Assembly (NCBI RefSeq): GCF_024345185.1
Contig: NZ_BROB01000020.1
Span: 1-45,956 of the forward strand
Source: Levilactobacillus humaensis
Lineage (GTDB): Bacteria; Bacillota; Bacilli; Lactobacillales; Lactobacillaceae
Length of the DNA: 45,956 bases
Reading direction: 5' to 3'
Positions 1 through 45,956 of the stretch are shown here, one piece after another; the first letter of the stretch is position 1; each line of letters begins with the position of its first letter. The position numbers and the translations under genes are program-made. The notes beneath the pieces are model-generated. The model had not been told where the DNA came from. It made no database searches and saw only the letters and a list, made by a program, of their open reading frames with translations.

Positions 1-76
1 TGGCGTACACCATTAGAGGTCTTCTGGGAACAGATGAGGTTCTAATAAGTGTTCGGATAATTCTTGCAATCTCCCG

Positions 77-125
77 TATACTGGATAGCGGTAACAAATT
101 ACTTAATTCCAGAGGAGATATACAC
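77..125 (+). promoter_or_regulatory. Promoter -10 and RBS of S-layer gene
   Basis: A good -10 hexamer TATACT lies at 77-82, with no convincing -35 at the usual distance. The ribosome binding site AGAGGAGAT lies at about 111-119, a few bases before the ATG at 126. Slp genes usually have strong, sometimes multiple promoters; only part of the upstream region is in this window. Confidence 0.4.
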
Positions 126-1514
126 ATGCAATCACGTTTAACCAAGTCATTGTTTCTTGGTTTAGCTGTATTGAGTTTAGGTGCCGTTTCAGCAACGACC
201 GCTCAAGCTGCTTCCAAGACCAAGGTAACGTCTACGTCTAACCTGAGCTACTCAGGTTCAAAGCGTAACGTTCAAGCAAATGGTAAGAATGCTTTATACA
301 CCAAGCCAGGTGTTGTAAAGGGTGCCAAGAAGGTTCTTTCTAAGACTTCTATGAAGAAGTTCGGGACTTCCAAGAAGTCCAAGCAATACTTCCGCGCCTA
401 CAAGATGGCTAAGACCAACAAGGGCACTTACTACTACAAGGTTGTTTCCATGGACGGTAAGTACCGTGGTTACGTTTACGGCGGTAAGAAGAAGGGGACT
501 TTCGCCGGCGGTATCAAGAAGTCTTACACGACGAAGACCGCTGACATGCCTTCAACGACGACGATGTATTTCGCTAAGCCAGGTACTAAGAATGTTACTT
601 GGTCAGCTCCTCGTTACACCCAATACGGTGCTTCTGCTAAGGTTAGCGACACGACACCATACGCTACCGATGAATTAACGGTAACTAAGGCTGTTAAGAA
701 GTCTCGTGAAGGAACACTTTACTACTACGTTAAGGACGCTAAGAACCCTTCAGTAGACGGTTACATCTATTACAAGGCTTTGACGGCTACTAAGCCAAGC
801 ACTGTCTTCAATGACAAGACTGACGTTAAGGTTAACTTCAAGACGATCGATGGTACTGACGTTAAGTCAACGACCTTGACTGGCTTGAAGGACGCTAAGG
901 GTGTTGTTTCTACCGCTACTGGTACCGACGTTTCTACTGATGCTAAGTCAAAGATTACGCCAGATTTAGCCAAAGCTACTTTGGCGGGTACTGGTTACAC
1001 GTACACTGCTACCGATACGATGAATGCTAATGCCTTAGCTGGTAGCATCAAGACTGGTGACACGGTTACCTTATATGTGGTTAAGAACCAAAACGCTGAC
1101 ACTAAGATCAACTTCTACGCATACAATGGCCAAGTTGACGGTTCTAAGAAATTAACTGCCTTTGCTGATGGGGATACTGCCACAGCAATGACTGTTGTTT
1201 TCCCAGCATTAGCTAACCACTTCACTGGTACCGCAGATACTGCCTTCACTGCTAGTGATGTTGAAGCTTACTTAACTACTAACAACTTGAAGACACTCTA
1301 CACGCCTTCATACACTGTTAACAACAAGCAAACTTACACTCGATACGACCTTTACAATTCAGCTGATGGCTTCTACAGCACCACTGATAATGCTAAGGCA
1401 TTTTACAAGGCAACGACTGTAACTGGTGAAAAGTCACCTGCTGACAAAGCAGATACTACTACCACCACTGCTACTACAACCACTCCAGTAAAAGACACTA
1501 GCTACGTTGGCTAA
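126..1514 (+). CDS. S-layer protein (L. brevis Slp type)
   Basis: This encodes a 462-residue secreted protein. A signal peptide is visible: basic N-terminus, a hydrophobic core (residues 8-22) and an AQA-type cleavage site near residue 28. The mature N-terminal half is very rich in lysine and tyrosine, with repeated blocks of the form YFRAY, GTYYYKVVSMDGKYRGYVYGG and GTLYYYVKDA. These match the cell-wall-binding N-terminal region of L. brevis S-layer proteins in content and order. The C-terminal half is rich in Thr/Ala/Asp and would form the self-assembling lattice; it ends in a Thr-rich tail. The length matches SlpA of L. brevis (about 465 residues). Codon use is strongly biased, as expected for a highly expressed gene. 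It is followed by a strong terminator and is probably monocistronic. Confidence 0.9.
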   Translation: MQSRLTKSLFLGLAVLSLGAVSATTAQAASKTKVTSTSNLSYSGSKRNVQANGKNALYTKPGVVKGAKKVLSKTSMKKFGTSKKSKQYFRAYKMAKTNKGTYYYKVVSMDGKYRGYVYGGKKKGTFAGGIKKSYTTKTADMPSTTTMYFAKPGTKNVTWSAPRYTQYGASAKVSDTTPYATDELTVTKAVKKSREGTLYYYVKDAKNPSVDGYIYYKALTATKPSTVFNDKTDVKVNFKTIDGTDVKSTTLTGLKDAKGVVSTATGTDVSTDAKSKITPDLAKATLAGTGYTYTATDTMNANALAGSIKTGDTVTLYVVKNQNADTKINFYAYNGQVDGSKKLTAFADGDTATAMTVVFPALANHFTGTADTAFTASDVEAYLTTNNLKTLYTPSYTVNNKQTYTRYDLYNSADGFYSTTDNAKAFYKATTVTGEKSPADKADTTTTTATTTTPVKDTSYVG

Positions 1515-1535
1515 TACTAACTAAATCTAGTCTCA

Positions 1536-1572
1536 AATACCCTCACCGAATTTTTCGGTGAGGGTATTTTGT
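1536..1572 (+). terminator. Intrinsic terminator of S-layer gene
   Basis: A 15-bp perfect stem (1536-1550 with 1554-1568) around a very short loop, running into TTTTG, 21 bases after the S-layer stop codon. Confidence 0.92.
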
Positions 1573-1705
1573 ACATATTCTGTTTTGTCTCGGAAGAGAT
1601 ATGACTTTAGAAAGCGGGATAGAAAGTTGTCAATTTTAGTCGGAAATCCATCAAAATATGAGCCTAATTATTTATTAATATATAAATAATCGGGACGCTA
1701 ACCAC

Positions 1706-1737
1706 CCAAAAACGATTTTAATCCCCTTAAAATCGTG
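1706..1737 (-). terminator. Terminator of the minus-strand HTH-like gene
   Basis: ACGATTTTAA (1712-1721) pairs perfectly with TTAAAATCGT (1727-1736). On the minus strand the stem is followed by TTTTT. It lies just after the stop of the gene at 1747-2400. Confidence 0.8.
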
Positions 1738-1746
1738 TCTAAGCCT

Positions 1747-2400
1747 CTACGCTCGAGACGCTGGTAAGTTCTCCTGATAATCGGCTAACTGCTGGGAGAT
1801 CGCCTGATAGAGGTCAGGAGCCATCAAGAAGGGGGTGAGGTCGTCCGTGTGCAGGCGTTCCTTGAGCTCGGTAATGACTTTGGTTGGTGTTGGTATCCGC
1901 GCGGCCTCAATTTGCCAGTAGATGATGGGGGCGACGCCATAGCGTTGGCTGGCGGCGGGGATCGACGCGCCGTCGAATGCTTTACGCAAGACCCGCAGAA
2001 TATCGGCATAGCTATTGCGGTCAGCCTTATCGGTCATGCTGACGATCCCGTAGCTTTGGGAGAATGCCGTGGTGTCGGGCCAGTCGATCTCTTCGCCCAG
2101 GTCTGTGTTCCGAAGTTCCTTGTTTTTACGTAGGCCTTCTTTGAAGAGCGTGGTGGTCAGGTCTGGGTCCACCTGGTATTCGTCGAGCAGGTCAAGGGTG
2201 AGGCCGTAAGTCAATAGAATTAGCGCGAGGCGATTCAGGCCGGGCCGGGGGAGTTTATCGTCCTCGAGGGCTTGCAGGTACCATTCGGGGATGTCGAGGT
2301 TACGGGCGACAAAGAACACGGGAACCCCATCTCCGGGAATCAGACGAATCAAGGTCAACACTTTTCCTAGTGAATTCACGATGTCTTGTGGTTCTTGCAT
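1747..2400 (-). CDS. Putative HTH (XRE-like) regulatory protein
   Basis: This encodes about 217 residues. The ATG at 2400 is chosen because a GGAGG sits 11 bases upstream of it; a TTG at 2409 also opens the frame but abuts that RBS. Residues about 25-70 read like an XRE-type helix-turn-helix (VPVFFVARNLDIPEWYLQAL followed by DDKLPRP). A second HTH-like stretch with the same pattern lies near residues 145-185 (IPAASQRYGVAPIIYWQIEA). No membrane segment or enzyme motif is visible. It is transcribed away from the ComK-like gene across a 290-bp intergenic region, with an extended -10 (TGGTATACT, minus strand, about 2427-2435). I do not recognise the exact family. A transcriptional regulator is an inference from the HTH-like pattern only. 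Confidence 0.55.
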   Translation of the reverse strand: MQEPQDIVNSLGKVLTLIRLIPGDGVPVFFVARNLDIPEWYLQALEDDKLPRPGLNRLALILLTYGLTLDLLDEYQVDPDLTTTLFKEGLRKNKELRNTDLGEEIDWPDTTAFSQSYGIVSMTDKADRNSYADILRVLRKAFDGASIPAASQRYGVAPIIYWQIEAARIPTPTKVITELKERLHTDDLTPFLMAPDLYQAISQQLADYQENLPASRA

Positions 2401-2695
2401 GATAGCCAATCCCTCCAGTTTTGCCGAGTATACCAGGAGAATGCGAGAGTTGGGTGAAGATTAGGTGAGAAAACGGATTTAAATTGTATAAAATAGATTA
2501 TAGTTCGTGTATAACCCGCATAATAATTACCGGTAGACATCGTTTAGACCGCTTTGTGTCAGTTATTACGCTGATGTTTCTTTTTTATACAAGCTGAGTA
2601 TATTTCTTGCTATCATTCGTGTTTCATGCCATTATGTACGTGGGTAGGGACCAACCCTGGTAAAGCATTTAAGAAGCCAAAATGACCATTGGAGC

Positions 2696-3502
2696 ATGCT
2701 ATTGAAGAGTTCAACTCTTAGTCACATCAAGGGTCTTCGGCCCGAGATGAAAGAACAGATTCAAGAAACTGGCGTCCTGGATTTTACCAAGTTAAGACTT
2801 GAAGATGTGGTTGATGAGTACCCCGGCACCAATAGTGATTTTGATTGGCCCAACATTGTCTTTATCAAGAACATGAGTACCACGCGGCAACAGCGCCAAG
2901 CCATCGTCTGGGTTAATGACCATATCTTTAGAACGGATATGAATCCAACCAAGGTGATTAACAAGGGACGCGCGGCTGCCGGGCATATGAAGCTTGATAT
3001 GGCCATTGCGGCGAAGAAATACCACTTGACGCAACCCTACCCAGTCGTTGTCGGCCGTTTCCTAATGGTCCCAACCGACAAACCTCAAAAGGGGGGTCAT
3101 CATAGCTGGATCAATGGCCACTTCGTTGACGAGATTAATTCATTTGGCGTCAAAGGGAAGGTCAAGATCCAGTTAAAGAATGGAATGGAGATGATTGTTT
3201 GCGATACCAAAGACAGACTGTGGACGCATATCAACGAGGCCCGGGACCTGTTCAAGGCCCAGTCACGCAGACAAGACTTCGCCGACAACCAGCATCATAA
3301 CGACAAGCAGTTCGACTATGTCATGACTTCCGAGGAAGTCATAGCGGATCGCCTGGAAGAACATGTTGGGTTAGCCAAGGGTCTTTTGTCTAAGGTTGGC
3401 CTGGTTTTTCCAGACGAAGAGGTTGAAGAACTGGTGCGTCAAGTTCTCGATGGGGATACCCGCAGATACAGGTACGAGGATGAGCGCGACGTGGCGGAAT
3501 AA
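2696..3502 (+). CDS. ComK-like competence transcription factor
   Basis: This encodes 268 residues. The central part resembles ComK, the master activator of DNA uptake genes in Firmicutes. A stretch reading RFLMVPTDKP, then HHSWINGHFV, then a segment ending KNGMEMIV with a following helix corresponds to the FLFPT...WISHVHV...FSNGKTMEL core of Bacillus ComK, in the same order and spacing. It is longer than Bacillus ComK (about 190 residues), with an extra acidic N-terminal stretch and a charged C-terminal tail. The start is uncertain: the ATG at 2696 has GGAG only one base upstream, so an internal ATG at 2749 is possible. AAAACGGATTTAA at 2470-2482 resembles a ComK box (AAAA-N5-TTTT) and would fit autoregulation. 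No other competence genes are in the window. Confidence 0.6.
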   Translation: MLLKSSTLSHIKGLRPEMKEQIQETGVLDFTKLRLEDVVDEYPGTNSDFDWPNIVFIKNMSTTRQQRQAIVWVNDHIFRTDMNPTKVINKGRAAAGHMKLDMAIAAKKYHLTQPYPVVVGRFLMVPTDKPQKGGHHSWINGHFVDEINSFGVKGKVKIQLKNGMEMIVCDTKDRLWTHINEARDLFKAQSRRQDFADNQHHNDKQFDYVMTSEEVIADRLEEHVGLAKGLLSKVGLVFPDEEVEELVRQVLDGDTRRYRYEDERDVAE

Positions 3503-3555
3503 CAGGGTTCAGCGACACTGACAATGCCGGTCATATTAGTTTGGTAATAAAGAAA

Positions 3556-3583
3556 TTTGGCTAAGATGTGATTTGTTTATAAT
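3556..3583 (+). promoter_or_regulatory. Promoter of MarR gene
   Basis: -35 TTTGGC (3556-3561), a 16-base spacer and -10 TATAAT (3578-3583). The RNA would start near 3590, giving a leader of about 135 bases before the MarR ATG. Confidence 0.6.
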
Positions 3584-3725
3584 ATAGTCAGTTATCTATG
3601 GTAGGATGTTTAGGGGCGGTAACTTTAAGGGATTATGCTTTTTACCCATGAATCGCCAACTACCTATGACTATGTTAAGGACTACCGGTGCGGCATATCA
3701 CCGGGTCACGAGGAGGAAGAGCATC

Positions 3726-4112
3726 ATGATGGAAGCCAACAAGTTGGCCGTGGACGTCGACCGGATTCACCAATTGAATTCGCTTCTGCGTCCCTTTATC
3801 AAGCGACCGAGCAGTGGAGATGCAATTACGTTTGAACAGTACCGGATTTTACATGAACTCGCGACGGAAAAGATCAGCACCAGCGAACTTTCCCGGCGGT
3901 TGAACGTCGGCCAATCAATGGTTTCAATTCAGATTAGCCGGTTGTTAAATGGTGGGTTCATTCAGGATGAAACGTTGCCAACCGATCGCCGCTACCATGT
4001 TTTTCAAATCACGGCCAGAGGTCGGAAGGTTGAAGAACACGTTAGTGATGTGCTGGTCGAAGAACTCCCAGAGCTCATGCGACAGATCGCTGGCGTTATT
4101 GACGCCGAATAA
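3726..4112 (+). CDS. MarR family transcriptional regulator
   Basis: This encodes 128 residues starting at the ATG at 3726; AGGAGG at 3711-3716 fixes this start. The frame is open upstream to 3606, but that part lacks a ribosome binding site and protein-like composition. The winged-helix core is clear: FEQYRILHELATEKISTSEL, then SRRLNVGQSMVSIQISRLLN (recognition helix), then the wing GGFIQDETLPTDRRYHVFQIT and the TARGRK motif typical of MarR proteins. Helices for dimerisation flank it. The ligand and target genes are unknown. It is monocistronic, with its own promoter and terminator. Confidence 0.85.
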   Translation: MMEANKLAVDVDRIHQLNSLLRPFIKRPSSGDAITFEQYRILHELATEKISTSELSRRLNVGQSMVSIQISRLLNGGFIQDETLPTDRRYHVFQITARGRKVEEHVSDVLVEELPELMRQIAGVIDAE

Positions 4113-4144
4113 ACCACTCAAAAAATACTCTGTTCCGCGCAGAG

Positions 4145-4177
4145 GGAGGTGCCGTTGCTGACACCTCTTTTATTTTG
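4145..4177 (+). terminator. Terminator of MarR gene
   Basis: GAGGTG (4146-4151) pairs with CACCTC (4162-4167), followed by TTTTATTTT. A type I repeat element starts about 15 bases downstream. Confidence 0.8.
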
Positions 4178-4190
4178 GTCTTGAATATGG

Positions 4191-4380
4191 TCGCCTGCGG
4201 CTGACAGGGATTCCGCCTGCTGTGGGGACGCTTCAGCCCCTTGGGCTTCTCGCTCGATTTGAAGCCCCGCAAGGGGTGTGGGTCTTCAAAGTCGCCCATG
4301 CTGTAAGACCGGGAAAAACCTAGCGCCCGGCCTAACGCAATCGTCACGGCCGGCTCCATCCCTGTCCTCCTCCGGCTAAG
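4191..4380 (+). repeat. Type I multi-hairpin intergenic element (copy I-1)
   Basis: Outer stem GACAGGGAT (4203-4211) with ATCCCTGTC (4358-4366) encloses three hairpins. The middle one has TTTGAAG (4258-4264) with CTTCAAA (4284-4290). The terminal motif is GCCTGCGG on the left and CTCCGGCTAAG on the right. It shares the ATTCCG...GTGGGG block and the AAGCC...GGTCTTC hairpin pattern with copies at 17160 and 28256. It is followed by a type II element in opposite orientation. This is the most diverged type I copy. Confidence 0.8.
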
Positions 4381-4492
4381 ATTGCTCGCGACCAAGACAA
4401 AGTGTAGGTGTCATCAAGCCACAGAAATGTCGGACACGTTGCGTGGTGTTATTGAAACGAGTGAAGTGAGTTGCCAGGCTGTGCTCACTATC

Positions 4493-4648
4493 AGCCGTGA
4501 GGGGACCGGCTAGGGGGCTCAGCGGTGTCGTTGTTGTTAGTGGGGGTGAATTTCCACCACTTACAACAAGGCCGGCTTGCGAGACCGCCCTTTGGCTCGG
4601 AAACGTGCCCACTGCGTTCCAGCCCCCTAGCTGGTCCCCGGTAAGGCG
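4493..4648 (-). repeat. Type II three-way-junction element (copy II-1)
   Basis: A 19-base outer stem with one mismatch joins 4501-4519 and 4621-4639. The conserved blocks on the minus strand are GGAACG, GTGGGCACG, CGGCCTT and AACGACAC. It is oriented opposite to the preceding type I copy. It lies downstream of the terminator of the minus-strand DUF2187 gene. Confidence 0.85.
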
Positions 4649-4701
4649 GAATCGGTGCGCATCGTTGGCAGTTTCCGTTCTAAGCCAAAAAGAGCATACG
4701 A

Positions 4702-4733
4702 AAAAGGGAACGTGGCCGACGTCACATTCCCTT
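4702..4733 (-). terminator. Terminator of DUF2187 gene
   Basis: AAGGGAACGTG (4704-4714) pairs with CACATTCCCTT (4723-4733). Read on the minus strand, the stem is followed by TTT. Confidence 0.75.
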
Positions 4734-4743
4734 GTCTAACGTG

Positions 4744-5007
4744 CTATTCTGCTGCTTCTAAAGGTTCGTCTTCCTCAGGTTCATCCATTGGATTACCCTC
4801 AGCGTCGACCAATTGAAGTTCTGCTTGGCGAATCACAACGAGATCACCGAAGGAGTCGATTTTGTCGGTTTCTTTCTTTGACAGTTGGTCTGGTTCAACC
4901 TTAACTATCGCAGAGTGTTCATACATCTTGGTAATGGTGCCGTAGAATGAATCTGAGAAGAGCTCGGTCTTTTCACAAAAGACGCGATCGTTTTCATGTA
5001 ATGCCAC
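4744..5007 (-). CDS. DUF2187 (KOW-like) small protein
   Basis: This encodes 87 residues with a GTG start at 5007 and a GGGGGA ribosome binding site about 10 bases upstream. The N-terminal 40 residues (ENDRVFCEKTE...FYGTITKMYEHSAIVKVE) match the small beta-barrel pattern of DUF2187/YkvS proteins, in which a G-x-I/V turn is followed by a valine-rich strand. The C-terminal tail is strongly acidic (EEDEPLEAAE) and longer than in the shortest members. The function is unknown; the KOW-like fold suggests binding to nucleic acid or ribosomal components, which is inference. It has its own promoter and terminator. Confidence 0.65.
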   Translation of the reverse strand: MALHENDRVFCEKTELFSDSFYGTITKMYEHSAIVKVEPDQLSKKETDKIDSFGDLVVIRQAELQLVDAEGNPMDEPEEDEPLEAAE

Positions 5008-5039
5008 AGCAATCGTCCCCCTTAAAAGTAATTTATAAA

Positions 5040-5068
5040 AGGATAAGGGTTACGGGACTAAAAGTCAA
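5040..5068 (-). promoter_or_regulatory. Promoter of DUF2187 gene
   Basis: On the minus strand: -35 TTGACT (plus coordinates 5063-5068), a 17-base spacer and -10 TATCCT (5040-5045). Confidence 0.6.
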
Positions 5069-5143
5069 GACCTTTTGAAGAAAAAGTTTCAAAAACTGAA
5101 TTATTTAGAGCCTTATTTAGTATGCTAATGATTGAGCAAGAGC

Positions 5144-5752
5144 CTAGTGCCGCAGTTGATCGATGCGTTCTTGCGTGGCCAAAGCATTCAATAGTTCGGT
5201 TTGTTTGGCAACCTGGGCGGTGAAGTCCGTTAGGAAGGACAATTCGAGGTCACCTAAGGGCCGCTGTTGTTGGGCGGCATCTAGCAAGGCGTCGACCTGG
5301 CTGTGAAGGGCCTGATTGGTTGCCAGAAGGTCTCTGAAGGCGCTGGTGCCACTGAGGCCCGCGGTAGCTGGTGCCACGGTCCGAGTGACCTGCTGGGGCG
5401 TCGTAGTGGGTCGCGAGGCCTTAGGCTGGCTCGTCGCGACCTTGACGACGGGGCTGACCGTTGGGGCTGGCGTGGTGTCGGGTTCGCCATCGAAATAGTA
5501 GAAGACCTGACGCGGCTTGCGGGCGGCCTTCTTGAGCCGAGGATCGACGGAAGGGGCCGCGGAGACGGCACCCATGACCGCGGAGTTGGCGTAGCCGAGG
5601 GCAACTAGTTTTTGTCGTAGACTGACCGCTCTAATCCCGCGAATCCCGGGGAACTTTTCCTGGGAGACGACTTCCGTTTCTGCTGGATCTTGAAGCCAGC
5701 TGATAATCTGTTGGCGAATCTTTGCCGCCTGACTGTTTTTCGTGTTTGCCAT
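5144..5752 (-). CDS. Hypothetical protein with Pro/Thr-rich linker
   Basis: This encodes 202 residues. The start ATG at 5752 has GGAGG seven bases upstream. Residues about 1-60 form a helical, possibly winged-helix-like domain (AKIRQQIISWLQD then SLRQKLVALGYA). A low-complexity Pro/Thr/Ser/Ala linker follows (about 90-130), then a C-terminal helical segment (about 135-200) with heptad-like leucines, suggesting a coiled coil. No signal peptide or membrane segment is seen. The layout of two helical parts joined by a flexible linker fits a DNA-binding or scaffold protein, but I do not recognise the family. Confidence 0.6.
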   Translation of the reverse strand: MANTKNSQAAKIRQQIISWLQDPAETEVVSQEKFPGIRGIRAVSLRQKLVALGYANSAVMGAVSAAPSVDPRLKKAARKPRQVFYYFDGEPDTTPAPTVSPVVKVATSQPKASRPTTTPQQVTRTVAPATAGLSGTSAFRDLLATNQALHSQVDALLDAAQQQRPLGDLELSFLTDFTAQVAKQTELLNALATQERIDQLRH

Positions 5753-5940
5753 TGTAGGGCCTCCATGCGTGTATTTATTATAAATAGTATAGTCTTAATT
5801 GGGCGAATCTGCTGGCGGGCCGAGAGCCGTCGCCGAGCGCTATTCATTATTGAAACATGTTTGCCCCACGCAGACAAGGGCCAGCTAAAATGAGAGGGCG
5901 ATTGGGATTTCGCTCCTGACTGATCTTTTCAGGGTAAGTA

Positions 5941-6146
5941 TGGTACAATCGAAGTACATAGAGGAATTATCTGGTGATGCCAAGCGTGTTCGACGTTTGG
6001 TAGGGCTGGCATCACTGTGTACCCGGAGGTCGATCGAAGATTGCTGCTGGGCCGTGGTTGCCACCAGTCGCGCCACGGAGCTCCCCCACCGATTGACCAC
6101 GTGTTGATAGCGGGAGGGGGTACCTGAGCACGACCCTTCCTTTTTT
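5941..6146 (+). ncRNA. Structured leader/attenuator upstream of 6197 gene
   Basis: An extended -10, TGGTACAAT (5941-5949), predicts an RNA starting near 5956. Hairpin A is GTGATGCC (5974-5981) with GGCATCAC (6008-6015), with an inner AAGCGT/ACGTTT. Domain B is closed by GTACCC (6019-6024) with GGGTAC (6118-6123). Within it, GGTCGATCG (6028-6036) pairs with CGATTGACC (6090-6098), and CCGTGG pairs with CCACGG. The 3' strand of domain B overlaps the 5' strand of a terminator (6113-6119 with 6134-6140, then TTTTTT), so the two are mutually exclusive. The gene at 6197 begins 50 bases later. I could not match it to a known riboswitch class. Confidence 0.5.
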
Positions 6147-6196
6147 ATTTTCTGCCAAAATCGGATAATTTCCAATCAATTTAGGAGTGAACAATT

Positions 6197-6463
6197 TTGC
6201 ACATTTTTAGAGATGAAAACGGGATTCGTCTGGTCGTTTCCCATCAGACCGGTCACTACGCTGCCCACTTTGCGACTTACGCCCCTGAACAGGAATTTAT
6301 TAATTACACTTTGGAACGGGATAAGCACGGCCGTTATCATCTGAGCATTGATAAAACCAATTTAGTTGAGCTCGACTCACCAGTCTTCAAGAAGGAACTG
6401 GTTTTCGGTGACTTGGGTGACAGCTTAACGCCACTTCAAGGCGTTACGTTAATGTTAATCTAA
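6197..6463 (+). CDS. Small hypothetical protein (88 aa)
   Basis: A TTG start at 6197 is supported by AGGAG at 6183-6187. The protein is 88 residues, soluble and mostly beta in character, with alternating hydrophobic residues (RLVVSHQTGHYAAHFATY and YHLSIDKTNLVELD). No catalytic motif, signal or membrane segment is seen. It follows a structured attenuator-like leader and is terminated immediately after the stop, so it seems to be a regulated single-gene unit. I do not recognise the family; it is likely a conserved hypothetical of lactobacilli. Confidence 0.6.
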   Translation: MHIFRDENGIRLVVSHQTGHYAAHFATYAPEQEFINYTLERDKHGRYHLSIDKTNLVELDSPVFKKELVFGDLGDSLTPLQGVTLMLI

Positions 6464-6500
6464 GCGGAAGCGCTACGGCTTTGGTCGCAGCGCTTTTTTT
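6464..6500 (+). terminator. Terminator of 88-aa protein gene
   Basis: AGCGCT (6469-6474) pairs with AGCGCT (6489-6494), followed by seven T. A type II element begins about 20 bases later. Confidence 0.8.
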
Positions 6501-6519
6501 CATTCTGCGGGTCTGGTGG

Positions 6520-6682
6520 CTCCGGTCTTCCGGGTAGCTCCTGAGAGGGCTGGAACGCCATGGGCGCGTCCGGAAGCCGAAGAGCGGTCTACCGGACCGG
6601 CCTTATTGTAGGCTAGCAAAGGACGCCAGCCTACAATAACGACATGGCTGAGCCCTCTCAGAAGCTACCCTCCAGGCCTGCG
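6520..6682 (+). repeat. Type II three-way-junction element (copy II-2)
   Basis: A 20-bp outer stem with one mismatch joins 6532-6551 and 6651-6670. The inner hairpin has a perfect 12-bp stem, TTATTGTAGGCT (6604-6615) with AGCCTACAATAA (6628-6639). The middle hairpin is GTCCGG with CCGGAC. The conserved GGAACG, GGGCGCG and AACGACA blocks are present. It stands alone, with no reverse partner before the next gene. Confidence 0.85.
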
Positions 6683-6823
6683 CCGTACAGACGATCAAGA
6701 AAACCGCGTAATTGTGGTTGTTAATTCGCGTGATATAAAGAATTTTATACCACGGCGTCAATTGGGGCCGTGGCGGTTCGGCCATTTTGGTCAGGAAGCC
6801 TTGAAACGTCTGGCTTGCTTAAT

Positions 6824-6842
6824 GTAACTACGAGTATTACAG
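6824..6842 (+). promoter_or_regulatory. Possible MarR/HxlR-type operator before SDR gene
   Basis: TGTAA and TTACA form an imperfect inverted repeat across 19 bases in front of the SDR gene, within its probable promoter region. Redox or electrophile-sensing regulators of the HxlR/MarR type often control genes of this class, but no regulator is adjacent. The assignment is tentative. Confidence 0.3.
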
Positions 6843-6878
6843 TATAACCATAAACTAAAAAGAAACGAGGGTCTTCAT

Positions 6879-7520
6879 ATGACAAATGTCTTAATCTTAG
6901 GTGCCAACGGTCGCATTGCCCAGTTGGCTACCGAACAATTATTAGCCAATGATCGGAATCACTTAACGCTGTTCCTGCGTAACGCCAGCCGTTTGGCCGA
7001 CGCCGCTGGTAGTCGGGTTAAGGTGGTTGATGGGGACGCCGACAACGAAGCCGACCTGAAGGCTGCCATGGCCGACACCGACATCGTTTACGCCAACTTA
7101 GCCGGCGACAACATCGAAGACCAAGCCAAGACAGTTGTGGCGGCGATGGATGCCACCAATGTTAAGCGCTTGATCTGGATCTCCACGCTGGGGATTTACG
7201 ATGAAGTGCCTGGCAAGTATGGTGAGTTCAACCACAAGATGCTAGATGGCGGTTACCTCGAAACGTACAGTGCCGCTGCCAAGGTTATCGAAGGATCCGA
7301 CCTGGACTACACGATTATCCGGCCAGCTTGGTTGAGCAACCGCGATGAGATTGACTACGAAACCACTCAGAAGGGCGAACCTTTCAAGGGTACCGAAGTT
7401 TCACGGAAGAGTATTGCGGCTCTGGTTACCCAGCTGGTGGCCGATCCAACGCAAGCCATTCACGCTTCTCTTGGGGTGAACAAGCCCAACACCGATGGCG
7501 ACAAGCCTGTTTGGTACTAA
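6879..7520 (+). CDS. NAD(P)-binding SDR/NmrA-like oxidoreductase
   Basis: This encodes 213 residues. It begins with the Rossmann nucleotide-binding motif ILGANGRIAQ (residues 5-14), the atypical SDR pattern GxxGxxG. A conserved RLIWISTLGIY block (around residue 100) and the YTIIRPAWLSN block (around 145) follow, as in NAD(P)H-binding proteins of the YwnB/YhfK group. It is soluble. Members are NADPH-dependent quinone or aldehyde reductases or redox-sensing proteins; the substrate is unknown. GAGGG lies about 10 bases before the ATG. It has its own terminator, so it is monocistronic. Confidence 0.82.
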   Translation: MTNVLILGANGRIAQLATEQLLANDRNHLTLFLRNASRLADAAGSRVKVVDGDADNEADLKAAMADTDIVYANLAGDNIEDQAKTVVAAMDATNVKRLIWISTLGIYDEVPGKYGEFNHKMLDGGYLETYSAAAKVIEGSDLDYTIIRPAWLSNRDEIDYETTQKGEPFKGTEVSRKSIAALVTQLVADPTQAIHASLGVNKPNTDGDKPVWY

Positions 7521-7533
7521 ACTAGTTAATTTA

Positions 7534-7560
7534 GAAGCTCGTCTTTTGACGGGCTTTTTG
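7534..7560 (+). terminator. Terminator of SDR gene
   Basis: AGCTCGTC (7536-7543) pairs with GACGGGCT (7548-7555) across a TTTT loop, running into TTTTT. Confidence 0.85.
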
Positions 7561-7668
7561 AATTAGTTAAAAAATAATTTCTTCCTATAAACACCTGTTT
7601 ACCGGCGTTCGTTCGGCTAGAGCGGAAAAGATCGGGTCAAAAAGAGTGCAAAAGGCGTCAATTCGCGG

Positions 7669-7856
7669 TATAACTATGGTGTGCGCTGAGTATGGCGCAC
7701 AAGCCAGAGACTTGTTTTTTACTTAACTTGGAATCAATTTACTAAGCTATTCTGTGAAACTTTTCCTCCAAACAAGAACCCATGGATTTGCCTGGAATTG
7801 ATTCATATGTTGTGTAACACCGTTGGCGGTCATGACCCGCTGGCGGTGCTTTTTTG
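7669..7856 (+). ncRNA. Candidate small RNA with CCTCC loop
   Basis: A -10-like TATAAC at 7669-7674 precedes three hairpins. The first is GTGCGC (7681-7686) with GCGCAC (7695-7700). The second is a perfect 9-bp stem, GAATCAATT (7731-7739) with AATTGATTC (7796-7804), holding a 56-base loop that contains CCTCC at 7766-7770. The third is a terminator: CACCG (7818-7822) with CGGTG (7844-7848), with GCGG/CCGC inside, then T runs to 7856. No open frame uses the region and no gene follows. The exposed CCUCC could pair with Shine-Dalgarno sequences. The promoter call is weak. Confidence 0.45.
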
Positions 7857-7867
7857 TACTCGGGTCT

Positions 7868-8024
7868 GCGGGCCTTCCGGGAGGATGTTGTGCGGGCTGG
7901 AACGTGGTGGACACGGTTTTGAGCCAAAGAGCGGTCTCAAAATCCGGTCTTAGTCTAACCGGAGAAAATCCCTCCGCTAAGACTAAGTTCACCACTGAGC
8001 CCGCACAACACCCTCCCTCCAGGC
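7868..8024 (+). repeat. Type II three-way-junction element (copy II-3)
   Basis: A 20-bp outer stem with one mismatch joins 7879-7898 and 7998-8017. The middle hairpin has TTTTGAG with CTCAAAA, and the inner stem is CTTAGTCT with AGACTAAG. It starts about 12 bases after the terminator of the candidate small RNA. It stands alone. Confidence 0.85.
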
Positions 8025-8320
8025 TGAGAAGACTAGTTCTGAAGCATCAGCGGGTGCGGGTCAGACAATCTTGATGGTCTAATAGGATTTTCCAAGCAGA
8101 TTCATAAAAATTTTGCCATCTAAATTAACGGATCCAACCGGGGAATTTTGACGCCCACCTAAATTAAGATTGGGTAGCCAATTTCATACCTGGAGCGGTC
8201 CACTGAAATTGTCTTGTCAACAAGCTTCTAACGCCGGTATGACGGCGTTTGCAGGTGAGCAATAAACTTGACTTTTTGGGGCTAAACTTGGTCAAAAATA
8301 AATTTGAAATTTATTGTTAT
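8025..8320. other. Intergenic stretch without recognised feature
   Basis: No credible open frame. The only structure seen is a short stem, AACGCCG with CGGCGTT (about 8231-8250), which lacks a T run and is at best a weak terminator. Confidence 0.4.
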
Positions 8321-8324
8321 TTTT

Positions 8325-8354
8325 GTTGTAAACGCTTACAACACGTGATACTAT
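8325..8354 (+). promoter_or_regulatory. cre (CcpA) site overlapping promoter of large RNA
   Basis: GTTGTAAACGCTTACAAC (8325-8342) contains TGTAAACGCTTACA, a full match to the cre consensus TGWNANCGNTNWCA. It overlaps a -35 TTGTAA (8326-8331), followed by a 17-base spacer and an extended -10, TGATACTAT (8346-8354). A cre over the -35 predicts CcpA repression when preferred sugars are present. Confidence 0.75.
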
Positions 8355-8360
8355 AAAGGT

Positions 8361-8939
8361 GCGGAAAGGAATTAAGAGTTGTGAGATTCAGTTTTTCAGA
8401 TTCAAATCTAGTTGGTAACTGCTTCAAGAAACCGATTTCCGTTTTGACGCGAGACAGGTTTTACGATTCAGGATCCCGCACCATTGAAAAAAAGTTTTTG
8501 ACAACTCCGATAACCCTTCTAAAGAACTCTAGTAGCTTCAGGTACCAGGTTACAGTTTCATCAACAACTTAATATCTGCTTTAAGCTTAGCGCTTGACGT
8601 AAGCGTGGATGTTTCCAAAGATTAGACGACAGTTCCAGAGTTTCACTAGAGCTCCTATGTTACGGTGACAGAGGTCATGCAAGGATTTCAACAAGAATCG
8701 ATATAGCGTGTTCTGTTAGGGTAATGAAGGCATTAAGAAAATTGATTCAAGCTGAGACGATAGCCAGAAATTAAATAATATGAGAACGGCTGTGACAGCT
8801 CAGTTGGAAAAATATAGTTATGAGGCGATTAAGAATTAAATTGATTACGAAACGGGAATTTAGTAGTAATCACAACCTCCTTTCCGTGAGTTAGCGGACT
8901 TCAAGTCATCTCCATTTCAAACTTGAAGTTCGTTTTTTT
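8361..8939 (+). ncRNA. Candidate large structured non-coding RNA (ROOL-like size)
   Basis: The promoter at 8326-8354 and the terminator at 8895-8939 define an RNA of about 580 nt. Its 5' end pairs with its 3' end: CGGAAAGGA (8362-8370) with TCCTTTCCG (8878-8886), and GTTGTGA (8378-8384) with TCACAAC (8870-8876). Local hairpins include AGATT/AATCT near 8398, GCGCTT/AAGCGT near 8590, GCTGT/ACAGC near 8789 and GATTAC/GTAATC (8843-8848 with 8866-8871). Coding is poor: the longest frame (GTG at 8381, 63 codons) covers only a third and has no recognisable protein features. Size, end pairing and host group fit ROOL, a class of about 580-nt ornate RNAs reported in Firmicutes. That assignment is inference, as I cannot recall enough of the consensus to test it. 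Confidence 0.55.
8895..8939 (+). terminator. Terminator of large RNA
   Basis: CGGACTTCAAG (8895-8905) pairs with CTTGAAGTTCG (8922-8932), followed by TTTTTTT. Confidence 0.85.
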
Positions 8940-9400
8940 ATGCACTTTTTTGGCTTTCTAAAATTTTGTTTTTCCGACGCCACGGCCCGTGTGATCCCTT
9001 AATGACGTGGGTTGGTCATCGTAAGGGTCGCAACAGTCCGCTCTATCCGTTGGTTATAGGAGGACCTATTCTTTAGACGATCCATTACCGGTGTGAATTG
9101 ATTGGGAATTGGTATAAATAAGATTCCCACGACAGCGGGTGAAGCTCGGATAGCGCGGGGGAGAATCGGCTAGTAGGCCGTTTCACTTCGCTGGCCGGTA
9201 GCGAGCGAGGGAAGGTCCCAGCCCACCATCTATCTGGGTAATTGCGGCGTCCCTAGACCAATTGGAACCGCTTACCAATTGTATCAGTTTTGTTCGGCTA
9301 TTCTTCAGCCAATTCTTATTGTTCAGTTATCCACCACCTGACCGGTTTATCGGTCGAAATTAACCCGATCCCGGCAGTTAGGTAAATGAAATCGCCATTA
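8940..9400. other. Long intergenic region, short hairpins only
   Basis: No plausible protein gene. Short palindromes are visible: ATAGG/CCTAT near 9056, GGGAAT/ATTCCC near 9104-9127, and TTCGCT/AGCGAG near 9187-9205. An extended -10-like TGGTATAAA lies at about 9110-9118. The stretch 9140-9230 is G-rich and could be a structured RNA, but I could not close a convincing global stem and there is no terminator after it. It is not related to the type I/II repeats. Confidence 0.35.
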
Positions 9401-9418
9401 TAAATGTATAAATGTAAC

Positions 9419-9450
9419 GTAAACCGTTTAACGAAAAAGAAAACGTTTTC
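9419..9450 (+). promoter_or_regulatory. Tandem LacI/GalR-type operator-like palindromes
   Basis: TAAACCGTTTA (9420-9430) and GAAAACGTTTTC (9439-9450) are palindromes with a central C/CG, as in operators of LacI-family regulators. They lie about 100 bases upstream of the promoter at 9549 that serves the nucleoside module. The second resembles cre but lacks the outer TG/CA. A short direct repeat (TAAATGTA twice) precedes them at about 9401-9416. Confidence 0.4.
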
Positions 9451-9548
9451 GCCAATATCTGTGATCTGCCGCGATTCTTAGAGTCGCAAGGATCGTTAAG
9501 GGGCGTAATGTTCGGAAATGGGTTTCTCAGAAATTATGCAATCAGCCA

Positions 9549-9577
9549 TTTACAGGCGGCGATGGAAACGGTATATT
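9549..9577 (+). promoter_or_regulatory. Promoter of phosphopentomutase-like gene
   Basis: -35 TTTACA (9549-9554), exactly 17 bases, then -10 TATATT (9572-9577). The RNA would begin about 55 bases before the GTG start. Confidence 0.7.
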
Positions 9578-9641
9578 ATTACTAGACCGAAATTTTGCCA
9601 ACGTCGTTTTTGACGGGGTGGTTACGAAGGAGTGAGCAACG

Positions 9642-10466
9642 GTGGCTTTTCATCGCATCTTTGTTATTGATTTTGCCGGCTTAGGCTTAGGCGAAGCCCC
9701 CGACGCTAACCGCTTTCAATCCGTTGGCGCAGATACAATTGGACATGTGGCGGCTAGTTGGTCGGGTAAACTAAATCTTCCAACATTACAGCGCTTGGGC
9801 CTCGGAAACATTCGGGTTGACCATCCGCTACCGGGCGTCCCACCTATCGAACATCCCGACGGCTTCTTTGGCCGCCTGCACATGGCCGCCAGTGATAACG
9901 GGCGGGCCACGGGCTTACGGGAGATGTGGGACTACACCGGGGAGACCCGGACCCGCAGCGTGTTCGATACATTACCGGTGGCAGGTTATCCCGTAACTGT
10001 TGCCGGCCCTTTCCTTAGCTACCTGCAAACGCAGGATACCGTTGAACGGTTCCAGATCGGCAGTAATCAGGATGCCTTCCGCGTCCTCTACGACCAGCTC
10101 TACCGACCAGCCTCTGGGGTGGCCACGGTGATGCTTCCGGAATTTCGTTTCGCGGGTGAGGAAGGGAACGTTGGGGAGTTTGGGAAGGCGTTGATGAACG
10201 CGGACCACTACCTGGCGCAGGTCATGAATGACATGGGGGCTAACGACCTCCTCATCCTGACCGCCACGCACGCCGGAGACCCGACCATGCCAGGTAAGCC
10301 GACTCGCGAGTACCTGCCATTGATGGCCTATTCGCCATCTCGGCCCAGCGCCCATGCCTTGGGTATTCGCCGGACCTTAGCGGATGTTGGGGCCACGGTG
10401 CTTGAGAACTTCGGCCTGGCGCGTAACGCCGCCGGACATAGCTTTATGAATGAATTAACGCAATAA
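9642..10466 (+). CDS. Phosphopentomutase-like protein lacking the cap domain
   Basis: This encodes 274 residues with a GTG start and AAGGAG at 9627-9632. Both ends match phosphopentomutase (DeoB). The N-terminus reads FVIDFAGLGLGEAPDA...GADTIGHVA...LPTLQRLGLGNI; the C-terminus reads LLILTATHAGDPTMPGKPTREYLPLMAYSP...TLADVGATVLENFG. DeoB has about 390 residues, with a cap domain inserted between these parts, and most of the cap is absent here. Several active-site motifs are changed: TADHG becomes TATHAG, the (D/T)TGHWE loop becomes ATGLREMW, and the YGHRRD metal-ligand motif is not recognisable. Mutase activity is therefore doubtful. It lies upstream of nucleoside transport and hydrolysis genes, so a role in ribose-phosphate or nucleoside metabolism is plausible. 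A regulatory or different phosphatase role is equally open. Confidence 0.8.
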   Translation: MAFHRIFVIDFAGLGLGEAPDANRFQSVGADTIGHVAASWSGKLNLPTLQRLGLGNIRVDHPLPGVPPIEHPDGFFGRLHMAASDNGRATGLREMWDYTGETRTRSVFDTLPVAGYPVTVAGPFLSYLQTQDTVERFQIGSNQDAFRVLYDQLYRPASGVATVMLPEFRFAGEEGNVGEFGKALMNADHYLAQVMNDMGANDLLILTATHAGDPTMPGKPTREYLPLMAYSPSRPSAHALGIRRTLADVGATVLENFGLARNAAGHSFMNELTQ

Positions 10467-10496
10467 TAAAACGCAGCACGTTAAACTAGCACCATG

Positions 10497-10740
10497 AAAG
10501 GAGGTGAGGGGCACAGCATCGCAGGAACATTTTCGACCAACCAAGGGTCGTGTAGATCGTCAGAAGAAGATTCATCAATTATTCAAGTCCCTTCGCAGGG
10601 ACCTATTCACCAATTCTCTGACGAATACGATCCGGGCGTCGACACCGCGATGAACGTTTCAACAACTGTGGTACATAGAGATTCTTAGGGACCACTTAAC
10701 GGTTTGTTTAAAACTGACGGGTCGTCGGTTAAAAAATTCG
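10497..10740 (+). promoter_or_regulatory. Structured leader region before nucleoside permease gene
   Basis: TCGTCAGA (10557-10564) pairs with TCTGACGA (10617-10624), and inside it GTCCC (10587-10591) pairs with GGGAC (10598-10602). AAAGGAGGTGAG at 10497-10508 is complementary to the 16S anti-Shine-Dalgarno over 11 bases, but no ATG, GTG or TTG follows within 15 bases. A frame of 64 codons from an ATG at 10494 begins inside it and looks non-protein-like. The region may be a leader RNA or the remains of a gene. Confidence 0.35.
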
Positions 10741-10759
10741 GAAAGAGGTATTTCGACCA

Positions 10760-12013
10760 ATGATTTTTATTAACATGTTAGGGGTACTTGTTTACCTCGC
10801 CATTGCGTTCTTGTTCTCGAAGAACAAGAAAAAGATCAACTGGAAGTCAACTGTTATTGTTTTGGTATTGAACCTTGTCTTAGCTTGGTTCTTCACTAGT
10901 TTCCAAATCGGACAAGACATCGTTAAGGGTGCCGCCGATGGTTTCAACTGGTTAGTCCAAGTTGCCTACCAAGGGATTGTCTTCGCCTTACCTAACTGGG
11001 TAACGCCACAATTCGGTGGGACTGCTAAGTCCATGAACTTCATTACCAGTTCACTCTTACCAATCCTGTTGGTTGTTCCAATGTTCGATATCTTGACTTA
11101 CATCGGGGTATTACCTTGGATCATCAAGTGGGTCGGCCGTGGCTTATCCTTCATCACTGGCCAACCTAAGTTCGAATCATTCTTCTCTGTTGAAATGATG
11201 TTCTTAGGGAACACTGAAGCCCTCGCCGTTTCTCAATTACAATTAAAGACGATGCGTAAGGAACGTAACTTAACCCTTGCCATGATGTCCATGTCATGTA
11301 TCACGGCTTCCATCTTGGGTGCATATACCCAAATGGTTCCAGGTCAATTCGTTTTGACGGCCGTTCCAATTAACATCTTGAACGCCATCATCGTCACGAA
11401 CATCTTGAACCCTGTCGAAGTAACACCTGAAGAAGACACGATCGCTAAGATCGGTGGCTCCAGCGTTGCTGCTGAAGAGGGAGAAGTTGAAGACGACGGC
11501 AAGAAGGAACCATTCTTCTCATTCTTGGGTGACTCTATCATGGGTGCCGGCCGTCTGATCTTAATCATCGCTGGTAACGTTATTGCCTTCGTTGCCTTAG
11601 CTGCTTTGATTGACAAGTTACTTGGCTTGATTAGCCCAGTATTATCCCTGGAACACATCTTAGGGGTAATCATGTTCCCATTTGCATGGTTAATGGGTCT
11701 GGACGTTCACGATGCCTTCGGTTTTGCGCAATACATGGGGACGAAGTTAGTGACTAACGAATTCGTTGTCATGGGTAAGATTGCTGGTACTATCAACACG
11801 AACGCCTTCTCACCTCACTACCGTGCCATCTTGACTGTCTTCTTGACTTCATTCGCTAACTTCTCAACTACTGGGATGATTATCGGTTGTTTCAAGGGGA
11901 TTGTTGACCGCGAAAACAACGAACTTATCTCCAGAAACGTTGGTTACATGCTTCTTTCCGGGATTCTGGTTTCCTTACTTTCAGCCGGTATGGTTGGATT
12001 ATTCGTTTGGTAA
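10760..12013 (+). CDS. Concentrative nucleoside transporter (CNT/NupC family)
   Basis: This encodes a 417-residue membrane protein with about ten hydrophobic segments. The order matches CNT transporters: an N-terminal helix set, a gate region around residues 95-210 (ITSSLLPILLVVP, SVEMMFLGNTEALAVSQLQL, MSMSCITASILGAY), an acidic cytoplasmic loop near 235-250, then the C-terminal transport core (FAWLMGL, GKIAGTINTNAFSPHYRAI, FANFSTTGMIIGC). CNT proteins import nucleosides with protons or sodium. AAAGAGG lies about 12 bases before the ATG. It is placed between the phosphopentomutase-like gene and the nucleobase permease and nucleoside hydrolase, consistent with nucleoside salvage. Confidence 0.9.
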   Translation: MIFINMLGVLVYLAIAFLFSKNKKKINWKSTVIVLVLNLVLAWFFTSFQIGQDIVKGAADGFNWLVQVAYQGIVFALPNWVTPQFGGTAKSMNFITSSLLPILLVVPMFDILTYIGVLPWIIKWVGRGLSFITGQPKFESFFSVEMMFLGNTEALAVSQLQLKTMRKERNLTLAMMSMSCITASILGAYTQMVPGQFVLTAVPINILNAIIVTNILNPVEVTPEEDTIAKIGGSSVAAEEGEVEDDGKKEPFFSFLGDSIMGAGRLILIIAGNVIAFVALAALIDKLLGLISPVLSLEHILGVIMFPFAWLMGLDVHDAFGFAQYMGTKLVTNEFVVMGKIAGTINTNAFSPHYRAILTVFLTSFANFSTTGMIIGCFKGIVDRENNELISRNVGYMLLSGILVSLLSAGMVGLFVW

Positions 12014-12045
12014 ACCCGATTCAAATAGCTTAACGTTTTAAAATT

Positions 12046-12080
12046 GATAGCCCAGGGCCATTGGCTTCTGGGCTATCTGT
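12046..12080 (+). terminator. Terminator-like hairpin after nucleoside permease gene
   Basis: A perfect 10-bp stem, GATAGCCCAG (12046-12055) with CTGGGCTATC (12068-12077). It lacks a proper T run (TGTGTC follows), so it may act as a weak terminator or an mRNA-stabilising hairpin. Confidence 0.6.
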
Positions 12081-12096
12081 GTCAGCGAATCTAGGT

Positions 12097-12266
12097 TATA
12101 CTAGAAGGACAGCGACAAAACGGGACTTTCCCGGGATGTCTGTCCGGGTGCCGACCTTCCATGCGGGAGTGAAACCCAGCCGAGTGGGTGAAAGCATTCG
12201 GTTGCAATGCCCGATAAAAGTACGTACGTCGGGTAATGACGTATTGAAAGATAGGAAATTAATCTA
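12097..12266 (+). promoter_or_regulatory. Structured leader RNA of NCS2 permease gene (riboswitch candidate)
   Basis: A -10 TATACT (12097-12102) is followed at once by a highly structured 130-base leader. Hairpin 1 is GGACAG (12107-12112) with CTGTCC (12140-12145) and an inner CGGG/CCCG. A G/C-rich middle part contains CCCA/TGGG. Hairpin 3 is GCATT (12194-12198) with AATGC (12206-12210). Hairpin 4 is CCCGA (12210-12214) with TCGGG (12229-12233), close to a weak ribosome binding site. No match to the classic purine riboswitch (no three-way junction with its conserved loops) was seen. The core TTTCCCGGGA also resembles half-conserved Noc-binding sites. Confidence 0.45.
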
Positions 12267-13580
12267 ATGGATAAGCAACAAGCGCAAGCCGACTTAGCGA
12301 ACGAGATGACGTTACGCGAAGCCTTGCGAAACAAGGATGTCGTCCGTAACGAAATAATCGCGGGGATCACGGGCTTCTTCGCCATCTCCTACATCATTAT
12401 CGTTAATCCGCTGATTCTTAAGGATGCCGGGATCCCTACGGATCTCAGTGTCTTCGCGACCATCTTCTCCTCGGTGATTGGGTGTCTGGTCATGGCCTTC
12501 TGGGCCAATGCACCAATCATTCTGACACCGGGGATGGGGGTCAATGCCTTCTTTACCTACACCATCGTGGTGAACATGGGTCTGAGTTGGCAAGAAGCCC
12601 TCGGGATCGCGGCCGTTGCGAGTTTCGTCTACATGCTAATCGCCTTTACGAAGGTGGCGACGATTCTTTCGACGGCGATACCCGAATCGTTGAAGAGCGG
12701 GATTACCGCGGGGATTGGTCTGTTCCTAGTCGAGATTGGCTTGGAAAAGGCGGGTCTCATCGTGGCGGGTAAGTCGTCTCTGATTGTGTTGGGAGATCTC
12801 ACCAAGCCCACACCACTCCTGGCCTTGTTCGGGTTGGTGTTGAGTCTGGTCCTCTACATCCGTAAGGTGAAGGGGAACTTCTTCATCGCAATCATTGCGA
12901 CCAGCCTGTTAGCCTTCTTCTTCGGCGTTAAGGACAGTGACACGCCCAAGGTTGACTTGGCGCGGTTGGGTCAGTATCACGAGATTTTATTTAAAAATGA
13001 CTTCTCGCACTGGCTCAGCACGCCGTTCATCCTGGCGGCCTTCTCGATGACCATGATTCTGGTCTTCGAGTCGATGGGGCTCTTACAGGGCCTCCTACCC
13101 AACCAAAAGAAGTTCAAGAAGACCTTCGAGGGTAGCGCTGTTACCACCTTCTTCTCCGGCTTCCTGGGCACTAGCCCAACCGTTGCCGCCGCAGAAAGTG
13201 CCTCGGGTATCGAGAGTGGGGGTCGAACCGGCCTGATGGCCTTAGTGGCCGCGGTCATGTTTGGCCTCTCACTCATCTTTGTTCCGCTGTTGGCCTATGT
13301 GCCTTCCGCGGCGATTGCGCCAGTGATTGTGATTACCGGTGCGATCATGATGGCTGCCATCGGGAACATTAAGATGACAGACTTCTCCGAATGGTTCCCA
13401 GCCTTTCTAATTATTGTGCTGATTCCATTTACCAATAGTATTTCAACCGGATTAGCCTTCGGGTTTGTGTGTTATCCGGTGATGAAGCTGGCGTTGGGTC
13501 AAGGCAAGAGCCTGACCTGGCCAGTGTACCTCTTGGGTGGGTTATTCCTACTCGACCTGGTATTTAGTGCCCTGTTGTAA
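12267..13580 (+). CDS. NCS2/AzgA-type nucleobase (adenine/guanine/hypoxanthine) permease
   Basis: This encodes a 437-residue, highly hydrophobic protein with about 12-14 membrane segments. Family signatures are clear: NEIIAGITGFFAISYIIIVNP at the first helix, ANAPIILTPGMGVNAFFTYT around residue 90, LKSGITAGIGLFL near 145, and the SASGIESGGRTGLMA segment near 305, which replaces the ESxTGxxxGGRTG motif of AzgA-like purine permeases. These proteins use the proton gradient to import purine bases. The ribosome binding site is weak (AGGA), so translation may depend on the structured leader upstream. Its stop codon overlaps its terminator. Confidence 0.88.
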   Translation: MDKQQAQADLANEMTLREALRNKDVVRNEIIAGITGFFAISYIIIVNPLILKDAGIPTDLSVFATIFSSVIGCLVMAFWANAPIILTPGMGVNAFFTYTIVVNMGLSWQEALGIAAVASFVYMLIAFTKVATILSTAIPESLKSGITAGIGLFLVEIGLEKAGLIVAGKSSLIVLGDLTKPTPLLALFGLVLSLVLYIRKVKGNFFIAIIATSLLAFFFGVKDSDTPKVDLARLGQYHEILFKNDFSHWLSTPFILAAFSMTMILVFESMGLLQGLLPNQKKFKKTFEGSAVTTFFSGFLGTSPTVAAAESASGIESGGRTGLMALVAAVMFGLSLIFVPLLAYVPSAAIAPVIVITGAIMMAAIGNIKMTDFSEWFPAFLIIVLIPFTNSISTGLAFGFVCYPVMKLALGQGKSLTWPVYLLGGLFLLDLVFSALL

Positions 13581-13592
13581 TGACAGGGTTTT
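13570..13592 (+). terminator. Terminator overlapping the NCS2 permease stop codon
   Basis: CCCTGT (13570-13575) pairs with ACAGGG (13583-13588), followed by TTTT. The stop codon lies in the loop region. Confidence 0.7.
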
Positions 13593-13606
13593 ACTCAAGG
13601 GTTAAA

Positions 13607-13620
13607 CGTAAGCGGTTTCG
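13607..13620 (+). promoter_or_regulatory. Possible cre-like site before nucleoside hydrolase gene
   Basis: CGTAAGCGGTTTCG fits the inner positions of the cre consensus but has C and G at the outer T and A. It lies about 40 bases before the RBS of the nucleoside hydrolase gene. Confidence 0.3.
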
Positions 13621-13658
13621 GCCGCTGTTAAAAACCAAATTTTCATTGGGAGGAAATA

Positions 13659-14576
13659 ATGATGACTACAAAGATTATTATGGATACTGACCCAGGAATT
13701 GATGATGCTGCTGCCTTAACGATGGCGATCAACGACCCAAGCATTGACTTGAAGCTGATCACGACTGTTGCAGGTAACGTCACTGTCGACAAGACCACCA
13801 TCAACGCTCAAAAGATTGTGCGTTTCTTCAATGCGAACATCCCAGTTGCTGCCGGTGCCGAACAACCACTCTTCAAGGACTTTGAAGATGCTGCTCGGAT
13901 TCACGGTGAATCAGGGATGCCTGGTTACGACTTCCCAACCGACCTGCCTAAGCCATTAGACAAGACGGCCGTCGAAGCTCTCCATGATGAAATCATGGCT
14001 AGTGACGAACCAATTACCTTGGTTCCAACTGGCTCATACACCAACATTGCTTTACTCTTCTCTGAATACCCAGAAGTTAAGAGCCACATCGAACGGATCG
14101 TGGCCATGGGTGGTGCCTTAGGTAAGGGTAACATGACGAGTGCTGCTGAATTCAACGTCTTCACCGACCCAGATGCAGCCGCTATCGTTTACAAGTCTGG
14201 TATTCCAATCGTTATGGTTGGCCTGGACATTACCATGAAGGCCCTCTTAACTCACGACAGCATCGAAGAATTACCAAAGATTAGTGAAACTGGTAAGATG
14301 TTGCATGACATTATCATCAATGATGGTGATAACAACAGCAACGGGATTGCGATGCACGATGTGAACACGATCTTCTACCTGCTTCACCCAGAAGCAATTA
14401 CTACTGAAGACATGTGGATCGACGTGGTTACCACTGGCGCTGCCATTGGTGAAACTGTCGGTGACATCCGGGGTGCTTACCATGATGGCAAGACCAATGC
14501 CAAGGTTTCCGTTGACATTGATGCCGCTGCCTTCAACAAGTGGTTCCTCGAAGAAGTTCGCGCTATTAAGAACTAG
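13659..14576 (+). CDS. Ribonucleoside hydrolase (IU-NH family, RihC-like)
   Basis: This encodes 305 residues. The N-terminal calcium-binding motif DTDPGIDDAAAL (from residue 9) is the signature of inosine-uridine-preferring nucleoside hydrolases, which cleave nucleosides to base and ribose. Further family blocks are TVAGNVTVDKTT, the GA(E)QPLF segment, VPTGSYTNIA, AMGGALGKGNMT with AEFNVFTDPDAA, and the active-site region MHDVNTIFYLLHPE. The length is usual. GGAGG precedes two consecutive ATG codons (13659 and 13662). Codon use indicates good expression. With the nucleoside and nucleobase permeases it forms a salvage route: import, cleavage, base reuse. Confidence 0.9.
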   Translation: MMTTKIIMDTDPGIDDAAALTMAINDPSIDLKLITTVAGNVTVDKTTINAQKIVRFFNANIPVAAGAEQPLFKDFEDAARIHGESGMPGYDFPTDLPKPLDKTAVEALHDEIMASDEPITLVPTGSYTNIALLFSEYPEVKSHIERIVAMGGALGKGNMTSAAEFNVFTDPDAAAIVYKSGIPIVMVGLDITMKALLTHDSIEELPKISETGKMLHDIIINDGDNNSNGIAMHDVNTIFYLLHPEAITTEDMWIDVVTTGAAIGETVGDIRGAYHDGKTNAKVSVDIDAAAFNKWFLEEVRAIKN

Positions 14577-14600
14577 TCTTCGTTACTTACAGAATTCTGA

Positions 14601-14632
14601 AGAGTCCGGGAGAAATCCTGGGCTCTTTTTCT
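14601..14632 (+). terminator. Terminator of nucleoside hydrolase gene
   Basis: A 10-bp stem with wobbles joins 14601-14610 and 14617-14626, followed by TTTTT. Confidence 0.85.
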
Positions 14633-14714
14633 GTGGGATGAAGGCTCGAGACACAAACTTTACGGAAACAGGTAGGCATTCTAAAGAGAAATAACACTTG
14701 CGTCCTGTAATATT

Positions 14715-14831
14715 AAGTTGTGTTTAGATATGGTAGCCTAGAATTCTTCTTTGAGGAGAATGCCATATCTAAAACATAGGCGCATTAGCTAGGCGCTGAA
14801 AGGCCAATTCATTTGCGAATTGGCCTTTTTT
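14715..14831 (+). ncRNA. Candidate small RNA: long hairpin plus terminator
   Basis: TTTAGATATGG (14723-14733) pairs perfectly with CCATATCTAAA (14763-14773), with an inner ATTCT/AGAAT stem. A short GCGC region follows, then a perfect terminator: GGCCAATTC (14802-14810) with GAATTGGCC (14817-14825) and TTTTTT. The preceding gene already has its own terminator at 14601, so this is probably an independent transcript. A -10-like TAATAT lies at 14708-14713 without a good -35. Confidence 0.5.
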
Positions 14832-14956
14832 GAATTTCTTCGAAAAAGTGACACGAGACGTCTAAACTGACATCGTGTGACAGTCCAAATTGAGATAATA
14901 GCCTCAGTAAGTAACCCCGAGTGAGGGGAAATTAATAAAAAAGGGTGGTTATTATT

Positions 14957-15739
14957 ATGGCAACAACGAAGGAAATTTGCGAAAAATTAATGGCAGTTAA
15001 GACAGGCTTCACGGCTCCTAGTGAATCGCATCCCGGTGAACTAAGAGACCTGACGTTAGCTGATATTGGTTCTTTTTTGACCTATAAGAATCGGCCCGAT
15101 ATGGCGACGATTGAAGCACGCATGGCAGCCGACCATACCGAACTTAAGCCGCGAGCAGTCACCGACGCGTTGAAGCTAGACTATAACTTCCCATCAGAAG
15201 CCTTTGCGGCAGAACCGGTCTTTAACCGGAATTATCTCTTCTTAGCCTTGAACATTTCACGGCGAGAAAAGAACATCTTCGAAGGTAAAGAATGGTATAA
15301 CTTCCACGAAATCGATCCCAAAGGGTCAGCGCTGACCCACGTCTTCAACCTGGCTATGATGACAAATCATGACGTCTTCCGTGGCTGTTACGTGACTGAT
15401 ATTCTGAAGAACACGATTGAAACGGAAGCCTCTAAGGTTGTGAAGGCCTTTAACAAGCCACGGGATACCGAACACGAGGAAGCCTACCGCAAGAGTGCCG
15501 AACTCTTCATTCAAGAATGCGCTATCGTTCAGCCAAAGCATTTGGTTGTCATGGGTGGTGATGTCGCTTCTGTAGTAACTCAAATGAAGAATGATGGTCT
15601 GTTCGATCAAGCGCCAGATGTCGCCGCATTGGTAGAAAACTTAACGAAGGTTGACCATTATGCCAGTCGATCAAATTCCACTGACTACTACATCAACTTG
15701 TTTGATGAGGAAAGTAACCTGAACCTGCAAGAAAGCTAA
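14957..15739 (+). CDS. Uracil-DNA-glycosylase-fold family protein
   Basis: This encodes 260 residues from the ATG at 14957, chosen because AAGGGTGG lies 8 bases upstream; a GTG at 14945 would overlap that RBS. The pattern of LFLALNISRR, KEWYNFHEI, HVFNLAM, FRGCYVTDILKNTIETEASKV and IVQPKHLVVMGGDVASVV resembles the UDG-like superfamily of unknown function. In that superfamily GxxxTDI/xK and a late P..(I/V)(V/L)xxG strand are common. The classical GQDPY and HPSPLS catalytic motifs of true uracil-DNA glycosylases are not seen, so glycosylase activity is not assured. It is soluble, single, and preceded by a 115-base leader. Confidence 0.6.
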   Translation: MATTKEICEKLMAVKTGFTAPSESHPGELRDLTLADIGSFLTYKNRPDMATIEARMAADHTELKPRAVTDALKLDYNFPSEAFAAEPVFNRNYLFLALNISRREKNIFEGKEWYNFHEIDPKGSALTHVFNLAMMTNHDVFRGCYVTDILKNTIETEASKVVKAFNKPRDTEHEEAYRKSAELFIQECAIVQPKHLVVMGGDVASVVTQMKNDGLFDQAPDVAALVENLTKVDHYASRSNSTDYYINLFDEESNLNLQES

Positions 15740-15849
15740 GACTCTGTTTTCGTTACACAAATTTTACGTAAACGAGTGTCATTTCCATACGAAATCGATA
15801 CATTGACCGCGTATGATAAAAGGTAAATCAAGGGGAAGAGGATGATCGT

Positions 15850-15942
15850 ATGTCCGCTACGGAATTCGATACCTTAATCTTACTGATTATCACGTGGTTA
15901 CCGATGCTTTGGTTTTCCCGACCACCAAAGCGTCACAACTAG
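15850..15942 (+). CDS. 30-residue hydrophobic peptide
   Basis: The ATG at 15850 is preceded by AGAGGA at a good distance, and the frame ends at TAG 15940-15942. The peptide has an acidic start (SATEFD), a hydrophobic stretch of about 16 residues (TLILLIITWLPMLWF) and a basic end (RPPKRHN). That is the charge pattern of single-span membrane peptides such as type I toxins. It has its own perfect terminator. It lacks the P-x3-G pattern of Fst/Ldr toxins, so the family assignment is open. Translation is inferred from RBS, composition and terminator only. Confidence 0.45.
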   Translation: MSATEFDTLILLIITWLPMLWFSRPPKRHN

Positions 15943-15953
15943 CTAGTACATTT

Positions 15954-15990
15954 ACGGATTGAATTCTGTGTGAATTCAGTCCGTTTTTTT
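15954..15990 (+). terminator. Terminator of 30-residue peptide gene
   Basis: A near-perfect 13-bp stem: ACGGATTGAATTC paired with GAATTCAGTCCGT across a TGTGT loop, then TTTTTTT. Confidence 0.88.
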
Positions 15991-16027
15991 GATCACTGAC
16001 TGTGTTTCCGATATCCCTCCAAATATA

Positions 16028-16052
16028 AGCAACTTTGTGATCGATACTCACA
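16028..16052. repeat. Perfect stem-loop, function unknown
   Basis: ACTTTGTGA and TCACAAAGT flank a 7-base loop. No T run follows on either strand. It lies 40 bases beyond the terminator of the peptide gene and could be part of an antisense RNA or an operator. The remainder of 15991-16261 holds no gene that I can support. Confidence 0.35.
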
Positions 16053-16261
16053 AAGTAGGTCTGATTTGCAGTCAAAGAAACCAGGCAGAGCAGGCGCGTT
16101 TGCTCACTATCTGCGGAAACTTTACAAGATGTTGACGTGGACCACACGGTTAATTTACATAAGATCGCTATGCTAGACCTAACTTAGTGATTATCGGCGT
16201 TTAACCGTCACCGGGTGACCGATCCCCGGCGGCCATCATCTGTTTGGGGGGCAACGGGGAC

Positions 16262-17143
16262 ATGAATAAATTTACCATTATCCATTTATCAGATTCACAA
16301 CTCACGGCGCCGGGGGTCGATCCGCAGTACCACCAACGTTTACTGCCGCAGGAGAAGCTTCAGCGGGTCTTCGACGACGTCCTGGAACACCAGCTTCAGC
16401 CAGACCTCGTCGTCTTGAGTGGCGATCTCTTGCAGGGTGGCACGGCCGGGGATTATGCCCGGTTTCACAGCTATCTGCGTGAACAATCGCAACGCCTGGC
16501 GGCACCGATTGAAGTGATTTTAGGGGACCAGGACGACCGTGAGGCCTTTAACAACGGCTACTTATCCCAACCTGATCTGCCGTACTACGCCTACAAACAG
16601 GTCCACCAGAACATGGACTTCTATTTTTTGGATTCCAAATGGGAAGAGAACAAGGAGGCGGGGTGGCTCGACCGCGAACAGCTGGACTGGCTGAACAAGA
16701 ATCTCCACTTAGCGCCGCGCCGCCGGGCCTTCATTTTTCTCCATCATCCGTTAGACGCGCCGGCACTGCGTCCCATGCGCTACGCTTTACTGCAAAATAA
16801 TCGCGAGCTCCTGGCGATTCTCCACGGCCACAATATCGGGGGCATCTTTACCGGCCATTTACACTTTGCGGCCAGCTACTTAGTTGAAAGTACCATTCCG
16901 GTCACGGCCGTCGGGTCGGCTTCAACCTACATCAATTGCCAGGACCCACACTATCACGAGGTCCACGACGCGGTGACCTATAACGTCATCACGATTCAGC
17001 GCGGGCTAGCCAGCATCACCAGTCACCCGCTCTATCTGGGCCAACCCATCATCGACACGGTCACGGTGAACAACACGGGTTTTGCCAAACACCGGCCTCG
17101 TCTGACCAGTTCACGGCGTATCGTCAATGGGCCGTTTATCTGA
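16262..17143 (+). CDS. Metallophosphoesterase (calcineurin-like), atypical metal site
   Basis: This encodes 293 residues from the ATG at 16262, with G-rich ribosome binding sequence upstream; a TTG at 16244 is less likely. The fold of 3',5'-cAMP phosphodiesterase CpdA-like enzymes is visible: IIHLSDSQL at the N-terminus, VLSGDLLQGG, VILGDQDDR, FIFLHHP and GIFTGHLH. Two motifs differ from the consensus. DxH reads DSQ, and GNH(D/E) reads GDQDD, so histidines that bind metal or act in catalysis are glutamine. GD, the HH pair and GHxH are kept. The enzyme may have altered metal use or be inactive. It is directly followed, with no terminator, by a type I repeat element. Confidence 0.75.
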   Translation: MNKFTIIHLSDSQLTAPGVDPQYHQRLLPQEKLQRVFDDVLEHQLQPDLVVLSGDLLQGGTAGDYARFHSYLREQSQRLAAPIEVILGDQDDREAFNNGYLSQPDLPYYAYKQVHQNMDFYFLDSKWEENKEAGWLDREQLDWLNKNLHLAPRRRAFIFLHHPLDAPALRPMRYALLQNNRELLAILHGHNIGGIFTGHLHFAASYLVESTIPVTAVGSASTYINCQDPHYHEVHDAVTYNVITIQRGLASITSHPLYLGQPIIDTVTVNNTGFAKHRPRLTSSRRIVNGPFI

Positions 17144-17159
17144 TATTGTCGGGAGTTCG

Positions 17160-17343
17160 TCGCCTGCGGTGACCAGGGGTTCCGTCCTGTGGGGCACGCC
17201 CGAAGCCTGAGGAGCGGTCTTCGGACTCGCTTCCAGCCCCACACAACCCGTGGGTCTTGAAGACGTCCCAGTTTCTAAGACCGGCAGTTCACCGGCCTAA
17301 GAAACTCGACACAGGATTCCACCCCTGGTCAACTCCGGCTGAG
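17160..17343 (+). repeat. Type I multi-hairpin element (copy I-2)
   Basis: The outer stem GACCAGGGG (17171-17179) with CCCCTGGTC (17322-17330) is extended by TCCTGTG (17185-17191) with CACAGGA (17310-17316). Inside are three hairpins: CGAAGCC (17201-17207) with GGTCTTCG (17216-17223), a CAC/GTG hairpin at 17239-17253, and GTTTCT (17271-17276) with AGAAAC (17300-17305) closed by CCGG pairs. It starts 16 bases after a stop codon. Confidence 0.85.
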
Positions 17344-17509
17344 GATAGTGGTTGTCATGACAATGTGGCACATGTTCATGCGTTATGGGGATGAGTCGCC
17401 GTTCACCAGTCAGAATAGGTGGTGAATTGGCGTAGCGCATTTCGGAACTTTCACCACCGTCACTCCCAGAAAAATCAGGTGTGATCGACGCAACAATGGC
17501 TAAGGGAAA

Positions 17510-17661
17510 GCCTGGAGGGTGGTTCTGAGGAGGCTCAGCCGTGTCGTTATTGTTGGTTGGCGTTCTTTGCCAACTTACAATAAGGCCGCTCGGGGAGACC
17601 GCGCTTTGGCTTCCCGACGTGCCCATGGCGTTCCAGCCTCCTCAGAACCACCCGGAAGGCC
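17510..17661 (-). repeat. Type II element (copy II-4), reverse partner of I-2
   Basis: A perfect 19-bp outer stem joins 17517-17535 and 17635-17653. The inner stem TTATTGT...GTTGGC pairs with GCCAAC...ACAATAA, and the middle hairpin is CGGG with CCCG. Conserved blocks are on the minus strand. The 165-base spacer from copy I-2 holds no gene. Confidence 0.88.
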
Positions 17662-17721
17662 CCGCCGGGGCAATCCTCAGGACCTTGACCCTAGAACCAA
17701 GACAATATAAAAACAAATTTT

Positions 17722-17762
17722 GGAGGGGTGATTCCCAGTGGCAAGGCGGGAATCACCCCTCC
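17722..17762. terminator. Perfect 15-bp hairpin, possibly bidirectional terminator
   Basis: The stem joins 17722-17736 and 17748-17762, all 15 bp matched. On the plus strand only GTTAGTTTT follows; on the minus strand AAAATTTG follows. It separates the repeat pair from the rsmG promoter and probably blocks read-through. Confidence 0.6.
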
Positions 17763-17786
17763 GTTAGTTTTCCTCAGGAATAGGCG

Positions 17787-17815
17787 TTTCATGTGAGCCC
17801 AGTTTTCGGTATAAT
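17787..17815 (+). promoter_or_regulatory. Promoter of rsmG-noc-parAB operon
   Basis: -35 TTTCAT (17787-17792), 17 bases, then a consensus -10 TATAAT (17810-17815). Confidence 0.7.
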
Positions 17816-17831
17816 AGGTATCGACGTGTGA

Positions 17832-17933
17832 GCGAAACGCCGCGGAAAACCCCGCCAGTTCGTGGGGTCACGAGTTGCGTTTCGCCAGTAAGTAAGGTAA
17901 AGTATAACCAAACGTGAAACAATCTTGTTTCAC
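17832..17933 (+). promoter_or_regulatory. Two-hairpin leader upstream of rsmG
   Basis: GCGAAACGC (17832-17840) pairs perfectly with GCGTTTCGC (17877-17885) around an inner CCCC/GGGG. GTGAAAC (17914-17920) pairs with GTTTCAC (17927-17933). There is no T run, so this is not a simple attenuator; it may set mRNA stability or be a protein-binding leader. Confidence 0.45.
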
Positions 17934-17957
17934 AGAAGTGAACTGGGAGATTAACGT

Positions 17958-18686
17958 ATGAATCCAGAAGAGTTTCGTGCCGCGTTAGCAGCGCAAGGCA
18001 TTGATTTAACCGCAACACAGGAACAGCAATTTGCGACCTACTATGAGTTCTTAGTTGCGACCAACGAACACGTAAATTTAACCACGATTACCGCGGAGCC
18101 AGACGTCTACCTGAAACATTTTTACGACTCACTGACCCCGGCTTTTTACGTGGACGCGATGCGCACGGAACCGTTAACGGTCTGTGATGTTGGGGCGGGT
18201 GCCGGTTTTCCGTCACTACCTTTGAAGATCATGTTCCCACAGCTCCAGGTGACGATCGTGGACTCGTTGAACAAGCGAATCACGTTCTTAAATGAACTCG
18301 CCGCTAAGCTTAACCTAACCGGTGTGGCCTTTCATCATGCCCGTGCCGAAGAATTCGGGGGTAAGCGTGCCGCCAATCGCGAAGGTTTCGACCTCGTGTT
18401 GGCCCGCGCCGTGGCTCGGATGTCCGTGCTTAGCGAATTGTGTTTACCACTCGCCAAGGTTGGGGGCCAATTCGTGGCCTTGAAGGCGGCCCAGACCGAG
18501 GATGAACTCGCTGTGAGCCAGACGGCCATTGTGACTCTCGGTGGCAAGCTGGCGGCCGATGAGGCCTTCTCACTGCCTGTGAGTGGTGACCAACGCCACA
18601 TCGTGGTCATCGACAAGGTTCGGCACACACCAAAGCGTTATCCGCGTAAGGCGGGGACGCCCAATAAGGAACCGTTAGAAGATTAA
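17958..18686 (+). CDS. rsmG: 16S rRNA (guanine527-N7)-methyltransferase RsmG
   Basis: This encodes 242 residues. The S-adenosylmethionine binding motif [14 protein letters not shown] lies near residue 78 and is diagnostic of RsmG/GidB. It is followed by [24 protein letters not shown] and [11 protein letters not shown]. The enzyme methylates G527 of 16S rRNA; loss gives low-level streptomycin resistance in other bacteria. It is the first gene of the segregation block, and a GGGAG RBS precedes the ATG. The C-terminal [11 protein letters not shown] tail is typical of Lactobacillales members. Confidence 0.95.
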
Positions 18687-18705
18687 TGGGATGGGGGTAA
18701 GATAA

Positions 18706-19536
18706 TTGCCATTTTCATTATTTGGAAATAATCGGGAGAAGGCGGTTCAGCCGACGCATCCCGTGAAACAAAACGTGGTAATGATCCCGGTTGCCCAAAT
18801 CATTCCCAACCGGTTTCAACCGCGGCAACGGTTCGACGCCACCGCGATTACCGAGTTAGCCCAAACGATCGAGGAACATGGACTCTTACAGCCCATTGTG
18901 ATTCGCCAATTTGAGGCTGACCATTACGAGATCATCGCCGGTGAACGGCGGTTCAGAGCGATTAACCAACTGAAATGGGAGACCGTGCCCGCCATCGTCG
19001 AAGAGATGAGTGACGACGAGACGGCGTCCATGGCGCTGATTGAAAACCTCCAACGCGAGGAACTTTCCGCCATTGAAGAGGCCCACGCCTACCAACAGTT
19101 GATGGCGCTCAATCACATGACGCAGTCGCAGTTGGCCGAGGGTATCGGTAAGAGTCAGGGGTTTGTGGCCAACAAGCTGCGACTCCTGAAGCTGGCCGAA
19201 CCCGTGCGTGAGGCCATCTTGAATCGCCAGATCACCGAACGACACGGCCGAGCCTTACTGGCCTTGGACGATGCCGGACAGGTCGAGCTGTTGGCGCAGA
19301 TCATTGCCGACAAGTTGACGGTCAAGGAGACCGAGGCCTTGATTACCAAACGCAAACAGCCCAAACGGCGGCGTAAGGTGACCAAGCACAGTGTCTCCAA
19401 GGACACCCGTGTGGCGGTCAACACGATTCGTCACTCGGTGAAGATGGTCAAGGACGCCGGCATGACGCTGACGACCAAGGAAGAAGAAACACCAGACGGT
19501 TACCGCATCATCATTGACATTCCAAAAGAAAGCTAG
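18706..19536 (+). CDS. noc: Nucleoid occlusion protein Noc (ParB paralog)
   Basis: This encodes 276 residues starting at TTG 18706, preceded by GGGGG. The ParB N-terminal CTP-binding domain is complete (NRFQPRQRFD, then the IIAGERRFRAI motif and the MALIENLQREELSAIEEA block). The central HTH reads MTQSQLAEGIGKSQGFVANKLRLLKL, and a basic linker plus C-terminal domain follow. Position between rsmG and parA identifies it as Noc rather than Spo0J. Noc binds specific sites and prevents division over the nucleoid. It ends 13 bases before the ParA start. Confidence 0.92.
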   Translation: MPFSLFGNNREKAVQPTHPVKQNVVMIPVAQIIPNRFQPRQRFDATAITELAQTIEEHGLLQPIVIRQFEADHYEIIAGERRFRAINQLKWETVPAIVEEMSDDETASMALIENLQREELSAIEEAHAYQQLMALNHMTQSQLAEGIGKSQGFVANKLRLLKLAEPVREAILNRQITERHGRALLALDDAGQVELLAQIIADKLTVKETEALITKRKQPKRRRKVTKHSVSKDTRVAVNTIRHSVKMVKDAGMTLTTKEEETPDGYRIIIDIPKES

Positions 19537-19549
19537 AGGTGAACGACAT

Positions 19550-20317
19550 ATGGGCTATATCATCGCATTAGCCAATCAAAAGGGTGGCGTAGGCAAGACC
19601 ACCACCGGGGTTAACCTGGGCGCAGCGCTGGCTTCGGCCGGCCAACACGTCCTCCTGGTGGATACCGATGCCCAAGGGAATGCGACCAGTGGGGTCGGCA
19701 TTCAAAAGGCAACCATTGAACGCGAAGTCTACGACGTCTTGGTAAATGAGACGCCGATTCAAGACGCCATTATCCATACGGAACATGAGGGACTGGATAT
19801 CGTGCCCGCAACCATCCAGCTTTCCGGTGCGGAAATTGAATTAACGCCAATGATGGCACGGGAAACCCGGTTGAAGGCGGCCCTCGATGAGATTAAAGAC
19901 GAGTATGACTACATCCTCATCGACTGTCCCCCTTCGTTAGGGCTTTTGACGATCAACGCCTTTACCGCGGCGAACTCCATTTTGATTCCGGTTCAAAGCG
20001 AGTACTACGCGTTGGAAGGACTGACCCAACTGTTAAATACGGTGAAGTTGGTGCAAAAGCACTTTAACCGCGACCTGAAGATCGAAGGGGTCTTATTAAC
20101 TCTTTACGACGCCCGGACCAATCTCGGGAAACAGGTTAACGAAGAAGTTAAAAAGTATTTCCAAAACAAGGTTTACGCCACAATTATTCCGCGTAACGTC
20201 CAGTTAGCGGAGGCACCGAGTCATGGGATGCCAATCATTGATTATGCGCCAAAATCGAAAGGTGCCGAAGTATACACTGAACTCGCAAAGGAAGTGCTAG
20301 CAGCCCATGGCAAGTAA
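19550..20317 (+). CDS. parA: Chromosome partitioning ATPase ParA/Soj
   Basis: This encodes 255 residues from the ATG at 19550, with AGAGGTGA upstream. It carries the deviant Walker A motif KGGVGKTT (residues 11-18), the Walker A' VDTDAQGNAT segment and Walker B-like IDCPPSLG. The length equals that of B. subtilis Soj. It acts with ParB to move or regulate the replication origin region and control initiation. The frame is open a little upstream, overlapping noc, but without an RBS. It overlaps parB by 11 bases, suggesting translational coupling. Confidence 0.96.
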   Translation: MGYIIALANQKGGVGKTTTGVNLGAALASAGQHVLLVDTDAQGNATSGVGIQKATIEREVYDVLVNETPIQDAIIHTEHEGLDIVPATIQLSGAEIELTPMMARETRLKAALDEIKDEYDYILIDCPPSLGLLTINAFTAANSILIPVQSEYYALEGLTQLLNTVKLVQKHFNRDLKIEGVLLTLYDARTNLGKQVNEEVKKYFQNKVYATIIPRNVQLAEAPSHGMPIIDYAPKSKGAEVYTELAKEVLAAHGK

Positions 20318-21191
20318 GAAAGAGAAAAGTTTAGGTCGCGGAATTGACGCATTATTTGCCGAAAATGGCGTCGACGCCGGCGAAGAAACGGTGGTTGATC
20401 TGACGTTGGCCGACATTCGACCTAACCCATACCAACCCCGCCAGAAGTTCGACAAGAAGGGCTTAGACGATCTGGCCGCCTCGATCGAAAAGACCGGGGT
20501 CTTCCAACCAATCATCGTTCGGCAACCGGACAAACGGGTCAACCGTTACGAGATTCTGGCCGGTGAACGGCGCTTCCGGGCGTCTAATTTGGCTGGGAAG
20601 ACCACGATTCCGGGGATTATCCGTGACGTGACCGAGGAACAAATGATGGAGATCGCCGTGTTGGAAAACCTCCAACGCGAGGATTTAACCCCATTGGAAG
20701 AAGCCGAAGCCTACGATACGTTGATGACCAAGCTCACCTTGACGCAGGCCCAGGTTTCCGAACGTCTCGGTAAGAGTCGGCCATACATCGCCAACTACTT
20801 GCGGTTATTGGGACTGCCTAAGGCCGTGAAGGACATGTTACAGAAGAACGATCTGTCCATGGGACAAGCCCGGACGCTGTTATCCTTGAAGGATAAGACC
20901 AAGCTCGTGGCGTTAGCTAAGCGCGCCGTGAGTGAGGGGATGACCGTGCGGGCCTTGGAGGCCGAAGTTGGCAAGCTGAATGGTGCAGCTAAGAAGCTCG
21001 CCAAGAAACCCGCCAAGAAGAAGTCGCCATTCCTACGTTCTACGGAGAATCAACTCCAGGAACACTTTGGCACGCAGGTCACGATTAACGAGACGACCGG
21101 CAAGGACCAACAAGGGAAGATTGAGATTGACTACCTTTCCAATGATGATCTGAACCGCATCTTAGACCTGCTGAATATCCACCAAGACTAA
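20307..21191 (+). CDS. parB: Chromosome partitioning protein ParB/Spo0J
   Basis: This encodes 294 residues. The CTPase motif AGERRFRASNLAG, the ENLQREDLTPLEEAEAY block, the HTH TLTQAQVSERLGKSRPYIAN and a C-terminal dimerisation domain are present. A basic Lys/Pro-rich linker (KKLAKKPAKKKSP) precedes the C-terminal part. It loads at parS sites as a DNA clamp; no obvious parS copy lies in this window. The start overlaps the end of parA. Confidence 0.96.
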   Translation: MASKKEKSLGRGIDALFAENGVDAGEETVVDLTLADIRPNPYQPRQKFDKKGLDDLAASIEKTGVFQPIIVRQPDKRVNRYEILAGERRFRASNLAGKTTIPGIIRDVTEEQMMEIAVLENLQREDLTPLEEAEAYDTLMTKLTLTQAQVSERLGKSRPYIANYLRLLGLPKAVKDMLQKNDLSMGQARTLLSLKDKTKLVALAKRAVSEGMTVRALEAEVGKLNGAAKKLAKKPAKKKSPFLRSTENQLQEHFGTQVTINETTGKDQQGKIEIDYLSNDDLNRILDLLNIHQD

Positions 21192-21209
21192 CTCATGGGA
21201 GGCATGACC

Positions 21210-21416
21210 ATGTACGATTTAGGTGATTTGGTAGAAATGAAGAAGCCCCACCCATGCGGCACCAACCGCTGGGAGATTACCCGAATGGGCGCGGATATTA
21301 AGATCAAGTGCACCAATTGCGGTCACGTGGTGATGTTATCGCGGCGTGAATTTGAAAAGAAATTAAAAAAGGTATTGGTTCGCAAAGCCGACGCCGAGAA
21401 TGGAAAGAGTGAATAA
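21210..21416 (+). CDS. DUF951 protein (YyzM-like)
   Basis: This encodes 68 residues from the ATG at 21210; GGGAGG at 21197-21202 sits 7 bases upstream and favours this over the ATGs at 21195 and 21204. The sequence MYDLGDLVEMKKPHPCG...W.ITRMGADIKIKC.NCGHVVML is the DUF951 signature, with three cysteines and a histidine suggesting a zinc site. The function is unknown; it is almost always found between parB and ychF, as here, and was probably co-transcribed with them. Confidence 0.9.
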   Translation: MYDLGDLVEMKKPHPCGTNRWEITRMGADIKIKCTNCGHVVMLSRREFEKKLKKVLVRKADAENGKSE

Positions 21417-21421
21417 TTGCT

Positions 21422-22522
21422 ATGTCATTAACTGCAGGAATCGTTGGCCTGCCGAACGTCGGGAAGTCAACTTTATTTAACGCGATTACCAAGGCTGGGG
21501 CCGAAATGGCTAATTACCCCTTCGCTACGATCGATCCGAACGTGGGGATGGTGGAAGTCCCTGATAAGCGCTTGGACCGGATTCAAGAATTGATTCCAGC
21601 CAAGAAGGTCGTCCCAACGACGTTTGAATTTACCGACATCGCCGGGATCGTCAAGGGTGCCAGCAAGGGTGAAGGTCTGGGGAACAAGTTCCTGGAAAAT
21701 ATTCGCCAAGTGGACGCCATCGTTCACGTTGTCCGCGCCTTTGACGACGACAACATCACCCACGTTTCCGGGAAGATCGACCCGATCGATGATATCGAAA
21801 CGATCAACTTGGAATTAGGTCTGTCTGACCTGGACGCCGTTAACAAGCGGTTAGCCAAGGTTGAACGTGCGGCTAAGGGGAGCGACAAGGAAGCCAAGGC
21901 TGAATTGGCCGTTCTACAAAAGATCCAACCGGTGCTCGAAGCCGGTGGCGCCGTGCGGACGATTGACTTTGATGAGGAAGAAACCAAGATTGTGAAGGGT
22001 CTCTTCCTGTTAACCTCGAAGCCCGTTCTCTACGTGGCTAACATTGCCGAAGACGACATGGCCGATCCCGAAGATTCCAAGTACTTCGGTGTGATCAAGG
22101 ACTACGCCGCCAAGGAAGGCGCCGAAGCCATTGCCGTTGCTGCCGAAGCTGAAGAAGAAATCGCCCAATTGGACGATGACGAAAAGCAGGATTTCCTCGA
22201 AGCCGAGGGTGTGGAAGAACCCGGATTGAATCGCTTAATTCGGGCCTCATATCACCTCTTAGGCCTGGAAACGTTCTTTACAGCTGGTGGTAAGGAAACC
22301 CGTGCCTGGACGTACAGAAGCGGCACTAAGGCCCCTCAAGCAGCCGGAATCATTCACTCTGACTTTGAACGTGGCTTTATCCGCGCCGAAGTCATGGCAT
22401 TTGATGATTTGGATAAGCTCGAAACCGAAGCTGCCGTCAAGGAAGCCGGTAAGCTGCGGGTCGAAGGGAAAGACTACGTGATGGAAGACGGCGACATCGT
22501 CGAATTCCGGTTCAACGTTTAG
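21422..22522 (+). CDS. ychF: Redox-regulated ATPase/GTPase YchF (Obg family)
   Basis: This encodes 366 residues. The G1 motif GLPNVGKST is at residues 8-16, and ANYPFATIDPNVG and the DIAGIVKGASKGEGLGNKFL switch region follow. A helical hairpin insert (about 120-200) and a C-terminal TGS domain are present, the latter including AAGIIHSDFERGFIRAE. YchF prefers ATP and binds the ribosome, and it is involved in stress responses. The spacing to DUF951 is 5 bases, consistent with one operon. Confidence 0.95.
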   Translation: MSLTAGIVGLPNVGKSTLFNAITKAGAEMANYPFATIDPNVGMVEVPDKRLDRIQELIPAKKVVPTTFEFTDIAGIVKGASKGEGLGNKFLENIRQVDAIVHVVRAFDDDNITHVSGKIDPIDDIETINLELGLSDLDAVNKRLAKVERAAKGSDKEAKAELAVLQKIQPVLEAGGAVRTIDFDEEETKIVKGLFLLTSKPVLYVANIAEDDMADPEDSKYFGVIKDYAAKEGAEAIAVAAEAEEEIAQLDDDEKQDFLEAEGVEEPGLNRLIRASYHLLGLETFFTAGGKETRAWTYRSGTKAPQAAGIIHSDFERGFIRAEVMAFDDLDKLETEAAVKEAGKLRVEGKDYVMEDGDIVEFRFNV

Positions 22523-22539
22523 AAGGGAACAGAGATTAG

Positions 22540-23265
22540 ATGAGTGATAACAAGCAAACTCCGCGTAATGCGGGCGTTCGTCAGAACCGTAACAATGTTG
22601 CGGTCAACGAACGGGCAGCGTTTGACAACCTCGGGTTGACCAAGCGTAACGCCGAATACATGTACCGCTTCAACAAGGCCTTGGAAAAGACCAAGTTGAC
22701 CCCAGAACGCAAGTCCGAGGCCGTGCAAGCCATGGTTAACGAGTTGATCGAAGGCCAAAAGTCTGGGAAGACCGGTAAGAATACTTATGGGGATATCGAC
22801 GCGCGGGTAAAGCTCGTGGTCGAGGGTCCACAGAAGCCAACCTCCTTCTTTGGAGGTCCCGACTACTGGCCAAACATGATCTACAACGCCTTGACGTTCT
22901 TCATGATCTTTAACCTGATGTTTGGGTTCATTTACTTCTTCTCACCAAAGATGATGACGACGAGTCAACCCGTTGGGATTACGGCCATTACGGTCAGTGC
23001 CCTGGTTGCCGGCTTCGCGTTGCCAGTGATGCCACGGGTCTTCGATCCGAAGATCAAGCACCGTTACAATGGCTGGATGCGGACCTTACTGGTTGTCCTG
23101 GTCTTCGTTGTGTGGATGGTGCTGTTCTTCTCAGCCCAACTCCTACCACCAGTGATCAACCCAGTTCTCCAACCAAAGCCAAGTATCGCTCTGGGTCTGA
23201 TGTCAATTGCCATCATGCTCTGGATGCGTCGTCGTTACAACATTCGCGGCGGGTTACTGGGCTAA
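22540..23265 (+). CDS. DUF1129 membrane protein
   Basis: This encodes 241 residues. A soluble basic N-terminus of about 100 residues, including LGLTKRNAEYMYRFNKALEK, is followed by four membrane helices (about residues 113-133, 145-165, 183-203 and 212-230). The layout and position after ychF match DUF1129 proteins of Lactobacillales. The function is unknown. It is the last gene of the block, followed by a good terminator. Confidence 0.85.
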   Translation: MSDNKQTPRNAGVRQNRNNVAVNERAAFDNLGLTKRNAEYMYRFNKALEKTKLTPERKSEAVQAMVNELIEGQKSGKTGKNTYGDIDARVKLVVEGPQKPTSFFGGPDYWPNMIYNALTFFMIFNLMFGFIYFFSPKMMTTSQPVGITAITVSALVAGFALPVMPRVFDPKIKHRYNGWMRTLLVVLVFVVWMVLFFSAQLLPPVINPVLQPKPSIALGLMSIAIMLWMRRRYNIRGGLLG

Positions 23266-23282
23266 ACTTAAGTTTGAATTTG

Positions 23283-23318
23283 AAATGCCGTCCTTTCGGG
23301 GATGGCATTTTTATTTTC
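23283..23318 (+). terminator. Terminator of the segregation operon
   Basis: AAATGCC (23283-23289) pairs with GGCATTT (23304-23310), with an inner TCC/GGG extension, then TTTATTTT. A type II element starts about 18 bases later. Confidence 0.88.
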
Positions 23319-23335
23319 ATGCTGGATCTTGTGGG

Positions 23336-23482
23336 CGGCGCCTCCGGTCGGTTCTGGAGACGGTGGAACGTGGTGGGCCCGTCGGGAAGTCTCCCCGAAC
23401 GGCCTTATCGTAAGCCGAGTGAGGACCCTCGACTAACGATAACGACACCACTGAGCGTCTCCAGAACCGACCTCCGGCCTAT
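23336..23482 (+). repeat. Type II element (copy II-5)
   Basis: A perfect 17-bp outer stem joins 23346-23362 and 23456-23472. The inner hairpin is TTATCGT with ACGATAA. The middle hairpin is shortened to TCGGG/CCCCGA with almost no loop, so this copy is slightly smaller. It stands alone in forward orientation. Confidence 0.86.
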
Positions 23483-23591
23483 GCCTTGGATCCAGCATGG
23501 CAATGACTGGGAGTGACAGAATCAGCCTTAAATTTCATCAAATAATGAGCTAGCAAAATCATTACCAAGGGGCGCAAATTGCCCGTTTAGC

Positions 23592-23616
23592 AGCGTTACC
23601 CGCTGATTTTATTTTG
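23592..23616 (+). terminator. Weak terminator-like hairpin
   Basis: CAGCG and CGCTG flank a 5-base loop, followed by ATTTTATTTT, in the 248-base gap between copy II-5 and the secreted protein gene. It could end an unseen small transcript from 23500-23590. Confidence 0.4.
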
Positions 23617-23730
23617 GGATAAAGTGGCTAAAAAATGCCCTTGTTGCCGAATCCATTTGGCCCTATTATGCACTCGAGTAGCCAAGCAAATGACCACTCT
23701 GATAACTTCATTTCGTGGGGAGGATTTATT

Positions 23731-24297
23731 ATGAGGAAAATCATGGGGTATGTCTTAGGATTGGTTGCGACTTTAGGTGCCGCAGGAGCGATTGCGACAA
23801 CCGCGAATGCCGACGGTAGCAGTGCGGACGCAGATAGTGGCAGTGGTAGCGGTGCTGCCAGTGCGGCTAGCAACGTTGCTCCAGCAATGGGGTCGAGTGC
23901 TAGTGAATCCGGAGTGACGGACGCGGGGTCCAGTGATGCTGGATCAACCAGTGTTGTGATTCGGACTTGGATTCACCATCCACGTGTTGTGGTTCGTCGA
24001 CGTGTGGCTAAGGAAAAGATCATGCGGGCCGACGCAAAGATGCGGGGTCACGATCACTACTATGATGGCGACCGCATTATCAGATTTAAAAAGGGCGAGA
24101 AGGGTTCTGAAGTGATTCTTCGCAACCGTGAAGGACGCGAGATTGAACATTTCAGAATTCGTCGCAGTGGCCGTTTTGAAATCAAACTCTCGAAGCGTGA
24201 AGCACGCGAACTCCGCAAGGGTGGCAAGTACTTCACCTTCACTGTCCACGAAAAGGGCTATCGTCCATACACTGTTCGTTACGTTCTTTACAAATAA
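23731..24297 (+). CDS. Secreted basic protein of unknown function
   Basis: This encodes 188 residues from the ATG at 23731, chosen because GGGGAGG lies just upstream and a signal peptide then begins at once: a basic start, the hydrophobic GYVLGLVATLGAAGAIATT, and cleavage near ANA-DG at about residue 27. A Ser/Ala/Gly/Asp-rich stretch follows (about 28-75), then a strongly basic C-terminal domain with many Arg/Lys/His and beta-strand-like pattern (EIEHFRIRRSGRFEIKLSKR). It has no LPXTG anchor. The positive charge suggests attachment to teichoic acids or nucleic acid at the surface, which is inference. I do not recognise the family. Confidence 0.7.
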   Translation: MRKIMGYVLGLVATLGAAGAIATTANADGSSADADSGSGSGAASAASNVAPAMGSSASESGVTDAGSSDAGSTSVVIRTWIHHPRVVVRRRVAKEKIMRADAKMRGHDHYYDGDRIIRFKKGEKGSEVILRNREGREIEHFRIRRSGRFEIKLSKREARELRKGGKYFTFTVHEKGYRPYTVRYVLYK

Positions 24298-24375
24298 GAT
24301 CGTGACGCGGGGTATTTAGTCGAGTGGTCCGAGGGAGCCGTTAAGCTGAGCTAGACGCTTGGGTCAATCGTTGGC

Positions 24376-24522
24376 CGGGTGTGGTTTGGCGGTAACCTGA
24401 AGACACCCGTTGTGCCCGAGTCATCGGGCGCACGCCACAGGAGGGTGGCGACGGGGATTGAGACCGGAAAACTACCTCCTGTGTTTGGAGAGACCGTGGT
24501 GTCGGCTACGGTCTCTTCTTTT
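24376..24522 (+). ncRNA. Candidate structured RNA with alternative hairpins and terminator
   Basis: CGGGTGT (24376-24382) pairs with ACACCCG (24403-24409). CCCGA (24415-24419) pairs with TCGGG (24424-24428). Then GCCAC (24434-24438) can pair with GTGGC (24445-24449), or CACAGGAGG (24436-24444) with CCTCCTGTG (24475-24483); the two exclude each other. A terminator follows: GAGACCGT (24490-24497) with ACGGTCTC (24508-24515), then TTCTTTT. The 5' end is not defined; the sequence from 24300 may belong to it. No gene follows within 740 bases, which argues for a small RNA or a leader whose gene was lost. Confidence 0.45.
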
Positions 24523-24581
24523 GATCTCTACGCCCTAAGTCCATGTAGTTTTGATGATGGTTAAGGGCGTTTAAGGCCGCG

Positions 24582-24741
24582 CCTCACGGGCGTCAGCTAG
24601 GGGGCTGGAACGTGGTGGGCACGACTTGAAGCCTTTCAAAGGGCGAAAGTCTACAAGTTCGGCCTTGTTGTAACCGGGGAAGGGCATCCCGCTAACAACA
24701 ACGACACCACTGAGCCCCCTAGCTGACGCCCTCCGGCTGAG
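24582..24741 (+). repeat. Type II element (copy II-6)
   Basis: A perfect 19-bp outer stem, GGGCGTCAGCTAGGGGGCT (24588-24606) with 24713-24731. GGAACG, GTGGGCACG and AACGACACCACTGAG are all present. The middle hairpin is ACTTG...CAAGT and the inner one TTGTTGT/ACAACAA. It is a good reference copy for the family. Confidence 0.9.
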
Positions 24742-25024
24742 ATTGGTCATCAAGTTTATTGCGTGCGACTGGCGACAAAAGATTGGGGATGACCGTTGCC
24801 GCCGTGGTGTGGCGCGAGCTGTTAAAAAGTTGTAGTGGTGGTTGCCGACTCCAATATTAATAACGTTGTAAATAACGTCATGGCCTCTGCCCTTCTGACG
24901 ATGCGCACCTACCCGTCAATTGATCACTGCCGACAACCTTGATCCCGATAATTACTTGACGGGAAAAACGGGACTATTTGGAGTGTTGCCAGCCCCTCCT
25001 CGTTACTGGAGTGGCTAGTATTAG
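24742..25024. other. Spacer between inverted type II copies
   Basis: About 280 bases between copies II-6 and II-7. No open frame or clear hairpin is seen. It is the longest spacer in any inverted pair in the window. Confidence 0.4.
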
Positions 25025-25177
25025 GCCTGGAGGGAGGTTCCGTACATGCTCAGTGGTGTCGTTCTCGTTGGCCGAGGTTTCTCACTCGGCTTACGAGAAG
25101 ACCGGCTTTTGAGACGTTCTTTGGCTCAAAACCGTGTCCACTACGTTCCAGCGCCTAGGGAACCTCCCGGAAGGCGA
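25025..25177 (-). repeat. Type II element (copy II-7), reverse
   Basis: The outer stem is 25032-25050 with 25150-25168, but 4 of 19 positions mismatch, the most decayed stem of the family. The inner stem TTCTCGT/ACGAGAA with GCCGAG/CTCGGC and the middle stem CTTTTGAG/CTCAAAA are intact. It is an inverted partner of II-6. Confidence 0.85.
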
Positions 25178-25265
25178 GGCTTTCCGCCAAAATATCGTTT
25201 AACACTAGCATTATTTGATATTTCGCTGTGGCATCGCAACAGAGAAGAGATAGGGGAGAGGACTC

Positions 25266-26912
25266 ATGATTAAGTGGTTCAGAGACAAACTTCACGAGCG
25301 TAATCTGCAGGTGCTGGGGCTGTTTACGGTGATTGGGGCCTTCATCATGACCTTCTGTTCCTACACTTCACCGGCCTTTTACTTCGACACGTCACCCGAC
25401 AATAATGCCTTCTTCACGGTGGGGAAGGCCATGATGCACGGCATCGTGCCCTACAAGGACATTTTCGAACAGAAGGGCCCCTACGTTTACCTGTTGCATG
25501 GGTTGGCGTATCTGGTCTCGTCACGGAGCTTCTTGTTGATCTTTATTGTCGAAATTATCACGCTGGTGGCCGCGATGTTTCTGGTCTACCGGTTGGCAAT
25601 TTTATTGGGAACGCCGGCGCTGCCAGCCCTATTGACGGGGATTCTGGTACCGAGTTTATTGCTGTACCACCCCTACTATGATTACGGGGATACGGTGGAA
25701 TTCTTTACATTGCCACTGCTCATCTCATTGGTTTACTTTATGGTCAAGCTCGACCGGAACCAGCTCAATGGGAGCCGGGGTGGCTATGCCGCACAGGGAG
25801 CCATTGTTGGGGTCGTACTGCTATCGAAGTACACGCTACTGGGGGCGTGGATCGTCTTCTACCTCCTGTTAATGGGGCGGCTCGTGGTCACCAAGCGGTG
25901 GCGTGAACTGGGCAAGCTAGTGGCATGGAGTGCGATTGGGTTTCTTGCCACCACGTTGCCTTGGCTGGTCTACTTTCTGGCGACTGGGTCACTGGGCGCG
26001 TTCATCAACGTTTACGTGCTATTCAATACCCACGTCTACCTGACCTCATCGGTGGCCTTCTTTGCCAATCTGGTTCAGTCCACGACACTGGTTTCGCAAT
26101 TCTATCTGAGTAACGTGATCTTCTTTGGTTTGGGAATTATCGGGACACTGGTCGTCATGTTTCAACCGGCCATCTTCCACGATCCGTTCATGCGAGGGAC
26201 TTACCTGTTAACCAATTTAGGTGCCGATCTGTTTGCCCTCTATGGCTACCAGGCCAACGCCGTTTATCAGTATTATCAATTGATTTATTTTGCGTTCTTC
26301 ATTCTGCCGTTCGTTTACCTGTGCCAGTGGGCGTTCAAACGGGTGCCACTGCCGACGGGGGATGCGCCATTTCCGATTCTGGCGACGTTGGTCTTTAGCC
26401 TTCTACTGGTGCTGGGGGTCAATAACAACGTGACGAACTCCAAGGTGTTCCCAAATAACTCGGCGATTACCGAAGCCGAAACCACGCGACCGCAACAGCC
26501 CGCGCAGGTGGTCTTCGGTCGCCTGATGCGCACGGAGACACCGGCCAATACCAAGCTGACATTGTTGAATTACGGATCGATCGACATGGGTTTCTACACG
26601 GCATCCGGGGCGGTGCCAAACACCTACTACTTCCAGAATTACAACATCCCACAGAGTGCGGCACCCCAGATTTTGGCGTCGCAACAGGCGGTCATTAAAG
26701 ATCAGGACGTCGAGTGGGTGGTTCTAAACACGCCAGCGGGCAGAAACGTTAAGCAGTGGTCCGGGGTGGCCGGACGGATCAGCAGTGGTGATCTGAATCC
26801 CGGCACGGCCAAGATGTCCAAGATGCTCCTCAAACGATACCGGCCCGTGGCCCAGCACTCCCAGATCTTTGAAGGGGTGAACGAAACCTATTGGCTGTTC
26901 AAACGCCGGTAG
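25266..26912 (+). CDS. GT-C type membrane glycosyltransferase-like protein
   Basis: This encodes 548 residues with about ten membrane helices. The first large extracellular loop reads YFDTSPDNNAFFTVGKAM then GIVPYKDIFEQKGPYVY, the pattern of the catalytic loop in GT-C enzymes of the PMT/ArnT type, which use polyprenyl-phosphate sugars. The C-terminal ~150 residues are extracytoplasmic and soluble, as in that fold. It probably adds a sugar to a cell envelope polymer or protein; the substrate is unknown. GGAGAGG precedes the ATG. It is single, between a repeat pair and guaB. Confidence 0.7.
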   Translation: MIKWFRDKLHERNLQVLGLFTVIGAFIMTFCSYTSPAFYFDTSPDNNAFFTVGKAMMHGIVPYKDIFEQKGPYVYLLHGLAYLVSSRSFLLIFIVEIITLVAAMFLVYRLAILLGTPALPALLTGILVPSLLLYHPYYDYGDTVEFFTLPLLISLVYFMVKLDRNQLNGSRGGYAAQGAIVGVVLLSKYTLLGAWIVFYLLLMGRLVVTKRWRELGKLVAWSAIGFLATTLPWLVYFLATGSLGAFINVYVLFNTHVYLTSSVAFFANLVQSTTLVSQFYLSNVIFFGLGIIGTLVVMFQPAIFHDPFMRGTYLLTNLGADLFALYGYQANAVYQYYQLIYFAFFILPFVYLCQWAFKRVPLPTGDAPFPILATLVFSLLLVLGVNNNVTNSKVFPNNSAITEAETTRPQQPAQVVFGRLMRTETPANTKLTLLNYGSIDMGFYTASGAVPNTYYFQNYNIPQSAAPQILASQQAVIKDQDVEWVVLNTPAGRNVKQWSGVAGRISSGDLNPGTAKMSKMLLKRYRPVAQHSQIFEGVNETYWLFKRR

Positions 26913-26920
26913 GCATTTAA

Positions 26921-26990
26921 CAAGGGACGCAAAGAGAACTATGATAGTTCAATGAGAGTCCTTGACCTGAGTGGCCTAGACTGGTAAATT
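26921..26990 (+). promoter_or_regulatory. guaB promoter with upstream inverted repeat
   Basis: -35 TTGACC (26962-26967), 17 bases, then an extended -10, TGGTAAATT (hexamer at 26985-26990). Immediately upstream, CAAGGGAC (26921-26928) pairs with GTCCTTG (26958-26964) around GAACTA/TAGTTC (26936-26941 with 26945-26950). This could be an operator or the end hairpin of the preceding gene. Confidence 0.55.
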
Positions 26991-27039
26991 TAGAAACAAT
27001 ATCTCCCAGGATTCCTAACCGAGCCTGAGACTAAATTAA

Positions 27040-28197
<1,158 letters not shown>

Positions 28198-28208
28198 CTT
28201 GTTTTACT

Positions 28209-28244
28209 GGAACTGGCTTTTGAAGCTGGTTCCTTTTTCTTTTA
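28209..28244 (+). terminator. Terminator of guaB
   Basis: GGAACTGGC (28209-28217) pairs with GCTGGTTCC (28225-28233), followed by TTTTTCTTTT. A type I element follows within about 12 bases. Confidence 0.88.
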
Positions 28245-28255
28245 GATGGAGATTG

Positions 28256-28440
28256 GGCCGCCGCAGGTGGCCAAGGGTTCCGTCCTGTGGGGCACGGGTG
28301 AAGCCTGAAAGGCGGTCTTCACCCTCGCTTTAAGCCTCACCAAAAGCGTGAGTCTTAAAGTCGTCCCAGGCTGTAAGGCCGGAAGCCCACCGACCAAACA
28401 GCCTCGACACGGGACTACACCCTTGGCCACCTGGGGCTAG
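28256..28440 (+). repeat. Type I multi-hairpin element (copy I-3)
   Basis: A perfect 13-bp outer stem, GGTGGCCAAGGGT (28266-28278) with 28419-28431. Three internal hairpins follow: GAAGCC...GGTCTTC, TTTAAGCCTCAC with GTGAGTCTTAAA, and GGCTGT...ACAGCC. It shares TTCCGTCCTGTGGGGCACG with copy I-2. Confidence 0.87.
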
Positions 28441-28631
28441 AACTAGTCTTTGAAGGCTAAGCTGGTCTGGAGATCGGAATTCATAAATCTATTTTTGTGA
28501 GTTGATTAGGCAATTTCGTTATATTGTTGGGGAATTGGTATTTCCGGGGATGGGGTAATATCAAGGATACTTGGACAGGGCAACTTAAGACTTTGAAGCC
28601 AGACCACCAGAGTTCCCATAACGATCCGTGT
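28441..28631. other. Spacer between I-3 and II-8
   Basis: About 190 bases, A/T-richer than the elements. No open frame or strong hairpin seen. Confidence 0.4.
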
Positions 28632-28790
28632 CGAGCAACCTTCCGGCTGACAGGGCTCAGGTGTGTCGTTAGTCTTGGTCGGGTGGCCTTCCCGGCTTAG
28701 ACTAAGGCCGAGCTTGTAGACTTTCGATTTTTGAAAGGCTTCAAGTCATGCCCACCCCGTTCCAGTCCCTGTCAGCTGGGAGGCTGCGGG
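28632..28790 (-). repeat. Type II element (copy II-8), reverse
   Basis: Outer stem 28643-28657 with 28764-28780 (one mismatch, one bulge). The inner stem is TTAGTCT/AGACTAA, with GTCGGG/CCCGGC. The reverse-strand blocks GGAACG, GTGGGCA and ACGACAC are present. It pairs with copy I-3. Confidence 0.85.
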
Positions 28791-28950
28791 GTCATCGACT
28801 AACGTTGCCAATTTGAAGAGCTAGAGGTCCCCTTTGGGCTTTGAAAGGCTTCAAGTCGTGCCCACCCCGTTCCAGTCCCTGTCAGCCGGGAGGTTGCGGG
28901 GTCATCGTCAAACGTTGCCGATTTGAAGAGCTAGAGGCACCCTTTTGGCT
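28731..28950. repeat. 110-bp tandem duplication including the end of II-8
   Basis: 28731-28840 and 28841-28950 are two direct copies, about 90% identical by eye. Each begins TTGAAAGGCTTCAAGTC and includes the distal arm of the type II element plus about 55 bases of flanking DNA. The second copy therefore holds an orphan half element that cannot fold alone. Confidence 0.85.
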
Positions 28951-29197
28951 TTGGGAGATTCTAAGCGTCCCTGCGGGCCACTAGCTTGAAAAGACTTATC
29001 GAGGGCTTAAACAACAGGTTGGCGGCGGGCCAGTAAATAGTGTAAGATTAAGGAATGGTTAAGTGCCTTACGCCCGACTAAAGGTTCGGGTTTTGACGTC
29101 GCCTCGCAGGAGAAATTTGCTAGAATAGAGATAAAGCACCCCTGGGGGGAAGACCGCTAGTGACCTAACCTAGCTGTTAAAGGAGAATAAACCGGAT
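28951..29197 (+). promoter_or_regulatory. Upstream region of two-component system genes
   Basis: A -10-like TAGAAT (29121-29126) is preceded by TTGACG at 29093-29098, but the 22-base spacing is too long for a classical promoter. AAAGGAG (29179-29185) is the ribosome binding site of the response regulator gene. Confidence 0.35.
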
Positions 29198-29887
29198 ATG
29201 AAAATTTTAGTTGTCGATGATGATAAAGAAATTGCACAATTACTCGAAATTTACATTAAAAATGAAGGCTACGAACCTCTGACCGCATACAACGGGAAGG
29301 AAGCGTTGACCAAGCTCCACACGACGCCAGACATCGCCTTGATGATTCTGGATATCATGATGCCCGAAATGAGTGGGATTGAAGTCGTTAAGGAAGTTCG
29401 GAAGGACTCGCAGATTCCAATTCTGATCCTTTCGGCTAAGACCGGCGACATGGACAAGATTCAAGGGTTAATCACTGGGGCGGATGATTACGTCACCAAG
29501 CCATTTAACCCCTTAGAAGTCATGGCCCGAGTGAAATCACTGTTGCGGCGGAGCCAAGACCAAGTGACCGATGACGCACCAGATATCTTGGATATCGGGA
29601 CGTTGACGATTAACAAGGATTCTCACGAAGTCAAGACGATTGCCGGTAAGACAATTTCACTGACTGCGCTTGAATTTGGGATCTTGTACCTGTTGGCCAG
29701 TCACCCGAACCGGGTCTTCTCAGCCGATGAAATTTTCGAACGCGTTTGGCGTCAAGAGAGTATCGTGTCGGCCAAAACCGTCATGGTGCACGTGAGCCAC
29801 TTGCGCGATAAGATTGAGGATGCCACCAACGGTGAGAAGGTCATTCAAACCGTTTGGGGTGTTGGCTACAAGATCGAGTCACACTAA
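29198..29887 (+). CDS. OmpR/PhoB-type response regulator (VanR-like)
   Basis: This encodes 229 residues. The receiver domain has VVDDDKEI at the N-terminus, the phosphoacceptor Asp52 in MILDIMMPEMSG, LSAKTGD, and the conserved lysine in DDYVTKPFNPLEV. A winged-helix output domain follows (about 130-228), including LTALEFGILYLLASHPNRVFS and VMVHVSHLRDKIE. The sequence type is closest to VanR-like regulators of envelope functions. It forms an operon with the kinase 70 bases downstream. Confidence 0.92.
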   Translation: MKILVVDDDKEIAQLLEIYIKNEGYEPLTAYNGKEALTKLHTTPDIALMILDIMMPEMSGIEVVKEVRKDSQIPILILSAKTGDMDKIQGLITGADDYVTKPFNPLEVMARVKSLLRRSQDQVTDDAPDILDIGTLTINKDSHEVKTIAGKTISLTALEFGILYLLASHPNRVFSADEIFERVWRQESIVSAKTVMVHVSHLRDKIEDATNGEKVIQTVWGVGYKIESH

Positions 29888-29901
29888 CAAGAAGATCGAG
29901 G

Positions 29902-29961
29902 ATGACCATGTTACAGTTTAAAAATTACCGTTTATCGGGACACGGGGAGGCTAGACCATGA
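29902..29961 (+). CDS. Possible 19-codon coupling ORF before the kinase
   Basis: A short frame from ATG 29902 (or ATG 29908, better placed after GAGG at 29898) ends at TGA 29959-29961, overlapping the kinase ATG as ATGA. It may couple translation of the kinase to the regulator, or be chance. No known peptide family. Confidence 0.25.
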   Translation: MTMLQFKNYRLSGHGEARP

Positions 29962-31133
29962 AGCTAACCACCCGGGAGAAGAGTGCGCTCTTCATGGAAG
30001 GTGTCGTCACCGTGATTCTCCTGTTGATGCTGAACCTGGCGCTGCTGGTGCTGATCATCCAGGCCATCGAGAGTAATCCAGGTCTGCGAGACGGGATCTT
30101 CATTATTAAACGTTCCGTGATGTTTGGCCCCAACAACTTTCAGTTATGGAGTTGGGAAAACCTATTCATCGGGTTGATGTTGATTGCGGACGCGCTGGTT
30201 GTTTGGTGGCGCCTGATTCGGCGTTATCGGCAAATGCAGTTGCGCCACATCATTGGCGAGCTCCATTACATTGCCAACGGTCACTTTGACCACCGGATTC
30301 CCTTTCGCGTGAGCGGCGACGTTCAACGCGTCGTGGATTCCGTGAACGCCTTGGTGGATTCCGTGATCAGCTCGATGAATGAGGAACGGGCGATTGAGAA
30401 GTCCAAAGATGAACTGATTACCAACGTGAGCCACGATATCCGGACGCCGTTAACGTCGATTATCGGCTATCTGGGGCTCATCGAGGACCAGCAGTATCAC
30501 AGTGAGGAAGACCTACTCAAGTACACGCACACGGCGTTTTTGAAGTCTAAACAGATGAAATCTCTGGTGGATGACCTCTTTGAGTACACCAAGGTCAGGC
30601 AGACCGATACGCCGCTCAGTATTACCAAGATTGATTTAGCCGCCATGTTGGAACAACTGGCCGCCAGTTTCGAGCTGGAAGGGCAGAAGAAGGCCATGAC
30701 GGTGGGGGCGTCGAGCACACCGGCTAGCCTGATGATGGAGGCCGACCCCGAGAAATTGGTACGGGTCTTCAATAACCTGGTGTCCAATGCCCTGAAATAT
30801 GGGAATGGCGGTAGCGAGATTAATTTGATTGCCAAACAAGTCTCGCCCGACGAATTAGAAGTCCGCGTCACCAACGACGGACCGAAAATTCCTAAGGAAT
30901 CTCTGGCACTCATCTTCGAGCGGTTCTACCGCGTCGAGGAGTCGCGTTCCAAGGAGACCGGCGGAACGGGGTTGGGTCTGGCCATTGCCCAGAGTATTGT
31001 GGCGCTTCACGGGGGCTACATTTACGTGGAGTCGGATGACCAGCTAACTAGCTTCGTGATTCACTTACCCGTTAAGCATGACCACCCGTTGGCCATTCCA
31101 GAACGGTTGCGCACAGCAGAAAAGACAAAATAG
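29958..31133 (+). CDS. Sensor histidine kinase (VanS-like)
   Basis: This encodes 391 residues. Two membrane helices (about 12-35 and 66-84) enclose a very short extracellular loop, followed by a HAMP-like region and the dimerisation domain with His159 in NVSHDIRTPLTSIIGYL. The ATP-binding domain has the N box NLVSNALKYG, the G1 motif VTNDGPKIP, the F box FERFYRVEESRS and the G2 motif GGTGLGLAIA. The tiny sensor loop suggests it detects a membrane signal or a partner protein. GGGGAGG lies upstream. Confidence 0.92.
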   Translation: MKLTTREKSALFMEGVVTVILLLMLNLALLVLIIQAIESNPGLRDGIFIIKRSVMFGPNNFQLWSWENLFIGLMLIADALVVWWRLIRRYRQMQLRHIIGELHYIANGHFDHRIPFRVSGDVQRVVDSVNALVDSVISSMNEERAIEKSKDELITNVSHDIRTPLTSIIGYLGLIEDQQYHSEEDLLKYTHTAFLKSKQMKSLVDDLFEYTKVRQTDTPLSITKIDLAAMLEQLAASFELEGQKKAMTVGASSTPASLMMEADPEKLVRVFNNLVSNALKYGNGGSEINLIAKQVSPDELEVRVTNDGPKIPKESLALIFERFYRVEESRSKETGGTGLGLAIAQSIVALHGGYIYVESDDQLTSFVIHLPVKHDHPLAIPERLRTAEKTK

Positions 31134-31186
31134 CATCAGCGTCGGCAATGCCGACACTACATAAGATAAGAGGAGTTTTAAATCTC

Positions 31187-32515
31187 ATGAAGAAACAGTT
31201 ACGGCAAGTTTTGATTGGACTGGTGACAGCGGTGACGCTGGTTACCGGTGGGTTAAGTGGTTTGGGTGCCAGTGCACCGGTTGTGGCGCAAGCGGCAACC
31301 AGTGCGACCAGCACGGTGAATCTGCAGGCAAAGGCCGGGATTGCGGTCGACGCCAAGACGGGTCAGATTTTATATGACAAGAACAGTGACAAGGCGTTAC
31401 CAGTGGCCTCAATGACCAAGCTGTTGTCGATTTACCTGGTGCTCCAGGCGGTCCACAGTGGCAAGTTAAAGTGGGACCAAAAGATCACCGTCAGCAAGGA
31501 CGTCGCCAAGGTGGCCAAGGATACCAACTTATCCAACGTGCCTCTGCGGGCCGGTCACAGCTACACGGTCAAGTCGTTGTACCAAGCTTCCTTAATTTAC
31601 TCGGCTAACGGGGCCGTTGAAGCCCTCGGGAGTGCCGTTGCCGGTTCACCACACGCCTTTGTTACCCAGATGAAGGCGCAGGCCAAGAAGCTCGGCATGA
31701 CCAACGTCAAGATTTACAATGCCTGTGGGTTAACCAACAAGCAGGTCGGCAACCTGGGCTACTCAAACGTGGCGGGGACTGCCGAAAACGAATGGTCCGC
31801 TGCCGACCAGGCTAAGTTGGCCGTGGCCTTACTGAACAAGTACCCCGAAGTTCTCCAAACGACTAAGATTGAAAAAATGTGGTTTGAGAAGGGCACTCAA
31901 GATGCTACGAAGATGGACAACTGGAACTGGATGTTGAAGGGGCTCACCGCGTCTTACAGCAAGCTTCACGTTGATGGGTTGAAGACGGGGACGTCCGATG
32001 CCGGCGGGGCCAACTTTACCGGGACTTCCGATAATGAGGGTAACCGGATCGTGACGGTGGTGCTCCACGCCTCCCACAAGTCCGAAACCGACCCTGCGCG
32101 TTTCCAACAGACGCAGAAGATGATGTCTTACGTTTACAATAACTTCAAGACGGTCAGTTACCAGGCCGGCGACCAGATCAAGGGTGCCAAGAGCATCAAG
32201 ACCAACGACGCTAAGGAAAAGTCAGCCAAGACGGTCTTGGGTCAAAACGTTAAGCTCTGGATCCGCAACGACCAGGTTGCCAGCAACGTTTCCGCTAAGC
32301 CACAGTTAAAGGCTAAGTTGGAAAAAAATAAGGCGCTGGAAGCCCCAGTCAAGAAGAATGCCACGATTGGGACCGCTAATGTTTCCATGAAGGGCGACCA
32401 ATTAGGCTTCTTGGGTAACACCAAGACGACCAAGGTGCCACTGAAGGTGACCCAAGCCGTTGAAAAGGCCAATATCTTTGTCCGCATGTGGCGGTCAATT
32501 GTTTCACTGTTTTAA
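31187..32515 (+). CDS. D-alanyl-D-alanine carboxypeptidase (PBP5-like)
   Basis: This encodes 442 residues from the ATG at 31187 (AGGAG at 31171), which opens directly into a signal peptide (KKQLRQVLIGLVTAVTLVTGG) with cleavage near AQAAT. Serine-peptidase motifs are present in order: SMTK (SxxK), YSANG (SxN) and LKTGTSDAGG (KTG). A C-terminal beta domain follows, with a short amphipathic end (NIFVRMWRSIVSLF) for membrane attachment, as in DacA/PBP5. It trims the terminal D-Ala of peptidoglycan stem peptides. The gene lies 50 bases after the VanRS-like pair, a link that fits regulation of cell-wall maturation. Confidence 0.93.
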   Translation: MKKQLRQVLIGLVTAVTLVTGGLSGLGASAPVVAQAATSATSTVNLQAKAGIAVDAKTGQILYDKNSDKALPVASMTKLLSIYLVLQAVHSGKLKWDQKITVSKDVAKVAKDTNLSNVPLRAGHSYTVKSLYQASLIYSANGAVEALGSAVAGSPHAFVTQMKAQAKKLGMTNVKIYNACGLTNKQVGNLGYSNVAGTAENEWSAADQAKLAVALLNKYPEVLQTTKIEKMWFEKGTQDATKMDNWNWMLKGLTASYSKLHVDGLKTGTSDAGGANFTGTSDNEGNRIVTVVLHASHKSETDPARFQQTQKMMSYVYNNFKTVSYQAGDQIKGAKSIKTNDAKEKSAKTVLGQNVKLWIRNDQVASNVSAKPQLKAKLEKNKALEAPVKKNATIGTANVSMKGDQLGFLGNTKTTKVPLKVTQAVEKANIFVRMWRSIVSLF

Positions 32516-32541
32516 CCCCAGCTAATCCTGAGATAAGTTTT

Positions 32542-32574
32542 ATCGCCGATCCCTACGGGGATGGGCGATTTTTT
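32542..32574 (+). terminator. Terminator of carboxypeptidase operon
   Basis: ATCGCCGATCCC and GGGGATGGGCGAT pair across a TAC loop, followed by TTTTTT. Confidence 0.88.
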
Positions 32575-32907
32575 CGGGTTAGGGATCGCCGAATATTGCG
32601 GCAAATTGAATGAAAAAAGGCTTTCATTAGGGCCAAATCAGGCGTAAGCTTTCAGTAAACGAAGGTGGATAGATCCCGATATTACAGACTTTTTAAGGTT
32701 AAAGTCTGATGAGTCGGTTCTGTGAAACATTTTCTTTAGTCGACCGAATTAACCCTGAAAGTCAGTGGTGACAAGGGATGACACCGATCTAAGGGATTGT
32801 CGATGGCCTGTTGCTTTTTTGACAAGTCAAGTATTATTGTGCGACTATGTTCTATAATAATTAGCCATTATTTTGAGGAATTTTAAAGGAAAAGGGAGTT
32901 GAAACTC
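32575..32907 (+). promoter_or_regulatory. Upstream region of YhgE/Pip gene
   Basis: TTGACA (32819-32824) and TATAAT (32853-32858) are each consensus-like but 28 bases apart, so they are probably parts of different promoters; TATGTT at 32846 could serve the first. AAGGGAG (32892-32898) is the RBS. The rest of the stretch, 32575-32815, shows no gene. Confidence 0.4.
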
Positions 32908-35871
32908 GTGAAGATGATTAAAGGCGAATGGGATTACATTCGGCACAACCGGTTAATTCTGATTTCCGTGTTGGCCATTATGTTCATTCCGTTCCTCTAC
33001 TGTATCTTCTTTCTAAAGTCAGTGTGGGACCCGTACGGTGAAACCGGCGAGCTACCTGTTGCGGTTGTTAACCAAGACAAGCCTGTCACCTACCAAGGAC
33101 AGAAGTTAAATGTTGGGGATCAGACGGTAACGAATTTAAAGAAGAACAAGCAATTGGGTTGGAAGTTCGTGTCGGCGAAGACCGCCGCAGACGGGTTGAA
33201 GCACCACAAGTACTACACGGTGATCACCCTGCCCAAGAACTTCTCGTCTAACGCCGCTACGGCGTTAGATAAGCACCCCAAGAAGATGACCTTCACGTAC
33301 AAGACCAACGGTTCCGCTAACTACATCGCGCAAGTTATGAGTGAAGTTGGTTCGGATAAGCTGGACAGTCAGATCCGTGCCAAGGTCACTAAGGCTTACG
33401 CACAGGCGACGTTCAAGCAGATCTATACCGTGGGTCAAGGGATGAAGAAGGCCGCTAAGGGTTCCGCCCAATTGAAGGACGGGACGGTTACGTTGACCGA
33501 TGGGTTAAACACTTACACCACCGGGGTTAAGACGTTGAACAATGGTCTGCAACAAATGAAGACTTCCGTGACGCCATTGGCTACCGGGATTCAACAGTTA
33601 AGCACGGGTTCTGCGACGTTAGCTTCTGGACTCAGCCAATATACGGCTGGGGTCTCGAAGTTAAACAGCAACATGCCAACCTTACAGGCTGGGGCTTCTA
33701 AGCTGAACAGTGGGACTTATAGCTACGTTGACGGTGTCTACAAGCTCAACAGTGGTTTAGGTCAAATGAGCAGCAAGGTTGGACCTTTGGCCAGTGGGGT
33801 TACGCAGTTGAAGACTGGGAGTAACTCGCTGACTAAGGGACTGAAGAAGCTGGATGCTAACTCTAGTCAATTGACTAGTGGATCTTCTCAGATCGCTGAT
33901 GGATTGACTCAAATGCAGACGCTCTTGAATCAATTAGGGCCTAGTTTGACGACACTTTCAACGATGACGAAGGATCCGACAAAGCTAGCTGCCTTAAGCA
34001 GTCTTCTGAACGATTTAAGTGCGTCAGGTCTAGTTGGTATGACTTCTGAACAGTCGAAAGCCTTGCTTGCTTCGCTAGAAGAGGTTCAAGACTTTGACAT
34101 TGCAGGTACTCAAACACAATTGAAGACTGCACAAGATGGTATTGCCCTACAAATTGCAGCAGTTAAGCAAGCTCAACCAGCTACCACGGGTACTACAGGT
34201 TCAACTACGGATAACAGTACTGAGGTACAAAATGCCAAGGATGCTGCCGATGCTGCCGATGCGGCTGCAGATTCATTAAAGACTGTTATTGGTTCAAGTG
34301 GAGCAACGAGTGGTGATATTTCGAAGGCGGCAAATGATGTCAAAACTGCAACGGCGAAGTCCGATACAGCAGCATCACTTGTAAAAGCAAGTAAGGCGAC
34401 ATCTTCAGACGATTCTGATTATGTCTCTAAAGTAAATGCTTTGATTGATAGCGTTGTAACGTTAAATACTACTTTGACAAGCGTTTCAACAAAATTAGGA
34501 GAACTGGCAACGGTACAGGCGCTCTTACCAAAAGTAACGCCATTACTGGCGGATGCGTCAGCATTCTCTGCCCAGGATATTCAAGACTTAGGCAGTGCAT
34601 TAACGACACTCCAAGCAAAGGCCGGATTGATTTCTCAATTAGGTACGGCTTCAGACAGCTTGGGTCAATTGGTCACTGGTGCTAAGCAGTTATCAACTGG
34701 TTTAGACACTTACACGGCGGGTGTCAACTCAGCCTTGGGTGGTTCTAAGCAGTTAACGACTGGTTTAAACACGCTTAACTCCAACATTCCAGCCTTAACT
34801 TCCGGTGTTTCCCAATTATTAGACGGGAGCAACACGTTAGCTAAGAAGGGTTCTGAACTCACAAGTGGGACGGCATCACTCAACTCTGGTATTGGCCAAG
34901 TTGCTAGTGGGGTTTCTCAATTGAACGGTAACTCTGCACAACTAAACAGTGGGGCTAGCCAACTCAGCAGTGGATTATCAACCTTAAACGGTAAGATTCC
35001 TACGTTGACTAGTGGGGTTAACCAACTGGCTGATGGGTCTGCTAAGCTGGATGCCAACAGTAACAAGTTGATGCAAGGAACCAAGAAGCTCAACAAGGGT
35101 ACCGGTACTTTGGCTAAGTCTCTGAAGTCAGGGGCCGACCAAATTAACGCACAACCATTGACCAGCAAGACGGCCGATATGTTTGCGGCACCAACTCATT
35201 TGAAGCACGAAAGCTACAGTTACGTGCCTAACTATGGGCATGCCTTAGCACCTTACGTGCTTTCCGTGGCGTTATATGTTGGGGCCTTGGTCTTCAACTT
35301 TGCCTTCCCAATTCGGAAGGTCTCCATGGCTGGCGGTTCCGCTTCAGGTTGGTACCTGAGCAAGCTGTCAATTGGTGCGGTTGAAGGGTTAGCAATGGGG
35401 GTCATCGAACCATCACTGATGATGCTCGCTGGCTTATCCGTTGATCACCCAATGCAGATGATTCTGATTTCCGTCTTGTTCGCGGAGGCGTCGATGTTCA
35501 TTGTTATGTTCCTGTCGATGCTCCTGGACAACCCTGGACGGTTCATCGCCATGGTGCTCCTGATGCTACAACTCGGGGGTTCCGGTGGGACGTTCCCAAT
35601 GGAAGTCACGAACCACTTCTACAACGTTGTGCACCCATTCTTGCCAATGACTTACTCTATCCTAGGTTTCCGTGAGGCCATTACCTCAGGGATGTCTGGT
35701 ATGGTTGGCTTGGCAACTTGGGTCCTCCTGTTGTTCACAGTAGGGGCGATTGCCTTACTCTGGCCAACGATGTGGTGGCTTCAAAAGAAGCACTTAATGG
35801 GCGTTTCCCAATTGGACGATAACCAAAAACTCCAAGAGGTCGAAGACCCAAATACAAATAGTCATTCTTAA
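32908..35871 (+). CDS. YhgE/Pip family giant membrane protein
   Basis: This encodes about 987 residues from the GTG at 32908, chosen over TTG 32899, which abuts the AAGGGAG site. There is one N-terminal membrane helix (LILISVLAIMFIPFLYCIFF). A conserved extracellular domain follows (AVVNQDKPVTYQGQKLNVGD...LGWKFVSA...YTVITLPKNFSSNA), then a very long region of about 14-residue repeats (LxxGxxxLxxGLxxYTxGV, LNSGxxQLxxG). Five to six C-terminal helices end the protein. YhgE/Pip proteins act as phage receptors in Lactococcus and anchor type VII secretion in other Firmicutes. A segment of about 260 residues (plus positions about 33900-34680) breaks the repeat pattern, is Ala/Asp-rich, and has visibly less biased codons than its flanks. 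Confidence 0.88.
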   Translation: MKMIKGEWDYIRHNRLILISVLAIMFIPFLYCIFFLKSVWDPYGETGELPVAVVNQDKPVTYQGQKLNVGDQTVTNLKKNKQLGWKFVSAKTAADGLKHHKYYTVITLPKNFSSNAATALDKHPKKMTFTYKTNGSANYIAQVMSEVGSDKLDSQIRAKVTKAYAQATFKQIYTVGQGMKKAAKGSAQLKDGTVTLTDGLNTYTTGVKTLNNGLQQMKTSVTPLATGIQQLSTGSATLASGLSQYTAGVSKLNSNMPTLQAGASKLNSGTYSYVDGVYKLNSGLGQMSSKVGPLASGVTQLKTGSNSLTKGLKKLDANSSQLTSGSSQIADGLTQMQTLLNQLGPSLTTLSTMTKDPTKLAALSSLLNDLSASGLVGMTSEQSKALLASLEEVQDFDIAGTQTQLKTAQDGIALQIAAVKQAQPATTGTTGSTTDNSTEVQNAKDAADAADAAADSLKTVIGSSGATSGDISKAANDVKTATAKSDTAASLVKASKATSSDDSDYVSKVNALIDSVVTLNTTLTSVSTKLGELATVQALLPKVTPLLADASAFSAQDIQDLGSALTTLQAKAGLISQLGTASDSLGQLVTGAKQLSTGLDTYTAGVNSALGGSKQLTTGLNTLNSNIPALTSGVSQLLDGSNTLAKKGSELTSGTASLNSGIGQVASGVSQLNGNSAQLNSGASQLSSGLSTLNGKIPTLTSGVNQLADGSAKLDANSNKLMQGTKKLNKGTGTLAKSLKSGADQINAQPLTSKTADMFAAPTHLKHESYSYVPNYGHALAPYVLSVALYVGALVFNFAFPIRKVSMAGGSASGWYLSKLSIGAVEGLAMGVIEPSLMMLAGLSVDHPMQMILISVLFAEASMFIVMFLSMLLDNPGRFIAMVLLMLQLGGSGGTFPMEVTNHFYNVVHPFLPMTYSILGFREAITSGMSGMVGLATWVLLLFTVGAIALLWPTMWWLQKKHLMGVSQLDDNQKLQEVEDPNTNSHS

Positions 35872-35886
35872 TAACGACTCGCTGAG

Positions 35887-35922
35887 AAGCGACGTGAGAC
35901 CGCTGGTTTCGCGTCGCTTTTT
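35887..35922 (+). terminator. Terminator of YhgE/Pip gene
   Basis: AAGCGACG (35887-35894) pairs with CGTCGCTT (35912-35919), followed by TTT. Confidence 0.8.
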
Positions 35923-35925
35923 GCG

Positions 35926-35931
35926 TATAAT
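35926..35931 (+). promoter_or_regulatory. -10 element of GNAT gene
   Basis: A consensus TATAAT. The RNA would start near 35938, which makes the ATG at 35940 nearly leaderless and supports the ATG at 35961 as the start. Confidence 0.55.
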
Positions 35932-35960
35932 AAAGGGGTATGAGAAAAGGGGACTTTAGA

Positions 35961-36467
35961 ATGAGTATCCAATTTCGGCAGGCTAAACGCGCCGACTTAT
36001 CATTGATTGTGGCCATTTATAATGAAGCGGTGGCGACCAAGCAGAGTACGGCGGATGTGCAGCCGGTAACAGTGGCACAACGTGAGGATTGGTTCACGAG
36101 CTTTAATCCACTGCGTTTTCCACTGTGGATGATTGAAAACGAGGGCCGGGTGGCTGGATTCGTCGGCTTAGAGCCCTATAGCGACCGCGCTGGCTACCGC
36201 CACGTGGCCGAGGCGGCTCTCTACCTGGCCAGTGACCAACAGGGCCAGCACATCGGCTCACAGGCCGTTGATTGGATTGCCCAGCAAGCACCTAAGCTGG
36301 GACTGACGACGGTGATTGCTCGGATTTTCGGACACAACCAAGCTAGCCGAAAGCTCTTTGAAAAGGCCGGTTACGAGCAGTGGGGCCACTTGCCTGAAAT
36401 TGCCGAAATGCCAGGATTTACCGCTGACCTGGAAGTTTACGGTCGTCATTTCACGACGACAGATTAA
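35961..36467 (+). CDS. GNAT N-acetyltransferase (phosphinothricin/amino acid type)
   Basis: This encodes 168 residues from the ATG at 35961, with AAAAGGGGA upstream. The YncA/Pat-like GNAT order is visible: IRxAxxxDxxxIxxIYN-like start (FRQAKRADLSLIVAIYNEAV), EDWFTSFNP, IENEGRVAGFVGLEPY, the acetyl-CoA site ALYLASDQQGQHIGSQAVD and the C-terminal ARIFGHNQASRKLFEKAGYE. Substrates of this group are the amino group of phosphinothricin, methionine derivatives or other amino acids; which one applies here cannot be told. It is a single gene. Confidence 0.85.
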   Translation: MSIQFRQAKRADLSLIVAIYNEAVATKQSTADVQPVTVAQREDWFTSFNPLRFPLWMIENEGRVAGFVGLEPYSDRAGYRHVAEAALYLASDQQGQHIGSQAVDWIAQQAPKLGLTTVIARIFGHNQASRKLFEKAGYEQWGHLPEIAEMPGFTADLEVYGRHFTTTD

Positions 36468-36587
36468 AAAGTAATGAAAGTTATGAAAACTTCCTGGGTA
36501 ACTTCACAAACGTTTCATAGATCCTAGCTAGATTAGGGATAACCCTTGATAAATATCAGAGATGTTATATGAAAATGGGCTGAAACA

Positions 36588-36596
36588 TGTTAAAAT
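36588..36596 (+). promoter_or_regulatory. Extended -10 of azlCD
   Basis: TGTTAAAAT, an extended -10 (hexamer at 36591-36596). It is preceded by an A/T-rich region with TTGATA at 36546 that is too far away to be its -35. Confidence 0.4.
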
Positions 36597-36677
36597 ATCA
36601 TCGTGTGGTTTTACGCGTAAGTGGTAAATCCATTAACGTGCTTCATATCTCAGAGTATTCGACGGAGGCAGACATTC

Positions 36678-37481
36678 TTGAATAAACGACGGCCAAACCC
36701 CAAGCAGGTGCCGGACCCCACAGAACCCATGTGGCGGTCGACTTTGCGGGTAGCCATGCCCCTTAACTTGAGTTACATACCTATCGGGCTGGCTTGTGGG
36801 ATTTTGCTACACGCGGCAGGGTTCAATACATTCCTTACTGGATTAGTTTCACTGCTGGTCTTTTCTGGTGGGGGTCAATTTTTAATTGCCACGATGTTGA
36901 CTATTAATTCCCCATTACTTTCAATTGTTTTGATGCTGTTTTTCTTGGAACTTCGGTATGCACTCCTAAGTTCAAGTCTATCGCCTTACTTAAAAGGCCA
37001 ATCCAACCGCTTTCTCTTTATTTTTGCGGTTTCGTTAAACGATGAAAATTATGCGATTAATTACTTAAAGTTTGCCACGGATAAGAAATGGACGGTGCGA
37101 GAGGCCCTGGCGGTCGAACACTATTCGTTGCTGTTCTGGGCAACCAGTAACGTTATCGGGAGTCTAATCGGTAGCGCGTTGAAGATTGATTTGAGTGTTG
37201 TACATTTCGCGTTGACGTCCTTGTTCCTCTACATGATTGTGATGCAACTTAAGAGTCACTTGACGGTTTTAATCTGCCTCGTCTCGGCGGTATTGGCTGC
37301 CTTCTTCATGATTGTGACCAAGAGTACACTAGGATTAGTGATTGCGACAATCGTGGCTTCATTGATTGGTTTCGGGTTAGAAGAACTTCTGCAAAAGAAG
37401 ATGCCGAACAGCCATTGGTTGCGACGGATGCATAGCCCAGGCTCCAAGAAGTCAGCTGTGGAACATTCAGACGCTAATTAG
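36678..37481 (+). CDS. azlC: Branched-chain amino acid exporter subunit AzlC
   Basis: This encodes 267 residues from the TTG at 36678, where GGAGG is 9 bases upstream; the frame extends to 36621 but without RBS. AzlC features are a basic cytoplasmic start, then LRVAMPLNLSYIPIGLACGI, VFSGGGQFLIATML, FFLELRYALLSSSLSPYL and LNDENYAINY. About 7 helices are present, with a short charged C-terminus. With AzlD it forms an exporter of branched-chain amino acids or their analogues. It overlaps no gene; AzlD follows 17 bases later. Confidence 0.9.
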   Translation: MNKRRPNPKQVPDPTEPMWRSTLRVAMPLNLSYIPIGLACGILLHAAGFNTFLTGLVSLLVFSGGGQFLIATMLTINSPLLSIVLMLFFLELRYALLSSSLSPYLKGQSNRFLFIFAVSLNDENYAINYLKFATDKKWTVREALAVEHYSLLFWATSNVIGSLIGSALKIDLSVVHFALTSLFLYMIVMQLKSHLTVLICLVSAVLAAFFMIVTKSTLGLVIATIVASLIGFGLEELLQKKMPNSHWLRRMHSPGSKKSAVEHSDAN

Positions 37482-37498
37482 GATGCAGGGAGAACTTT

Positions 37499-37843
37499 AT
37501 GAATGCAGTTAATAACTGGAACAGTACGCAACATTTTTGGCTAATTATTTTGGGATTTGTTGTCGCCTTCGTCCCACGTTTCGTGCCGCTGATGTTATTC
37601 ACCAAGCGGGCCATTCCTGAATGGTTTAACGAATGGATGAAGTTTGTGCCGGTGTCATTGTTTACGGCTCTAGTGGTTAAAGATATTTTCATTGATATCT
37701 CTAGCTACGGGTTGGTTCTAACCAACTATCCCTTAATGATTGCGGCAGTGATTGTGATCTACATTGCCTATCGAACACGGTCAATGGCGGTTTCCGTCAT
37801 TGTCGGGCTGGCAGGGGTATTCCTCCTGTCGATGTTCCTTTGA
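37499..37843 (+). CDS. azlD: Branched-chain amino acid exporter subunit AzlD
   Basis: This encodes 114 residues with four predicted membrane helices. The VAFVPRFVPLMLFTKRAIPEWFNEWMKFVPVSLFTALVVKDIF region is diagnostic of AzlD, the small partner of AzlC. GGGAG precedes the ATG. It is the second and last gene of the operon. Confidence 0.92.
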   Translation: MNAVNNWNSTQHFWLIILGFVVAFVPRFVPLMLFTKRAIPEWFNEWMKFVPVSLFTALVVKDIFIDISSYGLVLTNYPLMIAAVIVIYIAYRTRSMAVSVIVGLAGVFLLSMFL

Positions 37844-37868
37844 CATTAATTTAACGAATAAATCAGAT

Positions 37869-37900
37869 GAGGTCTGGCAGTCATGCTGGGTCTCTTTTTT
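37869..37900 (+). terminator. Terminator of azlCD
   Basis: An 11-bp stem with several G-U pairs joins 37869-37879 and 37884-37894, followed by TTTTTT. Confidence 0.78.
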
Positions 37901-38122
37901 GATCCAGTTTACAAGAATATCAGTTTAAAATATGATTATCATTGTTATTAGTTTTGAATTGAAACTACTTGAGCTGGCTCAACTATAACACGTTCTGTCA
38001 GGCAGGGATACCAGAGATGAAAATCAGGAACAATGGTTAAGAAGCTCGTCAGTTTGGCCGGCAGAAGTGTTGCCATCAAAGTTGAAGTGCAGTAGGATTT
38101 GACTGCAGTAGAGGAGGTTCTC

Positions 38123-38359
38123 ATGACACAACCAATTTCAATCAAATTTGAAGATGAGACAGACCAGTTACTCACAGCCTATACGCAGGCTCACGGAATA
38201 AGTAAGTCAGCTTATATTAAACAAGTAGTTTCGACTAACTTAGAGGATTGGAGCGCGATCCAAATCGCCGACGAAGCCTATCAATCCTGGAAGGCTGATA
38301 ACTTTCAAACTAAGTCTTGGCTGGAAACGTTGGCGATATTGGAACGAGACGATAAATAA
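38123..38359 (+). CDS. RHH (RelB/DinJ-like) orphan antitoxin
   Basis: This encodes 78 residues from the ATG at 38123, with GAGGAGG at a good distance. The N-terminus ISIKFEDETDQLLTAYTQAHGISKSAYIKQVV has the beta-helix-helix pattern of ribbon-helix-helix DNA-binding antitoxins. The remaining part (AYQSWKADNFQTKSWLE) resembles the toxin-binding tail of RelB-like proteins. No toxin gene lies next to it: upstream is non-coding and downstream is a strong terminator. It is probably an orphan antitoxin or an autonomous regulator. Confidence 0.7.
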   Translation: MTQPISIKFEDETDQLLTAYTQAHGISKSAYIKQVVSTNLEDWSAIQIADEAYQSWKADNFQTKSWLETLAILERDDK

Positions 38360-38372
38360 AAATTCGGATCAA

Positions 38373-38420
38373 AAAAGCACCACCAACCCGGTGATCAATC
38401 CAGGTTGGTGGTGCTTTTAA
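38373..38420. terminator. Bidirectional terminator (antitoxin and cfa)
   Basis: A perfect 16-bp stem joins 38373-38388 and 38403-38418. The A run before it and T run after it allow use from both strands by the two convergent genes. Confidence 0.92.
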
Positions 38421-38456
38421 GTTGGTCGAATGATCCGCGGTCATTAGGCCAGTTGA

Positions 38457-39659
38457 TTAGTCCGTTACTTTTGATTTATCGTGGGTCTCATCGTACATGT
38501 AGTCCCGCGTCATTGGTAACATCCGGGCTGAAGGGCCCTTTGAGATCAAATACTGAATCACGTCAATATTACCAGACTTGAATGATGCTGCGCAAGCCTG
38601 AAGATAAAGATCCCACATCCGAACAAAGCGTTCGTCAAACATCTTGACCACTTCGTCACGGTGTTCGTTGAAGTTCTTGTCCCAAATCTCCACCGTCTTT
38701 TGGTAGTGACGACGGAGAGGTTCCATATCATCGATCTGCAAACCACTCTCGATGATGTGGGTGGTGTTTTCAATCAAGCCAGGCACGTAGCCACCTGGGA
38801 AGATCCACTTGTTCAACCAACCATTGTTGGCCCCACCCTGTTGCCGGGTGATTCCGTGGATTAAGGCGACACCGTCGTTCATCAGGTACTTTTGAACACA
38901 TTCAAAGTATTGGCCCAAGTTTTCCTGACCAACGTGTTCGAACATCCCAACAGAGGTGATGTAGTCCCACTTTTCGTTGCCTAATTCTCGGTAGTCTTCC
39001 AACCGAACTTCGGCAACGTCTTCGAGGCCATCTTCTTTAATGCGGGCATTCACGTAGTCGTATTGTTCTTGGCTCAACGTAATCCCGGTGACGTGCAGGC
39101 CGTATTCCTTGGCTGCCGTCAACATCAGGGTACCCCAACCACAACCAATATCGAGAAGGGTTTTACCCGGTTGGGGGTTCAGCTTCTTGATGATGTGATG
39201 AACTTTGTTAACCTGTGCGGTGTACAAATCATCATCGGGTGATTCGAAGTAGGCACAGGAGTAAGTCATGGTGTCATCCAGCCATAACTTGTAAAAGTTA
39301 TTCCCAATATCGTAATGGTCTTGCACGTCGGACTTACTTTCTTTGACCGTGTGCTTTTGTTTTGGCAGGAAGTGGATAAACTTCTTGTTGTGGAAGAAGG
39401 AATCCGTGTTTTCGTAGGCCGCAGTAATCAGGTCTTCGATGCTGCCGTCGACTTCAATCTTACCGTCCATGATCGCTTCTCCCAACGCAATGGAGGCGTT
39501 GCTGGAGATTTCCTTAATCGGAATGGCTTCGTGGAAGGTAATGGTGATGTCGGGAGTGCCAGTCCCATAGACATCACTGGATCCGTCCCAATAGTTGACA
39601 CGGACGGGGATGTTAAAGGTGTGGCTTAGAAACGTCTTGTAGAATGTTTTTTCAAGCAT
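38457..39659 (-). CDS. cfa: Cyclopropane-fatty-acyl-phospholipid synthase
   Basis: This encodes 400 residues with its start at the ATG at 39659, where GGAAAGG lies about 10 bases upstream; the frame extends further without RBS. The SAM-binding motif is [16 protein letters not shown], preceded by [27 protein letters not shown] and followed by [16 protein letters not shown] and [13 protein letters not shown]. All are signatures of CFA synthase. It adds a methylene to double bases of membrane phospholipid acyl chains (lactobacillic acid), a stationary-phase and acid-stress adaptation. Confidence 0.96.
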
Positions 39660-39719
39660 GACAGGGGTCCTTTCCGGTTTTTCTACCATATAGTAGTGGA
39701 AAAACAAAATTACCTCATC

Positions 39720-39725
39720 ATTATA
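39720..39725 (-). promoter_or_regulatory. -10 of cfa
   Basis: TATAAT on the minus strand, about 60 bases before the cfa start. No clear -35, which would fit activator-dependent or stress-dependent control. Confidence 0.5.
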
Positions 39726-39807
39726 CGCCTTTCACCCTGTTAGACGTAAGGAAAGGATTCGGATGAAAACGGTTAACCTGGATTTTGGTCACGAGGACTC
39801 GGTAAAA

Positions 39808-39839
39808 TTGACCGATTTACCCGCTAAGCATGGTATAAT
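39808..39839 (+). promoter_or_regulatory. Promoter of TPR-like membrane protein gene
   Basis: An extended -10, TGGTATAAT (hexamer 39834-39839). TTGACC at 39808-39813 is 20 bases upstream, long for a -35, but the extended -10 can compensate. Confidence 0.6.
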
Positions 39840-39872
39840 GAGTCTACAATTAACCAGCGGAGGTCTTTCATT

Positions 39873-40751
39873 TTGAAAAAATGGGTATGGGTCGTAGCGA
39901 CAGTCGTTGTGGCACTGCTGATTGGTGGTTACGCTTATTCAAATCATCATGCGACAGCTAAAGAGTACCAGGCAGCGATGGCCAATGGCCGGACTGCTAT
40001 TCAAAGTAAGCATTACACGCAAGCAGAGAGCTATTTCCAGAACGCGCTCAAGCGGCGTTTGAATGACGAGTCAGCTCAGACGTATCTGACACAGACACAG
40101 CGTTTCGTTTCCGGGGAAAATGCATTGGATGCGCGGCACTTTACGACGGCGCGTAAGCATTACGAAGCCGTTAAGGATACCAATAAAGGCTCATCCGTCC
40201 TCGTGACGCGGGCCACGGCGAAGGTCAAGCAAGTTAAAGGAATCTTGGCCAACGTTAAGGAATTCAAGAAGATTTTAACCAAGGCCACGGGTGAGAATCA
40301 GGCCCTGAACTATGGTCAGTCCAATACAACCTTGGACGAATTATTTAACAACGCGAAGTTCCGGCAGAAGTATTACCAAAACCTGTATGACCAAGCTTTG
40401 ACATTACGGAAGTCCAACAATGCGGGTCAAGCGGCCAACACAAGTTCCTCGACGAGTGCCACGTCTAATGACAGTAGCACTGCTAGCAGCTCTAGCGCGT
40501 CTCTGACGTCGTCTGAACAGGCGGCCGCAAGTAATTACTCCGGAAGTAACGAATACACCGTTACACAGAAGGAGAAAGAGGTTAACGGTAAGGTGATTAC
40601 CGCTGCCCAGATTGCCAACGCTAGAAAGACGATCAGCGCGGCTGGTGGCCACTCGGATGCCATGAGTGACCAAGACGTGCGGGTTGCCATTCAACAGGCC
40701 AGCAAGCAAAAGATTTCGTTGGCACAATACACCCAACAAAACTTAAAGTAA
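39873..40751 (+). CDS. Membrane-anchored TPR-like extracellular protein
   Basis: This encodes 292 residues with a TTG start and GGAGG at 39861. One N-terminal helix (VWVVATVVVALLIGGYAY) anchors it, with the remainder outside. Residues about 30-170 read like TPR pairs (AMANGRTAIQSKHYTQAESYFQNAL, then GENALDARHFTTARKHYEAV). A Ser/Thr/Asn-rich linker (about 185-225) leads to a C-terminal helical segment (VTAAQIANARKTISAAGG) with an EF-hand-free acidic motif. Proteins of this build are common in lactobacilli and poorly understood. Confidence 0.7.
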   Translation: MKKWVWVVATVVVALLIGGYAYSNHHATAKEYQAAMANGRTAIQSKHYTQAESYFQNALKRRLNDESAQTYLTQTQRFVSGENALDARHFTTARKHYEAVKDTNKGSSVLVTRATAKVKQVKGILANVKEFKKILTKATGENQALNYGQSNTTLDELFNNAKFRQKYYQNLYDQALTLRKSNNAGQAANTSSSTSATSNDSSTASSSSASLTSSEQAAASNYSGSNEYTVTQKEKEVNGKVITAAQIANARKTISAAGGHSDAMSDQDVRVAIQQASKQKISLAQYTQQNLK

Positions 40752-40759
40752 ACGATGTG

Positions 40760-40793
40760 AGAACCCAGACGATAGTGTCTGGGTTCTTTTTTT
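40760..40793 (+). terminator. Terminator of TPR-like protein gene
   Basis: GAACCCAGAC (40761-40770) pairs perfectly with GTCTGGGTTC (40777-40786), followed by seven T. A type II element starts about 15 bases later. Confidence 0.92.
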
Positions 40794-40807
40794 CTCGCGC
40801 ATAGGGG

Positions 40808-40962
40808 GGCCTCCGGGAACCATCTAGGAGGCTGGAACGCGGTGGGCACGACTTGAAGCCCCTAGACCGGTCTTCAAGCTCGGCCTTTCCGTAACTCGAG
40901 AAGGTCACTCGACTAACGGAAACGACACGGCTGAGCCTCCTAGCTGGCTCCCTGCGGCTCAC
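40808..40962 (+). repeat. Type II element (copy II-9)
   Basis: Outer stem 40815-40833 with 40934-40952 (two mismatches). The middle hairpin is ACTTGAAGCC with GGTCTTCAAG. The inner stem is TTTCCGT/ACGGAAA, with TCGAG/CTCGA. It is nearly identical to copy II-11 in the constant and middle parts. Confidence 0.88.
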
Positions 40963-41044
40963 ACTGTCCTAACCATTAATATTCACGCTACAAATGAGCG
41001 AACTTGTTCTACTACTCGTCAAACTTAGAAAGGAACGTCCATGT

Positions 41045-41198
41045 TAGCCGGAGGTCGGTTCTGGAAATGCTCAGTGGTGTCGTTGTCCTTAGCGGAGTGG
41101 GTTGCTCCGGTTAGGACAAGGCCGTTCGGGAAGACCGCTCTTTGGCTTCCCGACGTGCCCACTACGTTCCAGCGTTTCCAGAACTGACCGGGAGGCGA
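41045..41198 (-). repeat. Type II element (copy II-10), reverse
   Basis: Outer stem 41053-41071 with 41171-41189. The inner stem TTGTCCT...CGGAG pairs with CTCCG...AGGACAA. It is almost identical to copy II-12 (a few substitutions over about 150 bases). The spacer to II-9 is about 80 bases. Confidence 0.88.
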
Positions 41199-41635
41199 GA
41201 ATAAAGGCCTAACTAGCAGAAAAAAGTGTTGTTTGCGAGTCAAGTCGGTCGATTTGGTAGGAAAACTTACCATATCTATCCGAACAGTCTTAAAACTTGA
41301 CATGATGGTAAAGTTAGCAAACAAATAAGTTAGTAAGTTAATTACTTCGCCTGCGGTATATCTAGGTAAATTAACTGTCCTAATCGCCGCCATAAAGGCA
41401 TTTTATTCGATTTTGTGAACTTGAACCCACAAATAATTCACAAGTCATTATTTACACTAAATTGGTAAGGGTGTCTTACTATATAGATAGAATCAGAAAT
41501 CTACAAGGGGGGTAGAGCAACGCTGCCCCTGAAAATAGCTGGGTGAGCACCGATCTTGGGGGATAGGGCGACCTGAACTGATTTGATTCCCAAATCACCA
41601 CAAGGCTATTGGGGGAGCGGCGTTGCCAGAAAATT
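41199..41635 (+). promoter_or_regulatory. Upstream region of ROK gene with long inverted repeat
   Basis: TTGTTTGC near 41228 pairs with GCAAACAA near 41317, and inside it ACTTACCAT pairs with ATGGTAAAGT. Together these form a long interrupted stem at about 41228-41325. Beyond it the region is A/T-rich with no gene. A TTGACA lies at 41297-41302 without a good -10. Confidence 0.35.
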
Positions 41636-42820
41636 ATGATTATCAACAAACACATCATGCGTACGACTAATGAAAAACAAGTTTTACAGCAGATTGTCAA
41701 CGCTGGTCCGATTTCGCGTAGTCAAATTTCCCGTAACCTGAGTTTAAACAAAGTGACGGTCTCTGATATTTACAGTCAGTTACTGCATGAAGGGTTGATC
41801 CGTGAGGTTGGTCACGGTGTCAGCACGCGTAACGGCGGTCGGAAACCTGTCATGGCATTGCTAAACGTGGGGTATGGTTATGTCATCAGTATTAACATTT
41901 TGCGGTCTCGGTTCTCAATGATCACCAGTCGTTTGGACGGTCGTTCTGAGAATTACGCAAGCGTCTCGACGCGTGGCGTTGATTTAACCACGGTGCTCGA
42001 TATGATCGACGAGAAGATCGCGGCAACTGTTGCCGATAGCGACACGCGGTTGTTAGGAATTTCATTCGGGTTGGACGGCACCATTTACGACAACCAGATT
42101 CTGGATTCCACTTTGAAAGGTTTCAAGAACTTTGATTTGGCGAAGTACTTTAGCGACAAATTCCAAGTTCCCGTTGTCCTAGAAGACCTGGCTAATCAGT
42201 CGGCAATCTTCGAGCGGGACTTTTCCGGCGAGGGTGTTTACCGCAACCTGATCTCCGTAACGATTAGAGACCAAGTCAGTGCCGGAATCATTACCGAAGG
42301 CCACCTGTATCGTGGTCACAACGGTGAAGCCGGAAACATTGGGACTTGTCCGTTGGCCGATCGTTACCAGGAAGGGAATTCCGAAACCGTCAACCACTAT
42401 GTGGCAGAGGGTACAGTGCTTCAACGCATCATGGCGTACCAGAAGATTGACCGGGTCGATGTTAACCGGATTCGTCGGGATTACCTGGGTCACCGGCCAG
42501 AATTGTTGGCCATTCTCGACGAGTTTGCTTATTACCTGGCCAAGGTTTTAGGGAACCTGTCCAACACGTTTGCGCCGGATGCCATCATTGTCAACGCCCC
42601 AATCTTGGAGCTGTTGCCAGAAATGATGGATACCGTGCGGAACTACGTGGACCAATTGGCTATCGTCCGCAAGGCGCCACTCCTGTTGACCAAGAACTCA
42701 CGGGAAGCTTCCTTGAAGGGTGGGGCTTCGGCAATTATCCACCGGGCCTTGGCACTCGATGATTTACAATTGACCTTCACTAACGAACGGTCAACCGTTC
42801 TCGAGGGTGTTGAATCCTAG
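41636..42820 (+). CDS. ROK family transcriptional repressor (XylR/NagC-like)
   Basis: This encodes 394 residues from the ATG at 41636. The start IINKHIMRTTNEKQVLQQI is typical of ROK repressors, but the RBS is not obvious, and a TTG at 41609 is possible. The winged-helix domain reads GPISRSQISRNLSLNKVTVSDIYSQLL, followed by the GRKP wing. The ROK domain includes LLGISFGLDGTIY, LEDLANQSAIFE and GHNGEAGNIGTCPL. The zinc motif CxCGxxGCxE of sugar kinases and many NagC proteins is not seen, so it is probably a pure regulator. No sugar genes are adjacent. It lies between two inverted repeat pairs. Confidence 0.85.
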   Translation: MIINKHIMRTTNEKQVLQQIVNAGPISRSQISRNLSLNKVTVSDIYSQLLHEGLIREVGHGVSTRNGGRKPVMALLNVGYGYVISINILRSRFSMITSRLDGRSENYASVSTRGVDLTTVLDMIDEKIAATVADSDTRLLGISFGLDGTIYDNQILDSTLKGFKNFDLAKYFSDKFQVPVVLEDLANQSAIFERDFSGEGVYRNLISVTIRDQVSAGIITEGHLYRGHNGEAGNIGTCPLADRYQEGNSETVNHYVAEGTVLQRIMAYQKIDRVDVNRIRRDYLGHRPELLAILDEFAYYLAKVLGNLSNTFAPDAIIVNAPILELLPEMMDTVRNYVDQLAIVRKAPLLLTKNSREASLKGGASAIIHRALALDDLQLTFTNERSTVLEGVES

Positions 42821-42845
42821 ACGAAATGAATTGAATAAACTTTGG

Positions 42846-42875
42846 AAAGCGTGGATGCGGCCACGCTTTTTATTT
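42846..42875 (+). terminator. Terminator of ROK gene
   Basis: AAAGCGTGG (42846-42854) pairs perfectly with CCACGCTTT (42861-42869), followed by TTTATTTT. A type II element starts about 25 bases later. Confidence 0.9.
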
Positions 42876-42898
42876 TGCGTTCAGGTTTTGTCGGGGTC

Positions 42899-43056
42899 AG
42901 CGCCTCCCGGAAACCAGCCAGGAGGCTGGAACGCGGTGGGCACGACTTGGAGCCCCCAGATCGGTCTCCAAGCTCGGCCTTTCCGTAACTCGAGAAGGCC
43001 GCTCGACTAACGGAAACGACACGGCTGAGCCTTCTGGCTGGTTTCTTCCGGCTAAT
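42899..43056 (+). repeat. Type II element (copy II-11)
   Basis: Outer stem 42909-42927 with 43028-43046, all paired with two G-U. The middle hairpin is CTTGGAGCC with GGTCTCCAAG; compare CTTGAAG/CTTCAAG in II-9, a compensatory change. The inner stem equals that of II-9. Confidence 0.9.
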
Positions 43057-43116
43057 ACTGCCTTATCCCGTCAAAATACGATGGTTCACCTTCATGATTT
43101 GATGGGGCCGCTATGT

Positions 43117-43270
43117 CAGCCGGAGGTCGGTTCTGGAAATGCTCAGTGGTGTCGTTGTCCTTAGCGGAGTGGGTTACTCCGGTTAGGACAAGGCCGTTCG
43201 GGGAGACCGCACTTTGGCTTCCCGACGTGCCCACTACGTTCCAGCGTTTCCAGAACCGACCGGGAGGCGA
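43117..43270 (-). repeat. Type II element (copy II-12), reverse
   Basis: Outer stem 43125-43143 with 43243-43261 (one G-U). It is a near-identical copy of II-10. The spacer to II-11 is about 60 bases. Confidence 0.9.
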
Positions 43271-43356
43271 GGGCGCTGTCCCAGCTAGTGGAAAGTGTTA
43301 GGGATTTTCGGTCAATGCGGTATAATAAAAAGAAGATGAAATGGGAGGAATGACGT

Positions 43357-44457
43357 TTGAGTATTTGGCAACGATTTATCGACAATGTGCGGCTACGACG
43401 TTTCGTTATCTTGGCGCTGCTAATCTTTGTGTTGTGGCTGATTCGAAGCGAAATGAACATGATTTTATTAACGTTCATTTTCACTTTCCTGGTACTTCAG
43501 CTGGTCAAAGCCGTGCGGCGGTATGTGAAGGTGCCACCGGCATTGATTGTGACGGTGACTTACGTGGCGGTACTGGGTGCCCTGTATTGGGCGATCACAG
43601 CCTACCTGCCAAAAATCGTGACGTCGTCGGTTCACGGGATTGAGGGACTCATTAATTTCTATGAGAATCCCGCTAACGAAAATAATGAAATCATCCGCTG
43701 GATCTCCGGCTATATCAGCAGTTCGAATATCGTGTCGCAGGTTCAGAGTAGTGCCAAGCTCGTGCTGACCTACCTGTCAACGATTGGGTCGTTCGGATTC
43801 ACCATATTTATGTCGATGATTCTGAGTTTCTTCTTCACGATCGAGTCGAAACAGATGGCGGCCTTTTCCAAACGGTTCCTCACGAGTACGTATGGCTGGT
43901 TCTTCCAGGATATTAACTTCTTTGCCAAGAAGTTCGTCAATACTTTCGGGGTGGTGTTGGAGGCGCAGTTCTTCATTGCTCTCTGTAACACCGTGATTAC
44001 CACGATTATCCTGGCCATTATGCAGATGCCGCAGTTGGCCACGCTGGCCATTATGATTTTTATCCTGAGTTTGATTCCAGTGGCTGGGGTAATTGTTTCG
44101 GTCATTCCGCTTACGATTCTAGGGTACACGGTGGGTGGTTTCCGCTACGTCGTCTATATCCTCGTGATGATCGTCGTGGTCCACGCGTTAGAAGCCTACG
44201 TGTTGAATCCCAAGTTTATGTCCAGTCGAACAGAATTGCCAATCTTCTATACCTTCGTGGTGTTGTTGGCCGGGGAAGCCTTGTTCGGTGTTTGGGGCCT
44301 GATCGTTGGGGTGCCAATCTTCACATTCTTCCTGGATATTCTGGGTGTTCGGCCGGTGCACGGCTTGCATCAGGCGCCCCAGCTAGAAAAGTTGCGTGAG
44401 ATTCGCCGCAATTATAATCAGGGCGAGGACGACGATAGTGATAGTGATCAGAAATAG
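43357..44457 (+). CDS. AI-2E family transporter (PerM/YtvI-like)
   Basis: This encodes 366 residues with a TTG start and GGGAGG at 43341-43346. There are about 7-8 membrane helices, with two N-terminal helices, an amphipathic extracellular domain, and a central transport core. The end of the core contains the family motif region LILSLIPVAGVIVSVIPLTILGY and ALEAYVLNPKFMSSRTELPIFYTFVVLLAGEALFGVWGLIVGVPIFTFFLDIL. The C-terminus is acidic (EDDDSDSDQ). Members export autoinducer-2 or act as Na+/H+ antiporters or solute permeases; the substrate here is unknown. Confidence 0.92.
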   Translation: MSIWQRFIDNVRLRRFVILALLIFVLWLIRSEMNMILLTFIFTFLVLQLVKAVRRYVKVPPALIVTVTYVAVLGALYWAITAYLPKIVTSSVHGIEGLINFYENPANENNEIIRWISGYISSSNIVSQVQSSAKLVLTYLSTIGSFGFTIFMSMILSFFFTIESKQMAAFSKRFLTSTYGWFFQDINFFAKKFVNTFGVVLEAQFFIALCNTVITTIILAIMQMPQLATLAIMIFILSLIPVAGVIVSVIPLTILGYTVGGFRYVVYILVMIVVVHALEAYVLNPKFMSSRTELPIFYTFVVLLAGEALFGVWGLIVGVPIFTFFLDILGVRPVHGLHQAPQLEKLREIRRNYNQGEDDDSDSDQK

Positions 44458-44462
44458 CGGAA

Positions 44463-44499
44463 AGTCAGTTTGGCCGTTTGGGCTGAATTGGCTTTTTTA
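44463..44499 (+). terminator. Terminator of AI-2E family gene
   Basis: A 13-bp stem with several G-U pairs joins 44463-44475 and 44481-44493, followed by TTTTTT. Confidence 0.85.
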
Positions 44500-44602
44500 A
44501 TTAACAGGCCGATTAACTGAGGTCGTAAATGGCTAATCGATTAGTAGAAAACGATTACATTGTCAGACCGGGAGAATTAGGCTGAAATTTAGGGTGAGAT
44601 GG

Positions 44603-44610
44603 TGTAAAAT
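44603..44610 (+). promoter_or_regulatory. -10 of gpmA
   Basis: TGTAAAAT with hexamer TAAAAT (44605-44610). The upstream -35 is weak (CTGAAA). Confidence 0.4.
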
Positions 44611-44646
44611 GACAAGGTATTCTACAACAGAAAGAGGTTATCAGTG

Positions 44647-45339
44647 ATGGCAAAATTAGTATTGATTCGCCACGGACAAAGTGAATGGAACTTAGCTAAC
44701 AAGTTCACCGGCTGGGTTGACGTTGACTTAAGTGAAAAGGGTGTTGAAGAAGCCAAGGCCGCTGGTCAAAAGATCAAGGAATCTGGCATGAAGTTTGACT
44801 ACGCCTACACGTCAGTTCTGAAGCGTGCGATCAAGACGTTACACTACGTTTTGGAAGAATCCGACCAACTTTGGATTCCAGAAACCAAGACTTGGCGTTT
44901 GAACGAACGTCACTACGGTGCGTTACAAGGCCTGAACAAGAAGGAAACCGCTGAAAAATACGGTGACGACCAAGTGCACATCTGGCGTCGTTCCTACGAT
45001 GTTTTGCCTCCACTTTTGGACGCAGACGCTGAAGGTTCAGCTGTTAAGGACCCACGTTACGCTAACTTGGACCCTAACATCGTACCCGGTGGTGAAAACT
45101 TGAAGGTTACCCTGGAGCGTGTAATGCCTTTCTGGGAAGACCAGATCGCACCTAAGTTACTCGACGGCAAGAACGTTATCATTGCTGCCCACGGTAACTC
45201 ATTACGTGCCTTAAGCAAGTACATCGAACGGATCTCCGACGATGACATCATGAACCTCGAAATGGCAACCGGTGAACCAGTTGTCTACGACTTTGATGAA
45301 AAGTTAAACATGATCAGCAAGACGAAGATGGGCAAGTAG
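44647..45339 (+). CDS. gpmA: 2,3-bisphosphoglycerate-dependent phosphoglycerate mutase
   Basis: This encodes 230 residues from the ATG at 44647 (AAAGAGG at 44631-44637); a GTG at 44644 in frame is less likely. The catalytic motif [10 protein letters not shown] (His9), then [42 protein letters not shown] and the second histidine in [17 protein letters not shown] are all present. This is a glycolytic enzyme interconverting 3- and 2-phosphoglycerate in the cytoplasm. Codon use is strongly biased, as expected for high expression. Confidence 0.97.
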
Positions 45340-45352
45340 TCCTTCCGACTCG

Positions 45353-45386
45353 AAGCCGCCTCGGTATTTAGGGGCGGCTTTTTCGT
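45353..45386 (+). terminator. Terminator of gpmA
   Basis: AAGCCGCC (45353-45360) pairs with GGCGGCTT (45373-45380), followed by TTTTT. Confidence 0.9.
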
Positions 45387-45445
45387 GGCCTGAAACTGGC
45401 TACCAGCATTGATAATTAGCAACTCACTTTAAGAGAGAAAAGAGA

Positions 45446-45703
45446 TTGAATTTGGCAGACAAAGAAGTTACACAAGTTGAAATGATGAAGATTATTGGTT
45501 TATTCCGCAAAGAGGGTTTCACTGGTGAGTACGAGACTTTTCAACGGGTCAGCGGTACCGACCGGGAATTCTTCGTGGTCATGAGTAATGAGCAGGGGAT
45601 CAAGGCGTTGTTTAAGGCTAGCTTGATGTTGAACGCCGTGGAATTCCAGTATGTGCTGGATGACAAGCATACGTTTGTGACAGAAGAAGCCGACGCCAGC
45701 TAA
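45446..45703 (+). CDS. Small conserved hypothetical protein (85 aa)
   Basis: A TTG start at 45446 with an A/G-rich site upstream (AAGAGA); the protein is 85 residues, soluble and mixed alpha/beta. An N-terminal helix (VEMMKIIGLFRKEGF) is followed by strands (REFFVVMSNEQG) and a second helix (IKALFKASLML). No known motif. The length and smooth codon use suggest a real gene. I do not recognise the family. Confidence 0.6.
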   Translation: MNLADKEVTQVEMMKIIGLFRKEGFTGEYETFQRVSGTDREFFVVMSNEQGIKALFKASLMLNAVEFQYVLDDKHTFVTEEADAS

Positions 45704-45799
45704 GATTGACAATACCTCCAACGGTTGTTTTCAACCCATTCAAAGGGTTGTTACCAAATAACTGAATAAGGTCACAAAAAGACATCACGACATGCAATT
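45704..45799 (+). other. Short region with weak hairpins before IS element
   Basis: GGTTG/CAACC and CAACC/GGGTTG repeats near 45718-45752 could form alternative hairpins. No T run follows, so termination is uncertain. Confidence 0.3.
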
Positions 45800-45956
45800 T
45801 GTACTAGTCCCTGTCAAGTTGACAGTTGAAATAATATAATTTTTAGTATTGCTTAAGCGGCTTCATCGCGGTATTCACCCGCGGTGGAGCCGTTTCTTTG
45901 TGCTGTTCGATCAATATAGTTGAAGTAGTAAATGCCGGCTTCAATCAGTTTCACTA
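45800..45956 (-). mobile_element. IS3-family insertion sequence, one end only
   Basis: The element seems to start at TGTACTAGTCCCTGTCAAGT (45800-45819), a TG-initiated terminus typical of IS3-family inverted repeats. It contains the end of a transposase read on the minus strand. The other end lies beyond the window. The boundary is inferred from the TG terminus only. Confidence 0.55.
45853..45956 (-). CDS. IS3-family transposase, C-terminal fragment (cut by window edge)
   Basis: On the minus strand the frame reads KLIEAGIYYFNYIDRT then AQRNGSTAGEYRDEAA and a TAA stop at 45853-45855. This matches the end of IS3-family OrfB integrases, which typically finish with (I/L)xxYIxYYNxxRx...LxGxxPxEYRxxA. 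The catalytic DDE residues lie outside the window. A hairpin GGCT...AGCC with CGCGG/CCGCG covers the last codons. Confidence 0.65.
   Translation of the reverse strand, partial: VKLIEAGIYYFNYIDRTAQRNGSTAGEYRDEAA

Follow-up and report, generated by a model that had tools for sequence, protein, structure and literature searches.

Paired intergenic arms with three- and four-way-junction folds in Lactobacillaceae, candidate parts of a non-autonomous mobile element

The window, i.e., the whole stretch of 45,956 nucleotides analyzed here, carries 15 copies (arms) of an intergenic element that folds as a single strand around a three- or four-way junction. We estimate a probability of roughly one in two that these arms are parts of a non-autonomous, REPIN-like mobile element of the Lactobacillaceae, whose ends are such branched folds. 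The fold and its covariation, the strand bias, the polarity of the pairs, near-identical copies elsewhere, and presence or absence and inversion at orthologous places are all observed directly.

Arms of the window and their fold

The preliminary description listed 12 intergenic segments of a single type, starting at 4493, 6520, 7868, 17510, 23336, 24582, 25025, 28632, 40808, 41045, 42899, and 43117. A sequence check located all 12 at these positions with their constant blocks. These segments are type II arms with a three-way junction. Three longer relatives with a four-way junction, all on the minus strand (4201–4367, 17170–17330, and 28268–28428), had been missed, as had the grouping of most copies into inverted pairs: six minus/plus pairs account for 12 of the 15 arms. 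The three- and four-way types form a single family. Matches are given below for two models, R1 (type II) and R2, which has the type I arms 17170–17330 and 28268–28428 in its training set.

The first pair joins a type I-like left arm with a four-way junction (4201–4367, minus; R2 E 2.3e-10, R1 E 0.11) to a type II right core (4507–4634, plus; R1 E 1.1e-26, this arm having been used in building R1; fold z −5.48). Two further pairs are likewise mixed. The type I left arm at 17170–17330 (minus, four-way junction; R2 E 4.3e-34) is partnered by the type II core at 17522–17648 (plus; R1, z −8.69), and the type I left arm at 28268–28428 (minus; R2 E 2.8e-37) by the type II core at 28644–28778 (plus; R1, z −4.95), part of which is taken into a 110-bp tandem duplication (28730–28949). 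In the remaining pairs both cores are type II and match R1: 24593–24725 (minus, z −8.52) with 25037–25163 (plus, z −4.93), 40820–40946 (minus, z −5.34) with 41058–41184 (plus, z −8.00), and 42914–43040 (minus, z −4.47) with 43130–43256 (plus, z −7.80). Single type II cores, all minus, are found at 6538–6664 (R1 E 6.1e-29, z −9.57), 7885–8011 (R1, z −8.85), and 23351–23467 (R1, z −7.53), the last with a shortened P4.

The type II cores span 117–134 nt, and an outer stem with a two-hairpin three-way junction forms in 12/12 window copies. Their fold z-scores range from −4.47 to −9.57, and for each copy none of 200 dinucleotide shuffles folded equally well. The three-way-junction fold first proposed is thus retained with corrections. 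The better-folding strand is the opposite of the one first described, whose GGAACG...CTGAG blocks are the complement, and two stems had been overlooked: P2, whose 6 bp separate the outer stem from the junction, and a short stem (P0, GCC/GGC; by eye) outside a GGA/GGA inner loop. From its 5' end at the spacer to its 3' end outside, an arm comprises P0, the GGA/GGA loop, the long P1, an inner loop, P2, and the three- or four-way junction.

Covariation, pairing, and the favored strand

In a structure-free MAFFT alignment of the 12 window copies (A2), 94.5% of 513 cells are paired and 25 of 43 type II pairs vary on both sides. The covariation score of A2 was matched by none of 500 shuffles. The count of further pair types is unremarkable (118 of the 500 shuffles reach it), and the structure counted on A2 came from A2 itself and is therefore favored over slid controls. 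Among 144 distinct arms, window arms included, 41 of 43 type II pairs vary on both sides. The type I arms, counted separately, covary at 34 of 50 pairs; alignments A3–A5 and A8–A10 were fitted to models. The compensatory variation with constant junctions that had been claimed is borne out, and the data support a constraint acting on a folded single strand. Here, too, the earlier view stands, with ssDNA and RNA both remaining as alternatives.

The pairs have a polarity. Among 304 arms from five Levilactobacillus genomes, neighbors within 800 bp are minus/plus in 93 cases, plus/minus in none, and on the same strand in 5, the left arm lying on the minus and the right arm on the plus strand. Median spacers between cores range from 75 to 216 bp across the five genomes. 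A single spacer can be as short as 48 bp (L132). The model strand is the more stable one in 255/304 arms with RNA parameters and in 275/304 with DNA parameters, strands being those assigned by the model.

These data bear on the possibility that the arms serve as structured RNA, either within transcripts (in processing, stability, or insulation) or as small RNAs. The covariation fits selection on RNA equally well, as does an excess of G-U over A-C among single changes at orthologous places in arms at least 0.8 identical (30 versus 13, p 0.014), and the three- and four-way junctions are consistent, with conserved internal loops. We nevertheless regard an RNA function as doubtful. Since paired arms point outwards, one arm is always antisense to any transcript crossing the unit, and a 48-bp spacer offers little room for divergent promoters. 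At locus 42899, the one locus inspected by eye, the unit in three species follows a hairpin resembling a terminator and precedes a sequence resembling a promoter. Furthermore, G-U makes up just 3.9% (type II) and 8.6% (type I) of standard pairs, as raw shares without a yardstick, and the strand preference also appears with DNA parameters.

With these DNA parameters, the favored strand is the one with the outermost 3' end in 134/152 minus and 141/152 plus arms. The inverted terminal repeats of parvoviruses (AAV) are T-shaped three-way-junction folds that stand in inverted orientation at both ends. By analogy, the arms might act as hairpin-primed replicon ends, the favored strand carrying the outermost 3' end. 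The fold at both ends, the strand preference, and the distinguishable A and B arms would agree with such a role, which we consider very improbable: about 15 conserved nucleotides lie outside the fold at the outer end, and the few intervals scanned contain no replication gene between arms. The likeness to AAV is a resemblance only, as here no replicon or Rep gene is known and the center is short.

Conservation at the outer end tails off some 17 nt from where the P0' GGC begins (67 of 92 arms; the other 25 are without this anchor); the corresponding table for the inner side, covering part of 56 rows, is set aside. Among the units listed, CGCCTTACCGG...CCGGTAAGGCG recurs at each end of part of 23 G017/G018 units. 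As in the definition of MITEs, there are sharply ending terminal inverted repeats. By eye, the inner foot reads TAGCC-GGAG or CTAGTCC-GGA and the outer foot GGA-GGC. In some Companilactobacillus copies, a CGTC-like string is visible by eye at the outer end. The set inspected by eye for outer ends and spacers leaves out L131 and L087, which duplicate L067 and L068. Unit-specific pairing of outer flanks was not supported, with a score of 15.3 for a unit's own flanks (27 units) versus 17.1 for 80 same-species mismatches (p 0.88).

The arms are largely intergenic. Four of the 304 overlap a gene, a figure biased low because ORFs lying chiefly on arms, along with any short ORF that has more than 100 bp on an arm, had been removed first. 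Convergent genes flank 56 of 182 gaps with arms, compared with 65 of the 290 gaps that measure 400 bp or more, the 290 including arm-bearing gaps.

Spread, orthologous loci, and the search for a mover

The search of Lactobacillaceae proposed at the outset was carried out, and a host of this family is supported. Matches occur in at least 33 of 35 Levilactobacillus genomes (best 99 candidates scored per genome) and in at least 75 of 301 genomes of the family (best 11 per genome). Among the candidates scored, G012, G024, and the other 226 genomes of the family gave no match. The window's genome holds at least about a hundred arms. For G000 the best 150 of 592 candidates were scored, and in another genome search the best 150 of 963; stretches were picked for known matches, and for G015, G020, G017, and G018 R1 was the only model applied. 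As a check on chance matches, eight of 116 candidate loci lie outside the Lactobacillaceae, and none of these eight matches R1 at E ≤ 1e-4 (R1 was run on 80 of the 116 loci, all eight included). Near-identical arms occupy different loci: two contigs of one MAG (L083/L089) carry arms 96.7% alike over 211 bp, and G018 has many places that match G017 arms and units at 85–96%.

At orthologous places, arms are present, absent, or reduced to remnants. The unit at 42914–43256 is retained in G020 and G015, while arm 40820–40946 is absent or degenerate in G020 and G015 and its partner 41058–41184 is absent in G020. The with-and-without comparison suggested as proof of mobility yields presence and absence, but none of the places compared shows a clean insertion opposite an exact empty site, and many differences resemble deletions. 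Two units are inverted, which may be plain strand switching, since the terminator loop beside one of them is also inverted.

Such loci are informative about a mutational explanation, in which template switching in hairpins would preserve pairing and ectopic gene conversion would homogenize the junction blocks. Many stem pairs show all four Watson-Crick types and few G-U, as this palindrome correction would predict, and the single arm at 6538 agrees with its G020 counterpart (L065:6224) in outer stem columns (0.85) and not in the interior (0.58). (The type I figures of this comparison used type II model columns and are not relied on.) In arms at least 0.8 identical, however, single-sided changes outnumber double compensations by 55 to 13. 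For this count, 10 of 55 arm pairs with identity below 0.8 were removed because loci with a replaced copy inflate double changes (43 in G000–G020); the G000–G020 and G020–G015 comparisons both use G020, and many G020–G015 arms lie in nearly identical stretches. Palindrome correction also does not predict the strand bias, and the junction letters are conserved across genera. We judge it quite unlikely.

As to a mover, Y1 transposases (PF01797) give 67 matches in 23 of 35 Levilactobacillus genomes. They are absent from the element-rich G017, G018, and G020, whereas G012 has five matches yet no R1 or R2 match. At 30 of the 67 matches, examined with R1 over about 1.5 kb of flank, no Y1 gene has arms on both sides and two are accompanied by a single arm. 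RAYT/Y1 as the mover is not supported by these loci and genomes. Nor is reverse transcriptase, RVT_1 being found in one of ten genomes (G023) and absent from G000, G015, G017, G018, and G020. Eight minus/plus intervals span 0.8–6 kb, one without an ORF of 100 aa; those of L229 and L237 were left out of the ORF scan because of their position opposite the L271 and L216 intervals. In five others, 19 ORFs were scanned, of which 14 match ordinary Pfam families and 5 match nothing, with no transposase, recombinase, or replicase among the matches. A gene-bearing copy was thus not found in the intervals scanned, and the 1.59 Mb covered in five genomes yielded no autonomous parent sharing these ends. 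Two query units gave no plasmid match by blastn, which distant copies could escape. No target duplication was detected, the longest shared word averaging 4.64 in 50 true pairs versus 4.68 in mismatched pairs.

Under the favored mobile-element reading, a complete unit would consist of a left arm (minus), a spacer, and a right arm (plus), each arm folding independently. Because stem sequences drift freely and yet the pairing, the lengths of the stems, and the letters at the junction are conserved, an enzyme most likely reads the folded strand by shape; a transposase would then recognize the arm through its fold rather than its sequence. The unit would spread by way of an ssDNA intermediate, leaving no target duplication, settle in gaps between genes, and decay arm by arm through deletion at direct repeats. 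A mover presumably exists. That the arms represent an undescribed class of bacterial mobile element is an unlikely extension; its multi-branched ssDNA ends would be shape-read on the 3'-outer strand by an enzyme that is neither Y1 nor reverse transcriptase, and it would be moved or replicated via hairpin ssDNA.

Relation to known systems

In line with the initial impression that no named family shares these blocks, Rfam 15 gave no match at gathering score in the window and, for two stretches, none on the arms at E ≤ 1, and as far as tested no known repeat or IS terminus explains the copies. The literature searched, including PMC2267715, PMC2817692, PMC3733652, PMC3116915, and PMC3446304 and mostly excluding subscription papers, contained no description of these elements.

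MITEs and the bcr1-type repeats of Bacillus cereus are short, multicopy, folded, and intergenic (PMC3446304), as are the arms. Unlike MITEs, the arms showed no target duplication, and no parent transposon was found in the part of five genomes covered; bcr1 was compared by description.

REP, REPIN, and BIME elements are described as dispersed intergenic inverted doublets with a variable spacer and sometimes differing partners, in which compensatory change keeps the structure; most REPs are situated in gaps flanked by unidirectional or convergent genes, and insertion of IS200/IS605 family members produces no larger target duplications (PMC3733652, PMC3116915, PMC2817692). The present elements share with REP/REPIN and BIME, served by RAYT (TnpA_REP), the intergenic inverted doublets (here 93 : 0 : 5), the variable spacer, partners that may differ, and the compensated structure, and the shape recognition proposed here parallels the action of RAYT/IS200-605 enzymes on REP hairpins. 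They differ in having cores of 117–161 nt with three- or four-way junctions, where REPs are simple hairpins of 20–40 nt, and in that none of the 30 Y1 loci is arm-flanked on both sides. The stem feet as read by eye do not establish a GTAG or CGTC tag.

CGTC-tagged REPs, according to PMC3733652, occur mostly as head-to-head dimers without a known dedicated transposase; the string "lactobacill" does not occur in its main text. The arms resemble them in both respects, whereas CGTC-tagged REPs have stems of 8–9 bp with loops of 4–5 nt. Alongside them, the arms would make up a second system of the REPIN-like kind for which no transposase is known, here a structured, family-wide element of widely used food bacteria that is absent from Rfam 15 and the literature searched. 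If the ends are recognized by shape, they offer hundreds of natural compensated variants from which to learn how branched folds are read by an enzyme, and identification of the mover is directly testable.

Fold and covariation of the arms

The 12 intergenic segments lie where the preliminary description had placed them, with the sequence blocks as it wrote them. Its three-way-junction fold is recovered in all 12 cores (the folded part of each repeat copy, or arm), and the core is described here on the strand opposite to the one originally read. On this strand the blocks follow the order GCC-GGAG ... CTCAG ... GTGTCGTT ... AAGGCCG ... AGACCG ... GGCTT ... CGTGCCCAC ... CGTTCCAGC ... GGC. Each core is composed of an outer stem P1, an inner loop, P2, and a three-way junction from which P3 and P4 branch (type II). 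Fold z-scores range from -4.47 to -9.57, and no core is equalled by any of its 200 shuffles.

The compensatory variation claimed for these copies is borne out. In a MAFFT alignment of the 12 copies, built without structure and itself the source of the structure counted, 25 of 43 pairs show two-sided changes. The covariation score is 0.515; shuffles give 0.194, with none of 500 as high, and sliding the partner 1-3 columns out of place lowers it to 0.07-0.11. Further pair types are unremarkable in number, 45 versus 42.5 in shuffles. A wider set comprises 144 distinct arms from several genera, window arms included, with 150 rows fitted to the model, a procedure that leans towards the structure. 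Here, 41 of 43 pairs vary on both sides, with relatedness only partly controlled, 96.0% of 6011 cells are pairing, and the score is 0.609 (0.173 shuffled, at most 0.102 slid).

Two local features were also observed in the window. Positions 28730-28949 hold a 110-bp tandem duplication (92%) that includes the 3' portion of one type II arm plus the flank outside it. The ORF at 9642-10466 matches phosphopentomutase in its C-terminal portion only (profile 218-395 of 396), which may mean that the gene is split or frameshifted.

A second arm type and the range of hosts

Weak matches to the type II model are mostly longer arms with an extra hairpin and hence a four-way junction (type I), three of which are in the window. 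Their common blocks are GTGTCG, GAAGACCG..GGCTTC, and TGCCCCAC. Among 20 type I sequences, the first 23 minus two misfits and one near-duplicate, 34 of 50 pairs vary on both sides. In the window's genome (G000), the type II model has at least 34 matches under E 1e-14 and at least 130 up to E 1, while the type I model has at least 131 at E<=0.001, a list overlapping the former; both models combined give 100 arms in 478 kb. The arm middles at L229:3429-3582 and L251:11665-11826 fit neither type well, and a third kind is possible.

At genus level, type II matches occur in at least 33 of 35 genomes and, within the family, in at least 75 of 301 genomes and 13 of 40 genera. Among 295 genomes drawn from the order as a whole, Lactobacillaceae included (74 genera), the ten with matches all belong to this family. 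A pattern scan across 84,980 species placed 108 of the 116 matches listed in this family, and the type II search finds nothing at the other eight loci. Named hosts include Levilactobacillus, Lactiplantibacillus, Companilactobacillus, Lacticaseibacillus, Limosilactobacillus, Schleiferilactobacillus, Lapidilactobacillus, and Pediococcus. Two close relatives, Levilactobacillus paucivorans (G020) and L. lindianensis (G015), otherwise diverge by ~6-15% and share stretches of 3.5-11 kb at 99.1-99.98% identity (L065, L216, L217, and L219 versus L236-L239 and L248), reflecting either recent gene exchange or assembly contamination.

Paired arms and the preferred strand

Neighboring arms less than 800 bp apart are in minus-plus order in 93 cases, plus-minus in none, and on the same strand in five (304 arms, 1.59 Mb of five Levilactobacillus genomes). 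The respective counts are 40, 0, and 1 among the 145 best arms, a set that includes named loci of other genera and overlaps the first; in the window, minus-plus pairs occupy six of nine places. Two Levilactobacillus genomes, G017 and G018, carry a compact subfamily of A arm, ~75 bp, and B arm, with at least 23 units in the stretches read. Among the units listed, some are flanked on both sides by CGCCTTACCGG/CCGGTAAGGCG terminal repeats and others have lost the right end. Counted from the first nucleotide of P0', the GGC strand of the outermost short stem, outer conservation fades after ~17 nt. Arm order, shared terminal repeats, and fading conservation together indicate that the pair is most likely the unit, each folded strand having its 3' end outside. 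Some G018 units (L285, L287, L290, L293, L295) share a further TTGACTAAACGTAG-like outer stretch, in places with a terminator-like hairpin after it, suggesting a longer element in that subfamily.

Of the 304 arms, 255 are more stable on the model strand with RNA parameters and 275 with DNA parameters, alike for minus and plus arms. In 45 orthologous arm pairs, retained after dropping 10 with identity below 0.8, single changes away from Watson-Crick pairs gave G-U 30 times versus A-C 13 times (two-sided p 0.014), alongside 12 other mismatches and 13 double compensations. The G-U excess and the stability favor constraint on one strand, equally as RNA or ssDNA. Action of the arms at the RNA level, which such a preference would fit, is unlikely and ranks behind an ssDNA-mediated element; maintenance of the pairing by mutational palindrome correction, a third reading of the compensated changes, is improbable.

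Rearrangement, possible mobility, and known elements

Orthologous regions differ in that arms are absent, truncated, or replaced; at locus 40808/41045, one of several cases, inspection by eye finds only end remnants in G020 and a left-side stub in G015. Several breakpoints sit in direct repeats, so these differences look like deletions. Near-identical arms also occupy separate loci of one species, those on two contigs of a Candidatus Companilactobacillus pullicola MAG being 96.7% alike over 211 bp; G017 arms and units match many G018 places at 85-96%, one such pair being a 7-kb duplication. At window position 6538, outer stem and interior have separate histories. Two units lie in opposite orientation between G017 and G018. 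At G017 C18:88060-88600 versus G018 (L281), an ordinary terminator hairpin adjoins one of these units and has its loop inverted as well, a sign of strand switching and not of a transposase. A second repeat, ~130 bp in size and ending in long complementary stretches (GTGCGAYAAAAGGC...GCCTTTTRTCGCAC; L271:5017-5153 in G000, L281 ~6020-6160 in G018) shows presence or absence between species at the matching place.

Two candidate movers found no support: Y1 transposases are absent from three element-rich genomes and none of 30 Y1 loci has arms on both sides, and reverse transcriptase was found in one of ten genomes. The 19 ORFs between distant minus-plus arms include no mobility gene (5 have no Pfam family match), two query units gave no plasmid matches, and a search for target duplications found none.

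The arms form a symmetric, dispersed unit whose branched ends are constrained as a single strand. With a probability of about one half, the unit would be a REPIN-like, non-autonomous element moving via ssDNA.

The absence of a named family noted in the preliminary description agrees with Rfam 15 and the literature searched, where no description turned up. The units show no target duplication such as MITEs leave, and the arms differ from those of REPINs in size and, at the loci checked, in RAYT association. The element is therefore assigned to neither class, REPINs being the closest in behavior.
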